DNA of 64,000 nucleotides from Arenicola marina (taxonomy: Eukaryota > Annelida > Polychaeta > Arenicolidae). Location of the stretch: NCBI GenBank assembly GCA_964019135.1, contig OZ025260.1, forward strand, positions 28,204,254 to 28,268,253. Reading direction: 5' to 3'. Position numbers and translations under genes: made by a program. Each line of letters opens with the position of its first letter. Positions within the stretch are counted from its first letter, which is position 1. Shown in pieces: positions 1-64,000 of this stretch. The notes under the pieces were generated by a model. It was given only the letters and a program-made list of their open reading frames with translations. It did no database searches and was not told the DNA's origin.

Positions 1-845
1 ATATTTAAAGCGGGTGTCCAACATTATTTAATCGCGATCTGCACCGCAAGTTTACATCTTAAAATTAAATTTGCGAGTGTTAACGCTTCGCTTCGGCCGA
101 CTAGTAAGAAGAAAAAAATTAAGGCAACACGCCCCCAGCAATGTCAAGCAGAGCGCCATTTTGCCGGGAGCAGTAACGCATATTGTGACTATTCATATGG
201 CGCCGCCTTATTGTTATAACTCGCGGAGAGAGAGATCAGGGCCTCGAATTACAGATGAACAGCGGCAGTTTCAAGCCGCGCAGTAGCGCAAGATCTTAGT
301 CATTCATGGAAAAGTACCGTCCAAAGAAATTGATATACGTCATGCGACGATTGACTCCGCAACAATGCCATGATTGGAGTTAGAATCGCAGCTATTTATA
401 TTAGCGATTATCACGCGCTCTTGTTTTGCCCACACAAGACGCGCAATTTCCGGTTTGAATAAATTAGAGTATCGCCTCCTGATTGGTCAATCACAGACAC
501 GCCTCCAAAAAGGGCTGCCGCCTGTGTAGGCGGGGAAATCGTGCCTGGCGGTCACTTCTAAATTTTATTGTGAACTACAGACAGAACAAACAATTCTGTA
601 ATTTGGAGGATAGACAATTGGGTATGATATGAATTGGTAAAGCAGCGTTAAAGGCCAGGCTGGCGGTTCCCTTTAACTGGAGATTGTGGCTTACTGCCAA
701 GCTGGTACCCCCAGACCATGTTATAGGACAATATGTTATGGCACCACCATTGCTTATAACCCGTCCCCCTCCATGGCGCGGGGCGGCGTGGTTGTCATGG
801 CGACCCTGGCGGCCCTGTGATCAATCACACGGTGTGTTATTGCAG
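1..845. other. No exon recognised; probable intron of the coronin-7-type gene
   Basis: No stretch here reads as a conserved protein or RNA. The sequence ends at a CAG acceptor directly before the first recognisable coronin exon, so at least its 3' part is inferred to be intronic. A short open frame near the left edge has no recognisable domain and no coding signature, so it is not called. Confidence 0.5.
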
Positions 846-3800
846 GATGAGCGGCCGCCAGGTGTCGGTGTACGACACTAAGGACCTGACGGCCCCCCTG
901 TACACGGTGGACCTGGACACCTCCCCCGCCATCCTCATCCCGCACTATGACGAGGACAGCTCCACGCTGTTTGTCACAGGCAGGGTGAGTCAACGATAGT
1001 CCTGGGGATCGTTTCACTAAGAGTTGTGAGCTCGTAACCGCTATCTATCCCATGTTAAAACTGTGTACAATTGATTTCCAGCCAGCTTGTTTCACATTGA
1101 TGTTTGTATTTAATTTATGATGAAAAGTCTAAATGAAAATTTATGGCAAGTCTATGGCAATAACTGTTCCTTACGTCTATGGCAATAACTGTGTTGCTTA
1201 CGTGCATGGCAATAACTGCTGCTTACGTGTATGGCGCTGGATGTCCCACACACCCTGGCTTTATGTCCTGGAGGAGGGTGGGCCTTGAGCAATGCGCCTA
1301 ACCAGCCGCCTCTGTTGGTTGTCCAGGGCGACACGACGGTAAGAACGTTCGAGGTGGTCCCCGATCACCCACACCTGGTGCCGCTCTCTGACTACAAACC
1401 GGACGGGCTCCACCAGGCCCTCGCGTTTCTACCCAAGACTGCCTGCGATGTCCGCAAGCTGGAATTCGCCAGAGCGCTCAGACTAACCAGAGAAAGCATT
1501 GAACCTGTGGCCTTCACAGTGCCTAGGGTCAAAGTGAGTTCGCCAGGACGTTGGCCTGTAGCTGTTTGGTTAGTGTCAGGTCTTGCTTGATGTCATTATA
1601 AACAATATTTGGATGATAACACGTTTATTGGGGAACCATGCACCTACCATTTGACTGACATTCAATATGAAATGTTATGATCTAAATATCCCAATCACAG
1701 CCTTATAATCACGATATAGATTTATAATTGATAATATAATTGATAATATAATTGATTATATAATATAATTGATAATATAATATAATTGATAATATAATAT
1801 AATTGATAAAATAGTTGATAATATAATTGATATTATAATATAATTGATCATATAATTGATAATATTATTTATGATCTAATTTATTATCTAATTTATACTT
1901 TATGATCTAATTTATAATTAAATTTATAATATAATTTATAATGCAATTTATAATATAATTTATAATGCAATTTATAATGCAATTTATAATATATTTATAA
2001 TTAATGTTTAGGCTTATTTTCGTACTAAAAACTTGATCTCTTACTGGTGTATCAAATGTGCTTCATATTGTTATTAGATTTATAGAAATATCTTTACGTG
2101 CGAATTAGTACGGTACTGCATGCAGCCTTCTACAATACTGTGCAAGGTACATTATGATTACAGCAAGAATTCTTCCAAGACGACCTGTTCCCGGACACCA
2201 AAGTCACATGGGAACCAGTTATGACTGGAGCAGAGTGGCTGTCTGGAACCAACCGAATCCAGAAGACAATCTCCTTGCGACCGCCCGATATGACACCGTG
2301 TATGTACAGTGAAACGCCTGACATGTCCAATTAATATCGAATAATGTATTTTAAATGAATGAAAAGTGAAGAAAATTCTTTCAAGAAATAAACATCTATA
2401 TCGTGATAAATACAAAGATACTCACCATTGGTATAGTTACGATGCCTGTGACTGGAACCTTTAGTTTATCACCAGGGTTGAGTTGCGGAGCACGATCGAC
2501 CGCCGCGTACAATTACTTGCCGGCATATCAACTTAATAATTAACCCTAATTTCGAAAGAGCAGCACACTCTATATAGTGTAACATATTGATAAATCAAGG
2601 ATAATTATTATGCATCGATATTTACGGCTTATCGGCACGTCTTTCCGAAGAATCGTCGTCCAGAGTTTAATATTATAATGCGGGACTGCTCTCGCTGAGG
2701 CGGTCGATCACGGTCGATTGTACTCCGGAACTCAACCCAGTGTTTGAGTAGCTCATGTGCCTGTTTCCGTTTCCGGTTGGCAGTGAGCGAGATTGTTATT
2801 TTGTTATTTATTGTTTAAATTATTTTTAATATATTGATATTTATGTCTTACAATACTGATAACTGATAATACATGTAACTTACAATACTGATAACTGATA
2901 ATACATGTAACTTACAATACTGATAACTGATAATACATGTAACTTACAGTACTGATAACTGATAATACATGTAACTTACAATACTGATAACTGATAATAC
3001 ATGTAACTTACAATACTGATAACTGATAATACATGTAACTTACAGTACTGATAACTGATAATACATGTAACTTACAATACTGATAACTGATAATACATGT
3101 AACTTACAATACTGATAACTGATAATACATGTAACTTACAGTACTGATAACTGATAATACATGTAACTTACAATACTGATAACTGATAATACATGTAACT
3201 TACAGTACTGATAACTGATAATACATGTAACTTACAATACTGATAACTGATAATACATGTAACTGACAATACTGATAACTGATAATACATGTAACTTACA
3301 ATACTGATAACTGATAATACATGTAACTTACAATACTGATAACTGATAATACATGTAACTTACAGTACTGATAACTGATAATACATGTAACTTACAATAC
3401 TGATAACTGATAATACATGTAACTTACAATACTGATAACTGATAATACATGTAACTTACAGTACTTATAACTGATAATACATGTAACTTACAGTACTGAT
3501 AACTGATAATACATGTAACTTACAATACTGATAACTGATAATACATGTAACTTACAGTACTGATAACTGATAATACATGTAACTTGCAATACTGATAACT
3601 GATACTGATAACTGATAATACATGTAACTTACAATACTGATAACTGATAATACATGTAACTTACAAGTTACTGTATCAAAATACTACTACAGATTTGCAT
3701 CATCGAAAATATTTATATACATACATATAGATATATATACTGCACGCACTTAGGACATAACGAGACAGACAGAAATTGACAATTACCATAATAACAAAGA

Positions 3801-6553
3801 CAATACCGACACTTGACAAAACAATTCGCTGGTCGAAAACTTAGGTATGCCGTGAGTTGGAGGATAAAATTATAAAAGATTGGGTGATCTCCTTCCTGTT
3901 TTTTCCTAAATATAAAGCGTTTTGGCTGAAGTATTATACTGTTGATTGTTTCATTTTCTAAATTATCACAATTGTAACCTAATAATATATGTTTTGGCGT
4001 AAGTTTAAATTTCTTCTCTGATCGTGCACAGTGAGCGAGATGCCGACAGAAGCTCCGGCGGCCAAGAAGTATGACAGCTTCCAGCATTATCAGGAACACC
4101 ACAAGACGGAGGACGAGAAGAAAGAGGAGGTGTGTGCCGGGTGTGTGGAGATGTGTGAAGGTCATACAGTGACCTTGGGGACAATGGGGGGCGATGTGGC
4201 CGACAGAAAATAGGTCTCTGTACTCTAGAATAAAGGTGTAAACACGGCATTGTAAGTTTTCTGTATTAAAACGACGGGATGCAGAATTTTTTCAAGAGTA
4301 ATTCGAGGAATATTTAATGAAGAATCGAGCAAATTATATTGTCAATATTATAGGGATTATTAATCGGTTTAATTTAATATATCTGTGTCAACAAATAAAA
4401 CAGCTTTTTGAAAACCGACCAAGAAGATTTGTTGCTTGGTAGATGTAGTTTTCCAACTTTGTTATCTACACAGGATTCTCGGTTTTCAGCGTATTTATAA
4501 ATGTTTGCTAATAAGTGCAGTGGGAGGCATACCTTAATTATTGATTTCGCAGGTCCTTATATGAGTTACAAGATGCAGAAGAAATGTTACTCTTCTTCCA
4601 CATAACATAGGCAATTTATTTGTCAATATACACATGTGTAAACATGGGTCAGTCATAAAGGATGAATTGGACACATCCACTGAAGATGATATTTTTGTAA
4701 TATGGGCGGATGGCCTTATATACGTCAATAAACCAACCATACCATACTGAACAGAAGGTGATGCTATTTGCAGTTGCTGAGTGCCATGGTCAACAAGCTG
4801 GGCGAGCGGGACGACCCCCTGCCACAGGACCTGACCGAGGGCGTCGACCCGGATGAGTGGGTCAGTGGCCTCCGTTCTCAGTCAACAAACATGGTCTGAG
4901 TGCAATAAAACTGGCATTGGTAAAATGATTCGTGTCCAGTCAGGCTGGTGGCTGATTCAGTCAGGCTGGTGGCTGATCCAGTCAGACTGGTGGCTGATCC
5001 AGTCAGGCTGGTGGCTGATCCAGTCAGGCTGGTGGCTGATCTAGACTGGAATAGTCAGGCTGGTGGCTGATCTAGACTGGTATAGTCAGGGTGGTGGTTG
5101 ACCTAGACTGGTATGGTCAGGCTGGTGGCTGATCTTGTCAGGCTGGTGACTGATCCAGTCAGGCTGGTGGCTGATCCAGTCAGGCTGGTGGCTGATCCAG
5201 TCAGGCTGGTGGCTGATCCAGTCAGGCTGGTGGCTGATCCAGTCAGGCTGGTGGCTGATCCAGTCAGGCGGGTGGCTGATCTAGACTGGAATAGTCAGGC
5301 TGGTGGCTGATCTAGACTGGTATAGTCAGGCTGGTGGTTGACCTAGACTGGTATGGTCAGGCTGGTGGCTGATCTTGTCAGGCTGGTGACTGATCCAGTC
5401 AGGCTGGTGGCTGATCCAGTCAGGCTGGTGGCTGATCCAGTCAGGCTGGTGGCTGATCCAGTCAGGCTGGTGGCTGATCCAGTCAGGCTGGTGGCTGATC
5501 CAACAAGGCTGGTGGCTGATCAAGACTGGTATAGTCAGGCTAGCGGCTGATCAAGTCAGGCTGGTGGCTAATCTAGAGTGGTACAGTCAGGTTGGTGGCA
5601 GATCCAGTCAGGCTGGTGGCTGATCCAGTCAGGCTGGTGGCTGATCCAGTCAGGCTGGTGGCTGATCAAGACTGGTATAGTCAGGCTGGTGGCTGATCAA
5701 GTCAGGCTGGTGGCTAATCTAGACTGGTATAGTCAGGCTGGTGGTTGACCTAGACTGGTATGGTCAGGCTGGTGGCTGATCTTGTCAGGCTGGTGACTGA
5801 TCCAGTCAGGCTGGTGGCAGATCCAATCAGGCTGGTGGCTGATCCAACAAGGCTGGTGGCTGATCCAACAAGGCTGGTGGCTGATCAAGACTGGTATAGT
5901 CAGGCTGGTGGCTGATCAAGTCAGGCTGGTGGCTAATCTAGAGTGGTACAGTCAGGTTGGTGGCAGATCCAGTCAGGCTGGTGGCTGATCCAGTCAGGCT
6001 GGTGGCTGATCCAGTCAGGCTGGTGGCTGATCAAGACTGGTATAGTCAGGCTGGTGGCTGATCAAGTCAGGCTGGTGGCTAATCTAGACTGGTATAGTCA
6101 GGCTGGTGGTTGACCTAGACTGGTATGGTCAGGCTGGTGGCTGATCTTGTCAGGCTGGTGACTGATCCAGTCAGGCTGGTGGCAGATCCAGTCAGGCTGG
6201 TGGCTGATCCAGTCAGGCTGGTGGCTGATCCAGTCAGGCTGGTGGCTGATCCAGTCAGGCTGGTGGCTGATCCAGTCAGGCTGGTGGCAGATCCAGTCAG
6301 GCTGGTGGCTGATCCAGTCAGGCTGGTGGCTGATCCAGTCAGGCTGGTGGCTGATCCAGTCAGGCTGGTGGCTGATCTAGCAGTCAGCGTCATAATAAGA
6401 GCCGCGTTTAACATTACGCAACATGTGAGTTTTAATTACTTTTAAGTTAAAGATGTTATGGCTAGCGCTGCAATATCGCTTGAAAATATATGACATGAAA
6501 AGTAAGGCAGATACCTGACATGGCTATTTATCTTATAATTTCAGTCGGATTGA
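846..6553 (+). CDS. CORO7: Coronin-7/POD-1 type actin regulator, 3' part (six exons)
   Basis: Coronin-7 proteins carry two WD40 beta-propellers and an acidic tail and act in actin dynamics and Golgi/endosomal traffic. Exons are placed at 846-984, 1327-1533, 2164-2299, 4032-4129, 4774-4860 and 6545-6553, and all splice phases agree. Exon 1 reads RQVSVYDTKDLTAPLY, then LDTSPAILIPHYDEDSSTLF. Exon 2 begins GDTTVRTFEV and includes KLEFARALRL and VPR. These are the closing blades and coronin C-terminal extension. Exon 3 has FFQDDLFPDT and exon 4 starts the low-complexity linker. Exon 5 reads LLSAMVNKLGERDDPLPQDL and ends DPDEW. The last exon supplies only Ser-Asp-stop, giving a DEWSD end like the Trp-containing acidic Arp2/3-binding motif of WASP-type CA regions. 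No coiled coil of short coronins is seen. The N-terminal part lies left of the window. The 9-nt last exon is the least certain piece. Confidence 0.88.
1152..1232. repeat. Short tandem repeat, about 25 bp x 3-4
   Basis: The motif TATGGCAATAACTG followed by CTTACGT recurs three to four times in the intron just upstream of the second coronin exon. Confidence 0.75.
1715..2010. repeat. AT-rich low-complexity repeat (TGATAATATAAT / AATTTATAAT)
   Basis: Almost pure A/T sequence in coronin intron 2 is built first from TTGATAATATAA and then from AATTTATAATAT variants. It is likely prone to cruciform formation. Confidence 0.85.
2475..2738. mobile_element. MITE-like element with terminal inverted repeats
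   Basis: The left end GGGTTGAGTTGCGGAG is matched, inverted, by the right end near 2711-2738 (CTCCGGAACTCAACCC), with imperfect complementarity over about 28 bp. The interior has no coding potential. No clear target-site duplication was found. The interior (about 2530-2700) is related to sequence at 47425-47595, supporting a dispersed non-autonomous element. Confidence 0.6.
2868..3672. repeat. Minisatellite, 32-bp unit x about 25
   Basis: The unit contains ACTTACAATACTGATAACTG then ATAATACATGTA. Copies differ mainly by an A/G change (TACAATAC versus TACAGTAC), and near 3600 there is a short internal unit. It lies in coronin intron 3. Confidence 0.95.
4935..6380. repeat. Minisatellite, 21-bp unit with higher-order blocks
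   Basis: The unit is CAGGCTGGTGGCTGATCCAG-like with a 21-bp period, so all frames in phase encode a seven-residue repeat. Blocks containing TAGACTGGTATAGTCAGG recur at irregular intervals of about 240-410 bp, so the array has higher-order structure. It fills the last intron of the coronin gene. The open frames on both strands are by-products of the 21-bp period. Confidence 0.95.
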
Positions 6554-7200
6554 GCGGACCGTTTTACTGCTAACACAAGGTTGCTGGTCCCGGGAAGTAG
6601 CTCAACTCACATATATTTACAACGTGCCTTGATGTCTGTGAGGCTGGAGGTGGTATATCTGTACCGATCCATGGCTAGAAGTGTAGTTGGCTGTAGGTTT
6701 AGTGGGCATTGGCGCCTTACCGCATAAAGGAAATGCAGGAATTAGCGTCATTGTCGCATATGTGCTACTAGATTTTATAACTATTTAGTTGTCCCACAAT
6801 TGATACTATTTGATACAGCTCAACTGCTTACCGGTATGTCTTAAAGAGACTGTTGCTATAGAATATATAAACCCTATGTATTTAATGCCTATTTTACAAC
6901 GAGAGTGTCCATCAGACGGACGGACGGAAGCCAGGCGTGCATGTGATGGCTATTTAAGTATGCAGGTTCACCAGGTCACATTGTGATGGGTTTGCATTAT
7001 CATATATTTGTATTCGAAATTTCGTTTTATTTATAATTTGTTAAGACATGTCCCGAACTTACATTATGTTAATCTGAAGTGATCTGAATATATAAAGAAA
7101 CGTTTTTGGTGTATTTAAGAATGGCATGGAACAATCCTGTATCCGTAATGGTTTATTAAAATTTTGTGACAAAATGTGTGACGTCACGTCTTAAGTGTTC
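6554..7200. other. 3' UTR of coronin gene and intergenic sequence
   Basis: This follows the inferred stop codon at 6551-6553. No other gene was recognised and no clear AATAAA signal was placed. Confidence 0.4.
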
Positions 7201-7217
7201 ATTATTTATACGAATAT

Positions 7218-9955
7218 ACCGTGTCACTGTGGTCTATCCAGGTCTGTGTCACTGGTCTATCCAGGTCTGTCACTGGTTTGTCCAGGCCTGTATCACTGGT
7301 CTATCCAGGTCTGTGTCACTGTGGTCTATCCAGGTCTGTGTCACTGGTCTACCCAGGCCTGTATCGCTGGTCTATCCAGGTCTGTGTCGCTGGTCTATCC
7401 AAGTCTGTATCACTGGTCTATCCAGGTCTTTATTACTGGTCTATCCAGGTCTGTATTACTGGTCTATCCAGGCCTGTATCACTGGTCTATCCAGGTCTGT
7501 GTCACTGTGGTCTATCCAGGTCTGTGTCACTGTGGTCTATTCATGTGTGTGTCACAGGTCTATCCAGACCTGTGTCACTGGTCTATTCAGGTATGTGTCA
7601 CTGTGGTCTATCGAGGTCTGTGTCACTGGTCTATCCAGGTCTGTGTCACTGATCTATCCAGTTCTGTGTCACCGTAGTCTAACCAGGCCTCTGTCACTGG
7701 TCTATCCAGGTCCGTGTCACTGGTCTATCCAGGTCTGTGTCACTGTGTCTATTCAGGTATGTGTCACTGTGGTCTATCGATGTCTGTATCACTGGTCTAT
7801 CCAGGTCTGTGTCACTGGTCTATCCAGGTCTGTGTCACTGTGGTCTATCCATGTCTGTGTGACTGGTCTATCTAAGTCTATCACTGGTCTATCCAGGTCT
7901 GTATCACTGGTCTATCCAGGTCTTTATAACTGGTGGATCCAGGTCTGTGTCACTGGTCTATCCAGGTCTGTGTCACTGGTCTATTCAGGTATGTGTCTCT
8001 GGTCTATCCAGGTCTGTGTCACTGTGGTCTATCCATGTTTGTATCACTTGGGTATCCAGGTATGTATCACTGGTCTATCCAGGTCTGTGTCACTGGTTTA
8101 TCCAGGTTTGTGCCACTGGTCTATCCAGGTCTGTGTCACTGGTCTATCCAGGTCTGTCCAGGTATGTGTCACTGGTCTATCCATGTCTGTGTCACTGTGG
8201 TCCATCCATGTCTGTGTCTGGTCGATCCATGTCTGTATCACTGGTCTATCCAGGTCTGTGTCTCTGTGGTCTATCCAGGTCTGTGTCGCTGGTCTATCCA
8301 GGTCTGTGTCACTGGTCTACCCAGGCTTGTATCACTGGTCTATCCAGGTCTGTGTCGCTGGTCTATCCAAGTCTGTATCACTGGTCTATCCAGGTCTTTA
8401 TTACTGGTCTATCCAGGTCTGTATTACTGGTCTATCCAGGCCTGTATCACTGGTCTATCCAGGTCTGTGTCACTGTGGTCTATCCAGGTCTGTGTCACTG
8501 TGGTCTATTCATGTGTGTGTCACAGGTCTATCCAGACCTGTGTCACTGGTCTATTCAGGTATGTGTCACTGTGGTCTATCGAGGTCTGTGTCACTGGTCT
8601 ATCCAGGTCTGTGTCACTGACCTATCCAGTTCTGTGTCACCGTAGTCTAACCAGGCCTCTGTCACTTTGGTCTATCCAGGTCCGTGTCACTGGTCTATCG
8701 AGGTCTGTGTCACTGTGTCTATTCAGGTATGTGTCACTGTGGTCTATCGATGTCTGTATCACTGGTCTATCCAGGTCTTTATCGCTGGTAGATCCAGGTC
8801 TGTGTCACTGGTCTATCCAGGTCTGTGTCACTGTGGTCTATCCATGTTTGTATCACTTGGGTATCCAGGTATGTATCACTGGTCTATCCAGGTCTGTGTC
8901 ACTGGTTTATCCAGGTTTGTGCCACTGGTCTATCCAGGTCTGTGTCACTGGTCTATCCAGGTCTGTCCAGGTATGTGTCACTGGTCTATCCATGTCTGTG
9001 TCACTGTGGTCCATCCATGTCTGTGTCTGGTCGATCCATGTCTGTATCACTGGTCTATCCAGGTCTGTGTCTCTGTGGTCTATCCAGGTCTGTGTCGCTG
9101 GTCTATCCAGGTCTGTGTCACTGGTCTACCCAGGCCTGTATCACTGGTCTATCCAGGTCTGTGTCGCTGGTCTATCCAAGTCTGTATCACTGGTCTATCC
9201 AGGTCTTTATTACTGGTCTATCCAGGTCTGTATTACTGGTCTATCCAGGCCTGTATCACTGGTCTATCCAGGTCTGTGTCACTGTGGTCTATCCAGGTCT
9301 GTGTCACTGTGGTCTATTCATGTGTGTGTCACAGGTCTATCCAGACCTGTGTCACTGGTCTATTCAGGTATGTGTCACTGTGGTCTATCGAGGTCTGTGT
9401 CACTGGTCTATCCAGGTCTGTGTCACTGACCTATCCAGTTCTGTGTCACCGTAGTCTAACCAGGCCTCTGTCACTTTGGTCTATCCAGGTCCGTGTCACT
9501 GGTCTATCGAGGTCTGTGTCACTGTGTCTATTCAGGTATGTGTCACTGTGGTCTATCGATGTCTGTATCACTGGTCTATCCAGGTCTTTATCGTTGGTAG
9601 ATCCAGGTCTGTGTCACTGGTCTATCCAGGTCTGTGTCACTGTGGTCTATCCATGTTTGTATCACTTGGGTATCCAGGTATGTATCACTGGTCTATCCAG
9701 GTCTGTGTCACTGGTTTATCCAGGTTTGTGCCACTGGTCTATCCAGGTCTGTGTCACTGGTCTATCCAGGTCTGTCCAGGTATGTGTCACTGGTCTATCC
9801 ATGTCTGTGTCACTGTGGTCCATCCATGTCTGTGTCTGGTCGATCCATGTCTGTATCACTGGTCTATCCAGGTATGTGTCACTGTGGTCTATCCAGGCCT
9901 GTGTCAATGTGGTCTATCCAGGTCTGCGTCACTGGTCTATCCACGTTAGTGTCAC
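7218..9955. repeat. Satellite-like array, 23/26-bp unit with about 808-bp higher-order period
   Basis: The basic unit is GTCTATCCAGGTCTGTGTCA-like with 23-bp and 26-bp (extra GTG) variants. A mosaic of variants is repeated: for example the CCAGGCCTCTGTCACTTTGG junction occurs near 8652 and again near 9460, so large blocks are duplicated almost exactly with a period near 808 bp. The unit has no stop codon in any forward frame, which yields several overlapping open frames of several hundred codons. These rotate between frames and are not considered genes. Confidence 0.93.
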
Positions 9956-9959
9956 TTTT

Positions 9960-12525
9960 TTACAATATTAAAAATATGAAAACTGAAACGTACCTGTGTG
10001 AGATTTAGGATCAACAATAATGCGACATTATTTCAGGCCAGATTTACCGAATTTTATTAAAGGGATATATTCTGTATTTTTTTGTATTACCAACCTCTTC
10101 GACGATACAAATAAGTATATTCTGTCTTGAATTTAAATGCTGTAAGCCTGTGGGCTATCCGGAGAAGAACAAATTTATTCACCGGAGCAGAAGTTGGTGG
10201 CCGGCTTTATATCCCTGCGCGCCTATTCGATATTCGGTATTCTGTGTGATGTCGACCGCGGCTCGCTATCACGTCCGCGCGCGATATAAATAAACCGCGC
10301 AGTTTTATGTTGAAACTGTTGTTTTACAGGCTGAAAGAGATCTGAAACATACGCAACATAATTTTGAGACACTTTTAGTCTTGATTCTAAAATGTAAAAA
10401 AAAAACTGAGATTGCGCATGTAAGTAGACTGCTTTAATATGCAAATTTTCAGCGCGGAAATTGTAAGACTTGTGGGGAATCCCGATAATCCACGTAATTT
10501 CCCCCTCATTTAGTCGCATTTCATTGTTTGCAAATTTGCCGAATCGTATCAGGCTTTAGCGACCTACATACGCATTGATCGGGCATTTGTTTTCTGACAT
10601 CGCATTTACACAAACAACACGTCTTAAAACAGATCTTCAAAGATGAATCCCCCTCCCACCATCTGTTTTCGGACGGCGGCCGGTTTCGTCTGCGGCCGGT
10701 TCGGATGTACACCATTAAGAGCCCCGGCAGGTCGCAGACCGTTCCAGATACTCCAGGCGAGATCTACCGTCCAGATCTCCCGTAAAAAAAAGACACTGCG
10801 TGTTTCGGGTTTGAAAACCAATTCCCGCATGCGTTTACCATGCATTGGTATGGAGTTTGTTCAGGTGCCCGGCTTCAACGTTTCTTTTGTCAGGGATAGG
10901 TTGGTTTTATGGCATTGTTATTCACAGAACAAACACGATGTCTCTATTAGCTTTTCTGTAAGTATTATATTATACAATGGAATCACAGCTTATATTTCAT
11001 GAGATTAAAAACGGTTTAACAGTCCCACCAAGGATAGTGTATAAAGCCCACACCCTAGGAGGATCTTGAAGCTATTGTTTTGTCACAATTTGCCTATAGG
11101 GGAAGTTCACAGTTAGGCATCCTATTATGCACCATGATTGGTCTCACACTCTGTTAGACTCCCCGTTCGACATGCCTGGTTGCTATGCAGCACGGCTCGT
11201 GTCACTCTAGTGCATGCACTCAGATTCGCATTGAAAAGGCAGTGTATCTATTTATACCGGCCCATATCATCGCTTTATAACAAGTTATAATCAGTACACA
11301 TCGGGCAACAAGTTATGAATTCTGTACAATATATTTGCTGCATTATATTTTTAATATGTCTAGACAAAATAGACGCCAGAACGATCATAATTTTTCCGCG
11401 CTGATCGAAGGACATCAGCCAACCGTGAATATATGACCGCTGTCACAGCGTAGTGAAAGTCATTACATTCGCAGGTTGCCATTATATCAGCTGTTTTCTC
11501 AGCTTATATACCTCTGTCGCGCTTTTAAAATGGTATCATTTGATAGTCAAGATATTTATCTGTACAAAGTAGGTTTTAGATTTTAGAAAACACTCTGTTA
11601 ACCTATGGCAAACTATTGAAAATGATGCGGCTATAGATCGGTTCCCGCTTTTGCAGAATTTCCCCTGCAGTTGTTGCCATCACAGCACCAGTTAGAATCC
11701 GTAGTTGTAAGTATACACACTAAAACTATATATTAATATACAACTATCTGACCGATCAACATTGGCATTCAATATTAACACAAAGTAAGTGGATATATAT
11801 ATATACATCTTAGCCATTAGTAAAATGGCTTAAATATGTCTCCTATGATTTGTTTGGGATGGAGGATGGAGGATGGAATTACCGGCATGACCAACTATAT
11901 ATCTATATAGGGTGCTAAAGCGACCACAGACATGTCTAACGAGTCATTGTTTGTGAATCAATAAAATCGGGGAACTAGACTAGACGAAGATTAGTGTGAA
12001 ATGTAAATCCACGTCCCGGCGGTAGTGCTTGTATGTCTCGTTGGTGGCCTCCCGAACTGCACCACTGCCACGGCACTGGCCTTTCTCTCACACCCCACTA
12101 GCAGTCCCCATCAACCAGTCCGGTAGTCCCATATAAGTTTATATACAGGTTCGGATTGTACGTCAGGGGTCCCAATTGATTAATTTCATGCAATAAAACA
12201 GACACTCACAGTTTTTTGTGGAAATGGTCACTACTGAAAATGGCGGAGTTGTGGCCTTTTAGTTCCATAGATGTAACTTACGTAGTCCGCTCCGATATGG
12301 GTCCAGTCCTTGCGGTAGCCACAGCGGCCTGGTCGCATGACCAGCTATAGCAGACTATTAAGTTATTAAAAATGGAGGTGGAACCTCAAATATGGGGTGT
12401 TGAGGTAGCCTATAATACTGAGTTCTTTCAGGTTATATGAGGAGTCATACAGTCAGGGTGTCCATATAGATTGATTCTTTAACCGTTAAAATCGAATGGA
12501 CACTTGCCAGTTGATTGGAAGCTTC
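9960..12525. other. Intergenic region without recognised gene
   Basis: Between the satellite and UFM1 I see unique-looking sequence. It includes a GC-richer patch near 10200-10330 and a moderately open stretch at 10640-11000 with no domain I recognise. An undetected repeat or promoter is possible. Confidence 0.4.
12262..12311. repeat. Dispersed repeat fragment, inverted copy at 37935-37976
   Basis: GTTCCATAGATGTAAC followed by GTAGTCCGCTCCGATATGGG and TCCAGT is present here and, in inverse orientation, at 37935-37976. The copies differ by a four-base insertion here. This suggests two ends or fragments of one dispersed element. Confidence 0.7.
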
Positions 12526-12529
12526 TTTC

Positions 12530-12625
12530 TGAGGCATGTCCAAAATGGCAATTCGGCCGATATTATATTTGCGGGATGAACTTGCGGGCTCAATTTGCGG
12601 GCTAGCTTTGACACTGTGTTTCCGC
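12530..12625. repeat. Diverged dispersed repeat immediately upstream of UFM1 exon 1
   Basis: The stretch running from GGCATGTCCAAAATGGCAA to GCGGGCTAGCTTTGACACTG resembles 35730-35815, where TTCAAAATGACAAATCGACC and GCTGGCTAGCTTGCTTTGAT occur in the same order. It ends about 25 bases before the UFM1 start, so it probably supplies part of the promoter or 5' UTR. Confidence 0.5.
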
Positions 12626-12650
12626 CTCCGGTTTACTCAACACTGTCAAT

Positions 12651-16055
<3,405 letters not shown>

Positions 16056-16344
16056 CACTCCACCCTGCTTCAAGTCATCACCCTCTCGTTGTGTGCATCG
16101 TCACGTTACGTCAACTGTGTTGTGGGCCGTGCTGGCAGGCCTCTCATGTAACATCATTTTCAGCTAAACAACATTGATGTGAAACCAATGACCTGAGTAC
16201 TTGGAAATATTTGTAATGGCCCGTGGACATATTTAAGTTTTTGTTAGACGTTTGCGTGTACCGTGTACCAGGTATCGGTGTGGAATGTTATGGATCATCT
16301 GTTGAGCAGTGACGGGAGACTTAATTGTACTTGTATCATTGTAG

Positions 16345-17165
16345 CATGGCAGGGTATCCCGTCTTGCACTATGTTAGAGCACGGCGGGGTATCCCGTCAT
16401 GCACTATATTAGAGCACGGCGGGGTATCCCGTCATGCACCATGTTAGCGCACAGCGGGGTATCCCGTCATGCACTGTGATATAGCACGGCGGGGTATCCC
16501 GTCATGCACTCTGATTGAGCACGGCGGGGTATCCCGTCATGCACTATGTTAAAGCACGGCGGGGTATCTCGTCATGCACTCTGATGGAGCAGGGCGGGGT
16601 ATCCCGTCATGCACTCTGAGGTAGCGTGGGGGTATCCCGTCATGCACTCTGATGGAGCAGGGCGGGGTATCCCGTCATGCACCATGTTAGAGCACAGCGG
16701 GATATCCCGTCATGCACTGTGATATAGCGCGGCGGGGTATCCCGTCATGCACTCTCATGTAGCATGGCAGGGTATCCCGTCATGCACTCTCATGTAGCAT
16801 GGCAGGGTATCCCGTCATGCACTCTGATGTAGCATGGCAGGGTATCCCGTCATGCACTCTGATGTAGCATGGCAGGGTGTCCCGTCATGCACTCTGTTGT
16901 AGTATGGCAGGGTATCCCGTCATGCACTCTGTTAGAGTACTGTGGGGTATCCCGTCATGCACTCTGATGTAGCATGACAGTGTATCTCGTCATGCACTAT
17001 GTTGTAGCATGGCAGGGTATCCCGTCATGCACTCTGTTGTAGCATGGCAGGGTATCCCGTCATGCACTCTGATGTAGCATGGCAGGGTATCCCGTCATGC
17101 ACTCTGATGCACTACGGCGGGGTATCCCGTCATGCACCCTGATGGAGTACGGCGGGGTGTCCAGT
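16345..17165. repeat. Minisatellite, 35-bp unit, downstream of UFM1 stop
   Basis: The unit contains GGGTATCCCGTCATGCACTC and a variable arm (TGATGTAGCATGGCA and relatives), about 23 copies. It begins some 290 bases after the UFM1 stop and ends about 100 bases before an AATAAA, so it may be transcribed in the 3' UTR. Confidence 0.93.
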
Positions 17166-17267
17166 CCAGTATGTTTTCCACTTCCATGTATTGGTGTGAT
17201 GTTTACCATGTCCGAATAAGACAAATTTGTCCTCCATATCTATTTGCATTGAAGCATTTACTGTCAA

Positions 17268-17273
17268 AATAAA
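17268..17273 (+). promoter_or_regulatory. Candidate polyadenylation signal AATAAA for UFM1
   Basis: This canonical hexamer is on the gene strand about 1.2 kb after the UFM1 stop. If used, the 3' UTR would include the 35-bp minisatellite. Earlier cryptic signals cannot be excluded. Confidence 0.4.
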
Positions 17274-17785
17274 ATAGATTACCCTGCCGTATTGTCTGTA
17301 TTTTGTAATCCGAAGGGTTAAGGTATGCATTGAGGGAGAGAGGGAGAGCTTAGTCTCAATAACAGTCTTATTATAACCATAATATTTATATCTGATTGTG
17401 GAAAAACACGCTTCAGCGAGATAAGATGCTAGGTTCTACTCTTCTCTGCGAAGGGGCCAAAGAAGGAAAAGAGAGCTACCAGGAAGTAAGCAAAGGGCAT
17501 ACCACCTGGAAATAAAGATACAGTTTGAAAAGATAAAGTGAACATACCATTGAAATACATCGAAAAACAAATCGCTGGGTAGACCAAGTGTGGTATCCGC
17601 GGCGGATGAGTTTATGCTGATTTCTATATCTGTACCCGTTGTCTGCGTTCACCCGTAAAGCACCAAGCGATCACTCTCTAAGACTTCTGGATCACTGACC
17701 AAGGTAAACGCCCTTTTATATCCAAAAGGTCTTTGTAGTGAGCCCACTCTGAGGCAGCTTGCACAGCGAAGTCTTAGCCATAAAT

Positions 17786-17995
17786 CCCCACCTCCCACCA
17801 CCCATGCTGCTTCAGGCGTGTTAATAGACTTTACAATAGAAACTCTGCCTCCCCACCCCCCATCCCCCACCGCCCCCACTAAGCAGTAATTTTTTGGGCA
17901 AACCTAGGTCACCTGGACACCCCCGCCCCCTCCCGCCACCCATGCTGCCTCAGACGTGTTAATTGATTTAACCATAAGTAACCCCTCACCCCTCA
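17786..17995. repeat. Direct duplication of about 65 bp, spaced 140 bp
   Basis: ACCCATGCTGCTTCAGGCGT near 17798 recurs as ACCCATGCTGCCTCAGACGT near 17938. Each is followed by GTTAAT and a C-rich tail. Confidence 0.7.
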
Positions 17996-18165
17996 ACGGG
18001 GGAAGATTGGCATAGCCAGAACTGTTACACGCTTCGTAATGTGTACAAGAATGTCTTGTGTCTCTGGAGAGGGAACTGAACGCTATGTCATCGTATCAGT
18101 GACGTCAACGATGTTCGACGAAGGTCCACCGCTACCTGGTAGATTCGCATATACGCTGATCCTCA

Positions 18166-18332
18166 GATCCTGGCGCCCTGCTGTGGCCATGTTGGTGGGG
18201 TCGCAGGATAAAGATTCCATGTCCTTCTTCGCAAAGAGAATGGGGTTACCGGGGATATAGCTCCGTAATTCCCTTCCTTCTCCCATTGACGCGATATGAC
18301 CAGAATTGGTTAAAGCGTTCTGAATGTTCTCA
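18166..18332 (+). mobile_element. tRNA-derived SINE, 5'-truncated copy
   Basis: It shares the body GGATAAAGATTCCATGTCC, then CTTCTTCGCAAAGAG and a 3' end near TGGTTAAAGCG with the full copy at 50676-50925. The tRNA-like head is missing. Confidence 0.85.
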
Positions 18333-18589
18333 GCTCTAGCAATTCGTTTAATTCTAAATGATGTGGCACTCGCGCTATGTGTGTTTCGAGTTATATTTTT
18401 TCTAGCAAGGGGGGAATGGCTCCTGTCGTCATTTTCTTTCCTTGTCTTGTTGTAAAAAGTGTAAAAAGTGTTTGCCAACTGAGTTTTTGTTTCTACTGCT
18501 GATAAAGACAAAGTCCTTGTGTGAGCATATGCCGTCATTCTATCCGTATGAGGAATGGGCACTATAGTCGCCACTGGGTTGCGCGTGAG

Positions 18590-18810
18590 CCATCTAGCCC
18601 TGGGACCCTTTAGCTCTTGGGCCGTCTGGTCCTCGGACCATCAAACCCTTAGGCTCTCAAGCCATCAGGACTCTAGCCCTTGTAGCCCTTGGGCCTTCTA
18701 TTTCTTGGGCCTTCTAGCTCTTGGGCCCTCTGGTCCTTGGACCATCTAGCCCTTGGGCTCTTTAGCTCTTGGACCCTCCAGCCCTTGGACCATTTAGGAC
18801 TGTGATCATG
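18590..18810. repeat. Degenerate minisatellite, about 24-26-bp unit
   Basis: Variants of AGCTCTTGGGCC and CCTTGGACCATCTAGCC alternate about nine times. Confidence 0.8.
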
Positions 18811-19255
18811 CGAGCAGTCTGGTACCGGTCCCAATTTAGTCCATTATGTAGCTCTTGTTTCACGCCACAAGATTTTTTGAGATACCGCAGACCTCCGAAT
18901 ATCAAGTTCATCCTATTTGGGTTAAATACATGTTATTGTTGTATGTAAATTCTACCGTTTCACATCAGCGAAAGGTGCTAAAACACAACATAAAGGGCAT
19001 GCAAGTCATTCAAAACTATGTATTTAGTACCAAAACAGGTCGTACAGAATAGCATGTAAAGTTGCTTACACCGCCGATGGCAAACGTTGGGAACAAAAGC
19101 CTTTATTTCGTTTCACGTGACACTTACCGCACTTTAATTACTTTAAGTAATATTACTTTACTTATTTATTTTATTTTACTTGTAAATTAGGTACGTAAGC
19201 GACTATGATGAGCAATAGCACGTGTCTTTTAACTTCAAGAGTTTAACTTCAAAGA

Positions 19256-22151
19256 TCAGTACAGCATCCCGAACGTTGCTTGACAAAAGAAGGTCATGGC
19301 CAAGAGCACCAAGATGCTGGCTGTCACGTGACCACTGCCCGCCGTTACGGGCACCGGGTCGACGTAGCGAGGTCCAGTGGGTCGGGGTGGTGGGAGCTTG
19401 GTAGTGTAGGCAGGTTCGCGAGGGACGCGCTGGGTCGTGGACCTCTGGACAGGTCGACTTCCGGGCACGGTTTGCCAGCAGCCGGCCACGTCGTTCATGC
19501 CTCTGTTGATGTCGGCGTCAATGCTGAGCTGCGACAGGTGTCTCGTGGCGTTGTCGTGTCGAATACTGTACGCCGTGTTGATGTTGCAATCCGCCGACTC
19601 CAGTTTGTACATGAACCATTTCTGGACATCATCGAAGAAGTGCCGCACCCAGCAGTGAGTGCTGTGAGGATCGTCCTCTTTCTGAGTCACTATCATCTGG
19701 GAGCCACCCTCCGAAAATGACGCCACGCACCGGAAGGTCTCCACTTGATCCGCCTCGTCATGGCAACCATCGTGACTCAGCAAAAAGCGGTCGTCTTCGT
19801 AACAGGACTCCAAGGTAGCGAAGCACGAGCTTCCACGGGCGTAAGTCACCCTGGTGGCGAAGACTCCCTGGAATCCGCAGCCGGTCGTCGGAAGAAGATT
19901 ATTTCGCATCGATTTGCGTAATAATATCTTGAAGTCCTGGCTGCGATATTGGTCCTGCAGCGGTCCCGTGTCGACGGCGAAGACGTCGGCCGTGCAGACG
20001 TCCTCGGCAGCGATACTCAGCGTGTAGGGCCAGACGAGGTGCTGGCTAATGCGGTACTGCAACACGTTCTCCCCTCGCTTCCGAAACTGCACACACGTGT
20101 AGCGAGGCTTGCACCCATTGCGGTAAACGGTAACCATGGCAACCCTCTGGTGGCTGGAGCCGCCGCCGCCGCCGCCGCCGCTGTTGTCCAGGGTGGGGTC
20201 TTGGAAGTCTGTGGCGGAATAAGGCAGCGTGAGACACTCGAATGGGGAGAGGCCGTCGGCATAGAGGACGGAGGATGCCACGGTGATGTCCCTACGACCC
20301 CAGTGGCTCTTCTCCTCCCAGTCCCCGCGCCACTCCTCACTGAAGGTGCAGTCCTTGGGGGAATCGCGTCCGTCGCAACGGTTACATTGCTTCTGACAGT
20401 AGAAGTCGTTGTAACCGTCACACTCCTTGCACCCGGAAGCCTCGTTCTCGCAGACTGACGGGTAATCGGAACGCTTGACAGTCAGACGATAGAAGTTTCG
20501 CGCCATGTTCAGATTCAGGGTGTCGTCGGCGACGATGTCCCCAGACAGAAACGCGTCGAATGTGGTTGCTTGGTTGACGGGGAAGCGCATCAGCCAGAGC
20601 CGTGGCCAGAGGTCGCCGGAGTCGGTCAGCACGGTGTAGCTGTACTCTTCATCGCGCCAGCTGCCAAGGCAGTCCAGACGCTGGTTCATTCCCACCTAGA
20701 CGGAGACAACAGTCGACATGATAACAACGAGAATCCCACTGTATACAGTTCTATCTGTCACCTGTACTGGATGACACTGTTTAATCCTTCCGCTGTCTAT
20801 ACTGCATCCGCCTTTACTTCGAGGTCACAATTCTTAAATGTACCACTATATACATCTGTCGTCTCGAGGTCACAGCTTATTTTAACTTTACCCCTGTCTA
20901 CTGCATCCGCCTTTACTTCAAGGTCACAATGTTTAACTCCACCACTGAATACAGTTGTCACCTCGAGGTCGTCAATCGCCTATGTTAAGCAAATCACACT
21001 CTTGAGTTCTCTCATCTTGAGGTCACGATCTCCTTGAGTGTTCTAACCCTGAGGTCAACGCTCCCTCGAGTTTTCTCACTTTGAGGTCACCGCTCCCTCG
21101 AGTTCTCTCCCTTTGAGGTCACCGCTCCCTCGAATTCTCTCACTTTGATGTCACCGCTCCCTTGATTTCTCTCACCTTGAGGTCACCGCGACACTCGTAC
21201 GTGCGGAAGTCCAGGTTGAGTCCGTCGCCGGCCATGCAGTCGACCTCCAGTCGGGGTCGGAGCCACGAGTCGGCGCACAGTGGGTCGTTGTCTTTGACGT
21301 CGTGGAGGTAAAAGTCGAAGCCGCCCTCAATGCCACAGGAGCCCGTGTTCCCGGGGATGGGGGCCGAGTTGGGCCACACCAGGGGCCAGGCGTTCAGCTG
21401 TAGGCGGCTGTCCTCACACAGTAACATGGACGGGAACTCCTCTCCCTGTCAAATGATAAAGAAGAATCGAGTAAGCGCATCATTTTGGCTAAAGGGTTAA
21501 TCGAAAATAATATCGCAGTGACTCCATAAACATCTTGTAACGTCTCGTAATACGTAGTTTTTACAACTATTTTATGCGAGGTGGTGTATTTCTTGTTCTC
21601 CTCTCTGGAGGCGTCGCTTTTCTACAAAGGTTTACGGTGTATATATCGTACCACTTTGCAGCCAATCAGCGACTTCACCTTTCCATTTCCGGTCAGCTTC
21701 GAGCAAGGTAGACCTATATGAGGAAGCTATCCATCACATCTACCGTGCTAACAAGACGAAGTCCACAAAGAACAAAATGCCATGAAAGGCAACCAACCTG
21801 GGACTGCCGTAACTGTATGATAAAGTCGCTTCTTCGGATCACTTGCAGGCAGATGTAATCAACGAGCCCTGTATCTTGACTAGAGCGCCGCAGAAGGTAC
21901 TTGTCCCCAGCCATGCTCTGCACGCATTCTTGGGTCACATGACTCTCGCCGAGCGGTCCGAAGTCGATCTGCTCCATGGTACGTCCGTGGAACTTGACAA
22001 AGGTCTGAACTCGCTTGCGCTCCATGGTGATGTGTGTTTCCCATCGCGACCGTGACGTCAGATGGTCCGGGAAGCGACAGGATTCGGCGCCGCTAAGACG
22101 TACTTCCAAGAGTAGGATCCCCACCAGGACCCACAGAGCCCGACACGCCAT
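19256..22151 (-). CDS. Secreted, probably GPI-anchored Cys-rich protein with two DUF7044/7042-like modules (687 aa)
   Basis: Exons (minus strand) are 22151-21798, 21445-21176 and 20695-19256, all phase 0. The start MACRALWVLVGILLLEVRLS is a signal peptide, probably cut after SGA near residue 22. Module 1 starts SCRFPDHLTS..W, followed by the domain with CGIEGGFDF, DCMAGDG and CLGSWRDEEY. Module 2 repeats the plan from about residue 322 (CTFSEEWRGDW, then CGFQGVFA, CVASF). A short Cys-rich linker (CDGYNDFYCQKQCNRCD) joins them. A Thr/Pro-rich stalk precedes a hydrophobic C-terminus (ASILVLLAMTFFCQ) with almost no tail, as in GPI signals. The pattern resembles invertebrate extracellular proteins annotated with Pfam DUF7042-7045, whose function is unknown to me. 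A GGC run near 20158 encodes seven glycines. The exon 2 donor is copied in a tandem array. On the minus strand an AATAAA-like signal lies near 19166. Confidence 0.85.
21008..21208. repeat. Tandem array derived from the exon 2 5' splice site (about 32-bp unit x 5-6)
   Basis: Read on the minus strand, the exon 2 end GGTGACCTCAAG|GTGAGAGAA is followed by units such as GGTGACATCAAAGTGAGAGA, GGTGACCTCAAAGGGAGAGA and GGTGACCTCAAAGTGAGAAA, each joined by CTCGAGGGAGC. Two extra units keep an AAAGTGAGA donor-like core. The genuine exon edge is thus the first unit of the array. Confidence 0.88.
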
Positions 22152-22241
22152 CCTGTAAAGAAACGGATGTACACACATCAAAACATATCATCCACATCCA
22201 TGACCCTGACAACCATATACGAGGGGAGTTTGGGTGTAGGC

Positions 22242-22565
22242 GGTGGGTGGGGGTATTTCCGTTCTTCGGGAATGGGCTTTCGTTTCACCGTGAACTGGGA
22301 ATTTGGAAAATAATTCATCGTTCACAGATAATTAGGTGTTAGTCGACCGTCTTGATTAAGGATTTGTATTAATCGTGGACTGAAAATTTTATATATTAAA
22401 TAAGCGTGAATCGGGAAATGGCCAATTTATATAATGGATCCACCCTTGTTTTGTATATGGGGATCCGAGTTCATTTTGTAATTCTTCGTGATCTGGGAAT
22501 AGTAAAATTGAATCTTTGTAATACGTAGGAATACGACTACGAAAACTCCCCCCCCCCCCCACCGT
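22242..22565. repeat. Dispersed repeat bounded by G and C runs, copy 1
   Basis: It starts at a G-rich run with GGGTATTTCCGTTCTTCGGG and ends in a run of at least 12 C. Inside, variants of TCGTGAACTGGGAAT occur about every 60 bp. A second copy lies at 34112-34432 in the same orientation. Confidence 0.75.
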
Positions 22566-22569
22566 CGAT

Positions 22570-23884
22570 ATATGATTGTGTGAACTGCAAAACAAACACA
22601 CTGTATAGTTCTACATACTCGTCGCCCATCTAAACTACAAGCTTAAGAATGGGTTTCACAAACACATACCAAACAGAGATAATGGCAGGAACTTGAAACG
22701 TTGGAGGGATTTTATTTTATGGTAAGAGATTTGAAGGAGCCAGCACGTGCCTGGCCCATGCAGCCAAGGGCTCACCAGTTGTCATAAGGGACACATTTAG
22801 GACTCCGTAAACAACCAGGCGAACTGCATTATGTATAAATCACGCCGAACGGCGGATCCAAGATTTGAAAAAAAAATGCGATGGGTCAGGGGGTCAGGTA
22901 CTTTTAGTGAAATAGAGGGTGCCAAAAGGGGTCCAAGGGTCCATGCATATATAAGATGACGCATATAAACTGCATAGACTGATTTATACTGATTGTTATA
23001 ATGACCCAATCGTCTCTTTCCCTAACTGTCTTACGACTGTAACGTAACGTTTTCAAGTTTCAGGGTAATTTGACCACACAATGCCGTTACAGGCAGCATC
23101 AAACAGCACATGTAGGTTTCAATTGGCTGTTTTGTGACAACCAACCCAGAGATATAACAGGTACATGCGTATTCGCAATATGACGCTACCTGTGGTGTTT
23201 GTGGTATTTTCGCTTTGCTAAATATTGCCAATTATTGTTGCATAACGCGTTAATTATTGCATTAACAATATATGCCACCATTGCGCCTGCCTTTTGCAGC
23301 GGGCTCCGCCGTCGCCTGTTCACATCGCTTCAGCACAATGTTCCAAGGTGTAGCGCTTTGGATTTAACAACAATTGTATGGGGCAGCAATTGTCCTAAAT
23401 ATATAATGCCTCCACTGGTAGCATGGATACTTACATGGTTCCTGAGGCAATCTTCGAGTCCAGTCTTTGCTAGATTATTTTTTTGAATAATCCAAGCTCA
23501 GCGTTTCGTAGACGAGCGGTATTTCGAACGGGTGGAGGTGAGATGCCCGGGTAACTAACTGAAGCCCCGCTGTAGACAGCAGCTAGTCAGGGCTCGTCAC
23601 GGCGGCTGGGCGCTGGCCGGGCACCCGGGCCGGGCTCACCACTCAACCTGGCGTAGGTGTAACTATTGTATTGATGTGGCGACATACTGCCGGCGATCCG
23701 AAATAACCCGGTGCGGCTCCGTCATGAAGCAGAACCAAGGGGGACGACGTGCTATTGACGCAGCGGTCATGAAGCGGAACCAAGGGAGACGACGTGCTAC
23801 ATACAGCTAGTTGAAATCCTTCATGGGTGGGTCTGAGTTTTGTAAGGGGTGGCATGGGGTGGGGTGGGTCTGAGTCATAAAGTT
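22570..23884. other. No gene recognised
   Basis: The sequence is intergenic upstream of the secreted-protein gene. A GC-rich patch at about 23500-23640 contains CCCGGG palindromes, and GGGGGACGACGTGCTA-like sequence is directly duplicated near 23730 and 23790. No conserved coding frame is visible. Confidence 0.4.
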
Positions 23885-23896
23885 GACCGTGTATCA

Positions 23897-25170
23897 CCGC
23901 TATCACTGCGCCAGTTGCCGCACATCACTGCGCAACTTAACCGTTTACGCGGCGCCAATTAACCGCTTACACTGCGCCCATCTGTGCCAATTAACCGTTA
24001 TGATGTGCCAGTGTACGTTTACGCTGTGCCAATTAACCGTTTACCCTGTGCCAATTAACCGTTTACGCTGTGGCAATTAACCGTTAAGCTGTGGCAATTA
24101 ACCGTTTACGCTGTGGCAATTAACCGTTTACCCTGTGCCAATTAACCGTTAAGCTGTGGCAATTAACCGTTTACGCTGTGGCAATTTACCGTTTACACTG
24201 TGCCAATTAACCGCTATGCCGTGCAAATTAACCGTTTACGCTGTGGCAATTAACCGTTTACGCTGTGATAATTAACCGTTTACGCTGTGGCAGATCACCG
24301 TTTAGGCTGGGACAATTAACCGTATACGCTGTGGCAATTAACGATTTACCCTGGGCCAATTAACCGTTATGTCGTGCCAGTTAACCGTTTACGTTGTGCT
24401 AGTTAAATGTTTACGTTTTTCCATTGGACCGTTTACGCTGTGCCAGTTAACCCTTCACGTTTTTCCATTGGACAGTTTACACTGTGCCAATTAACCGTTT
24501 ACGCGGTGCCAGTTAACCGTTTACGCGGTGCCAGTTAACCGTTTACGGCTTTGTCCATTTGACCCTTTACCCTGTGCCAGTTAACCGGTTTGTTTTCATT
24601 CGACCATTTACGCTGTGCCATTCAACCGTTTTTTTCATTTGACCGTTTACTCTGCCAGTTAACCGTTTAAGCTGTGCCATTTAACCGTTTTTTTTCATTT
24701 GACCGTTTACGCTCTGCCATGTAACCGTTCACGTGTTTCCATTGAACGGTTTATGCTGTGCCAGTTAACCTCTGGCCTTTTTTTTTTTCATTTGACCGTT
24801 TACCCTGTCAGTTAACCGTTTACGCTGTGCCATTTAGCCGTTCACGTATTTTCTTTTGATCTGCTACGCTGTGTCCATAAACCGTTTACGATGTGCCAGT
24901 TTACCGTTTATACTGTGCCAGTTAACCGTTTACGCTGTGCCAGTTTACCGTTTATGCTGTGCCAGTTAACCGTTTATCCTGTGTCAGTTAACCGCTTACG
25001 CTGTGCCATTTAAACGTTCACGTTTTCCCATTTAAACATGCACGTTTTTCCATTGGACCGTTTACGCTGTGCCCATTAACCGTTTACGATGTGCCAGCTA
25101 ACCGTTTACGCCGTGCCAGTTAACCGTTTACGCTGTGCCAAGCTGTGCCAAGTAAACGTTTACGCTGTAC
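23897..25170. repeat. Degenerate minisatellite, 22-bp unit (CAATTAACCGTTTACGCTGTGC)
   Basis: Roughly 55 copies show substantial divergence, including a sub-family with TTTTTCCATTGGACCG and TTTTCATTTGACCG inserts. It is older than the other arrays in the window judging by divergence. Confidence 0.92.
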
Positions 25171-26410
25171 CAGTTAACTGCTAGCACCCCACCCCCCTTC
25201 GCCATGGTTGGATCCGCCATTGCGTACAATAGCCGAGACATTCCACCGCCAGTTCCAAAAAACAACACAAAACTGACTTTGTTTGCGCCTGAGAACGGTC
25301 AAAGAGAAGACACTGTCGGTGCGACAGTCAGTACAGCGACGGTCGCCAGCACAGCCAGCACCCAGTGTGCTAGCTGGGATGACATTCCGTCGGAGCTGCC
25401 TGCCGTGACGCACACGTCAGCCGGCTGCAAAAACCGCCGCGCAGTCTTACATATGGCTCACACGACGTGTTGTCGTTTTGGTCTGAGTGACCCCCAGGGC
25501 TTCACCAGAGGACATATATACAGTCCTGTTGTTCAGGGTTACCCAACCGCTTCCCTCGCACCGACATGGGTGCATATATATAGCCCCCCCCCCCCGCTCC
25601 CCCGCCCTACCCTCCCTCCTGGCCCACCCAGATAGGTTGAGGGCTAGATCACATCCCCTGAGGCATCCAAAACATATCCACTATAACTTTAACTTTAACA
25701 TTGAAACCCAAATACAACAATAACCCTAACCCAGAAGCCAATATATACCCCAGAGCATGCAATCTAAGTGCTAACCTCTACTGGACATTAACCCTCGACA
25801 TGGCTAACATGGCTAGACCAGACATAAACAGCTATAAGGCCTCTGCAACGGTGTCTGTGTGAGGTATTTTGAAGTCCTATTGTACATTGGTATTATGAAC
25901 CCCTATTCTACATTGGTATTATGAATGTCTATTGTATTGGTATTTTTAATCCCTATTGTATTGGAATTATGAATACCTCTTGTAATCATGACTACGCACA
26001 GTCGATTATCTTCTGGCCAATGTTTTATTTTATTGAAGTAGAGCTCATTATGAAATCCGGCTTATTAAGGCCGGTGAATGCAAAGTAAACGCAAATATAG
26101 CAAATACCACGGTGGCATGCTATCATCTAGCCTGATGTGGTTCCGTAGCGCAAAGGACCGGCGGGAGGACGGCTTGGCACCATTATATTGGCTATATTTG
26201 CGCTGTACTGCAAAGATCGAGTTCAACTGCATTGGTATCTACAGCATTTACAGCGTAAAAATATAGGATTACCACATCGGGAGCACCTCTGATACGTATA
26301 CAACCACTGTATCTCCATGTTTATCCATATAACTCATTCAACAAAAAAGTTTAAATAAAAGGGCCTTATATGTCTTCATAACGTTACCATGTATCCCCAT
26401 TGTGTTTAGT
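25171..26410. other. Intergenic; small repeat at 25868-25978
   Basis: A 28-30-bp motif around TATTGTATTGGTATTATGAA is repeated about four times at 25868-25978. On the minus strand 25386-25303 could encode a short hydrophobic, signal-peptide-like segment, but no donor or downstream exon could be placed, so it is not called as a gene. Confidence 0.4.
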
Positions 26411-26414
26411 CTAC

Positions 26415-26737
26415 AGTACTACACCATAGCTGATCGTGGTGCATCCTATCAAAAGCTTTTTAAAAGTCAATTAGAGGGCAATAGAATATTCCTCCCCTTT
26501 TTGACAAGTATTTCTGAACTATGGACTGCAAAACGATTATTTGATCTATAGTGTTTTTATCTCTTTCGAACTCCGACTTATTCCTCGTATAAGACGTTGT
26601 ACATACCTACCTATGTAAACTCCGCTTTCCCAGCATCTTTTCGCCATTATCTTGGTGAGTAGCTTTGCCACATTTGATGCCCCGATAATTATTCGAGTCA
26701 TGTGTGGGGCCCTTTCTATGAACATTTACAATAATAG
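26415..26737 (-). pseudogene. Non-LTR retrotransposon (LINE) reverse transcriptase fragment, downstream half
   Basis: Read on the minus strand, the translation contains HRKGPTHDSNNYRGI, then NTIDQIIVLQSIVQKY and a KAFDRMHHDQLW block, typical of LINE reverse transcriptase fingers and motif A surroundings. It has frameshifts and a stop before KAFDRM. The matching upstream half lies beyond the LTR element at 33819-33965. Confidence 0.8.
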
Positions 26738-27145
26738 TGTAATATAGTCGAAGTGTACATGTGCGTGGTCAGTTTAGAAAAGGACACAGCATGGTCAGTT
26801 GAAACATTTATTTTCCACAGGAAAATAACACCCGCAGTCTCGTTGCGGGTGTTTAATTCATCTCAGTGATGGTAGACCCTGATGGACGGCAAAGTGGAAA
26901 AAAGAGGCTAATCTGTTGGTGCGCCTTTGGTTCGAAAAGAAGTCTTCCTCGTTGAGCGAATTTAATAAAAATGGAATATCCCCAAGCGGAAGCGGATGTT
27001 TAAACAGCGGTGCCTCACTAGATGGCACCACATACACAAATACACAACACTAGATGGCGACACTTTTAACAACAAATGATCTCGAAGAGTACCACTAGGG
27101 GTCACCTCTGTAAATCTGAAATGCCATAAAACTGACTTTGTCACA
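26738..27145 (-). repeat. 3' LTR of the gypsy element (408 bp)
   Basis: In element sense it starts TGTGACAAAG and ends CTATATTACA. It contains AAAATAAA (near 26807-26814) close to a hairpin CACCCGCA/TGCGGGTG, likely marking the R region and polyadenylation. Three CTCF-like motifs lie at 27016-27027, 27048-27059 and 27092-27104. Confidence 0.95.
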
Positions 27146-27162
27146 CCCACCCCTTCTTTTTT
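27146..27162 (-). other. Polypurine tract
   Basis: In element sense AAAAAGAAGGGGTGGG lies directly before the 3' LTR TGTGACAAAG, the expected plus-strand primer site. Confidence 0.85.
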
Positions 27163-27270
27163 GTTTACTTTTGGCGTTAAGTAAGCAAACCTTACGTATT
27201 ACTCGCAGCTTAAATAACAGGTAACATTTAACGCATAACAGCAATAACCTTAGCTGTAATACCGAACATT

Positions 27271-29606
27271 CTAGACAAAAATCTCATTCAATGCTAATAC
27301 TGATCGAGGTTCGCCGTGAGGGTTACCATGTTTCCCAGCCGTAGTCCTCGTACTTCGCCGAAGTACGGGAGTCGACTCTACGTCTACCTCGCGTTCTACA
27401 GTTTCCACAGGTTGGGCAATCAGAGAATCTCGTCCCTGGTAAGAGACGGGTACAACACCACGGTCTTCCGGGTGTGCAACCTGGGGAGTCTGAACCCCAG
27501 TTTCGGCAGGTTGGACAGTCGGAGAGTCTCGTCCCTTGTAAGCAACGGGTACAACACCACGGTCTTCCGGGAGTGCAACCTGGGGAGTCTTAACCTCCAC
27601 CATCCGTCTCTCAGGCATCCGTCTCTCAGGTATCCGTCTCTCAGGCATCCGTCTCTCAGGCATAGTAGGCTGGTACTGTATGACATAATCATCGGCTTCT
27701 GACGAATATGAAGACGATTCGGAACAGTGTGTGAAGGAGATTCCTCTCCGACGTTCTCTTTCAATGGACGCCGGTGGCGGTACTGGAGTCCGGACGTCAA
27801 CACAAGGCTTGAGCGGTTCACCCATTTGGCTACTCCGAAACCGTCCGCGGGCTCGACGAGGTAAACTGCCTTGTCCTCCAGTCTCTCCACTACCCGATAA
27901 GGTTCCGGCCGGTAGGAGTCCTGAATCTTGTTTCGTCCTTTGACGCCACGATTCCGAAGATACACTCGTGTTCCAATCGTCAGTGACATATCCCGCGCAC
28001 TGGTGTCGTACGCCTGCTTCCGCGTCTCTGCCGAACGCTCCAACTTGTCGTTGGCGTGGACAAACGCCTCTCTCAAGCGATTTTGGTGTATCGTAACCCA
28101 TGAGTCGGGGTTGACTGGGCGCTCTTGTTTCATCTCACCGAGTAGGGCGTCTGTGGGGAGACGGGCGTCCCTCCCGTACATCAAGTAGAACGGAGAGAAT
28201 CCCGTACTCGCGTGAGGCGTGGTGTTATAGCAGAACGTCAGTTCGTCGATCAGTTCTGGCCATTTTGGTTTCTTTGCCGGAGGCAGAGTCCGCAACAGAT
28301 CATGCAATGTCCGGTTAAAGCTCTCACACTGTGCATTCCCCATAGGGTGGTACGGGGTAGACCGAGATTTCCGGACTCCATACAGGTGACACAAGTCCTT
28401 TATCAGACGCGACTCAAAGTCTCGACCTTGATCAGAGTGCAGACGAAGCGGTGGTCCAAATCTATGGAACCAGTGTTTGACCAAAACCTTGGCGACAGTT
28501 GTCGACTTCTGATCCTTTGTGGGAATAGCCAGGCTGTACTTCGTAAACACATCAGTGATCACGAGAACATTCTCGTGCCCACTCGTCGACTTCTCGAGTA
28601 CTGTGAAGTCGATGGCAACAACCTCCAGAGTCCTGGATGCCAGGAGTGATCCTAACGGAGTCTTAACTCGTTCCGTTTTAGCCAACAAACAGCGATCACA
28701 TTTCGCTATCCAGTCCTCGATGTCTTTAAACATCCCCGGCCAGTAGCATCTTGACCTCACTAGAGTCGCTGTCCTGTCGACGCCTTGGTGACCATGATGG
28801 TCGTGTAAACCCTCCAAGATCCGTCCCTTTAACGCCACTGGCAACACCACTTGCTGCAACGCCCCCTGGACAGGATCCTGGATCTCTCGCACCAGCATAC
28901 CTTGTTCGATCCGGAGTTTATCCCACTGACGCAACAGGAGCTGTACCAGCCTTGGTTCCTGCCGCTGGGCCCTGGGCTTCGTGCCTTGATTCAGGAACTG
29001 CAAAACTCTTCCAATCACAGGATCGTTCAACTGAAGGTCACGGAGTTCCGGGTTGGAGACAGTGGGCATCCGCGTCGCCCCGGGGTCGACGTCGACGTCA
29101 ACGATCCCTTCAGCTAAGAGCTCGGAACAGGCAACAGCTTGCAATTCCACAGGTACATCACTATAGCGCAAAGCCACTGCAAGAGAATCAGCTACTTCTC
29201 CCTCGGTCACATCCCATGGGCGTTCCTCCTGTCTTGATAGAGCGTCATAGTTTTGGTTGTTACGACCAGGCTTGTATTTGATCTGGAAGTCAAAACTCGC
29301 TAAAGCGGAAACCCAACGTTGCTCTAACGCCGGCAGTTGCTTCTTGGTCATGAGGTAGGTGAGTGGATTGTTGTCAGTCTCGATAGTGAACTTTTGATGT
29401 CTTAGGTACTCCTTAAACTTTTCCGTCACAGCCCACTTCAGGGTAAGCAGCTCCAGTTTCTTAGAACTGTAACGGTCAAGGTTTCTTTCCCCACGGCGCA
29501 GACCTCTGCTGGCATATGCGATGACCCGCCTCCTTCCACCCTGGACTTGACTCAGCACGGCTCCGAGTCCATCGTGTGAGGCGTCGATTTCTACGACGAA
29601 TGGCAA
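27271..29606 (-). pseudogene. pol: RNase H and integrase of the gypsy element
   Basis: RNase H begins with the VVEIDAS acidic motif and ends at a DNNPL/NYDALSR block. Integrase follows with the zinc-binding HHCC pattern (HDHHGHQG, then CDRCLLAK) and a D,D,E core (AIDFTV, HSDQGRDF, AQCESFNRTL). A GPY/F-like end (RPEPYRVVERL) follows. The long frame continues to 27420, but the more typical C-terminus (RRSTRTTAGKHGNPHGEPRS) is read in another frame to 27271, which implies a frameshift around 27.73-27.83 kb. A 15-bp motif encoding RMPER-like repeats is present four times at about 27605-27662. Confidence 0.9.
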
Positions 29607-31052
29607 ACTGAAGTAGGGTAGGCTAGCGTTGGGGCTGCTGTCAGTGCGTCCTTCAATTGGGTAAAGGCCACGTCGTGCTTTTCATTCCATACGTCTTTGA
29701 TGGGGACTGACTTGTTCCGGCGTCCCTTCTGTTTTCTTATGACACTTCCTACCAGTTCATGCAGGGGCGCCGCGATCGAACTGAAGTTCGGGACAAACCT
29801 CCTATAATATGCGGCAAATCCTACGAATGTTCGCAACTGTTTCAGTGTCTCAGGCACTGGCCACTCAGCTACGGCAGCGACCTTGCCAGGGTCGGTCTTT
29901 ACTCCTTGGGCGGATACTCTGTGACCCACGAATGACACTTCTGCGTAGAAAAAATGACACTTGTCTAGCCGGATCTGAAGGTTATGCTGCGAAAGTCTGT
30001 TCAACACCAGATCCAGTCTTGAAAGATGTTCTTTCATGTCGCGGCTGAACAGAATGATATCATCCAGATAGACCAAGAGGATTTCGAAAACCTCATCACG
30101 GAACACGTGACCCATCAACCTGGAAAAGGTGGCAGGCGAATTGGATAAACCGAACGGCATCCTGACATACTCGTACAAACCCATCGGGGTGACGAATGCG
30201 GTCTTGTGTTGGTCGGCTGCGTCTACCTCCAACTTTGGCTCCAGCCATAGTTTCCAAAGCCTCCTCGATGCGTGGTAGAGGGTAGGAATCCTTTTGGACC
30301 TTGACAATCAGGCGACGGTAGTCGACACATAGGCGCAGTTCTCCAGACTTCTTTTGGACTAAGACGACTGGGGACGCGTAAGACGACGTACTCTCCCGGA
30401 TGATCCCTTTCTGGAGCAGATCCTGGAGATGTTCCTTCACGTCGCTCCAATCGTGTGGGGGAATCCGCCTGTACGATTGTTGGACTGGTACGTCATCCGC
30501 TGTATGAATGTGATGTTTGATGGAGTTGGTGCAGGTCAGTTCGTCTCCCTCTTGCAAGAACACATGTCTGTATTTCCTGAAGATCTCCTTGGCGGTGGCT
30601 AGTTCTTCGTCCGTTCCGGTGAATCCTTCTAAGCAGATGTCCGGCATCTGCAAGTCTTCCGGCTCCTTGTTCTGGTGTGATCCTGCGTAGTCCGCTTGGG
30701 CTTGTACAGGCTCACATGACACAATAACCTCATTGGAGTGGACATCGAGTTGAATTTCTTGGTTGGAGTAGACTTCAGCTGGGGCTCGAAACGTCGCCAG
30801 AGTGGTGCCTGCCTTGAGCTGAATGTCCGAGTCGGTCGCATTCATCACCTGGACATAAACTGCTCGACTCCCTGCGTCTGTGACAGTGCGGCCGACAATC
30901 AATCCAGGGTGAGGGGATCTGGCGAGTGGTTCCAGGAGTGTCACTCCCTGTCGCGGTCCCACAACCTTGATAGCGGTCAAGCAGTGAGCTGGGGCGAATT
31001 GTGGCCATGGTCCTGCCACACGAGCTAAGCCACTCGGTTTGGTTCCGTCTGT
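29607..31052 (-). pseudogene. pol: linker and reverse transcriptase, disrupted
   Basis: The N-terminal RT reads RRIPPHDWSDVKEHLQDLLQ, ASPVVLVQKKSGELRLCVDY and YPLPRIEEAL. Near 30232-30236 the frame breaks and the next block resumes at VDAADQHKTAF, so roughly a dozen codons holding motif A (the first catalytic Asp) are gone. The YLDD catalytic box is intact at 30059-30070. A one-base loss near 29606-29620 shifts RT relative to RNase H. The RT is therefore inferred to be inactive. Confidence 0.9.
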
Positions 31053-31466
31053 CTAGTTCCGGAGCAACGAAGCAAAAGCTGGTAAATGTTCTAACACGTT
31101 GGTTCCGATCAACATAGGGACGGCTTCCCTCTTCTTCCGCGACGATGCGGTGTCCTTGATGATAAGCACGGTTACCTTCTTCAACCTGATGCCCTGAATA
31201 TCCACGTCGCTTTGGAAGGCTCCGATGTACGGGATATCCAATCCGTTTGCACCTTGTAAAGAAAACCACGCGCCAGGCTGCACGGCAACCCCGGTCGGTC
31301 GGATGAAGTCATCGAACGCACGTTCTGTGGTGGTGGTTACCATGGACCCTGTGTCTACTAATCCTGTCAAGGGAATCCTGCCTATAAGCACCTCAGTTGT
31401 CGGCCTCCTCCCGACAGGCAACACAGGTGAGCCGCTCTGTCTCAACACACCCACTCCTTGGCTCAC
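31053..31466 (-). pseudogene. pol: retropepsin-like protease, followed by an in-frame stop
   Basis: The aspartic protease active site reads GLVDTGSMV, with a downstream hydrophobic flap and an LIGTNVLEH block near the C-terminus. A TAG at 31053-31055 ends this frame, while the RT linker continues in the same frame, so the stop looks like a nonsense mutation. Translation would enter this frame by -1 slippage from gag. Confidence 0.88.
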
Positions 31467-31496
31467 AGTTGTGGGTGTGGAGCGTTTGGGTTTTTT
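31446..31496 (-). promoter_or_regulatory. Predicted -1 ribosomal frameshift signal between gag and pol
   Basis: In gag frame the heptamer A AAA AAC (31496-31490) is followed after 10 nt by a perfect 9-bp stem, CACACCCAC (31479-31471) with GTGGGTGTG (31454-31446), and a 16-nt loop containing the gag stop. The pol frame is -1 relative to gag, as the slip would require. Confidence 0.85.
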
Positions 31497-32908
31497 GCAT
31501 TTCCGGTGGGTGGTCCCGCTTGAGCATCAGTGCCACGGGGTCCTCTGTTTAGGGCCTTCCACTTGAAACAGTCTCGCTTGATGTGACCCGTCTTCTCGCA
31601 AAAGAAGCATCGCCGCTTATTCCTGTCGTTCTTCTCGGTAAGCTGCAAAAGAAGCTTGTGTTGCTCGTCTAGCTGTTGCTGTTGGCGCCGCAAGGTGTCC
31701 ATCATTACCATCAGCGGATCCGGTTCGCTCGCCTGTACTGTGTGGACGGCAGGTCGCGGATCCTTCGGGTTCACTGTTTGTCCCTGATCGTCTTCAGACC
31801 ATCTCTCGGCCTCACTTCTTAAGCTCCGGAAGGTAGTGTTGGGATGATCCCGAATCCTCCTTTTCAATTCCCGCCGGAGTGCGCCGTCCCTTACTTTCTC
31901 TGCAAAAGTATCCCGGAGGGCTCTATCTCGGTTGGGAAGACAAGCCGCATCCTGTTGCAGGGCCTTGTCTAACAGTTCCATAAGGGCGTGCGAAAATTGC
32001 TGGAGAGACTCTCTACATCCCTGTCGTCTAGAGTAGAACGTGTCCAACAACTGGGCGGACGTCCTCTTCTCGCCAAACGCTTCTGTCAGTATCTTGAAGA
32101 TAGCGTCTGGGTGGCTTCTTTCTGTAGGTTCAGCGTAACGTACTTCGCTTTTGGCCGCACCATCGAGGTGGCACAACATGAAATCCGCGGCTGCTTCGTC
32201 TTCTAATCCCTGGACCTCAAGGCTGGTGCGTACTTCCATCTCCCAGTCTTCCAAGGTACTTGAATCGCCATTGAACTTGGACACCTTCTTTGGAGCATAC
32301 ACTACCCGCGTCGCCAGAGTGGTGCCTGCCTTGAGCTGAATGTCCGAGTCGGTCGCATTCATCACCTGGACATAAACTGCTTGACTCCCTGCGTCTGTGA
32401 CAGTGCGGCCGACAATCAATCCAGGGTGAGGGGATCTGGCGAGTGGTTCCAGGAGTGTCACTCCCTGGGCGGACGTCCTCTTCTCGCCAAACGCTTCTGT
32501 CAGTATCTTGAAGATAGCGTCTGGGTGGCTTCTTTCTGTAGGTTCAGCGTAACGTACTTCGCTTTTGGCCGCACCATCGAGGTGGCACAACATGAAATCC
32601 GCGGCTGCTTCGTCTTTTAATCCCTGGACCTCAAGGCTGGTGCGTACTTCCATCTCCCAGTCTTCCAAGGTACTTGAATCGCCATTGAACTTGGACACCT
32701 TCTTTGGAACATACACTACCCGCGTGTGGTACGGCTGTGGAAGCTCCATCGTCTCCAGTCGCGCCCGAAGATACGCCATCTGTCTACGTATTTCCGCCCG
32801 TTCCTGGTCGTCATGTGGTGGCTCAACCTCGTCACCCCCCACAGCACCATGCTCTTCACCATCCTCGTTGTCACCCCCCACAGCAGCATCATCCCCGACG
32901 TTAGACAT
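31463..32908 (-). CDS. gag polyprotein of the gypsy element, open but internally rearranged
   Basis: The chosen start gives MSNVGDDAAVGG; the frame is open further upstream to 33022. The capsid-like region includes VSKFNGDSSTLEDWEMEV and FGEKRTSAQ. A CCHC zinc knuckle reads CFFCEKTGHIKRDC near the C-terminus. An 86-codon part of capsid is present twice (32054-32310 and 32468-32724), separated by 159 bp copied from pol (30792-30950). The whole rearrangement (414 bp) preserves the frame, so the frame stays open, but a duplicated capsid segment is unlikely to assemble normally. Length without the insertion would be about 343 codons. Confidence 0.85.
   Translation of the reverse strand: MSNVGDDAAVGGDNEDGEEHGAVGGDEVEPPHDDQERAEIRRQMAYLRARLETMELPQPYHTRVVYVPKKVSKFNGDSSTLEDWEMEVRTSLEVQGLKDEAAADFMLCHLDGAAKSEVRYAEPTERSHPDAIFKILTEAFGEKRTSAQGVTLLEPLARSPHPGLIVGRTVTDAGSQAVYVQVMNATDSDIQLKAGTTLATRVVYAPKKVSKFNGDSSTLEDWEMEVRTSLEVQGLEDEAAADFMLCHLDGAAKSEVRYAEPTERSHPDAIFKILTEAFGEKRTSAQLLDTFYSRRQGCRESLQQFSHALMELLDKALQQDAACLPNRDRALRDTFAEKVRDGALRRELKRRIRDHPNTTFRSLRSEAERWSEDDQGQTVNPKDPRPAVHTVQASEPDPLMVMMDTLRRQQQQLDEQHKLLLQLTEKNDRNKRRCFFCEKTGHIKRDCFKWKALNRGPRGTDAQAGPPTGNAKNPNAPHPQL
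32309..32467 (-). repeat. 159-bp pol segment inserted within duplicated gag
   Basis: It matches 30792-30950 with one substitution. The junctions show microhomology: CTG on one side and CGT on the other. Confidence 0.95.
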
Positions 32909-33421
32909 CCTTAAGTATGAGGTACACAGTGACAGCGATATGTAACTGATAACAATATGCAACGTCAACAACACCAATGAGTCAATGTCAAATACTAACT
33001 GATCTGAATCACAACACAACAAACGCTGAACATCGACACATCAATAGGTTCTCACGTGTAGTTGACTCAGAAGACCGCAACAAATGAAGACTTGGATGTT
33101 GAAGCCTTGATTTTTCAATGATGAATGTGCAGCAGCATTCTAGACGACATCTCAGCAGGAGGTGTTGACTCGCAGATGAACTGTCGTAGTCATCTCAACG
33201 GGGTGTGATGAAGGGTAGATGGGTGAAGTCTGGGTCGATCTCGGCAGAGCTCGATGATGGGGCGATCTCTACAGGACTCACAGATGGATGGTTGCATAAC
33301 CTCTCGAAGTCTTGTGGATGAAACATCCCTCAGGGTGCAGGTCGGAGAGGGATTCCTCCAGGTGCAGGTTTCTGCATCAGCTTAGGTCCATCCTCCACTG
33401 ACAAGTACACACATGCACACC

Positions 33422-33436
33422 CCACTTCTGACACCA
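33422..33436 (-). other. Primer binding site
   Basis: In element sense TGGTGTCAGAAGTGG lies two bases after the 5' LTR. It is complementary to a tRNA 3' end of the form CCACTTCTGACACCA, most like tRNA-Leu; the tRNA assignment is from memory of tRNA ends. Confidence 0.8.
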
Positions 33437-33438
33437 AT

Positions 33439-33818
33439 TGTAATATAGTCGAAGCGTACATGTGCGTGGTCAGTTTAGAAAAGGACACAGCATTGTCAGT
33501 TGAAACATTTATTTTCCACAGGAAAATAACACCCGCAGTCTCGTTGCGGGTGTTTAATTCATCTCAGTGATGGTAGACCCTGATGGACGGCAAAGTGGTA
33601 AAAAGAGGCTAATCTGCTTCCTCGTTGGGCGAATTTAATAAGAATGGAATATCCCCAAGCGGAAGCGGATGTTTAAACAGCGGTGCCTCACTAGATGGCA
33701 CCATATACACAAATACACAACACTAGATGGCGACACTTTTAACAACAAATGATCTCGAAGAGTACCACTAGGGGTCACCTCTGTAAATCTGAAATGCCAT
33801 AAAACTGACTTTGTCACC
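33439..33818 (-). repeat. 5' LTR of the gypsy element (380 bp)
   Basis: It is nearly identical to the 3' LTR but lacks 28 bp around GGTGCGCCTTTGGTTCGAAA, and its outermost base is changed (GG instead of TG in element sense). CTCF-like motifs are at 33689-33700, 33721-33732 and 33765-33777. Confidence 0.95.
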
Positions 33819-33965
33819 ATAGCTTTTGACCAAGAAGAAATATCCACGCGCTATAATCGTATTTAAAATAGTCGTAAGGATAGTTGCCAAAGCATTCACA
33901 TTACCCCTAATCACTTTGTGTAACATTCCATCTGTCCCTGTAGCGTTTTCATTTGCCAAACCCTG
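33819..33965 (-). pseudogene. Non-LTR retrotransposon RT fragment, upstream half
   Basis: The minus-strand translation reads NENATGTDGMLHKVIRGNV and TTILNTIIARGYF, the GTDG-type start of a LINE reverse transcriptase. It is interrupted by the LTR element exactly before the segment found at 26737 and downward; the ATAG duplication marks the break. Confidence 0.85.
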
Positions 33966-34111
33966 TATCGCTAATTTTACCTCAAGGCATATTATGCCTC
34001 ATTATATTATTATTATATATGCTTAATTAATATCGTTAAGTTTTGGTCGCCTTCTATTCATCTCTCATATTGTTTTGTTTTTTTTGTTTTTTTTTGTGGG
34101 GGGGTGGGGGG

Positions 34112-34432
34112 GGGGGGCAAGGGGTATTTGCGTTCCTCGGGATTGGGCTTTTCATTTCACCGTGAAATGGGAATGAGGAAAATAATTCTTCGTGAACTGG
34201 GAATGGGATATTAGCCGCCCGCCGTGATCAAAGATTTTCCTTAATCGTGAACTGAGAATTTTAATATTAAATAACCGTGAATCGGGATATCGTCAATTCA
34301 GTATCGTGTATCCACCTTTCCATCGCATTCGTAGGATTCTGCTTTTAATTCATCGTGATTTGGGAATAAATAAATTTACTCTTCGTGATCTGGGAACATA
34401 TATTACCCCCCCCCCCCTCCTGGATGTGCAGG
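34112..34432. repeat. Dispersed repeat bounded by G and C runs, copy 2
   Basis: Same order of motifs as 22242-22565: a G run, GGGTATTTGCGTTCCTCGGG, several TCGTGAACTGGGAAT variants, and a terminal C run. Confidence 0.75.
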
Positions 34433-37400
34433 TATTACTCCGTCGCTATTGCTAAACTGCTTGCTTTCTTCAACCTTCAAAGCCGCTCTTTAAATTCAAT
34501 AATTAAGAAAATCTTGTAAGCTTATAAATGCTATCAAAAAGCGCAAAGTAAAACCAAAATCAAATAGCTTTTGAACTCATCCTAATTATTATCCCCCACA
34601 CAAAGTCGGATAAGATTCTCATCCTCTACACTTGAGCAACAATATGGATGATGTAAGAAACACCCGGATAACCACAGCACGTACGTATGGCCCCACTTTG
34701 CTGCTGCAATCCGATGAGAATCTGTACGCATGCGCGAATCCGGGGCGCGAATATGAAGTAAAGCTGGCGCAGTTAGGAGTAAAATACGAGAATAATCCAA
34801 CCCGATACATGTAAATTGGGGCACCCGCATGTATACTCTTGGAATTCATCAAAGGCAAACCTCTGGCACCATGTGATTTTATTATGCAAAAATGATTCAT
34901 TTACATGCACATTTCATTTATGTTGCAGCCACGTGCATGGAAGCCACGTGGCCACGTGTTTTGCTGGCGGTAAACTGCCACGGGGTCATCACGTTGTCAC
35001 CAGCCAAAAAAACCCACAAGAACCATGACTATGGTCCCATGACATTTTCAAAGCCGTAGATGTGATGCACGTATGACATTATTATTACCATAAATATACC
35101 ATTTGTATCCTTTGGAAACATAAGTTTCCCGCGTACGTGGTGACCACGTGCATGGTAACCACGTCACATTACATGGAGGAGACCCTTAATTTCTAGTTAC
35201 GGTGATGATCTATGTCTTTTAAAATAGGGGATTGGACCCAAAATAAAGAAATAGTGATGCATGTTACTGATTAAATCCTGGTGCTTTGAATGTTTGGACA
35301 CGCCGGGGTACGTGCTATCTAGCTGATAATTTTATTATTTTAGACAATAAAATGTAGGGGACACATGCAGTTCTTGTGATAATGGCCCATATGTGAATAT
35401 GGAATGTGGGCCCAAATAAAGTGGTACTGAGGTGTGTTATTGATATATTCTGGGTGATTTATAGGATTGAACAAGTAAGAGGTCATTATAGATTACTTTT
35501 ATGCTGCCCGTAAATATGACAAGACGGCTGCATGGGCCCGACTGAGGTAGCCCTAAATGCAATTCACATATTTTCGGTTGTTTGAAGCCATTAACGTAAA
35601 CATGCAAAATTTGTCAGGCTGGTTTGAATGTTTGGACATGGGATCCTAGAGACTGATTTTGTGGAATAAATGGAGGGTACATTCTTCATGCATATGACCG
35701 CTAAATTTGTAGAAGGCATCAGTTGTGAGGTATGTTCAAAATGACAAATCGACCAAGACGTACTGAATTTGCGAGCTGAAATTGCTGGCTAGCTTGCTTT
35801 GATGCTGTGCCCAAGGCCGAACTGAAGCCCGTAACTTAAAGCGAGATAAGCGTGATAAACTATACCAAACACTGCCAAATGTTGTTGGCAGACAGCATCA
35901 GTCTATTTGTATATGGCTAACTTCAGGTAGGATGTCAATGTATGGTCACCGAAATCACTTTTCTGTCGTTTTTTAGGTGTTCCATGCAGTTTCTGACCTC
36001 ATCCCTATTATCGCCCACACAGCTTATATCCCTACCAATATCATAGCCATAGGCCTATACGCTTGGCCCTATCATGTAAGCTTCAGCGATCATAGGGATA
36101 AGATCACCACTCCATCTCTATATCCATAACACAGTGGGTGCAGTTATTTGGGCTTACCAGATCTAGCCTTAAGGCACTATATTTGTTAGTCCTGCAAGCA
36201 AGCTGGTGTGGCTAACGCCAACAGCGTCTTGCTTCCAAGCACACCCCGCTCATTAGCAGAACGGAGAGACGACAACACCCAGGACGTTTTGCATCGCTTA
36301 AGTCAATCTATACATTGTATAGCGCTCTCTTACCAATATAACTTGCAGGAAAAGGTATTATCATTTATTTTTCGCTAGATAGAATTGTTGTCAGGTGTTC
36401 TGGAGTGTGGGAAACAATAACTTTGCACCAGTACAAATTGTGTGCTTGCCTTAAATGGAACAGACTCCTCGCTGGCTTTGTGCTGCGGGGTCTCCCGGCT
36501 TGATGAATAGTATGGAGGGGGGGGGGTTGATGGGGTACCAGCCTGAATGTAACCAAAATTCCCAGATGTTCTCTTATATTAGTTTACATATAAAATGCAG
36601 GTTTTGTGGATTTACTTTTTTTTAGGAATATTTTATTTCTGAAGGTGTATTTTGATGAATAATTTCCCCCCCTCCCGTGGGATTAAAGATAGCTAACGAT
36701 CGGAGCGGGATCAATTGGTACTTTTCCGGCAATTTCCAAAGGCGGATGCTAGCGCTCCTCTTAACCATTAATTTCCCATCCGTGTAGGGAGGAGAATACA
36801 CCTGATAAGTTGTGAATGCCTACAAATTAGTGAGAGCAGCAGGGAGTGGGAGGGCAACTTGCCGGATAATAATCCATAATATGTCCATAATAGTCAACAG
36901 TATTTCCAGCATGATATTCGTGGAAATTGGAAAATTAATCCTCTTCCCCAACACTACCGCTGGTCAGTGCATGTTCTACTGTCACCGTGATGGGCTGGGG
37001 CTGCGCTGGAGGGGAGGCCTACTTAATTCATTGCTTGGCTTTTTGGGGGGGAGATTCCATGGTAAAGCCCTCCCTCCCCCCCCCCCCCCCCCTCATTTTT
37101 TACCGCCAAAATTTTTCACGGTAACAGGTCTACTAGTATGAATACACATTTTCAGAGCCCCCCCCCCTGGTGAGAAGTTTCTAAATATCTGCTCTATAGG
37201 GGTGTCTCTTTCACCACTCTCTTAGGCATCAAGGCACCCCACAGAACCCCCCCCACCAACTTTGTATACGAGGCCTCTCCCCCCCCCCCCCTCTGGGCCG
37301 AGATCCACACCCCTCCCGTTGTCATTTGCTCTGTGAGAAGGTCTTGAATGCAAAGTTAACATCAATGGAACGCTGAAAGAACTTCCACTTAAGTTGTGCT

Positions 37401-37655
37401 TTCAAAGATTTTAATGCGACGATGTCACTGATCTGGTGAAGTCAGACTATTTGAAACAAATGACTGTTAAACTACCATGACATGCTGTTTGATGTGATGT
37501 AAAATTCATACTTTACATTCCCCAACCAAAAATGTACGCACACCCAACGATTACTTCAACAGAGAATAGGTTACTTTTTGTAAATATGTAGTTCATTGCT
37601 AAATACAGAGGTGAAAAAGTAGTTTTATGACAGTGTAAAGGCTGCCCAGATTTTG
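34433..37655. other. Intergenic region without recognised gene
   Basis: No conserved exon was found. Notable items are four CACGTG palindromes (three at 34930-34958, one near 35148), long homopolymer C or G runs near 36515, 37077, 37160 and 37279, and the 35730-35815 stretch related to the UFM1 upstream repeat. Confidence 0.4.
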
Positions 37656-37660
37656 GTTGT

Positions 37661-37878
37661 CTGGGCTCGCGCTAGGATATTTTTTTCATTAGCCAATCTG
37701 GCTAATTCCGTGGAAAAACATTAGCTAAAATTAGCCAAATATATTGGTTATACATTGGTTATGTGTTTGTAGTTGAAATTTTATATTCGCCGTTTTGGCG
37801 AGTGTCCAGGAAGTTCTTATCGCCAAATCCCGAATTTTCTCGCCAAATGGCTATTGGCGATTGCTAACGCGAGCCCAG
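37661..37878. mobile_element. MITE, 218 bp, with GTTGT target duplication
   Basis: The ends CTGGGCTCGCGCTAG and CTAACGCGAGCCCAG are inverted repeats with one mismatch. They are flanked by GTTGT at 37656-37660 and 37879-37883. The interior has repeated TAGCCAA and TCGCCAAA motifs and no coding capacity. Confidence 0.85.
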
Positions 37879-37911
37879 GTTGTGATTCTGCTATTGGAAA
37901 GAGATTGCTAG

Positions 37912-37976
37912 GAGATGTAACGTAGTTTCGTGACTGGACCCATATCGGAGCGGACTACGTTACATCTATGGAACTA
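37912..37976. repeat. Palindromic dispersed repeat, partner of 12262-12311
   Basis: AGATGTAACGTAGT at 37912 is inverted at 37954-37968 (ACTACGTTACATCT). The right part matches 12262-12311 in inverse orientation. Confidence 0.7.
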
Positions 37977-38796
37977 CATAGTTGTAAGTAATGAAGTGTC
38001 GTAATTGTAACTGTAAGGCCAGGCTGTATGTCAATGAAATGTTGACATTAAATATATGCGGTGCAAGTATGACATCTCTCAGCGTAGCCATGTAGCATGG
38101 CCCACCGGCTACAGCGCAGACAGGTGGGCTGTGGATTTCCGAGTATAGCCAGCCATTCAAAACAGCAATAGGTGGTGACAAAGATTTCTGGATTTCACAA
38201 AAATGTAATGAAAACATCACATATCTGTCAAATAATCGTGTCCCGGATATATCTATAAATAGCTTTAAACACTAAGATTAAAGGTCCCAAGCACTATTCG
38301 CTAATTCATCAGCCCCCAAGATTTCTACCAAAACAACTCCCCTGCTCACCGCCATTTCAAAAATATCACTGATTCCAGAGCTCCCCAAAAGCAAATTATA
38401 AATTGTTTTCCAATTTTTTTTTCTCATAATTCAGATCTGTAGATTGACTAGGGCAGAAACCAGCTGACACATGCGTTCTGTCGAGCCACTACAGAAACTG
38501 ATCATCTGACGGCCAGTGATCTCACATCATACCAGTGGTGGATGAGCAATGCCCTTTGGTCAGCTATTTCAGTGGTAGGTGTTTGGCATACCTATAAGCC
38601 ATATTTAAATCTGTGTGTAATATAAAGCTTCTAAGCCTTTCTGGGTTATGTGTATATATATAAAACACAGTGTAATAAAGAAAGACTGGCAGTTATTTAA
38701 CAACATATAAAATATGTAGGTATCAGAATAAGTTGAAGCGTATCATATCAATATCATTGATGCAATACAAATACTCCGATGATTTGTTTGTCAAGG

Positions 38797-41700
38797 ATGG
38801 GAGAGCCTGAGGCAGTTGATGGACTCTCCGCCGCCATACAGAAAAATCTTAGCTCCAGGACACCAAGTGAAAATCAACAGGAAGCAGTTCTGGAAAATAT
38901 TGTTATCAGAGGAAGTCAAACATCAGTGGATGGAGAAAAGTCAATCGTCATTCAGGATGAGCCGGAAATGAAGTTATTGGAGACGACCTGTAAAGAAACA
39001 GACATCGAGGTTGCAGTGACTAGTGGTCAGAGTGAGGCAACATGTAGCAGTGTTTATGAGGCGTCGGCCAATGAGAACCCAACGGAACTGATCCTTGATA
39101 CCCTCAGTAATATTGACTATGGAGAAATTGAACGGTACGGTCTGCTAATATCGGTAATTTGCTATAATGTGAAAGTTAAGAAAAGTGAAACTGATCCTTG
39201 ATACCCTCAGTAATATTGACTATGGAGAAATTGAATTTTCAGTATAGTAACAGAACGTCTTAATTAGATGGATCATTAATTTGTAGGTGTTTTCTGTGCC
39301 ATGAAATTTCTTTTCAACGTAGTTGGTTACTGATGGTAAACGTTTATGCCTCAAAGCTTCATCTTCCTATATACAGGCTGGCAATGGAAGAAATATTGAA
39401 TGAGGCAAACCGAGGAGCTGAAAGATATAAGGAATTGGGTGCTTCAGGATGGTAAGTTATAAGGAACTGGGTGCTTCAGGGTGGTAAGTTATAAGGAATT
39501 GGGTGCTGCAGGATGGTAAGTTAGAAGGAATTGGGTGCTGCAGGATGGTACGTTAGAAAGAATAGGGTGCAGCTGGATGGTAAATTAGAAGAAATTGGGT
39601 GCTGCTGGATGGTAAGTTCCAAGGAATTGGGTGCTGTAGGATGGTAAATTCGAAGGAATAGGGGGCTGCATTATGGTTACTGAGAAGGAATTGGGTGCTA
39701 CTGGATGGTAAATTCGAAGGAATAGGGTGCTTCAGGATGGTGAGTTAGACTGAATTGGGTGCTACAGGATGGTAAATTAGAAGGAATTTGGTGATGCAGG
39801 ATGGTAAGTTAGAAGGAATTTGGTGCTGCAGGATGGTAAGTTAGAAGGAATTCAGTGCTGCAGGATGGTAAATTACTTGTACATTTTGTTCACAAAAAAA
39901 AGAAGAAGTATTCAATATATCATGTAACATTTAATTACAACCTCACTTATAACATATAATCATTAACGTTTGGCATCAATTACCAGTTTAATCTTTAGCC
40001 AACAAACTTCAATTATCTGAAAAAGGTTTTGAATAATTTGACTACACTTGTAGCCCCACCTGTTTATGCTTTGTTTCTCGCCAGGATGCGTCCTAAGCTG
40101 CCAGCGGTAAACAAGCGCTTCCTCAGGAACACCTTGGTGAGCACACTGAAGACTCCACTCCGCAAGTCTCGCCAGACAATGCCGAACGATGAACATTGCG
40201 CGACAGGGGCGGCCAAGAAACCGGCGTGCAGTGGCCACGAGAGCAACGGGCACGAGCCGAGAGACAGGACTCCGTCCAGCTACACCAGGAGCAGGTCACG
40301 AGACAACTCGGGCAGTAGTGGTCGGCGAAGCCAGAAGGGTCGTCGCCCACGGCACAGTAGATCGCAGTCGCCCAGTCGCTCGCGGTCTAGGTCAAGGTCG
40401 CGATCAAGGTCGCGCTCGCGATCAAGGTCACGCTCGCGATCAAGGTCGCGCTCGCGATCAAGGTCACGGACGCGGTCAAGGTCACGCACGCGGTCAAGGT
40501 CACGATCGCTTTCCGCAAGGTCATCCAGTAGGTCTCGGTCAAGGTCTCGGTCAAGGCGCAAACGTTCTTCCGACAACCATCGACGCTCTCGGCCTCGTTC
40601 TCGCTCTCGCTCTCGTTCGTACTCTCGCTCAGACTCTCGCGATCATCGGGACAGCCGCCACGAAGGGAGAAAGACATTCCACCCGACCGGTTTGCGCGGG
40701 CGCGGCCACTGGCGGGGCAGGGGTGGTTTTCGCGGTAGAGGCCCTGGACGGGGTTTCTTGCCGCGAGGGGGCTTTCCGCCGTACGTCCGTTACCCCCACC
40801 AGCCCGGTGTAATGCCGTGGATGCAGTTCCCATCCCCTGATCAGCAAATAGAAGCGCTACAGCATTACTTGCAGGGCCTCAAAGAAATGCAGCATCGCCA
40901 ATCAATGCAGACAATGTGGGACTACCCCTCGGAGCCCCAGCCAGGGCCCCTCGAACCCCGGCGCCCCCCCGACCCCCGGCGGCCCTCGTCCGACCCCCGG
41001 CGGCCCCCGTCCGACCCCCGGCGGCCCCCTTCCGACCCCCGGCAGCCCCCAACCCAGGCGGCGGGTCAGGGTGGGTCGGCGTCCTACGGGGAGTGGTGGC
41101 ACCGCTCCTACGTCTACAACGACTTCGAAAGCAGCACGGACCTGTCGGAAATGGAAGAAGAGGTGAAGAAAAAGAGAAGGAAAAAGAAAAAAAAGAAAGA
41201 CGGAAAGCATAGAAAGAAGTCGAAGAAGCGCAGGTCCGTGAGCCGGGGTGGCGAGTCTTCGAGCGCCAGCGCGGCCGGGGACAGCGCCGCCGGGGACAGT
41301 GACTCACACGACCCGGGACAACGTGAGAGCGCACAGAGGGCGCACCGCTCATCCAAGAAAACTAAGAAACACAAGAAACACAAGAAAAGGCGCAAAACGG
41401 TGGAAGGTAAAAGTGGACGCGAAAGTGGTGAGGCTAAGGAGGGAAAGGCGACCGTCAAAAGGAGGTCCGTGGACGGAAAGGGGGTCTCTGTGGGGCGGGC
41501 GACGGCGGTGGCTCATCACACTCACCCCTCCGGGGGTGTCGCGAGGGTGAGGAAGGCCGGCGGCGCGTCGCCGCCGAGTGCGGATGTCGACCCCTTCTCT
41601 GATGACGTGAGTATTGCGTCCTCGGACCTGGCGTTATCGGACCTCGGCGCCCCGACCCGTTGGGGCGTGGAAGGCCACAGCCGGCCCCATACCGTCGACC

Positions 41701-41954
41701 TGTTTGACAGCTCGGACCTGGACGACATCGCGCTGTCGGATGTGGAGGCCGCGCTGCGCTCGTCTGATGAGGAACTAGACATTGCCGAGGACGTGAAGCC
41801 GGCGATGGCCCGTCCCAGTGGTCACCACGCTGTGTCGAGGGCCACTGGAGGCGTCAGAGGGCCCTCTGGGGACACGAGTGGTCCCTCTGGAAGCATGGCA
41901 GCTGTCGGGCATCACTCTGACACTCGTCGACACAGAAAACATCGCCGGAAGTGA
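38797..41954 (+). CDS. POLR1D isoform-2-like protein with RS, RGG and Lys-rich extensions (760 aa)
   Basis: Exons are 38797-39134, 39377-39451 and 40085-41954 with matching phases. The ATG at 38797 (AAGGATGG context) is preferred over one 18 bases upstream. The core, residues 113-165, reads RLAMEEILNEANRGAERYKE and then WMRPKLPAVNKRFLRNTL. It closely matches the non-polymerase product of vertebrate POLR1D (isoform 2: AIEELLKEAKRG and a WMKCPLASTNKRFL block). The RNA polymerase subunit domain of POLR1D isoform 1 is absent here. After the core come an RS-dipeptide domain (about 203-325), an RGG/GRG region (about 336-365), DPRRPPS repeats (about 423-460), a Lys/Arg cluster (about 490-520) and an acidic Ser/Asp-rich tail. 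This composition suggests a nuclear, RNA-associated protein (inference). The isoform-2 function is not established to my knowledge. Exon B is the seed of a 14-unit repeat. Confidence 0.85.
39086..39235. repeat. Direct duplication of the end of exon A (47 bp, offset 103)
   Basis: 39086-39132 (from AACTGATCCTTGATACCCTC to GAGAAATTGAA) recurs at 39189-39235. The second copy lacks the CG|GTACGG donor and reads ATTTTC instead. Confidence 0.93.
39429..39876. repeat. 14 tandem copies of the exon B 5' splice site (32-bp unit)
   Basis: Unit 1 is the real exon end AAGGAATTGGGTGCTTCAGG followed by ATG|GTAAGTTAT. Thirteen further units follow at exactly 32 bp. Six units including the real one keep GGTAAGTT, one has GGTGAGTT, and others are degraded to GGTAAATT, GGTACGTT or GGTTACTG. 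All lie in the intron before exon C. Confidence 0.96.
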
Positions 41955-43784
41955 TTGAACGAGAGTCTCCATTGGCGGACCTCTTAGTGGGCCGCCCCGC
42001 CGTACTGCCGACTCCTGTCACCGATCAGCCAGGACAAGGAATCTCCACCTGTAAGCTGGTGAACGTTGGTCTTTATCTATGTCTCAGTCCAGGATGTAGC
42101 AACTGGTGGCAACCATGGTTACTCGACAGGCAATGTAAAAGGGAGGTTACTTTATTTAACACTACTACATAGCGGTTTGCGACAACACTTGCGCGGAGAG
42201 TAAAAGGTCGAAGATTGAACGGTTAGATATAAAGATATTCAGCAAAAGTTAAGACGATGAAGTTAGATTCGCCCTCCCCCCCCACCCTGAATGCCGTGAA
42301 TGCCAGTGCTACAACCTGGAATGACGACTTGATAAAAAGCGTCACCTCCTTCAAAGTGGATTTTTTTTGTCTAGTCTGGTTACCGGCGCAACATTAATGT
42401 CTGATCTTGTTTTAGGTAAGCTCGACGGCTAACGGAAGCAGATGTTGCCTAGGGAATGACTGGGGAATGACTGGTCAATCAGCGACAAAATCATGTTACT
42501 CCAGACACGTAAAATTACATAAAAGTACGTGTGACATGCAGAAACTGGGGCACCGGACCCAACAATGACACTTTGGTTGATGTGATCGGATCTCCTGGAT
42601 TTCCACCCCGATAATTATGTTTTCTGTGTACCGCCAATGGGCCACCTCTTGCTGTTTGATGTGATACTTCAAGAGCGTGTTTACATTGGTCGGGCTTATT
42701 TAAGATATGACTGCCGAGAATTCATCGACTCCAACCCATATTAGTTCCAGGTGTGAAATGATCCAATAAAGTCTTGTTACCACTTACTTTCCTTCTGGTT
42801 CCAGACATTCTAAACTGGTGTTGATAATTCCATAACAAAGCCTATGTACAAGAAGGGTGCGTATTAGAAATCTGCCCGGGCGCAAAATATCTGCCCGCAC
42901 CTGTCCCATTTCTGCCCTCGCCCGCCCCGCGCCCGCAGGGAGCTGCCCGCACGCCCGCACACGCTGGATAAAAACAGGACAGACTTGTCTACCTGCCATG
43001 TTTTGCATGTAGCTGTGAAGGCATTTACGGTTTCTCCGTTACAACGGCTGCTGGACTTCTAATTTGTAACAGTTCGCAGTCTTTGGAGAGAGAAAGAGAG
43101 GGGAAGTAGAATGCGATAGGGTGATGAAAAATACGTCGCATACCCCCAATGAAGTCGGCAACACAGGAAACGACCGTACCTACTGGCTAGAACTAAATAA
43201 TAATCCCCCCTCTTACGGGGGATTCTCAGCCTTGTACCCCGCAAGAGCGCAAACTGTTTAAAGGACTAGGGCATTACATTTTTCGCAAGCAGTGCCCTGC
43301 ACACACCTATGTGTGAGCCATTTCTGAATTAAATTCAGTTTCCAACAAGCATAATTGTGCGATATCAGAACTCCCGCCAGTAAGAAACCAGTCGAAAGAA
43401 GTGTCGAATTGACACAAGCCCTTGAAAGGCTAAATATTTTGCATTCGACAAGATCTTCAGGAACATGAATCAATGGTTAATTCTGTTGATGTTAAATCTC
43501 ATTTGGCTATTGGCAACTTCACCTACATCTGAAGTGGTTAGTAATCTCTCCCTCAACAGCTTCTTTAAATTGTGACCCCATCACCCTTGGTATGGCATGT
43601 CCACTGGTAACGGTAGCCATATATGTTTATTGGCCAACACCATGTCCCTCCAACGGACATGCAGCTAGCACATTTACGGGTATAGTCCTGGTTCAAACGC
43701 TTCTGAGACCGGCATTTTTAACTGAGGCATATTTTCTGTCATCTGCAATACACGTACAAAGATAAAAATCGTTTCCCGCGTTGT
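41955..43784. other. 3' UTR of the POLR1D-like gene and intergenic sequence
   Basis: No further conserved exon was found. A patch at 42880-42960 is rich in GCCCGC repeats. Confidence 0.5.
42765..42770 (+). promoter_or_regulatory. Candidate polyadenylation signal AATAAA for the POLR1D-like gene
   Basis: CCAATAAAGTCTTG lies 811 bases after the stop and is followed by a G/T-containing stretch. Confidence 0.5.
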
Positions 43785-46050
43785 TTGAGCGCCCACCGCC
43801 CCGCCCTCACCCTCCGTCTACCGCGCCCACCGCCCCGTTTTCACCCTCCACCCCCCGCGCCCACCGAACCGCCTTCACCCTCCACCCTCCGCGCCCACCG
43901 CCCCGCTTTCACCCTCCATCCTCCGCGCCCACCGCCCCGCCTTCACCCTTCACCCTTCACACCCACGCCCACCTTCACCCTTCACACCCACGCGCACCTC
44001 CCCGCTTTCATCCTCCACCCCCCGCGCCCACCGCCCCGCCTTCACCCTCCACCCTCCGCGCCCACCGCCCCGCTTTCACCCTCCATCCTTCTCGCCCACC
44101 GCCCCGCCTTCACCCTTCACCCTTCACACCCACGCCCACCTTCACCCTTCACACCCACGCGCACCTCCCCGCTTTCATCCTCCACCCCCCGCGCCCACCG
44201 CCCCGCCTTCACCCTCCACCCTCCGCGCCCACCGCCCCGCTTTCACCCTCCATCCTCCGCGCCCACCGCCCCGCCTTCACCCTTCACCCTTCACACCCAC
44301 GCCCACCTTCACCCTTCACACCCACGCGCACCTCCCCGCTTTCATCCTCCACCCCCCGCGCCCACCGCCCCGCCTTCCCCCTTCACCCCCGCGCCCACCT
44401 CCCCGCTTTCATCCTTCACCCCCCGCGCCCCCCGCTCCGCCTTCACCCTCCATCTACCGCGCCCACCGCCCCGCTTTCAACCTCCACCGCCGCGCCCACC
44501 GCCCCGCCTTCACCCTCCATCTACCGCGCCCACCGCCCCGCTTTCACCCGCCATCCTCCGCGCCCACCGCCCCGCCTTCACCCTTTACACCCACGTCCAC
44601 CTCCCCGCTTTCATCCTCCACCCCCCGCGCCCACCGCCCCGCCTTCACCCTTCACCCCCGCGCCCACCTCCCCGCTTTCATCCTTCACCCCCCGCGCCCA
44701 CCGCCTCGCTGTCACCCTCCATCCCCCTCCCCGCTTTCACCTTCCACCCGCCGCGCCCACCGCCCCGCTTCCACACTCCATCCTCCGCGCCCACCGCCCC
44801 GCGTTCACCCTTCATCCCCCTCCCCGCTTTCACCTTCCACCCGCCGCGCCCACCGCCCCGCTTTCACCCTCCACCCCCCGCGCCCACCGCCCCGCTTTCA
44901 CCCTCCACCCCCCACGCCGACTGCCCCGCTTTCACCCTCCACTCCCCGCGCACACCATCTCGCTTTCACCCTCTACCCCCCGCGCCCACCGCTCCGCTTT
45001 CACCCTCCACCCTCCGCGCCCACCGCCCCGCTTTCACCCTCCAACCCCGCGCCCACCGCCCCGCTTTTACCTTCTACCCCCCGCGCCCACCGCTCCGCTT
45101 TCACCCTCCACCCACCGCCCCGCTTTCACCCTCCACCCCCCGCGCCCACCGCCCCGCTTTCACCCTCCACCCCCCGCGCCCACCGCCCCGCTTTCACCCT
45201 CCACCCCCCGCGCCCACCGCCTCGCTTTGACCCTCCACCCCCCCCGCGCCCTCCGCCCCGCTTTCACCCTCCACCCCCCGCCCCGCTTTCACCCTCCAAC
45301 CCCGCGCCCACCGCCCCGCTTTTACCTTCTACCCCCCGCGCCCACCGCTCCGCTTTCACCCTCCACCCACCGCCCCGCTTTCACCCTCCACCCCCCGCGC
45401 CCACCGCCCCGCTTTCACCCTCCACCCCCCGCGCCCACCGCCCCGCTTTCACCCTCCACCCCCCCGCGCCCACCGCCTCGCTTTGACCCTCCACCCCCCC
45501 CGCGCCCTCCGCCCCGCTTTCACCCTGCACCCCCCCGCCCCGCTTTCACCCTCCACCCCCGCGCCCACCGCCCCGCTTTCACCCTCCCCCCCCCCGCCCA
45601 CCGCCCCGCTTTTACCCTCCACCCCCCGCAGCCACCGCCCCGCTTACAGCCTCCACCCCTCGCGCTCACCGCCACGCCTCCACCCCCAACCCCCACCGCC
45701 CCGCTTTCACCCCCCACCGCCGTGCCCACCTTCCCGCTTTCACCCTCCACCCCCCGCCCCCCACCGCCGCGCTTTCACCCTCCACCCCCCGCGCCCCATC
45801 GCCCCGTTTTCACCATTGACCCCCCGCGCCCGCCGCTCCGCTTTTAACACCCCCCCCCACCCCCCGCGCCCACCGCCCGCTTTTAACCGCCCGCCCCCCC
45901 CCCCCCCCCCCGCGCCCACCGCCCCGCTTTCACCCTCCACCCTCCGCGCCCACCGCCCCGCTTTCACCCTCCACCCTCCGCGGCCACCGCCCCGCTTTCA
46001 CCCTCCACCCCCTGCGCCCACCGCCCCGCTTTTACCCGCCTCCCCCGGGC
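43785..46050. repeat. C-rich minisatellite, about 32-33-bp unit, 2.27 kb
   Basis: The unit is CGCGCCCACCGCCCCGCTTT followed by CACCCTCCACCCCC. Larger blocks containing CACACCCACGCCCACCTTCA repeat about every 190 bp in the first half. The minus strand has dense G runs with G-quadruplex potential. Long Pro-rich frames on the plus strand come from the lack of stops in the unit and are not called as genes. Confidence 0.95.
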
Positions 46051-46377
46051 GCCCATCGCGTCGCCAAGCGATCTGCAGACGTACCGCCAGAGAGCATTCA
46101 CCTCAGACTTCTGAGAAGAACGAGCGACATCTGTTGGGAGAGTGAACGCGAATGTATCACACCACTAAGACGAGATTCACTTCCATGACCAGCCCCACAC
46201 TGTTTACAAATGTCACCGTGTTTTTAGATAAGATTATGTCGATTCGACACATCGTACAGTTGAGTAACGACAACATAATGCCAGTGGCTGCAGCTACGAT
46301 ATAAAAGTGTAAACTGTGAGTGCACACAATGAGTACAAACGTTCATTCGACTCAATATGGCCATGATCACATGACAT

Positions 46378-46669
46378 GACACACTCCGTAAAGGTTTTGA
46401 ATGGCACAACACTTTTCGATGTAGAGTTCCTATTCGAAAGCTCCCGGCGAAAAGTGTCTTAACTATTGTTTAAAATATTTACCTTTTTTGCAATCTACAA
46501 AATTTATTTTTCCTCCCGGCGCCTTTTCTGAAGACGAACGCCAGCAAAATATACACTAACATGTGAAACATAAGCCATTTACTAGTTCATGTAGCATACG
46601 CCGCCATGCTTGTTTTCTACATAGAAAAGTGTTGTGCCATGTGTGCTATTCAAAACCTTCACCTTGGTG
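46378..46669. mobile_element. Fold-back element with about 40-bp inverted arms
   Basis: AAAGGTTTTGAATGGCACAA followed by CACTTTTCGATGTA (about 46391-46423) is inverted at 46618-46665 (TACATAGAAAAGTGTTGTGC, then TATTCAAAACCTT), with a short insertion in the right arm. The arms are separated by about 190 bp. No duplication of the target was identified. Confidence 0.65.
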
Positions 46670-47424
46670 GTGGTTTTGATGTCAGAGCTATCCAGTCAAC
46701 TGCTGCCGTGCTGGTCAAGTCGAGGGGTGTATTAATAATGCTCTTCGCCTGCCGGGGGCGGACTTTTTGCGTATACATTTTTAAAGTTCTGTATGTCGGA
46801 TATTCAAATGTGAAGTCCCCATAGTCCGACAGCAACATGGCAGACAAAAGAGTTCTTGGTGTCATTTCACTAAGATCACTGGCTCTGACTCATAAAATTA
46901 AAAATAAATTAAATTGCCGGCCTGAAGAAAAATGAAAAATGTTAAATATATAAGCTTAGGTCATTCATAGCTTTTATTACTTCAGGCCTCTGGCGCATAG
47001 TATAGTAAAATTAATACAATTATTCTTATGGAAAAAAAAGGCTTTTCAAATACTGGTGGAAAATATATTGTGGTGTAAATCTATACGCAGCAAGACTGCA
47101 ATCTATCAATTCCTATCAATGAAAACATCTCCTGCTCACTACTAGAGCTGTTGCTTTGACATCATGTTGGAAATTCTTATGCCTCTGCTCGAAACCGAGA
47201 GCATGCAGTGCGGTAAAATTAATCAAATGATTCAATACTTAGGATGCGATACTTGCTATTTGATTTGTAAGATATTGTGATCTAGGTACTCAGCATCTAT
47301 AATCAAATGTGTTTGAGGAGTTCAAGAGAGTCGAGTTCCGCATCACAAACACGGTCAAACACTGCATACAATTTTGGTTACTGAATCACAGCAAATAATT
47401 TTCATTTATTGCATGCTTATTCAC

Positions 47425-47595
47425 TAAATAATTATTCCTACTTTAGAAAGAGCAGTACAATCTAAATAGTGTAAAATATTGATAAATGAAAGGTAGGCTT
47501 CATTATACTTATGCGTTATCCTTACATATTTCAGAAGAATTGTTGTCAAGAGTTTAATTTTTTATTATGAGGGACTGCTTTCGCCAACAGCAAAC
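47425..47595. repeat. Dispersed repeat related to 2530-2700
   Basis: The series GAAAGAGCAG, AAATAGTGTAAAATATTGAT, AGAAGAATTGTTGTCAAGAG and GGGACTGCTTTCG parallels the interior of the element at 2475-2738, roughly 75-80 percent identical by eye. The inverted ends are not preserved. Confidence 0.7.
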
Positions 47596-47795
47596 TATAC
47601 ACTGCTGTAGCATGCCAGGACTGTTGGTTTCACAGGCCCTCAGATAAGTTGATACAGCCTGCTACATGTAAATATATTTATATGTAGCAGGCAGGTGTCA
47701 TATTAGCCCAGAACCATAGGCTTTGTATGAGATTCAACCATTGCCATGGGTTCATAGCTAGCGTCATATCAACTGATCTGAGCACCTGTTGTTGG

Positions 47796-48033
47796 TTGTA
47801 TATCCAGGACGCTTTAATCAATTCTTGTCACATCGCATCAAGGGGAGAAGGAAGGAAAGAATGGAGCCATATCCCTGGTTTACGAAGAAGGATATAGGAT
47901 ATTTATCCTTGAAACCGCACAGATCTGACTGTAGCTGGGCTTGAACCACTGATCTATGTGTTATTAGGCTCTCAGGTGGCCAGAGCCGCCAATTTGAGTG
48001 CTCTAACCTACTGAGCTGTTGGGTCGGCCCTAG
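47796..48033 (-). mobile_element. tRNA-derived SINE, diverged near-full copy
   Basis: In inverse orientation it contains the tRNA-like head (TAGGGCCGACCCAACAGCTC then AGTAGGTTAGAG), the box-B-like region and the body shared with 50676-50925. It lies upstream of TBCK. Confidence 0.85.
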
Positions 48034-48976
48034 TGAGCGAGTCACATCATCAAGGGGATTTAACCTGTTCACATGTGAAATTATTCGGTCATAAAGTAAA
48101 TCCTGCAAAAAGAAGGAAGTCATGTATAATGCAGGGACCACTGTATTATGACCAGTTGTTATAGTAATGTTACATGAAATGATCATCATTTCTGGTGTGT
48201 AAGTCACTTTTCTTTCTTGCATCTGAGGGCTGTGACTTATACACCAGTGCAACTTATATACAGACTGCTCTCATGACACCCCTCTCCTTATCAGTGTTTG
48301 CACCTATCATAATCTCATCCAGGGAATCCGGCACTGATTGAAGATCTAAGCAGTCTAGACAACTATCGGTAACACGTACCATTCACCTTTCCATCCCCTA
48401 TCGCATCTCTTACCAAATATGACTTGGCTAGCTATCCTGACACTGACTGAATGTTTATGAGTCACTCCTGCGGCTACCAGATATCAAGATTTTGTTTGAT
48501 CCTTTTAATCTAAGATGGCAGCTGTGTCAAGTTACCTGGTACATCATCCAATGCCACATTCCGGAGCCATGCTCGGCCACTCTATGAGTTAAGTCAAAAT
48601 TAGGTACCCTGCAGCGATGACAATGGATGACCCCTCACTCCACTCCCTCCCTACAAATGCAGCACGCTCACTTGAAAGCTGTGTTCCCTAATCATGTGAT
48701 GCATCAACTACCTATATAAATGCCTAATTGCTGTTAAATATGGTGTGTAAAGCTGGTGCCCGCTGAAGCTGCACTCTTGAGTACACTTCGAAAAAACATT
48801 AGCACAGGAAGCCACAAAGTCCTTTTTGCATTCTTTTACCTGTTGTGTGATTTTTTTGTTATAATTCAAACTACTGGCTGTATTCCTCATGCATAAGCAA
48901 AACCATTTTTTAATAAATAATGTAGTTGTATATGAATTCTACTCTTTATGTAAACTTCTGGTGTCTATATTTGCAG
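48034..48976. other. Upstream region or first intron of TBCK
   Basis: The first coding exon is preceded by an acceptor (TATTTGCAG at 48968-48976), so a non-coding 5' exon probably lies in or before this interval. No promoter element could be pinned down. Confidence 0.4.
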
Positions 48977-51900
48977 GACTTAAGCCATGAGGACATTTGG
49001 AAAAGCTGAGCTTGGTGCTGTCACTTTCTGCGCCTCTTGCCAACCGAGTGATGAGTGTGGAGCCAATGGCTTGCCGCTTACCCCTAACAGCATCAGAATA
49101 CTGGGCCGCTTCCAGAGGCTCAAGGGCATCCATCACCAGAACTTGGCCAGATATGTTCACCTTACAAGATCCAAGCATGGTCAGTTCATCTCTGATATTT
49201 CCTCATGCAATAGTTTAATGTTCTAAATGCCACAGCTGCTCATTTTGCAAGGTCCAGTGCTACAGTGCCTTCTACGCTAGCAGCACCACCCATCAGGCAT
49301 GTGGCCTTTGCCTTTCCTCTCCCTAACCAGAATCTGGGCCAATGTCCAGTTAATGTATATGTAGTTTACTTATTAACAATTCTTATGCTCCATGTTCTCC
49401 GTCAGTCAAGTAGTTTTATGTATTCAATGTCTTATTTACCAAACCCATGCCCTTGTTTCTTAATTCAAACAGAAATATATTTTGGGCTTTTCAGAGCGAC
49501 TTCTTGTTGTTTCGGAATTTTACAAAAATAACCTATCTTTGGAGTCTCGGTCAGGAAAGTATAGTGCGTAAGTATGTCGCCTATTGTGATGACGTTACTA
49601 ATGTAATTAAATACAAACAACACATGTAACTAACAACACTTTTTTTCGTATTTATTGTTGTAATTTGAAGGAACTTCTCCCGTTCAATATGAAGTGTTTG
49701 GCTTGTCACCGTGATAATTATACTGTGGACGAGAATTAGTTGTTGCCGAAACTTGGGTTATGCAGTAGAACCCATGCTACAATATAGGGCACATTATACA
49801 TAGATATATATAGGTCTTCATGTATATATAAATATAACAGTGGTTTTTGGGATACCGGTTTAGCACCTCTGTGATTCATCCAACACCAATACTTGCTTGT
49901 CACTCGGTGGGTAGAGCTGGGGAGCTGGTGGAGCTGGCGTTTGGAGTGCTGCAAGGCTTGGCTCACCTCAACCAGACAGGTCTCGTCCATCGATGTCTGT
50001 CTCCTGCAAACATACTCCTCGATCCCGAGGTAATTAAGTCCCCTTTCCTTCCCACATATTAACAATGTCAATGTGATCGATAACAATCTTACCATTAGGT
50101 GGAATAGGGTGGGACGATCGAGTCCTAACTTGGTACATCTTCCATGTTAACTCCCCCATTATTATTGTTATTGTAACATGTACTACGTATAGTTAATTAC
50201 ATGAGCTATTTTGGTTCTCGCTACAATGAAGGAACCACCGCGAATTCATGAATACTGTTATTGGCATGGTTGCTGTTTTTGTTTTGCAGTCTAACGTGCT
50301 GTTGGCCAACTATGGGATGTACGACATGACTCACTATGGGGCAGATGTGGAACCACCGCGAATTCATGAATACTGTTATTGGCATGGTTGCTGTTTTTGT
50401 TTTGCAGTCTAACGTGCTGTTGGCCAACTATGGGATGTACGACATGACTCACTATGGGGCAGATGTGGAACCACCGCGAATTCATGAATACTGTTATTGG
50501 CATGGTTGCTGTTTTTGTTTTGCAGTATAACGTGCTCTTGGCCAACTATGGGATGTACGACATGACTCACTATGGGGCGGATGTGGCGTTCCCTATCGGG
50601 TAAGGCTTCCTCTGACACTCACACACACCGCGCTCAAAACCAGCCACTGATTCATTTCCTATCCTTACCAGGGGCCGGCCCGGTAGCTCAGTGGGTTAGA
50701 GGGCTCGCCTTCAGTGCTCTCAAGCCTCCTGAGAGCCTAACGGCGCGTGGATCGGTGGCTCGAGCCCCGCTGTGGCCATGTCTGTGTGGTCGCAGGATAA
50801 AGATCCCATATCCTTCTTCGCAAAGAGTAGGGGGTTACCCCCAGGGACATGGCTCCACTCTCCCTTCCTTTTCCCATGGACGCAATATGACCAAAAGTGG
50901 TTAAAGCATCCTGAATATACAACCTATCCTTATCCTATTTATGTCAAAGTGGGTTCGACATGTTCACACGTGTTCAGCGCAATGGTAATTGTTGGTATAT
51001 TACACGGCACGTGGATCGGTGGTCCAAGTCCTGCTGTGGTCAGGTCTTTGTGTTCGCAGGATAAAGATCCCATGTCCTTCTTCGCAAATACAGATTGTTT
51101 TACATAACTTTGAACTAGTTTATCACAAATAATACAACGACGACTTCGTGCGCATTTTATGCCATATATGTGTTATTAAATAATGAATAATTAGCAGGAA
51201 AATAACTACTATTAGGTTACGTGTGCCTTGCATTATAGTACATTTATTAGGTTGCGTGTGCCTTGCATTATAATACATTTATTAGGTTGCGTGTGCCTTG
51301 CATTATAGTACATTTGTTAGGTTACGTGTGCCTTGCATTATAGTACATTTATTAGGTTGCGTGTGCCTTGCATTATAATACGTTTATTAATGATGCTAAA
51401 TAACAGGTATGTATTCAAAGATTCAATATCATTTATTCATCAAAGCGGCAATATTTATTCATTTTATCATTTATTTCGACCAGGAAAGCAACAACAATAC
51501 AATACATCATACAGCAAAAACGAAAAAAATATAATCCCTGGCCGAGGAGACCACCATTATGACATAGTCGCTGGCATGGTGAAAAATCATGCATATTGCA
51601 TGAATGAACATAAAAGGAAAGTTAAACACGACTTTGACACATGAGACTGTCTGAAGTTAAATACCGCTATCGTGAGCGCCACCTGGAGTTGTTGTAATGC
51701 AGACGAATGATCTAACTGTAACTTATGTAATTCTCTTTTCGTGCCGTCTGGTGGCGCCACTGCAGCGTCACCAAGTACCTGGCCCCTGAGGTGTTCGCGC
51801 AAGGACCCGTCCAGCTCACAGAGTTTGACCCCACATCGGACGAGCCCCGGCGCGTGGCGCAGCCGCCGTCCGGCCCTAAAGTGGACGTCTGGTCTCTGGG

Positions 51901-54900
51901 CCTCTGTCTGCTCGAGGCGTACTTGGTGCGTGCATCGACAGGATAGATCTATGTCACACTTAATGGCTTTGAAAGCTTAATCTTTGCCTCAGAGAAGTGT
52001 AATTTGTGTCCACCCCAGATGGCTGTACTGCCAATAATGCCCCACTGTGGATTGTTGTCGTTATTTGTTATTTCCCTTACATAATCCTCCTTTTGTTTCA
52101 AATGATTCTCCTTTATTTACGATGATTCTTTTTGTGTTCACACGGATTCTAGTTTTGTTTACAATGATTCTCTTTCAGGGCATTGCATTGTGGGAAGAAC
52201 TGACGATTCAAAAGATCTTCCGTAATATTGTGGATCTGGCCTTAGCGAAAGGTAAACGGTTAAGTGTCTTTGAAGTGTGTTATTATTGCCTGCCTACCTC
52301 TCTTTTTAAATAATTATATTATAAGTGGTGGTTTATATATACATTGTCGTTACCACTTGAGCCAAAGCTTCAATGTAAGCAACATTTTAGTAATGCAGGA
52401 TGAAACGATTTTTTTTTATGTCTGTACCAAAATATATGTTACGCCACCATCCCCCTTTGTTACGCCACCATATCCCATTATTACGCCACCATCCCCCATT
52501 GTTACGCCACCATCCCCCATTGTTACGCGACCACCCCCCATTGTTTCGCCACCATCCCCCATTGTTACGCCACCATCCCCCATTGTTACGCGACCACCCC
52601 CCATTATTACGCGACCACCCCCCATTGTTTCGCCACCATCCCCCATTGTTACGCCACCATCCCCCATTGTTACGCGACCACCCCCATTGTTACGCGACCA
52701 TCCCCCATTGTTACGCGACCACCCCCCATTATTACGCGACCACCCCCCATTGTTACACCAACCATCCCCCATTGTTACGCGACCATCCCCCATTGTTACG
52801 CGACCATCCCCCATTGTTACGCGACCATCCCCCATTGTTACACCAACCATCCCCCATTGTTACGCCACCATCCCCCATTGTTACGCCACCATCCCCCATT
52901 GTTACGCCACCATCCCCCATTGTTACGCCACCATCTCTCATTGTTGTAGATTCGACGCCCCTAGATGAGATTCTCAAGCAGCACGGCATGGTCGACAGGG
53001 AAAAGGTATGTAGACCTTGTCGAACGCAGAGGGCGTTCCGCTTAAACTATAGTCCTTCTGCCCCGCGTCAAATTTTTACCATCAGAATTATCCTTCATAC
53101 GCAAAAACTGAACACCGCTGTTTAGTATTTGCTATGCTACTGGTACGGTACCGGACTAATGCATTCAATTTTGATTAAATTAGGAGCCATGTTACATTCT
53201 ATCTATGTTTCAAGGTCGTGACGCGCTTTGAACTTTGACCCCGTGTTATTTTAAAACCTTAGTTTTGCTTACCTCTTCTATTTTGATCGCACGACAGCAG
53301 CATGTCTATATTTTTCAAATTCTGCAAAAAATACAACCACAACAACCCTTAAAAATCATTCATGATCCCAGGATAGTTGACGTCAACCGTGAGGTGGGCG
53401 GTTACGTGGGGCAGAGGTGATGTGAGGAACGCGCTCTCTCTGCTGGCAGAGTGTGGGACCCGGCATAGAGGCGACAGGGGTCCATGAATATGTCTGATAT
53501 ATATTTGCAGGTTATGTTAATGTATATGTCTAATTATATGTGCAGGTTATGTTAATGTATATGTCTACTATATATTTGCAGGTTATGTTAATGTATATGT
53601 CTAATTATATGTGCAGGAGATACCGCAGGAAGTCGTCACCTTGCTCAAGCTCTGCCTCACAGTGTCGCCATCCAGAAGGTTAGTGACGTCATCGGGTTTG
53701 ATTGGTTGGTTGTATATTCAGGACGCTTTACCGCTTTTGGTCATATCGCGTTAATGGGAGAAGGAAGGGAGAGTGGAGCCATGTCCCCGGGGGTAACCCC
53801 CTACTCTTTACGAAGAAAGACTTGGAATCTTTATCCTGCGACCACACAGACATGGCCACAGCGGGGCCCGAACCACCGACCCACGTGCCGTTAGGCTCTC
53901 AGGTGGCCCATCGGGTTTGAGTCACCCTCCCGTAAGCTAATGGGTTAATTGATGTCGAGTAGAGCAGGAGCAAATATTATTGAGGAGAAAAGCAAAATTC
54001 TGTAAGCGTGGTCTGTGAAAACGATGCTTTAATTTATGACTCCATTTAAATCTATCGAAATATTGACTCACGTTAGAAATATTGCTATCCTAAGATCGCT
54101 TTCCACATACAACTACCACAAAATATGCCGTGGGTTTACGTTTTACTTCTTGCATATAAATTCAAAAAAGATAGATTTGTAGGATCTGTAGCCAGCCAAC
54201 CTATAATTCCCGATGTCTGTTGGCGTTGTATTTGAAATAAGGCGCCCCCAAACGGCATCCAAGGAAAGTATATACTCCATGGATTGTTTCAGGCCACTGC
54301 CATCAGAGCTACTGGAGTTGCCAATGTTTAAAGGCCTAGCGAAGAAACAGGTACGTTTAGTGCTGTGTGTTAAACAGGTAGGCTCCATGCTGCATGTTAT
54401 AACAAGTACGCCCCGTGCTGCCTGGTTAAACGTTTCGTTCTTTTGTCAAAAGGGAATTAGCGGCTGTTACTAAAATGTGGAACGGTATTGTTTCCCGGTA
54501 TCTCCTCGACCCGGGTTTATAACCTTTTCCTTTCTTCTCTATGCTGTATTGTATTGTTGTTTTCCTGGCCGAAATAAATGATGATTCGCTCGTTTTCATT
54601 ATAAGTTTGTAGAAGCGTTGGCCAGCATCATTTCTCGTTTAATTCACAGTTATCAGTATACTATTATGGTCCAGATAAGGCGGTCAAATGACTCACCATT
54701 ATACTTCGAATAAAGGAGCGTTTGTGCCAAGTACGGAGTATGGGGTAAGAACTTAAGTTCATTCTCATCTCTGCGTCTATTATTGGTGTCGATATATTAT
54801 ATATGTATATATGGATACCAATAACAGATGCAGATATCATTTGTTCTATATATAGATATATATGTACACACTGTCTTCCAGAAGACCCCAGTCAATGGGT

Positions 54901-57900
54901 TCTACATGTTCTCTGCCAAGCTGCGCTGTGCACACCTTGATGTACCCACCCTGGACGAGGACTGCCCAGGTACGTCCGCCCGCGTGGTCCACTGGCTGGT
55001 CACTCTGGAGTGTCCACGTGGTCCACCGGCTGGTCACTGTCGAGTGTCCACGTGGTTCACCGGCTGGTCACTGTGGAGTGTCCACGTGGCTTACAGGCTG
55101 GTCACTGTGGAGTGTCCACGTGGTCCACCGGTTGGTCATTGTGGAGTGTTCACGTGGTCCACAGGCTGATCACTGTGGAGTGTCCACGTGGTCCACCGGC
55201 TGGTCACTGTGGAGTGTCCACGTGGCTTACAGGCTGGTCACTGTGGAGTGTCCACGTGGTCCACCGGCTTGTCACTGTGGAGTGTCCACGTGGCTTACAG
55301 GCTGATCACTGTGGAGTGTCCACGTGGTCCACCGGCTGGTCACTGTGGAGTGTCCACGTGGCTTACAGGCTGATCACTGTGGAGTGTCCACGTGGTCCAC
55401 CGGCTGGTCACTGTGGAGTGTCCACGTGGTCCACCGGCTGGTCACTGTGGAGTGTCCACGTGGCTTACAGGCTGGTCACTGTGGAGTGTCCACGTGGTCC
55501 ACCGGCTTGTCACTGTGGAGTGTCCACGTGGCTTACAGGCTGATCACTGTGGAGTGTCCACGTGGTCCACCGGCTGATCACTGTGGAGTGTTCACGTGGT
55601 CCACCGGCTGGTCACTGTGGAGTGTCCACGTGGTCCACCGGCTGGTCACTGTGGAGTGTCCACGTGGTCCACCGGCTGGTCACTGTGGAGTGTCCACGTG
55701 GTCCACCGGCTGGTCACTGTGGAGTGGCCACGTGGTCCACCGGCTGGTCACTGTGGAACGTCCACGTGGTCCACCGGCTGGTCACTGGAGTGTCCACGTG
55801 GTCCACAGGCTGATTACTGTGGACTGACCACGTGGTCCACCGGCTGGTCACTGTGGAGTGTCCACGTGGTCCACCGGCTGGTCACTGTGGAGTGTCCACG
55901 TGGCTTACAGGCTGATCACTGTGGAGTGTCCACGTGGTCCACCGGCTGGTCACTGTGGAGTGTCCACGTGGCTTACAGGCTGATCACTGTGGAGTGTCCA
56001 CGTGGTCCACCGGCTGGTCACTGTGGAGTGTCCACGTGGTCCACCGGCTGATCACTGTGGAGTGTCCACGTGGTCCACCGGCTGGTCACTGTGGAGTGTC
56101 CACGTGGTCCACCGGCTGGTCACTGTGGAGTGTCCACGTGGTCCACAGGCTGGTCACTGTGGACTGACCACGTGGTCCACAGGCTGATCACTGTGGAGTG
56201 TCCACGTGGTCCACCGGCTGGTCACTGGAGTGTCCACGTGGTCCACAAGCTGATCACTGTGGACTGACCACGTGGTCCACCGGCTGGTCACTGTGGAGTG
56301 GCCACGTGTGTCTAGTGTACTGACCCATGCACCGCTCGGTGTTCTCCCCAAGTAGCTACTGCGGAGTTATCCTTCATAGCCCTCGCGGTGAAACCTATTG
56401 TTCTGGTATCGACCAGAGGGTGATGTTTTGGAAGATAAGTTGAATAGTTCGACCGACCATTTCCGATTTAAATACGTGTGTCTCATGTGTATGTGTGTGT
56501 TTCCCATGTGTATGTCCCATGTGTCTGTGTGTGTGTCCCATGTGTATGTGTAGGTGTCCCATGTGTCTGTGTGTGTGTCCCATGTGTATGTGTAGGTGTC
56601 CCATGTGTATGTGTAGGTGTCCCATGTGTCTGTGTGTGTGTCCCATGTGTATGTGTGTGTGTCCCATGTGTATGTGTAGGTGTCCCATGTGTCTGTGTGT
56701 GTGTCCCATGTGTATGTGTAGGTGTCCCATGTGTATGTGTAGGTGTCCCATGTGTCTGTGTGTGTGTCCCATGTGTATGTGTAGGTGTCCCATGTGTATG
56801 TGTAGGTGTCCCATGTGTATGTGTAGGTGTCCCATGTGTATGTGTAGGTGTCCCATGTGTATGTGTAGGTGTCCCATGTGTATGTGTAGGTGTCCCATGT
56901 GTATGTGTAGGTGTCCCATGTGTATGTGTAGGTGTCTCATGTGTCTGTGTGTGTGTCCCATGTGTATGTGTAGGTGTCCCATGTGTCTGTGTGTGTGTCC
57001 CATGTGTATGTGTAGGTGGTCCATGTGTATGTCCCATGTGTATGTGTGTGTGTGTGTGTGTATGTGGTCCATGTGAATGTGCCCCACGTGTATGATTGAT
57101 TGTGTAGGTGTCCCATGTGTGTGTTTCCCATTGTAGTGGCCGCGGCGGGCGAGGACTACTTGAGCGAGCGCAGTATCGACGAGGTCTTCTACCTGTGGCT
57201 GCGGGCCGGTGGGGATCTGGAGGCTGTCCTCAAGAAAGCCGCTCTCATCCGCAACCAGACGCCAGTCACCAAGCTAGCCAGGTAGGGTGGCTGTACCAGG
57301 CGCCGTGCGCACGCCAGGGCTTACAGACTAAGTGGCCAGGTAGGGTGGCTGTACCAGGCGCCGTGCGCACGCCAGGTCTTACAGACCAAGTGGCCAGGTA
57401 GGGTGGCTGTACCAGGCGCCGTGCGCACGCCAGGGCTTACAGACTAAGTGGCCAGGTAGGGTGGCTGTACCAGGCGCCGTGCGCACGCCAGGGCTTACAG
57501 ACTAAGTGGCCAGGTAGGGTGGCTGTACCAGGCGCCGTGCGCACGCCAGGTCTTACAGACCAAGTGGCCAGGTAGGGTGGCTGTACCAGGCGCCGTGCGC
57601 ACGCCAGGGCTTACAGACTAAGTGGCCAGGTAGGGTGGCTGTACCAGGCGCCGTGCGCACGCCAGGGCTTACAGACTAAGTGGCCAGGTAGGGTGGCTGT
57701 ACCAGGCGCCGTGCGCACGCCAGGTCTTACAGACCAAGTGGCCAGGTAGGGTGGCTGTACCAGGCGCCGTGCGCACGCCAGGGCTTACAGACTAAGTGGC
57801 CAGGTAGGGTGGCTGTACCAGGCGCCGTGCGCACGCCAGGGCTTACAGACTAAGTGGCCAGGTAGGGTGGCTGTACCAGGCGCCGTGCGCACGCCAGGTC

Positions 57901-60900
57901 TTACAGACCAAGTGGCCAGGTAGGGTGGCTGTACCAGGCGCCGTGCGCACGCCAGGTTTTACAGACCAAGTGGCCGGGTAGGGTGGCTGTACCCGGCGCC
58001 GTGCGCACGCCAGGTCTTACAGACCAAGTGGCCAGGTAGGGTGGCTGTACCAGGCGCCGTGCGCACGCCAGGTCTTACAGACCAAGTGGCCAGGTAGGGT
58101 GGCTGTACCCAGTGCCGTGCGCACGCCAGGTCTTACAGACCATGTGGCCAGGTAGGGTGGCTGTACCAAGCGCCGTGCGCACGCCAGGTCTTACAGACCA
58201 AGTGGCCAGGTAGGGTGGCTGTACCAGGCGCCGTGCGCACGCCAGGTCTTACAGACCAAGTGGCCAGGTAGGGTGGCTGTACCAAGCGCCGTGCGCACGC
58301 CAGGTCTTACAGACCAAGTGGCCGGGTAGGGTGGCTGTACCAAGCGCCGTGCGCACGCCAGGTCTTACAGACCAAGTGGCCAGGTAGGGTGGCTGTACCA
58401 GGCGCCGTGCGCACGCCAGGTCTTACAGACCAAGTGGCCAGGTAGGGTGGCTGTACCCAGTGCCGTGCGCACGCCAGGTCTTACAGACCAAGTGGCCAGG
58501 TAGGGTGGCTGTACCCGGCGCCGTGCGCACGCCAGGTCTTACAGACCAAGTGGCCAGGTAGGGTGGCTGTACCAAGCGCCGTGCGCACGCCAGGTCTTAC
58601 AGACCAAGTGGCCAGGTAGGGTGGCTGTACCCAGTGCCGTGCGCACGCCAGGTTTTACAAACCAAGTGGCCAGGTAGGGTGGCTGTACCAGTCGCCGTGC
58701 GCACGCCAGGTCTTACAGACCAAGTGGCCAGGTAGGGTGGCTGTACCCAGTGCCGTGCGCACGCCAGGTTTTACAACCTAAGTGGCCAGGTAGGGTGGCT
58801 GTACCAGGCGCCGTGCGCACGCCAGGTCTTACAGACCAAGCGGCCAGGTAGGGTGGCTGTACCAGGCGCCGTGCGCACGCCAGGTCTTACAGACCAAGTG
58901 GCCAGGTAGGGTGGCTGTACCAGGCGCCGTGCGCACGCCAGGTCTTACAGACCAAGTGGCCAGGTAGGGTGGCTGTACCCGGCGCCGTGCGCACGCCAGG
59001 TCTTACAGACCAAGTGGCCAGGTAGGGTGGCTGTACCAGGCGCCGTGCGCACGCCAGGTCTTACAGACCAAGTGGCCACGTAGGGTGGCTGTACCCAGTG
59101 CCGTGCGCACGCCAGGTCTTACAGACCAAGTGGCCAGGTAGGGTGGCTGTACCAGGCGCCGTGCGCACGCCAGGTCTTACAGACCATTTGGCCAGGTAGG
59201 GTGGCTGTACCCGGTGCCGTGCGCACGCCAGGTCTTACAGACCAAGTGGCCAGGTAGGGTGGCTGTACCCGGCGCCGTGCGCACGCCAGGTCTTACAGAC
59301 CAAGTGGCCAGGTAGGGTGGCTGTACCCGGTGCCGTGCGCACGCCAGGTCTTACAGACCAAGTGGCCAGGTAGGGTGGCTGTACCCGGCGCCGTGCGCAC
59401 GCCAGGTCTTACAGACCAAGTGGCCAGGTAGGGTGGCTGTACCCGGCGCCGTGCGCACGCCAGGTCTTACAGACCAAGTGGCCAGATATGGTGGCTGTAC
59501 CAAGCGCCGTGCGCACGCCAGGTCTTACAGACCATGTGGCCAGGTAGGGTGGCTGTACCCGGCGCCGTGCGCACGCCAGGTCTTACAGACCAAGTGGCCA
59601 GGTAGGGTGGCTGTACCCGGCGCCGTGCGCACGCCAGGTCTTACACACCAAGTGGCCAGGTAGGGTGGCTGTACCAGGCGCCGTGCGCACGCCAGGTCTT
59701 ACAGACCAAGTGGCCAGGTAGGGTGGCTGTACCCGGCGCCGTGCGCACGCCAGGTCTTACAGACCAAGTGGCCAGGTAGGGTGGCTGTACCAGGCGCCGT
59801 GCGCACGCCAGGTCTTACAGACCAAGCTGGCCAGGTAGGGTGGCTGTACCAGGCGCCGTGCGCACGCCAGGTCTTACAGACCAAGTGGCCGGGTAGAGTG
59901 GCTGTACCCGGCGCCGTGCGCACGCCAGGTCTTACAGACCAAGTGGCCGGGTAGGGTGGCTGTACCCGGCGCCGTGCGCACGCCAGGTCTTACAGACCAA
60001 GTGGCCAGATATGGTGGCTGTAACAAGCGCCGTGCGCACGCCAGGTCTTACAGACCAAGTGGCCAGGTAGGGTGGCTGTACCAAGCGCCGTGCGCACGCC
60101 AGGTCTTACAGACCAAGTGGCCAGGTAGGGTGGCTGTACCAAGTGCCGTGCGCACGCCAGGTCTTACAGACCAAGTGGCCAGGTAGGGTGGCTGTACCAA
60201 GCGCCGTGCGCAGGCTAGGTCCTACAGACCAAGCTGGCCAGGTAGGGTGGCTGTACCCAGCGCCGTACGCACGCCAGGTCTTACAGACCAAGTGGCCAGG
60301 TAGGGTGGCTGTACTAGGCGCCGTGCGCACGCCAGGTCTTACAGACCAAGTGGCCAGGTAGGGTGGCTGTACCAGGCGCCGTGCGCACGCCAGGTCTTAC
60401 AGACCAAGCTGGCCAGGTAGGGTGGCTGTACCAAGCGCCGTGCGCACGCCAGGTCTTACAGACCAAGTGGCCAGGTAGGGTGGCTGTACCAAGTGCCGTG
60501 CGCACGCCAGGTCTTACAGACCAAGTGGCCAGGTAGGGTGGCTGTACCAAGCGCCGTGCGCAGGCTAGGTCCTACAGACCAAGCTGGCCAGGTAGGGTGG
60601 CTGTACCCAGGCGCCGTACGCACGCCAGGTCTTACAGACCAAGTGGCCAGGTAGGGTGGCTGTACTAGGCGCCGTGCGCACGCCAGGTCTTACAGACCAA
60701 GTGGCCAGGTAGGGTGGCTGTACCAGGCGCCGTGCGCACGCCAGGTCTTACAGACCAAGCTGGCCAGGTAGGGTGGCTGTACCAGGCGCCGTGCGCACGC
60801 CAGGTCTTACCGACCATGTGGCCAGGTAGGGTGGCTGTACCAGGTGCCGTACCAGGTTTACGCCACTTCATGCAGACCAAGTGAATTTGCCATTTAGCAT

Positions 60901-63900
60901 GTTACGCGGCCCTATCGGTGACTTCAAGATCTGATTTTCACTACTTCTTGGACCCCATTGTGGTGGATTTCATACTCCTTTGTTCGAGCGGTGAACGTTA
61001 ATCTGCTGATACATGCTTACAGTATATGTCACTGAGGCATTACTTTCCTATTTGTTTCCCTGCCAGCGGTCTAGTCATACCACCGTATGTGTCATCCTCT
61101 CCAGGTTTTTCGTGGAGGAGGGTGAGTTGTTCGGGGAGCGCAGGGACCGCTCCACCCTGCTCGATGACAGGGTGGTCATCCTGCCCCAGGACCAGCTGCG
61201 TCAGGTAACTACGGGCAACGACACCTTCTACTGGGGGACTCACTGAGAGTCCCACTGATAAGACTCCCACTGGGGGATTACCACTAAGGGGCTCCCCCTG
61301 GGGGATTACCGCTAGGGGACTCCCACTGGGGGATTACCACTAAGGGACTCCCACTGGGGGATTACCACTAAGGGACTCCCACTGGGGGATTACCACTAAG
61401 GGACTCCCACTGGGGGATTCCCACTACGGATTCCCACTGGGGATTCCCACTAGGGGAATCCCACTGGGGGATTACCACTAAGGGACTCCCACTGGGGGAT
61501 TCCCACTAGGGTCTCCCACTGGGTACTTCCACTGGAGGACTCCAGCATTAGCATTTAGTCTTGAATCTTAGCTTAGCCAGAAAATTTAGATTGATTCTAA
61601 AACTTCATTCATAACGATTATTGTCACTTAGGCTTATCGGGTTCAAAATAGATAAGTAGTCACCCAAGAGGTGGATTTTCTGAATTAAAAAAAGTGCTAA
61701 ATTTATATTGCAGAGGATTTCACGTAAGCTAGGTGTGGTTTATGAATACGGGCATTGATCCTGCCCCTGGGGCCACGTGTCGCCATGACCTTGTGACTGT
61801 CGATGTTGTCCTTCCAGAGACTGGAGAAGATTGATGCCGCGGCCTATTACCCGTTACTGGAAGAAGAGTACGTAGCCATAGTAACCTGTCAAGGGGCGGC
61901 CACGCCGTGGTCAAACAACAGGAAACACCTCGTCAAGCACTGTTTACACCGTAACTTGCTGACGTTAATTAGTTATCAATCAGGTAACGTGACTCGCGTA
62001 CGTTTGTGTTATATGTTCTGCAAGTCATTCGTGCCGACATATTTGGTCTGTCGCGGAGGCGGATCCGGTATGGGAGGTATGCTGTGTTGTTCATCACGTG
62101 GGACATGACGGGTGGATATTAGCGTCGGTCGCAGTTAATCCCGGTTAATCCCGGTTAATCCCGGGAACAGTTAATCCCGGGGACAACAGTTAATCCCGAG
62201 TGTCTGTCTCCGTCCTGCCACTTCCATATTAACTATAATCATGTAATCCTCCTGATCCCCTCCCTTGCCTTGTTCCCTGCCACAGGTACAGCAGCAGTAT
62301 GGGGACCAGCCTGCCGGTGTCCCAAAGCACTGGGGACCTGATGGAGACCAGCAAGCTGCCGCTCGTCATCCGGGAGCGGGATGTCGAGTACCAGGTCAGT
62401 CAGCGGGTGCGCAGTGTCAGGGTGTGTATGTGATAGATTTGGGCAGACAGTCACGACAGTCGGGGGCCAGTAAAGAGATGGAAACCAGCCAGTCCATTGA
62501 ATGAACCTCTCATTCCTCGTTAATTGCTAGTTATAATGAAGCCTGTGACCATGCTGACGGTGACGCTGACGGTGTCTGTTTCTCGCCGCCAGTTCCACCG
62601 CCTGATCCTGTTTAAGTGTCTGTTTCTTGCCGCCAGTTTCACCGCCTGATCCTGTTTAAGTGTCTGTTTCTTGCCGCCAGTTCCACCGCCTCATCCTGTT
62701 TAAGTGTCTGTTTCTCGCCGCCAGTTCCACCGCCTCATCCTGTTTAAGTGTCTGTTTCTCGCCGCCAGTTCCACCGCCTGATCCTGTTTAAGTGTCTGTT
62801 TCTCGCCGCCAGTTCCACCGCCTGATCCTGTTTAAGTGTCTGTTTCTCGCCGCCAGTTCCACCGCCTGATCCTGTTTAAGTGTCTGTTTCTCGCCGCCAG
62901 TTTCACCGCCTGATCCTGTTTAAGTGTCTGTTTCTTGCCGCCAGTTCCACCGCCTCATCCTGTTTAAGTGTCTGTTTCTCGCCGCCAGTTCCACCGCCTC
63001 ATCCTGTTTAAGTGTCTGTTTCTCGCCGCCAGTTCCACCGCCTCATCCTGTTTAAGAGTCTGTTTCTCGCCGCCAGTTCCACCGCCTCATCCTGTTTAAG
63101 TGTCAGTTTCTTGCCGCCAGTTTCACCGCCTCATCCTGTTTACGTGTCTGTTTCTCGCCGCCAGTTCCACCACCTCATCCTGTTTAAGTGTCTGTTTCTC
63201 GCCGCCAGTTCCACCCCCTCATCCTGTTTAATCGTCTGTTTCTCGCCGCCAGTTCCACCGCCTGATCCTGTTTAAGTGTCTGTTTCTCGCCGTCAGTTCC
63301 ACCGCCTCATCCTGTTTAAGTGTCTGTTTCTCGCCGCCAGTTCCACCGCCTCATTCTGTTTAAGTGTCTGTTTCTTGCCGCCAGTTTCACCGCCTGATCC
63401 TGTTTAAGTGTCTGTTTCTTGCCGCCAGTTCCACCGCCTCATCCTGTTTAAGTGTCTGTTTCTCGCCGCCAGTTCCACCGCCTCATCCTGTTTAAGTGTC
63501 TGTTTCGCGCCGCCAGTTCCACCGCCTCATCCTGTTTAAGTGTCTGTTTCTCGCCGCCGGTTCCACCGCCTCATCCTGTTTAAGTGTCAGTTTCTTGCCG
63601 CCAGTTTCACCGCCTCATCCTGTTTAAGTGTCTGTTTCTCGCCGCCAGTTCCACCACCTCATCCTGTTTAAGTGTCTGTTTCTCGCCGCCAGTTCCACCG
63701 CCTGATCCTGTTTAAGTGTCTGTTTCTCGCCGCCAGTTGCACCGGCTCATCCTGTTTAAGTGTCTGTTTCTCGCCGACAATTTCACCGCCTGATCCTGTT
63801 TAAGTGTTTGTTTCTCGCCGCCAGTTGCACCGCCTCATCCTGTTTAAGTGTCTGTTTCTCGCCGCCAGTTCCACTGCCTGATCCTGTTTAAGTGTCTGTT

Positions 63901-64000
63901 TCTCGCCGCCAGTTCCACCGCCTCATCCTGTTTAAGTGTCTGTTTCTCGCCGCCAGTTCCACCCTCTCATCCTGTTTTAGTGTCTGTTTCTCGCCGCCAG
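48977..64000 (+). CDS. TBCK: TBC domain-containing protein kinase-like (TBCK), 5' half
   Basis: TBCK is a pseudokinase-TBC-rhodanese protein linked to endosomal/RNA transport complexes and mTOR signalling. Coding exons: 48987-49179 (exon from 48977), 49495-49558, 49915-50029, 50526-50599, 51766-51925, 52179-52251, 52950-53005, 53617-53678, 54293-54350, 54882-54969, 57137-57281, 61105-61204, 61818-61867 and 62286-62394; these give 449 codons with all phases consistent. Exon 15 starts FHRLILFK within a repeat. Signatures: [105 protein letters not shown]. The catalytic loop reads HRC (no Asp) and the DFG position reads NYG, so it is a pseudokinase, as known for the family. The TBC and rhodanese parts lie right of the window. 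Intron 3 to 4, 7, 8, 10, 11 and 14 junctions sit in tandem repeats. Exon 3 has a weak acceptor tract. Confidence 0.95.
50232..50599. repeat. Triplicated TBCK exon 4 acceptor and exon body (118-bp unit)
   Basis: Copies of TTTTGTTTTGCAG|TCTAACGTGC and the following exon sequence start at 50290, 50408 and 50526, spaced exactly 118 bp. Copies 1 and 2 run from exon sequence (GGGGCAGATGTG) back into intron (GAACCACCGCG) and have no donor. Only copy 3, with TATAACGTGCTC, continues to CCTATCGG|GTAAGG. Confidence 0.96.
50676..50925 (+). mobile_element. tRNA-derived SINE, full-length copy
   Basis: The head reads GGCCCGGTAGCTCAGTGGGT (A-box type) and GGCTCGAGCCCCG (B-box type). The body is GGATAAAGATCCCATATCCT with CTTCGCAAAGAGTAGGGGGT, and the 3' end is near GTGGTTAAAGCATCCTGAAT. 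It is in TBCK intron 4. Confidence 0.93.
50995..51098 (+). mobile_element. tRNA-derived SINE, partial copy
   Basis: CGGCACGTGGATCGGTGGTC and GGATAAAGATCCCATGTCCT match the middle of the preceding SINE; both ends are missing. Confidence 0.85.
51213..51390. repeat. Minisatellite, 35-bp unit x 5
   Basis: Five copies of ATTAGGTTGCGTGTGCCTTG followed by CATTATAGTACATTT, alternating TTGCG/TTACG and TAGTA/TAATA. Confidence 0.93.
52438..52949. repeat. 20-21-bp minisatellite ending in the exon 7 acceptor
   Basis: The unit is TTACGCCACCATCCCCCATTG with GCGACC and TTTCGCC variants. The last unit reads ACGCCACCATCTCTCATTG and runs directly into TTGTAG, so the pyrimidine tract of the TBCK exon 7 acceptor is formed by the final degenerate repeat. 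Confidence 0.93.
53476..53616. repeat. Four tandem copies of the exon 8 acceptor (35/36-bp unit)
   Basis: Each unit is GTTATGTTAATGTATATGTC plus a T/A-rich arm ending TTTGCAG or TGTGCAG. CAG ends occur at 53510, 53545, 53581 and 53616, and only the last precedes exon 8. Confidence 0.93.
53706..53925 (-). mobile_element. tRNA-derived SINE, head-truncated copy
   Basis: Inverse match to the 50676-50925 copy. It includes CTTTATCCTGCGACCACACA and the region around GGGCCCGAACCACCGACCCA, but the outermost tRNA-like head is missing. It lies in TBCK intron 8. Confidence 0.9.
54985..56315. repeat. 34-bp minisatellite with a CACGTG in nearly every unit
   Basis: The unit is GTGTCCACGTGGTCCACCGG followed by CTGGTCACTGTGGA, about 38 copies, with a CTTACAGG sub-family. 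It starts about 15 bases after the exon 10 donor of TBCK. Confidence 0.95.
56478..57120. repeat. GT-rich minisatellite abutting the exon 11 acceptor
   Basis: The unit is CCCATGTGTATGTGTAGGTGT (21 bp) with CTGTGTGTG variants. The last degenerate unit (CCCATGTGTGTGTTTCCC) continues into ATTGTAG, the acceptor of TBCK exon 11. It lacks stops in several frames, which gives spurious open frames on both strands. Confidence 0.93.
57256..60860. repeat. About 61 tandem copies of the exon 11 5' splice site (58-bp unit)
   Basis: The exon 11 end, ACGCCAGTCACCAAGCTAGC then CAG|GTAGGG, is echoed in every unit as ACGCCAGGTCTTACAGACCA then AGTGGCCAG|GTAGGG. GTAGGG recurs at 57282, 57340 and onward at 58 bp. 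The first dozen units show a three-unit higher-order pattern (GGGCTTACAGACTAAG twice, GGTCTTACAGACCAAG once). Later units vary mainly at CCAGGCGCC/CCAAGCGCC/CCCAGTGCC. Confidence 0.96.
61228..61545. repeat. 28-bp minisatellite in TBCK intron 12
   Basis: GACTCCCACTGGGGGATTAC followed by CACTAAGG recurs with variants about 11 times, beginning some 25 bases after the exon 12 donor. Confidence 0.9.
62130..62200. repeat. Short GTTAATCCCG repeats
   Basis: Five irregularly spaced copies of GTTAATCCCG lie in TBCK intron 13. Confidence 0.85.
62576..64000. repeat. About 32 tandem copies of the exon 15 3' splice site (44-bp unit)
   Basis: Each unit is GTCTGTTTCTCGCCGCCAG|T followed by TCCACCGCCTGATCCTGTTT and AAGT. 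The part after CAG encodes FHRLILFK, which fits the TBC-domain start after VEYQ in exon 14. The array runs past the window end. The complete exon probably follows the last unit outside the window. Confidence 0.95.

Follow-up and report, generated by a model that had tools for sequence, protein, structure and literature searches.

Minisatellites whose units carry the sequence of exon–intron junctions were found in the secreted-protein, POLR1D-like and TBCK genes of the analysed stretch of DNA (64,000 nucleotides, referred to as the window) and at further junctions of the same genome. They are probably mirage-type arrays that were born neutrally across junctions in a repeat-rich genome. The sequence-only reading had proposed that six arrays in the window contain a genuine splice site together with adjacent exon sequence; five of the six do so (14–61 exonic nt), while the array at TBCK exon 8 shares a single nucleotide with the exon. 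The interval in which these arrays had been placed (39086..64000) leaves out the array of the secreted-protein gene. The positions of the genes and arrays are listed in the table.

Table. Genes and junction-associated arrays in the window (positions are those of the window)
Feature	Position	Strand	Description
Secreted-protein gene	19259..22151	-	Exons 22151-21798, 21445-21176, 20695-19259; DUF7042/7043/7045
Secreted-gene exon 2 donor array	21004..21189	-	32-bp unit, 5.8 copies (TRF; exon model)
POLR1D-isoform-2-like gene	38797..41954	+	Exons 38797-39134, 39377-39451, 40085-41954; open frame
POLR1D-like exon A end, two copies	39087-39132 and 39190-39235	+	103 bp apart
POLR1D-like exon B donor array	39422..39875	+	32-bp unit, 14.2 copies (TRF)
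TBCK gene	48987..62394	+	Exons 1-14 form one open frame; exons 15-25 beyond the window
TBCK exon 4 acceptor array	50231..50586	+	118-bp unit, 3 copies (TRF)
Array before TBCK exon 7	52437..52945	+	21 bp; ends 4 bp short of the acceptor; without exon sequence
TBCK exon 8 array	53484..53617	+	35/36-bp unit, 3.8 copies, reaching the acceptor
TBCK exon 11 donor array	57268..60850	+	58-bp unit, 61.7 copies (TRF)
TBCK exon 15 acceptor array	62572 to window edge 64000, continuing to extended position 64772	+	44-bp unit

The exon model of the secreted-protein gene gave a single open reading frame, and its donor array originated from the end of exon 2, where GGTGACCTCAAG is followed by intronic gtgaga and 14 exonic nt lie inside the TRF array. 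The GT was kept in three of its six decoys (the copies other than the genuine site), none of which scored as high as the genuine donor. The second gene is presumably POLR1D-like, a name assigned by resemblance and without a database match; a search for solved relatives yielded none below E 0.5, and a Pfam search with the exon C frame returned no family. Its donor array was derived from the end of exon B (TCAGGATG, followed by gtaagt), with 30 exonic nt inside the TRF array and GT kept in all 13 decoys. The duplication that had been noticed at the end of exon A was confirmed for the exon sequence, although the second copy is without a donor, and exon sequence alone is repeated. In exon C, the main coding arrays have TRF periods of 12, 15, 18 and 21, all in frame, as is expected if selection acts on sequence that stays in the mRNA; for the 21-bp array, TRF additionally lists a 10-bp period with less support.

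In TBCK, the exon 4 unit consists of the intron tail and about 60 nt of exon (61 exonic nt inside the TRF array), and the genuine exon starts at 50526. The exon 11 unit combines 13–14 nt of the exon end with a gtaggg donor and terminates in an acceptor-like ttacag, and the exon 15 unit combines cgccgccag with about 24 nt of exon, the genuine exon (FHRLILFERLLKAYPYK) being located at extended position 64749 in the last array copy. The exon 8 array repeats the intron tail and the AG, and no exon is repeated. Two further arrays had been described as merging into acceptors; according to TRF, the one before exon 7 and the one upstream of exon 11 end 4 bp and 31 bp short of them, respectively. Beyond the window, arrays were found at the exon 21 acceptor (47 bp, interrupted by an insert) and the exon 22 donor (68 bp × 10.7), and the stop-codon region of TBCK was duplicated by an array without any junction there.

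Including these two TBCK cases, at exons 21 and 22, seven junction arrays were found outside the window, three from systematic genome samples (two in ITPR and one in an inositol phosphatase) and four by extending TBCK and a plexin. The other five are an ITPR acceptor array (43 bp × 30), an ITPR donor array (74 bp × 34.7), two plexin donor arrays (39 bp × 74.2 and 60 bp × at least 20.2) and an inositol-phosphatase donor array (44 bp × at least 37.5), for which the genuine exon would lie beyond the analysed DNA. That periods are never multiples of three does not hold as a rule, given the 36/35 period at exon 8 and the 39- and 60-bp plexin units. The exon models of ITPR, plexin and the phosphatase were made with a crude predictor for which this window served both as training and as trial sequence; of its 17 plus-strand predictions at the strictest threshold, 12 overlapped known exons and 6 were exact. 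The models were checked with Pfam and by eye, and individual boundaries may therefore be off. The minisatellite share was 32.6% in the window and 33.8% in 21 samples of 10 kb from contig C1 (the opening 10 kb and 20 more at 3.7-Mb steps), so the window is not unusual. Arrays were also present in introns far from junctions, in intergenic DNA and in one coding exon.

Under the neutral reading, a genome of this kind would generate short tandem duplications at many sites. When a duplication straddled an exon edge, one copy would remain joined to the exon body as a working splice site, while the remaining copies would land in the intron, carry no cost as long as they were not chosen, and multiply by slippage or unequal exchange. 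Junction arrays would thus be tolerated because the exon-side copy remains functional, and splicing would have to select that copy by its position among dozens of near-identical sites. The exon-side copy gave open frames in TBCK, the POLR1D-like gene and the secreted-protein gene, so that, at the level of protein prediction, one genuine copy with an unaltered product is present, as in mirages. Exon and intron sequence were found together in each boundary-spanning unit of five of the six window arrays and of the seven arrays elsewhere (the phosphatase array with its presumed exon included), but not at exon 8. As in mirages, many but not all copies carry AG or GT: across eight arrays, 182 of 200 decoys kept the dinucleotide, and 127 of 200 equalled or exceeded the score of the genuine site; the two plexin arrays, the TBCK arrays at exons 8 and 21 and the phosphatase array are outside this count. 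At TBCK exon 11, 49 of 58 decoys scored as high as the genuine donor.

Such well-preserved decoys could in principle be held by selection, buffering the loss of splice sites or tuning splicing, a role that the sequence-only reading had also considered. The dinucleotides themselves argue against this in most cases. Four arrays had enough copies for the comparison, and in three of them the dinucleotides proved as variable as the unit overall or a little more so: GT was intact in 59 of 61 exon 11 copies (mean unit divergence 2.7%), AG in 30 of 32 exon 15 copies (3.3%) and GT in 4 of 6 secreted-gene copies (9.6%). The exception was the POLR1D-like array, where GT was unchanged in 14 of 14 copies against a unit divergence of about 10%, a constancy that would also fit selection. 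Predicted read-on into the donor arrays met a stop within 14 codons in five of seven cases, which counts against useful decoys, and at codons 54 and 232 in the other two; read-on is thus possible for 53 or more codons in two of the seven, and inner copies are not always costly. Selected decoys are, on balance, very improbable. At TBCK exon 4 and the ITPR donor, the boundary copies were slightly unlike the inner copies. Artefactual, collapsed or expanded repeats are even harder to credit: the assembly of long arrays is difficult, but the copies are not identical to each other, the arrays are spread over two large contigs, C13 and C1, and beyond the window the genuine copy of exon 15 turned up at its predicted place.

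The frequency of the arrays at junctions was compared with several expectations. The overlap had been expected to exceed intron occupancy, and the reverse was observed: of 44 junctions, 6 had an array (the window itself gives 5 of 43, exon 8 included, and the acceptor of exon 15 adds one more), whereas they cover 55% of intronic bases, so that junctions are depleted by this yardstick. When units were instead seeded at random in deflated genes, 6 observed arrays stood against 2.5 expected in the window genes (P about 0.03, in a post hoc test in which exon 8 was counted and exon 15 was entered as a mock exon). For all genes examined (145 junctions, 49 arrays, exon 8 included), 13 spanning arrays were observed against 5.0 expected; with uniform seeding P was about 0.0007, and it was 0.006 to 0.03 when seeding favours GC-rich DNA. 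Outside the window, 7 arrays were seen where 3.0 were expected (P 0.02); on a wider territory the expectation rose to 3.5 (P 0.06). The observed counts of 6, 7 and 13 were tallied by eye and with TRF, with the phosphatase exon entered as a mock exon and with predicted exons wholly within arrays, as well as the cases at L020 and L014 that seemed coding or unclear, left out. Other arrays came within 12 bp of exon edges nine times against 2.3 expected (58 intron ends), and six times against 1.3 outside the window. By gene strand, donors held 8 of the 13 spanning and 7 of the 9 abutting arrays. An enrichment of about two-fold over random seeding is thus suggestive, not secure, and together with the crowding at edges it indicates that something beyond blind seeding may act there. 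The proposed mutational bias at junctions accordingly receives modest support; nothing singles out R-loops or the spliceosome.

Two rival readings address the arrays at exon edges. Arrays may spread outward within introns until an exon halts them, and deletions of edge arrays may also damage the exon, so that edge arrays outlast interior ones; this survival reading is possible though on balance doubtful. It is consistent with the pile-up at edges of arrays without exon sequence and with the ITPR and inositol-phosphatase arrays that begin at the first intron base, but survival alone cannot explain the 8–61 nt of exon within units. Exon–intron junctions, and donors above all, might instead be hot spots of birth by way of some process tied to transcription or splicing (R-loops, pausing or break repair), to which the two-fold excess of spanning arrays, the piling up of abutting ones and the predominance of donors all point. 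Against this stand the small numbers, the hand-made gene models and the post hoc counting, the extension of ITPR once arrays were known there, the lower excess when seeding may favour GC-rich DNA, and units that, by eye, are apparently unrelated beyond the splice consensus. A hot spot is unlikely, and it is equally unlikely that junctions, donors especially, act as a cradle of minisatellites through such a process independently of the amphioxus lineage. If this were true, one process would yield spanning and abutting arrays alike, and splice junctions would be a general source of tandem repeats.

Splice-junction minisatellites had been thought an undescribed class, but the same structure is known from amphioxus mirages, first described in Canestro 2002 (as cited in PMC3087553 and PMC3902484) and, as far as these two reports describe them, present in Adh3, the globins BflGb6 and BflGb9, PGBD5 and troponin C. 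There, too, units of exon edge plus intron edge occur at donors and acceptors, many with AG or GT, and the unit sizes given (10–72, 60, 108 and 150–160 bp) overlap those found here (PMC3087553, PMC3902484). Mirages are further characterised by length instability between haplotypes or somatic cells and by a boundary copy that escapes homogenisation. Amphioxus RT-PCR suggests that mirages leave splicing undisturbed (PMC3087553). Unlike the 3 and 6 units described for BflGb6, the present arrays reach 61.7 copies at TBCK exon 11 and 74.2 at one plexin exon, and their host is an annelid-like genome in which arrays, known here from DNA sequence, lie at 13 of the 145 junctions of the genes examined, exon 8 included. 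The TBCK comparison (Capitella 54%, B. floridae 47%) and the TBCK tree group the window's gene with annelids, with moderate support; amphioxus as the origin of the window was ruled out on the same percentages and tree. A literature search of limited breadth found mirage reports from lancelets only, and the structure would now extend to a second, distant animal group.

Boundary tandem repeats are also known in human segmentally duplicated genes, where minisatellites with units of about 30 bp likewise lie at exon–intron boundaries and alter gene structure (PMC2812944). In the human case, as that report presents it, novel introns and alternative transcripts are possible in recent paralogs, whereas here the introns of conserved genes were enlarged. 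Intron gain by tandem duplication, in the account given in PMC2891723, likewise duplicates splice-signal sequence, but new introns arise within exons, while here one intron end was multiplied. A long array offers a natural experiment on splice-site choice, with dozens of equal sites that differ solely in position. Mirage-type arrays may also corrupt gene models; one database Lamellibrachia TBCK protein seems to include an array read through as protein.

According to the sequence-only reading, six minisatellites of the window repeat a genuine splice site together with adjacent exon sequence, and this observation was largely right. Such units, with 14 to 61 exonic nt within the TRF array, were found in five of the six, namely at the secreted-gene exon 2 donor, the POLR1D-like exon B donor, the TBCK exon 4 acceptor, the exon 11 donor and the exon 15 acceptor; at TBCK exon 8, the unit comprises only the intron tail and its AG. 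The genuine copy of the exon 15 acceptor had been predicted to lie outside the window and was found in the adjoining 20 kb. In the exon 11 array, the unit holds a 13-nt exon copy flanked by the donor and an acceptor-like ttacag, whose AG is kept in 57/61 copies, so that tandem micro-exon/mini-intron pairs could be spliced in principle.

The further claim that this class of minisatellite was undescribed is wrong. Boundary-spanning tandem repeats of amphioxus Adh3, and later of globins and PGBD5, are named mirages (PMC3087553, PMC3902484), with troponin C likewise counted among the mirage genes (PMC3902484); RT-PCR suggests that their splicing is normal, and the mechanism is described as unclear (PMC3087553, PMC3902484). 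Tandem repeats at exon-intron boundaries are also described for human duplicated genes (PMC2812944). A shallow literature search returned no report of mirages, by that name, beyond lancelets.

The 34 merged minisatellite arrays (TRF, period 10 or more) make up 32.6% of the window (C13:28204254-28268253; assembly 867 Mb). As the share was 33.8% in twenty-one 10-kb pieces of contig C1, the sole contig sampled for this purpose (its first 10 kb plus 20 pieces at 3.7-Mb steps), the window is apparently not special in minisatellite load; two of the 21 pieces consist of one tandem array throughout. Junction arrays were found both in sampled C1 pieces and in TBCK beyond the window, as listed in the table.

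Genes, junction arrays and other features (window or extended coordinates, or positions in contigs and in the L-numbered pieces cut from the assembly)
Feature	Location	Unit and copies	Remarks
Coronin-7-like exons	846-4860		WD40_4 domain; taken by us to be coronin-7
LTR retrotransposon	27420-33040, minus strand		open frame with RNase H, integrase core and zinc-binding domains; presumably Ty3-like
SINE-like short stretches	17980-18260, 47800-48040, 50680-51090, 53700-53920		dispersed, apparently related by eye; one begins tRNA-like (ggtagctcagtgggttagagggctc)
Secreted-protein gene	minus strand		DUF7042/7043/7045
POLR1D-like gene			three exons, the last arginine/serine-rich; frame reconstruction; presumably like POLR1D isoform 2
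POLR1D-like exon C	40377-41299		coding arrays
TBCK, exons 1-14	plus strand		single 452-residue frame without interruption; matches TBCK proteins end to end
TBCK exon 11 donor array	57268-60850	58 bp	
TBCK exon 15 acceptor array	ends at 64772		real exon begins at 64749, inside the last copy
TBCK exon 21 acceptor array	beyond window	47 bp	interrupted by an insert of ~390 bp
TBCK exon 22 donor array	beyond window	68 bp x 10.7	
TBCK stop-codon region and start of 3' untranslated part	L032:8738-8964	110 bp, duplicated	no junction there
ITPR acceptor array	sampled C1 piece	43 bp x 30	unit ccccacag followed by GTGGGCTGTG; RIH and MIR domains
ITPR donor array		74 bp x 34.7	59 nt are exonic; extension of the piece revealed the copies after the first two
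Similar ITPR exons	L009:890-989; L009:2311-2410		SSFVRLRHLCTNTWVHS; DTYVRLRHLFTNTWVHS; perhaps mutually exclusive
Inositol phosphatase donor array	sampled C1 piece	44 bp x 37.5 seen	Exo_endo_phos2; genuine exon, past the piece end, presumed from a resemblance to INPP5B/OCRL
Plexin donor arrays, two	found by extending a sampled piece that had yielded none	39 bp x 74.2; 60 bp x 20.2 seen	PSI and a sub-threshold Sema match
Arrays filling a piece	L003 (C1:5700001-5710000); L013 (C1:42700001-42710000)		one tandem array throughout

Extension of the ITPR locus yielded no additional junction arrays there. In a scan of 250 proteins (120 + 13 + 117, from the TBCK and secreted-protein relative searches), only one, TBCK of Lamellibrachia satsuma (record P0165), carried a tandem repeat: 16 copies of a 19-residue unit at residues 733-1033, the last ending GEAEL and followed by SMDAVPL. 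It sits at the exon 22/23 junction, the site of the 68-bp donor array, and in the other copies the unit continues VRK or VIK, compatible with a translated donor starting GT. Judging from the protein sequence, the gene model of this other annelid has probably been translated through a donor mirage at the corresponding junction.

Decoys, the array copies other than the genuine site, keep GT or AG in 182/200 cases (eight arrays), and 127/200 equal or exceed the genuine site's score under a matrix trained on junctions of this window. Reading past the genuine donor in seven donor arrays (phosphatase left out) meets a stop at codon 2 in the POLR1D-like, exon 11 and ITPR arrays, at 12 in the secreted gene, 14 in the 39-bp plexin array, 54 in exon 22 and 232 in the 60-bp plexin array. 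The dinucleotides of TBCK exon 11 (GT 59/61), exon 15 (AG 30/32) and the secreted gene (GT 4/6) are as variable as the unit or marginally more so, whereas the POLR1D-like GT (14/14 copies) is better kept than its unit (about 10% divergence); the three copies at exon 4 are too few to inform. Thus, decoys are mostly intact, mostly costly when read past, and evolve like their neighbours in most arrays, so they are best seen as a tolerated by-product. The proposed buffering or decoy role finds no backing here, since the splice dinucleotides are not consistently special within units.

The other proposal, a mutational bias towards junctions, depends on the yardstick. Against intron occupancy in the four window genes, arrays are depleted at junctions (6/44, vs 55% of intronic bases in arrays), an outcome that the sequence-only reading had itself set as grounds for refutation. 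Because arrays grow after birth, a seeding null is the better comparison, in which arrays were shrunk to one unit and placed randomly in the shrunken genes, units wholly within exons being excluded. It gave an excess: 6 observed vs 2.5 expected in the window (exon 8 included; P = 0.03), 7 vs 3.0 outside it (101 junctions, 32 arrays; P = 0.02) and 13 vs 5.0 combined (145 junctions, 49 arrays; P = 0.0007). Seeding biased to GC-rich sequence weakened the combined result to P = 0.006 (weight 3) or 0.03 (weight 6); a strong bias of this kind is not supported, as units of 36 other arrays have 44% GC vs 42% in introns. When gene flanks and seven further sampled loci were added to the outside set, 7 were observed vs 3.5 expected (P = 0.06), or vs 2.8 with at least 8 exonic nt required (P = 0.02). 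Other arrays lay within 12 bp of exon edges in 9 cases vs 2.3 expected by random placement (58 intron ends). For junction-spanning arrays, a less complete earlier count (3 by TRF, 4 with exon 21, vs 2.0 expected) showed no clear excess. An approximately two-fold enrichment over random seeding is probable but not proven, the sets being small, partly picked after the fact and built on hand-made exon models. Most likely, minisatellites are born passively across junctions in a repeat-prone genome, the decoys being tolerated, with a possible mild excess at exon edges.

The window TBCK is 54% identical to Capitella over the whole query and 47% to B. floridae (among the best 120 of 431 relatives, full-length ones compared). 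In the TBCK tree it groups with Paralvinella, Capitella and vestimentiferans with moderate support (the Paralvinella pair at 89/87, and a set of the window, four annelids and one further row at 92/93), and no starred set contains the window sequence. The secreted protein has 13 relatives (Capitella 37%, closest 83%). Together, these comparisons give moderate support to annelid-like lophotrochozoan affinities, and amphioxus was rejected as the source on TBCK identity and tree placement. The POLR1D-like gene had no match in the database comparison. The main coding arrays of its exon C have periods of 12, 15, 18 and 21 (TRF), all in frame, unlike most non-coding arrays.
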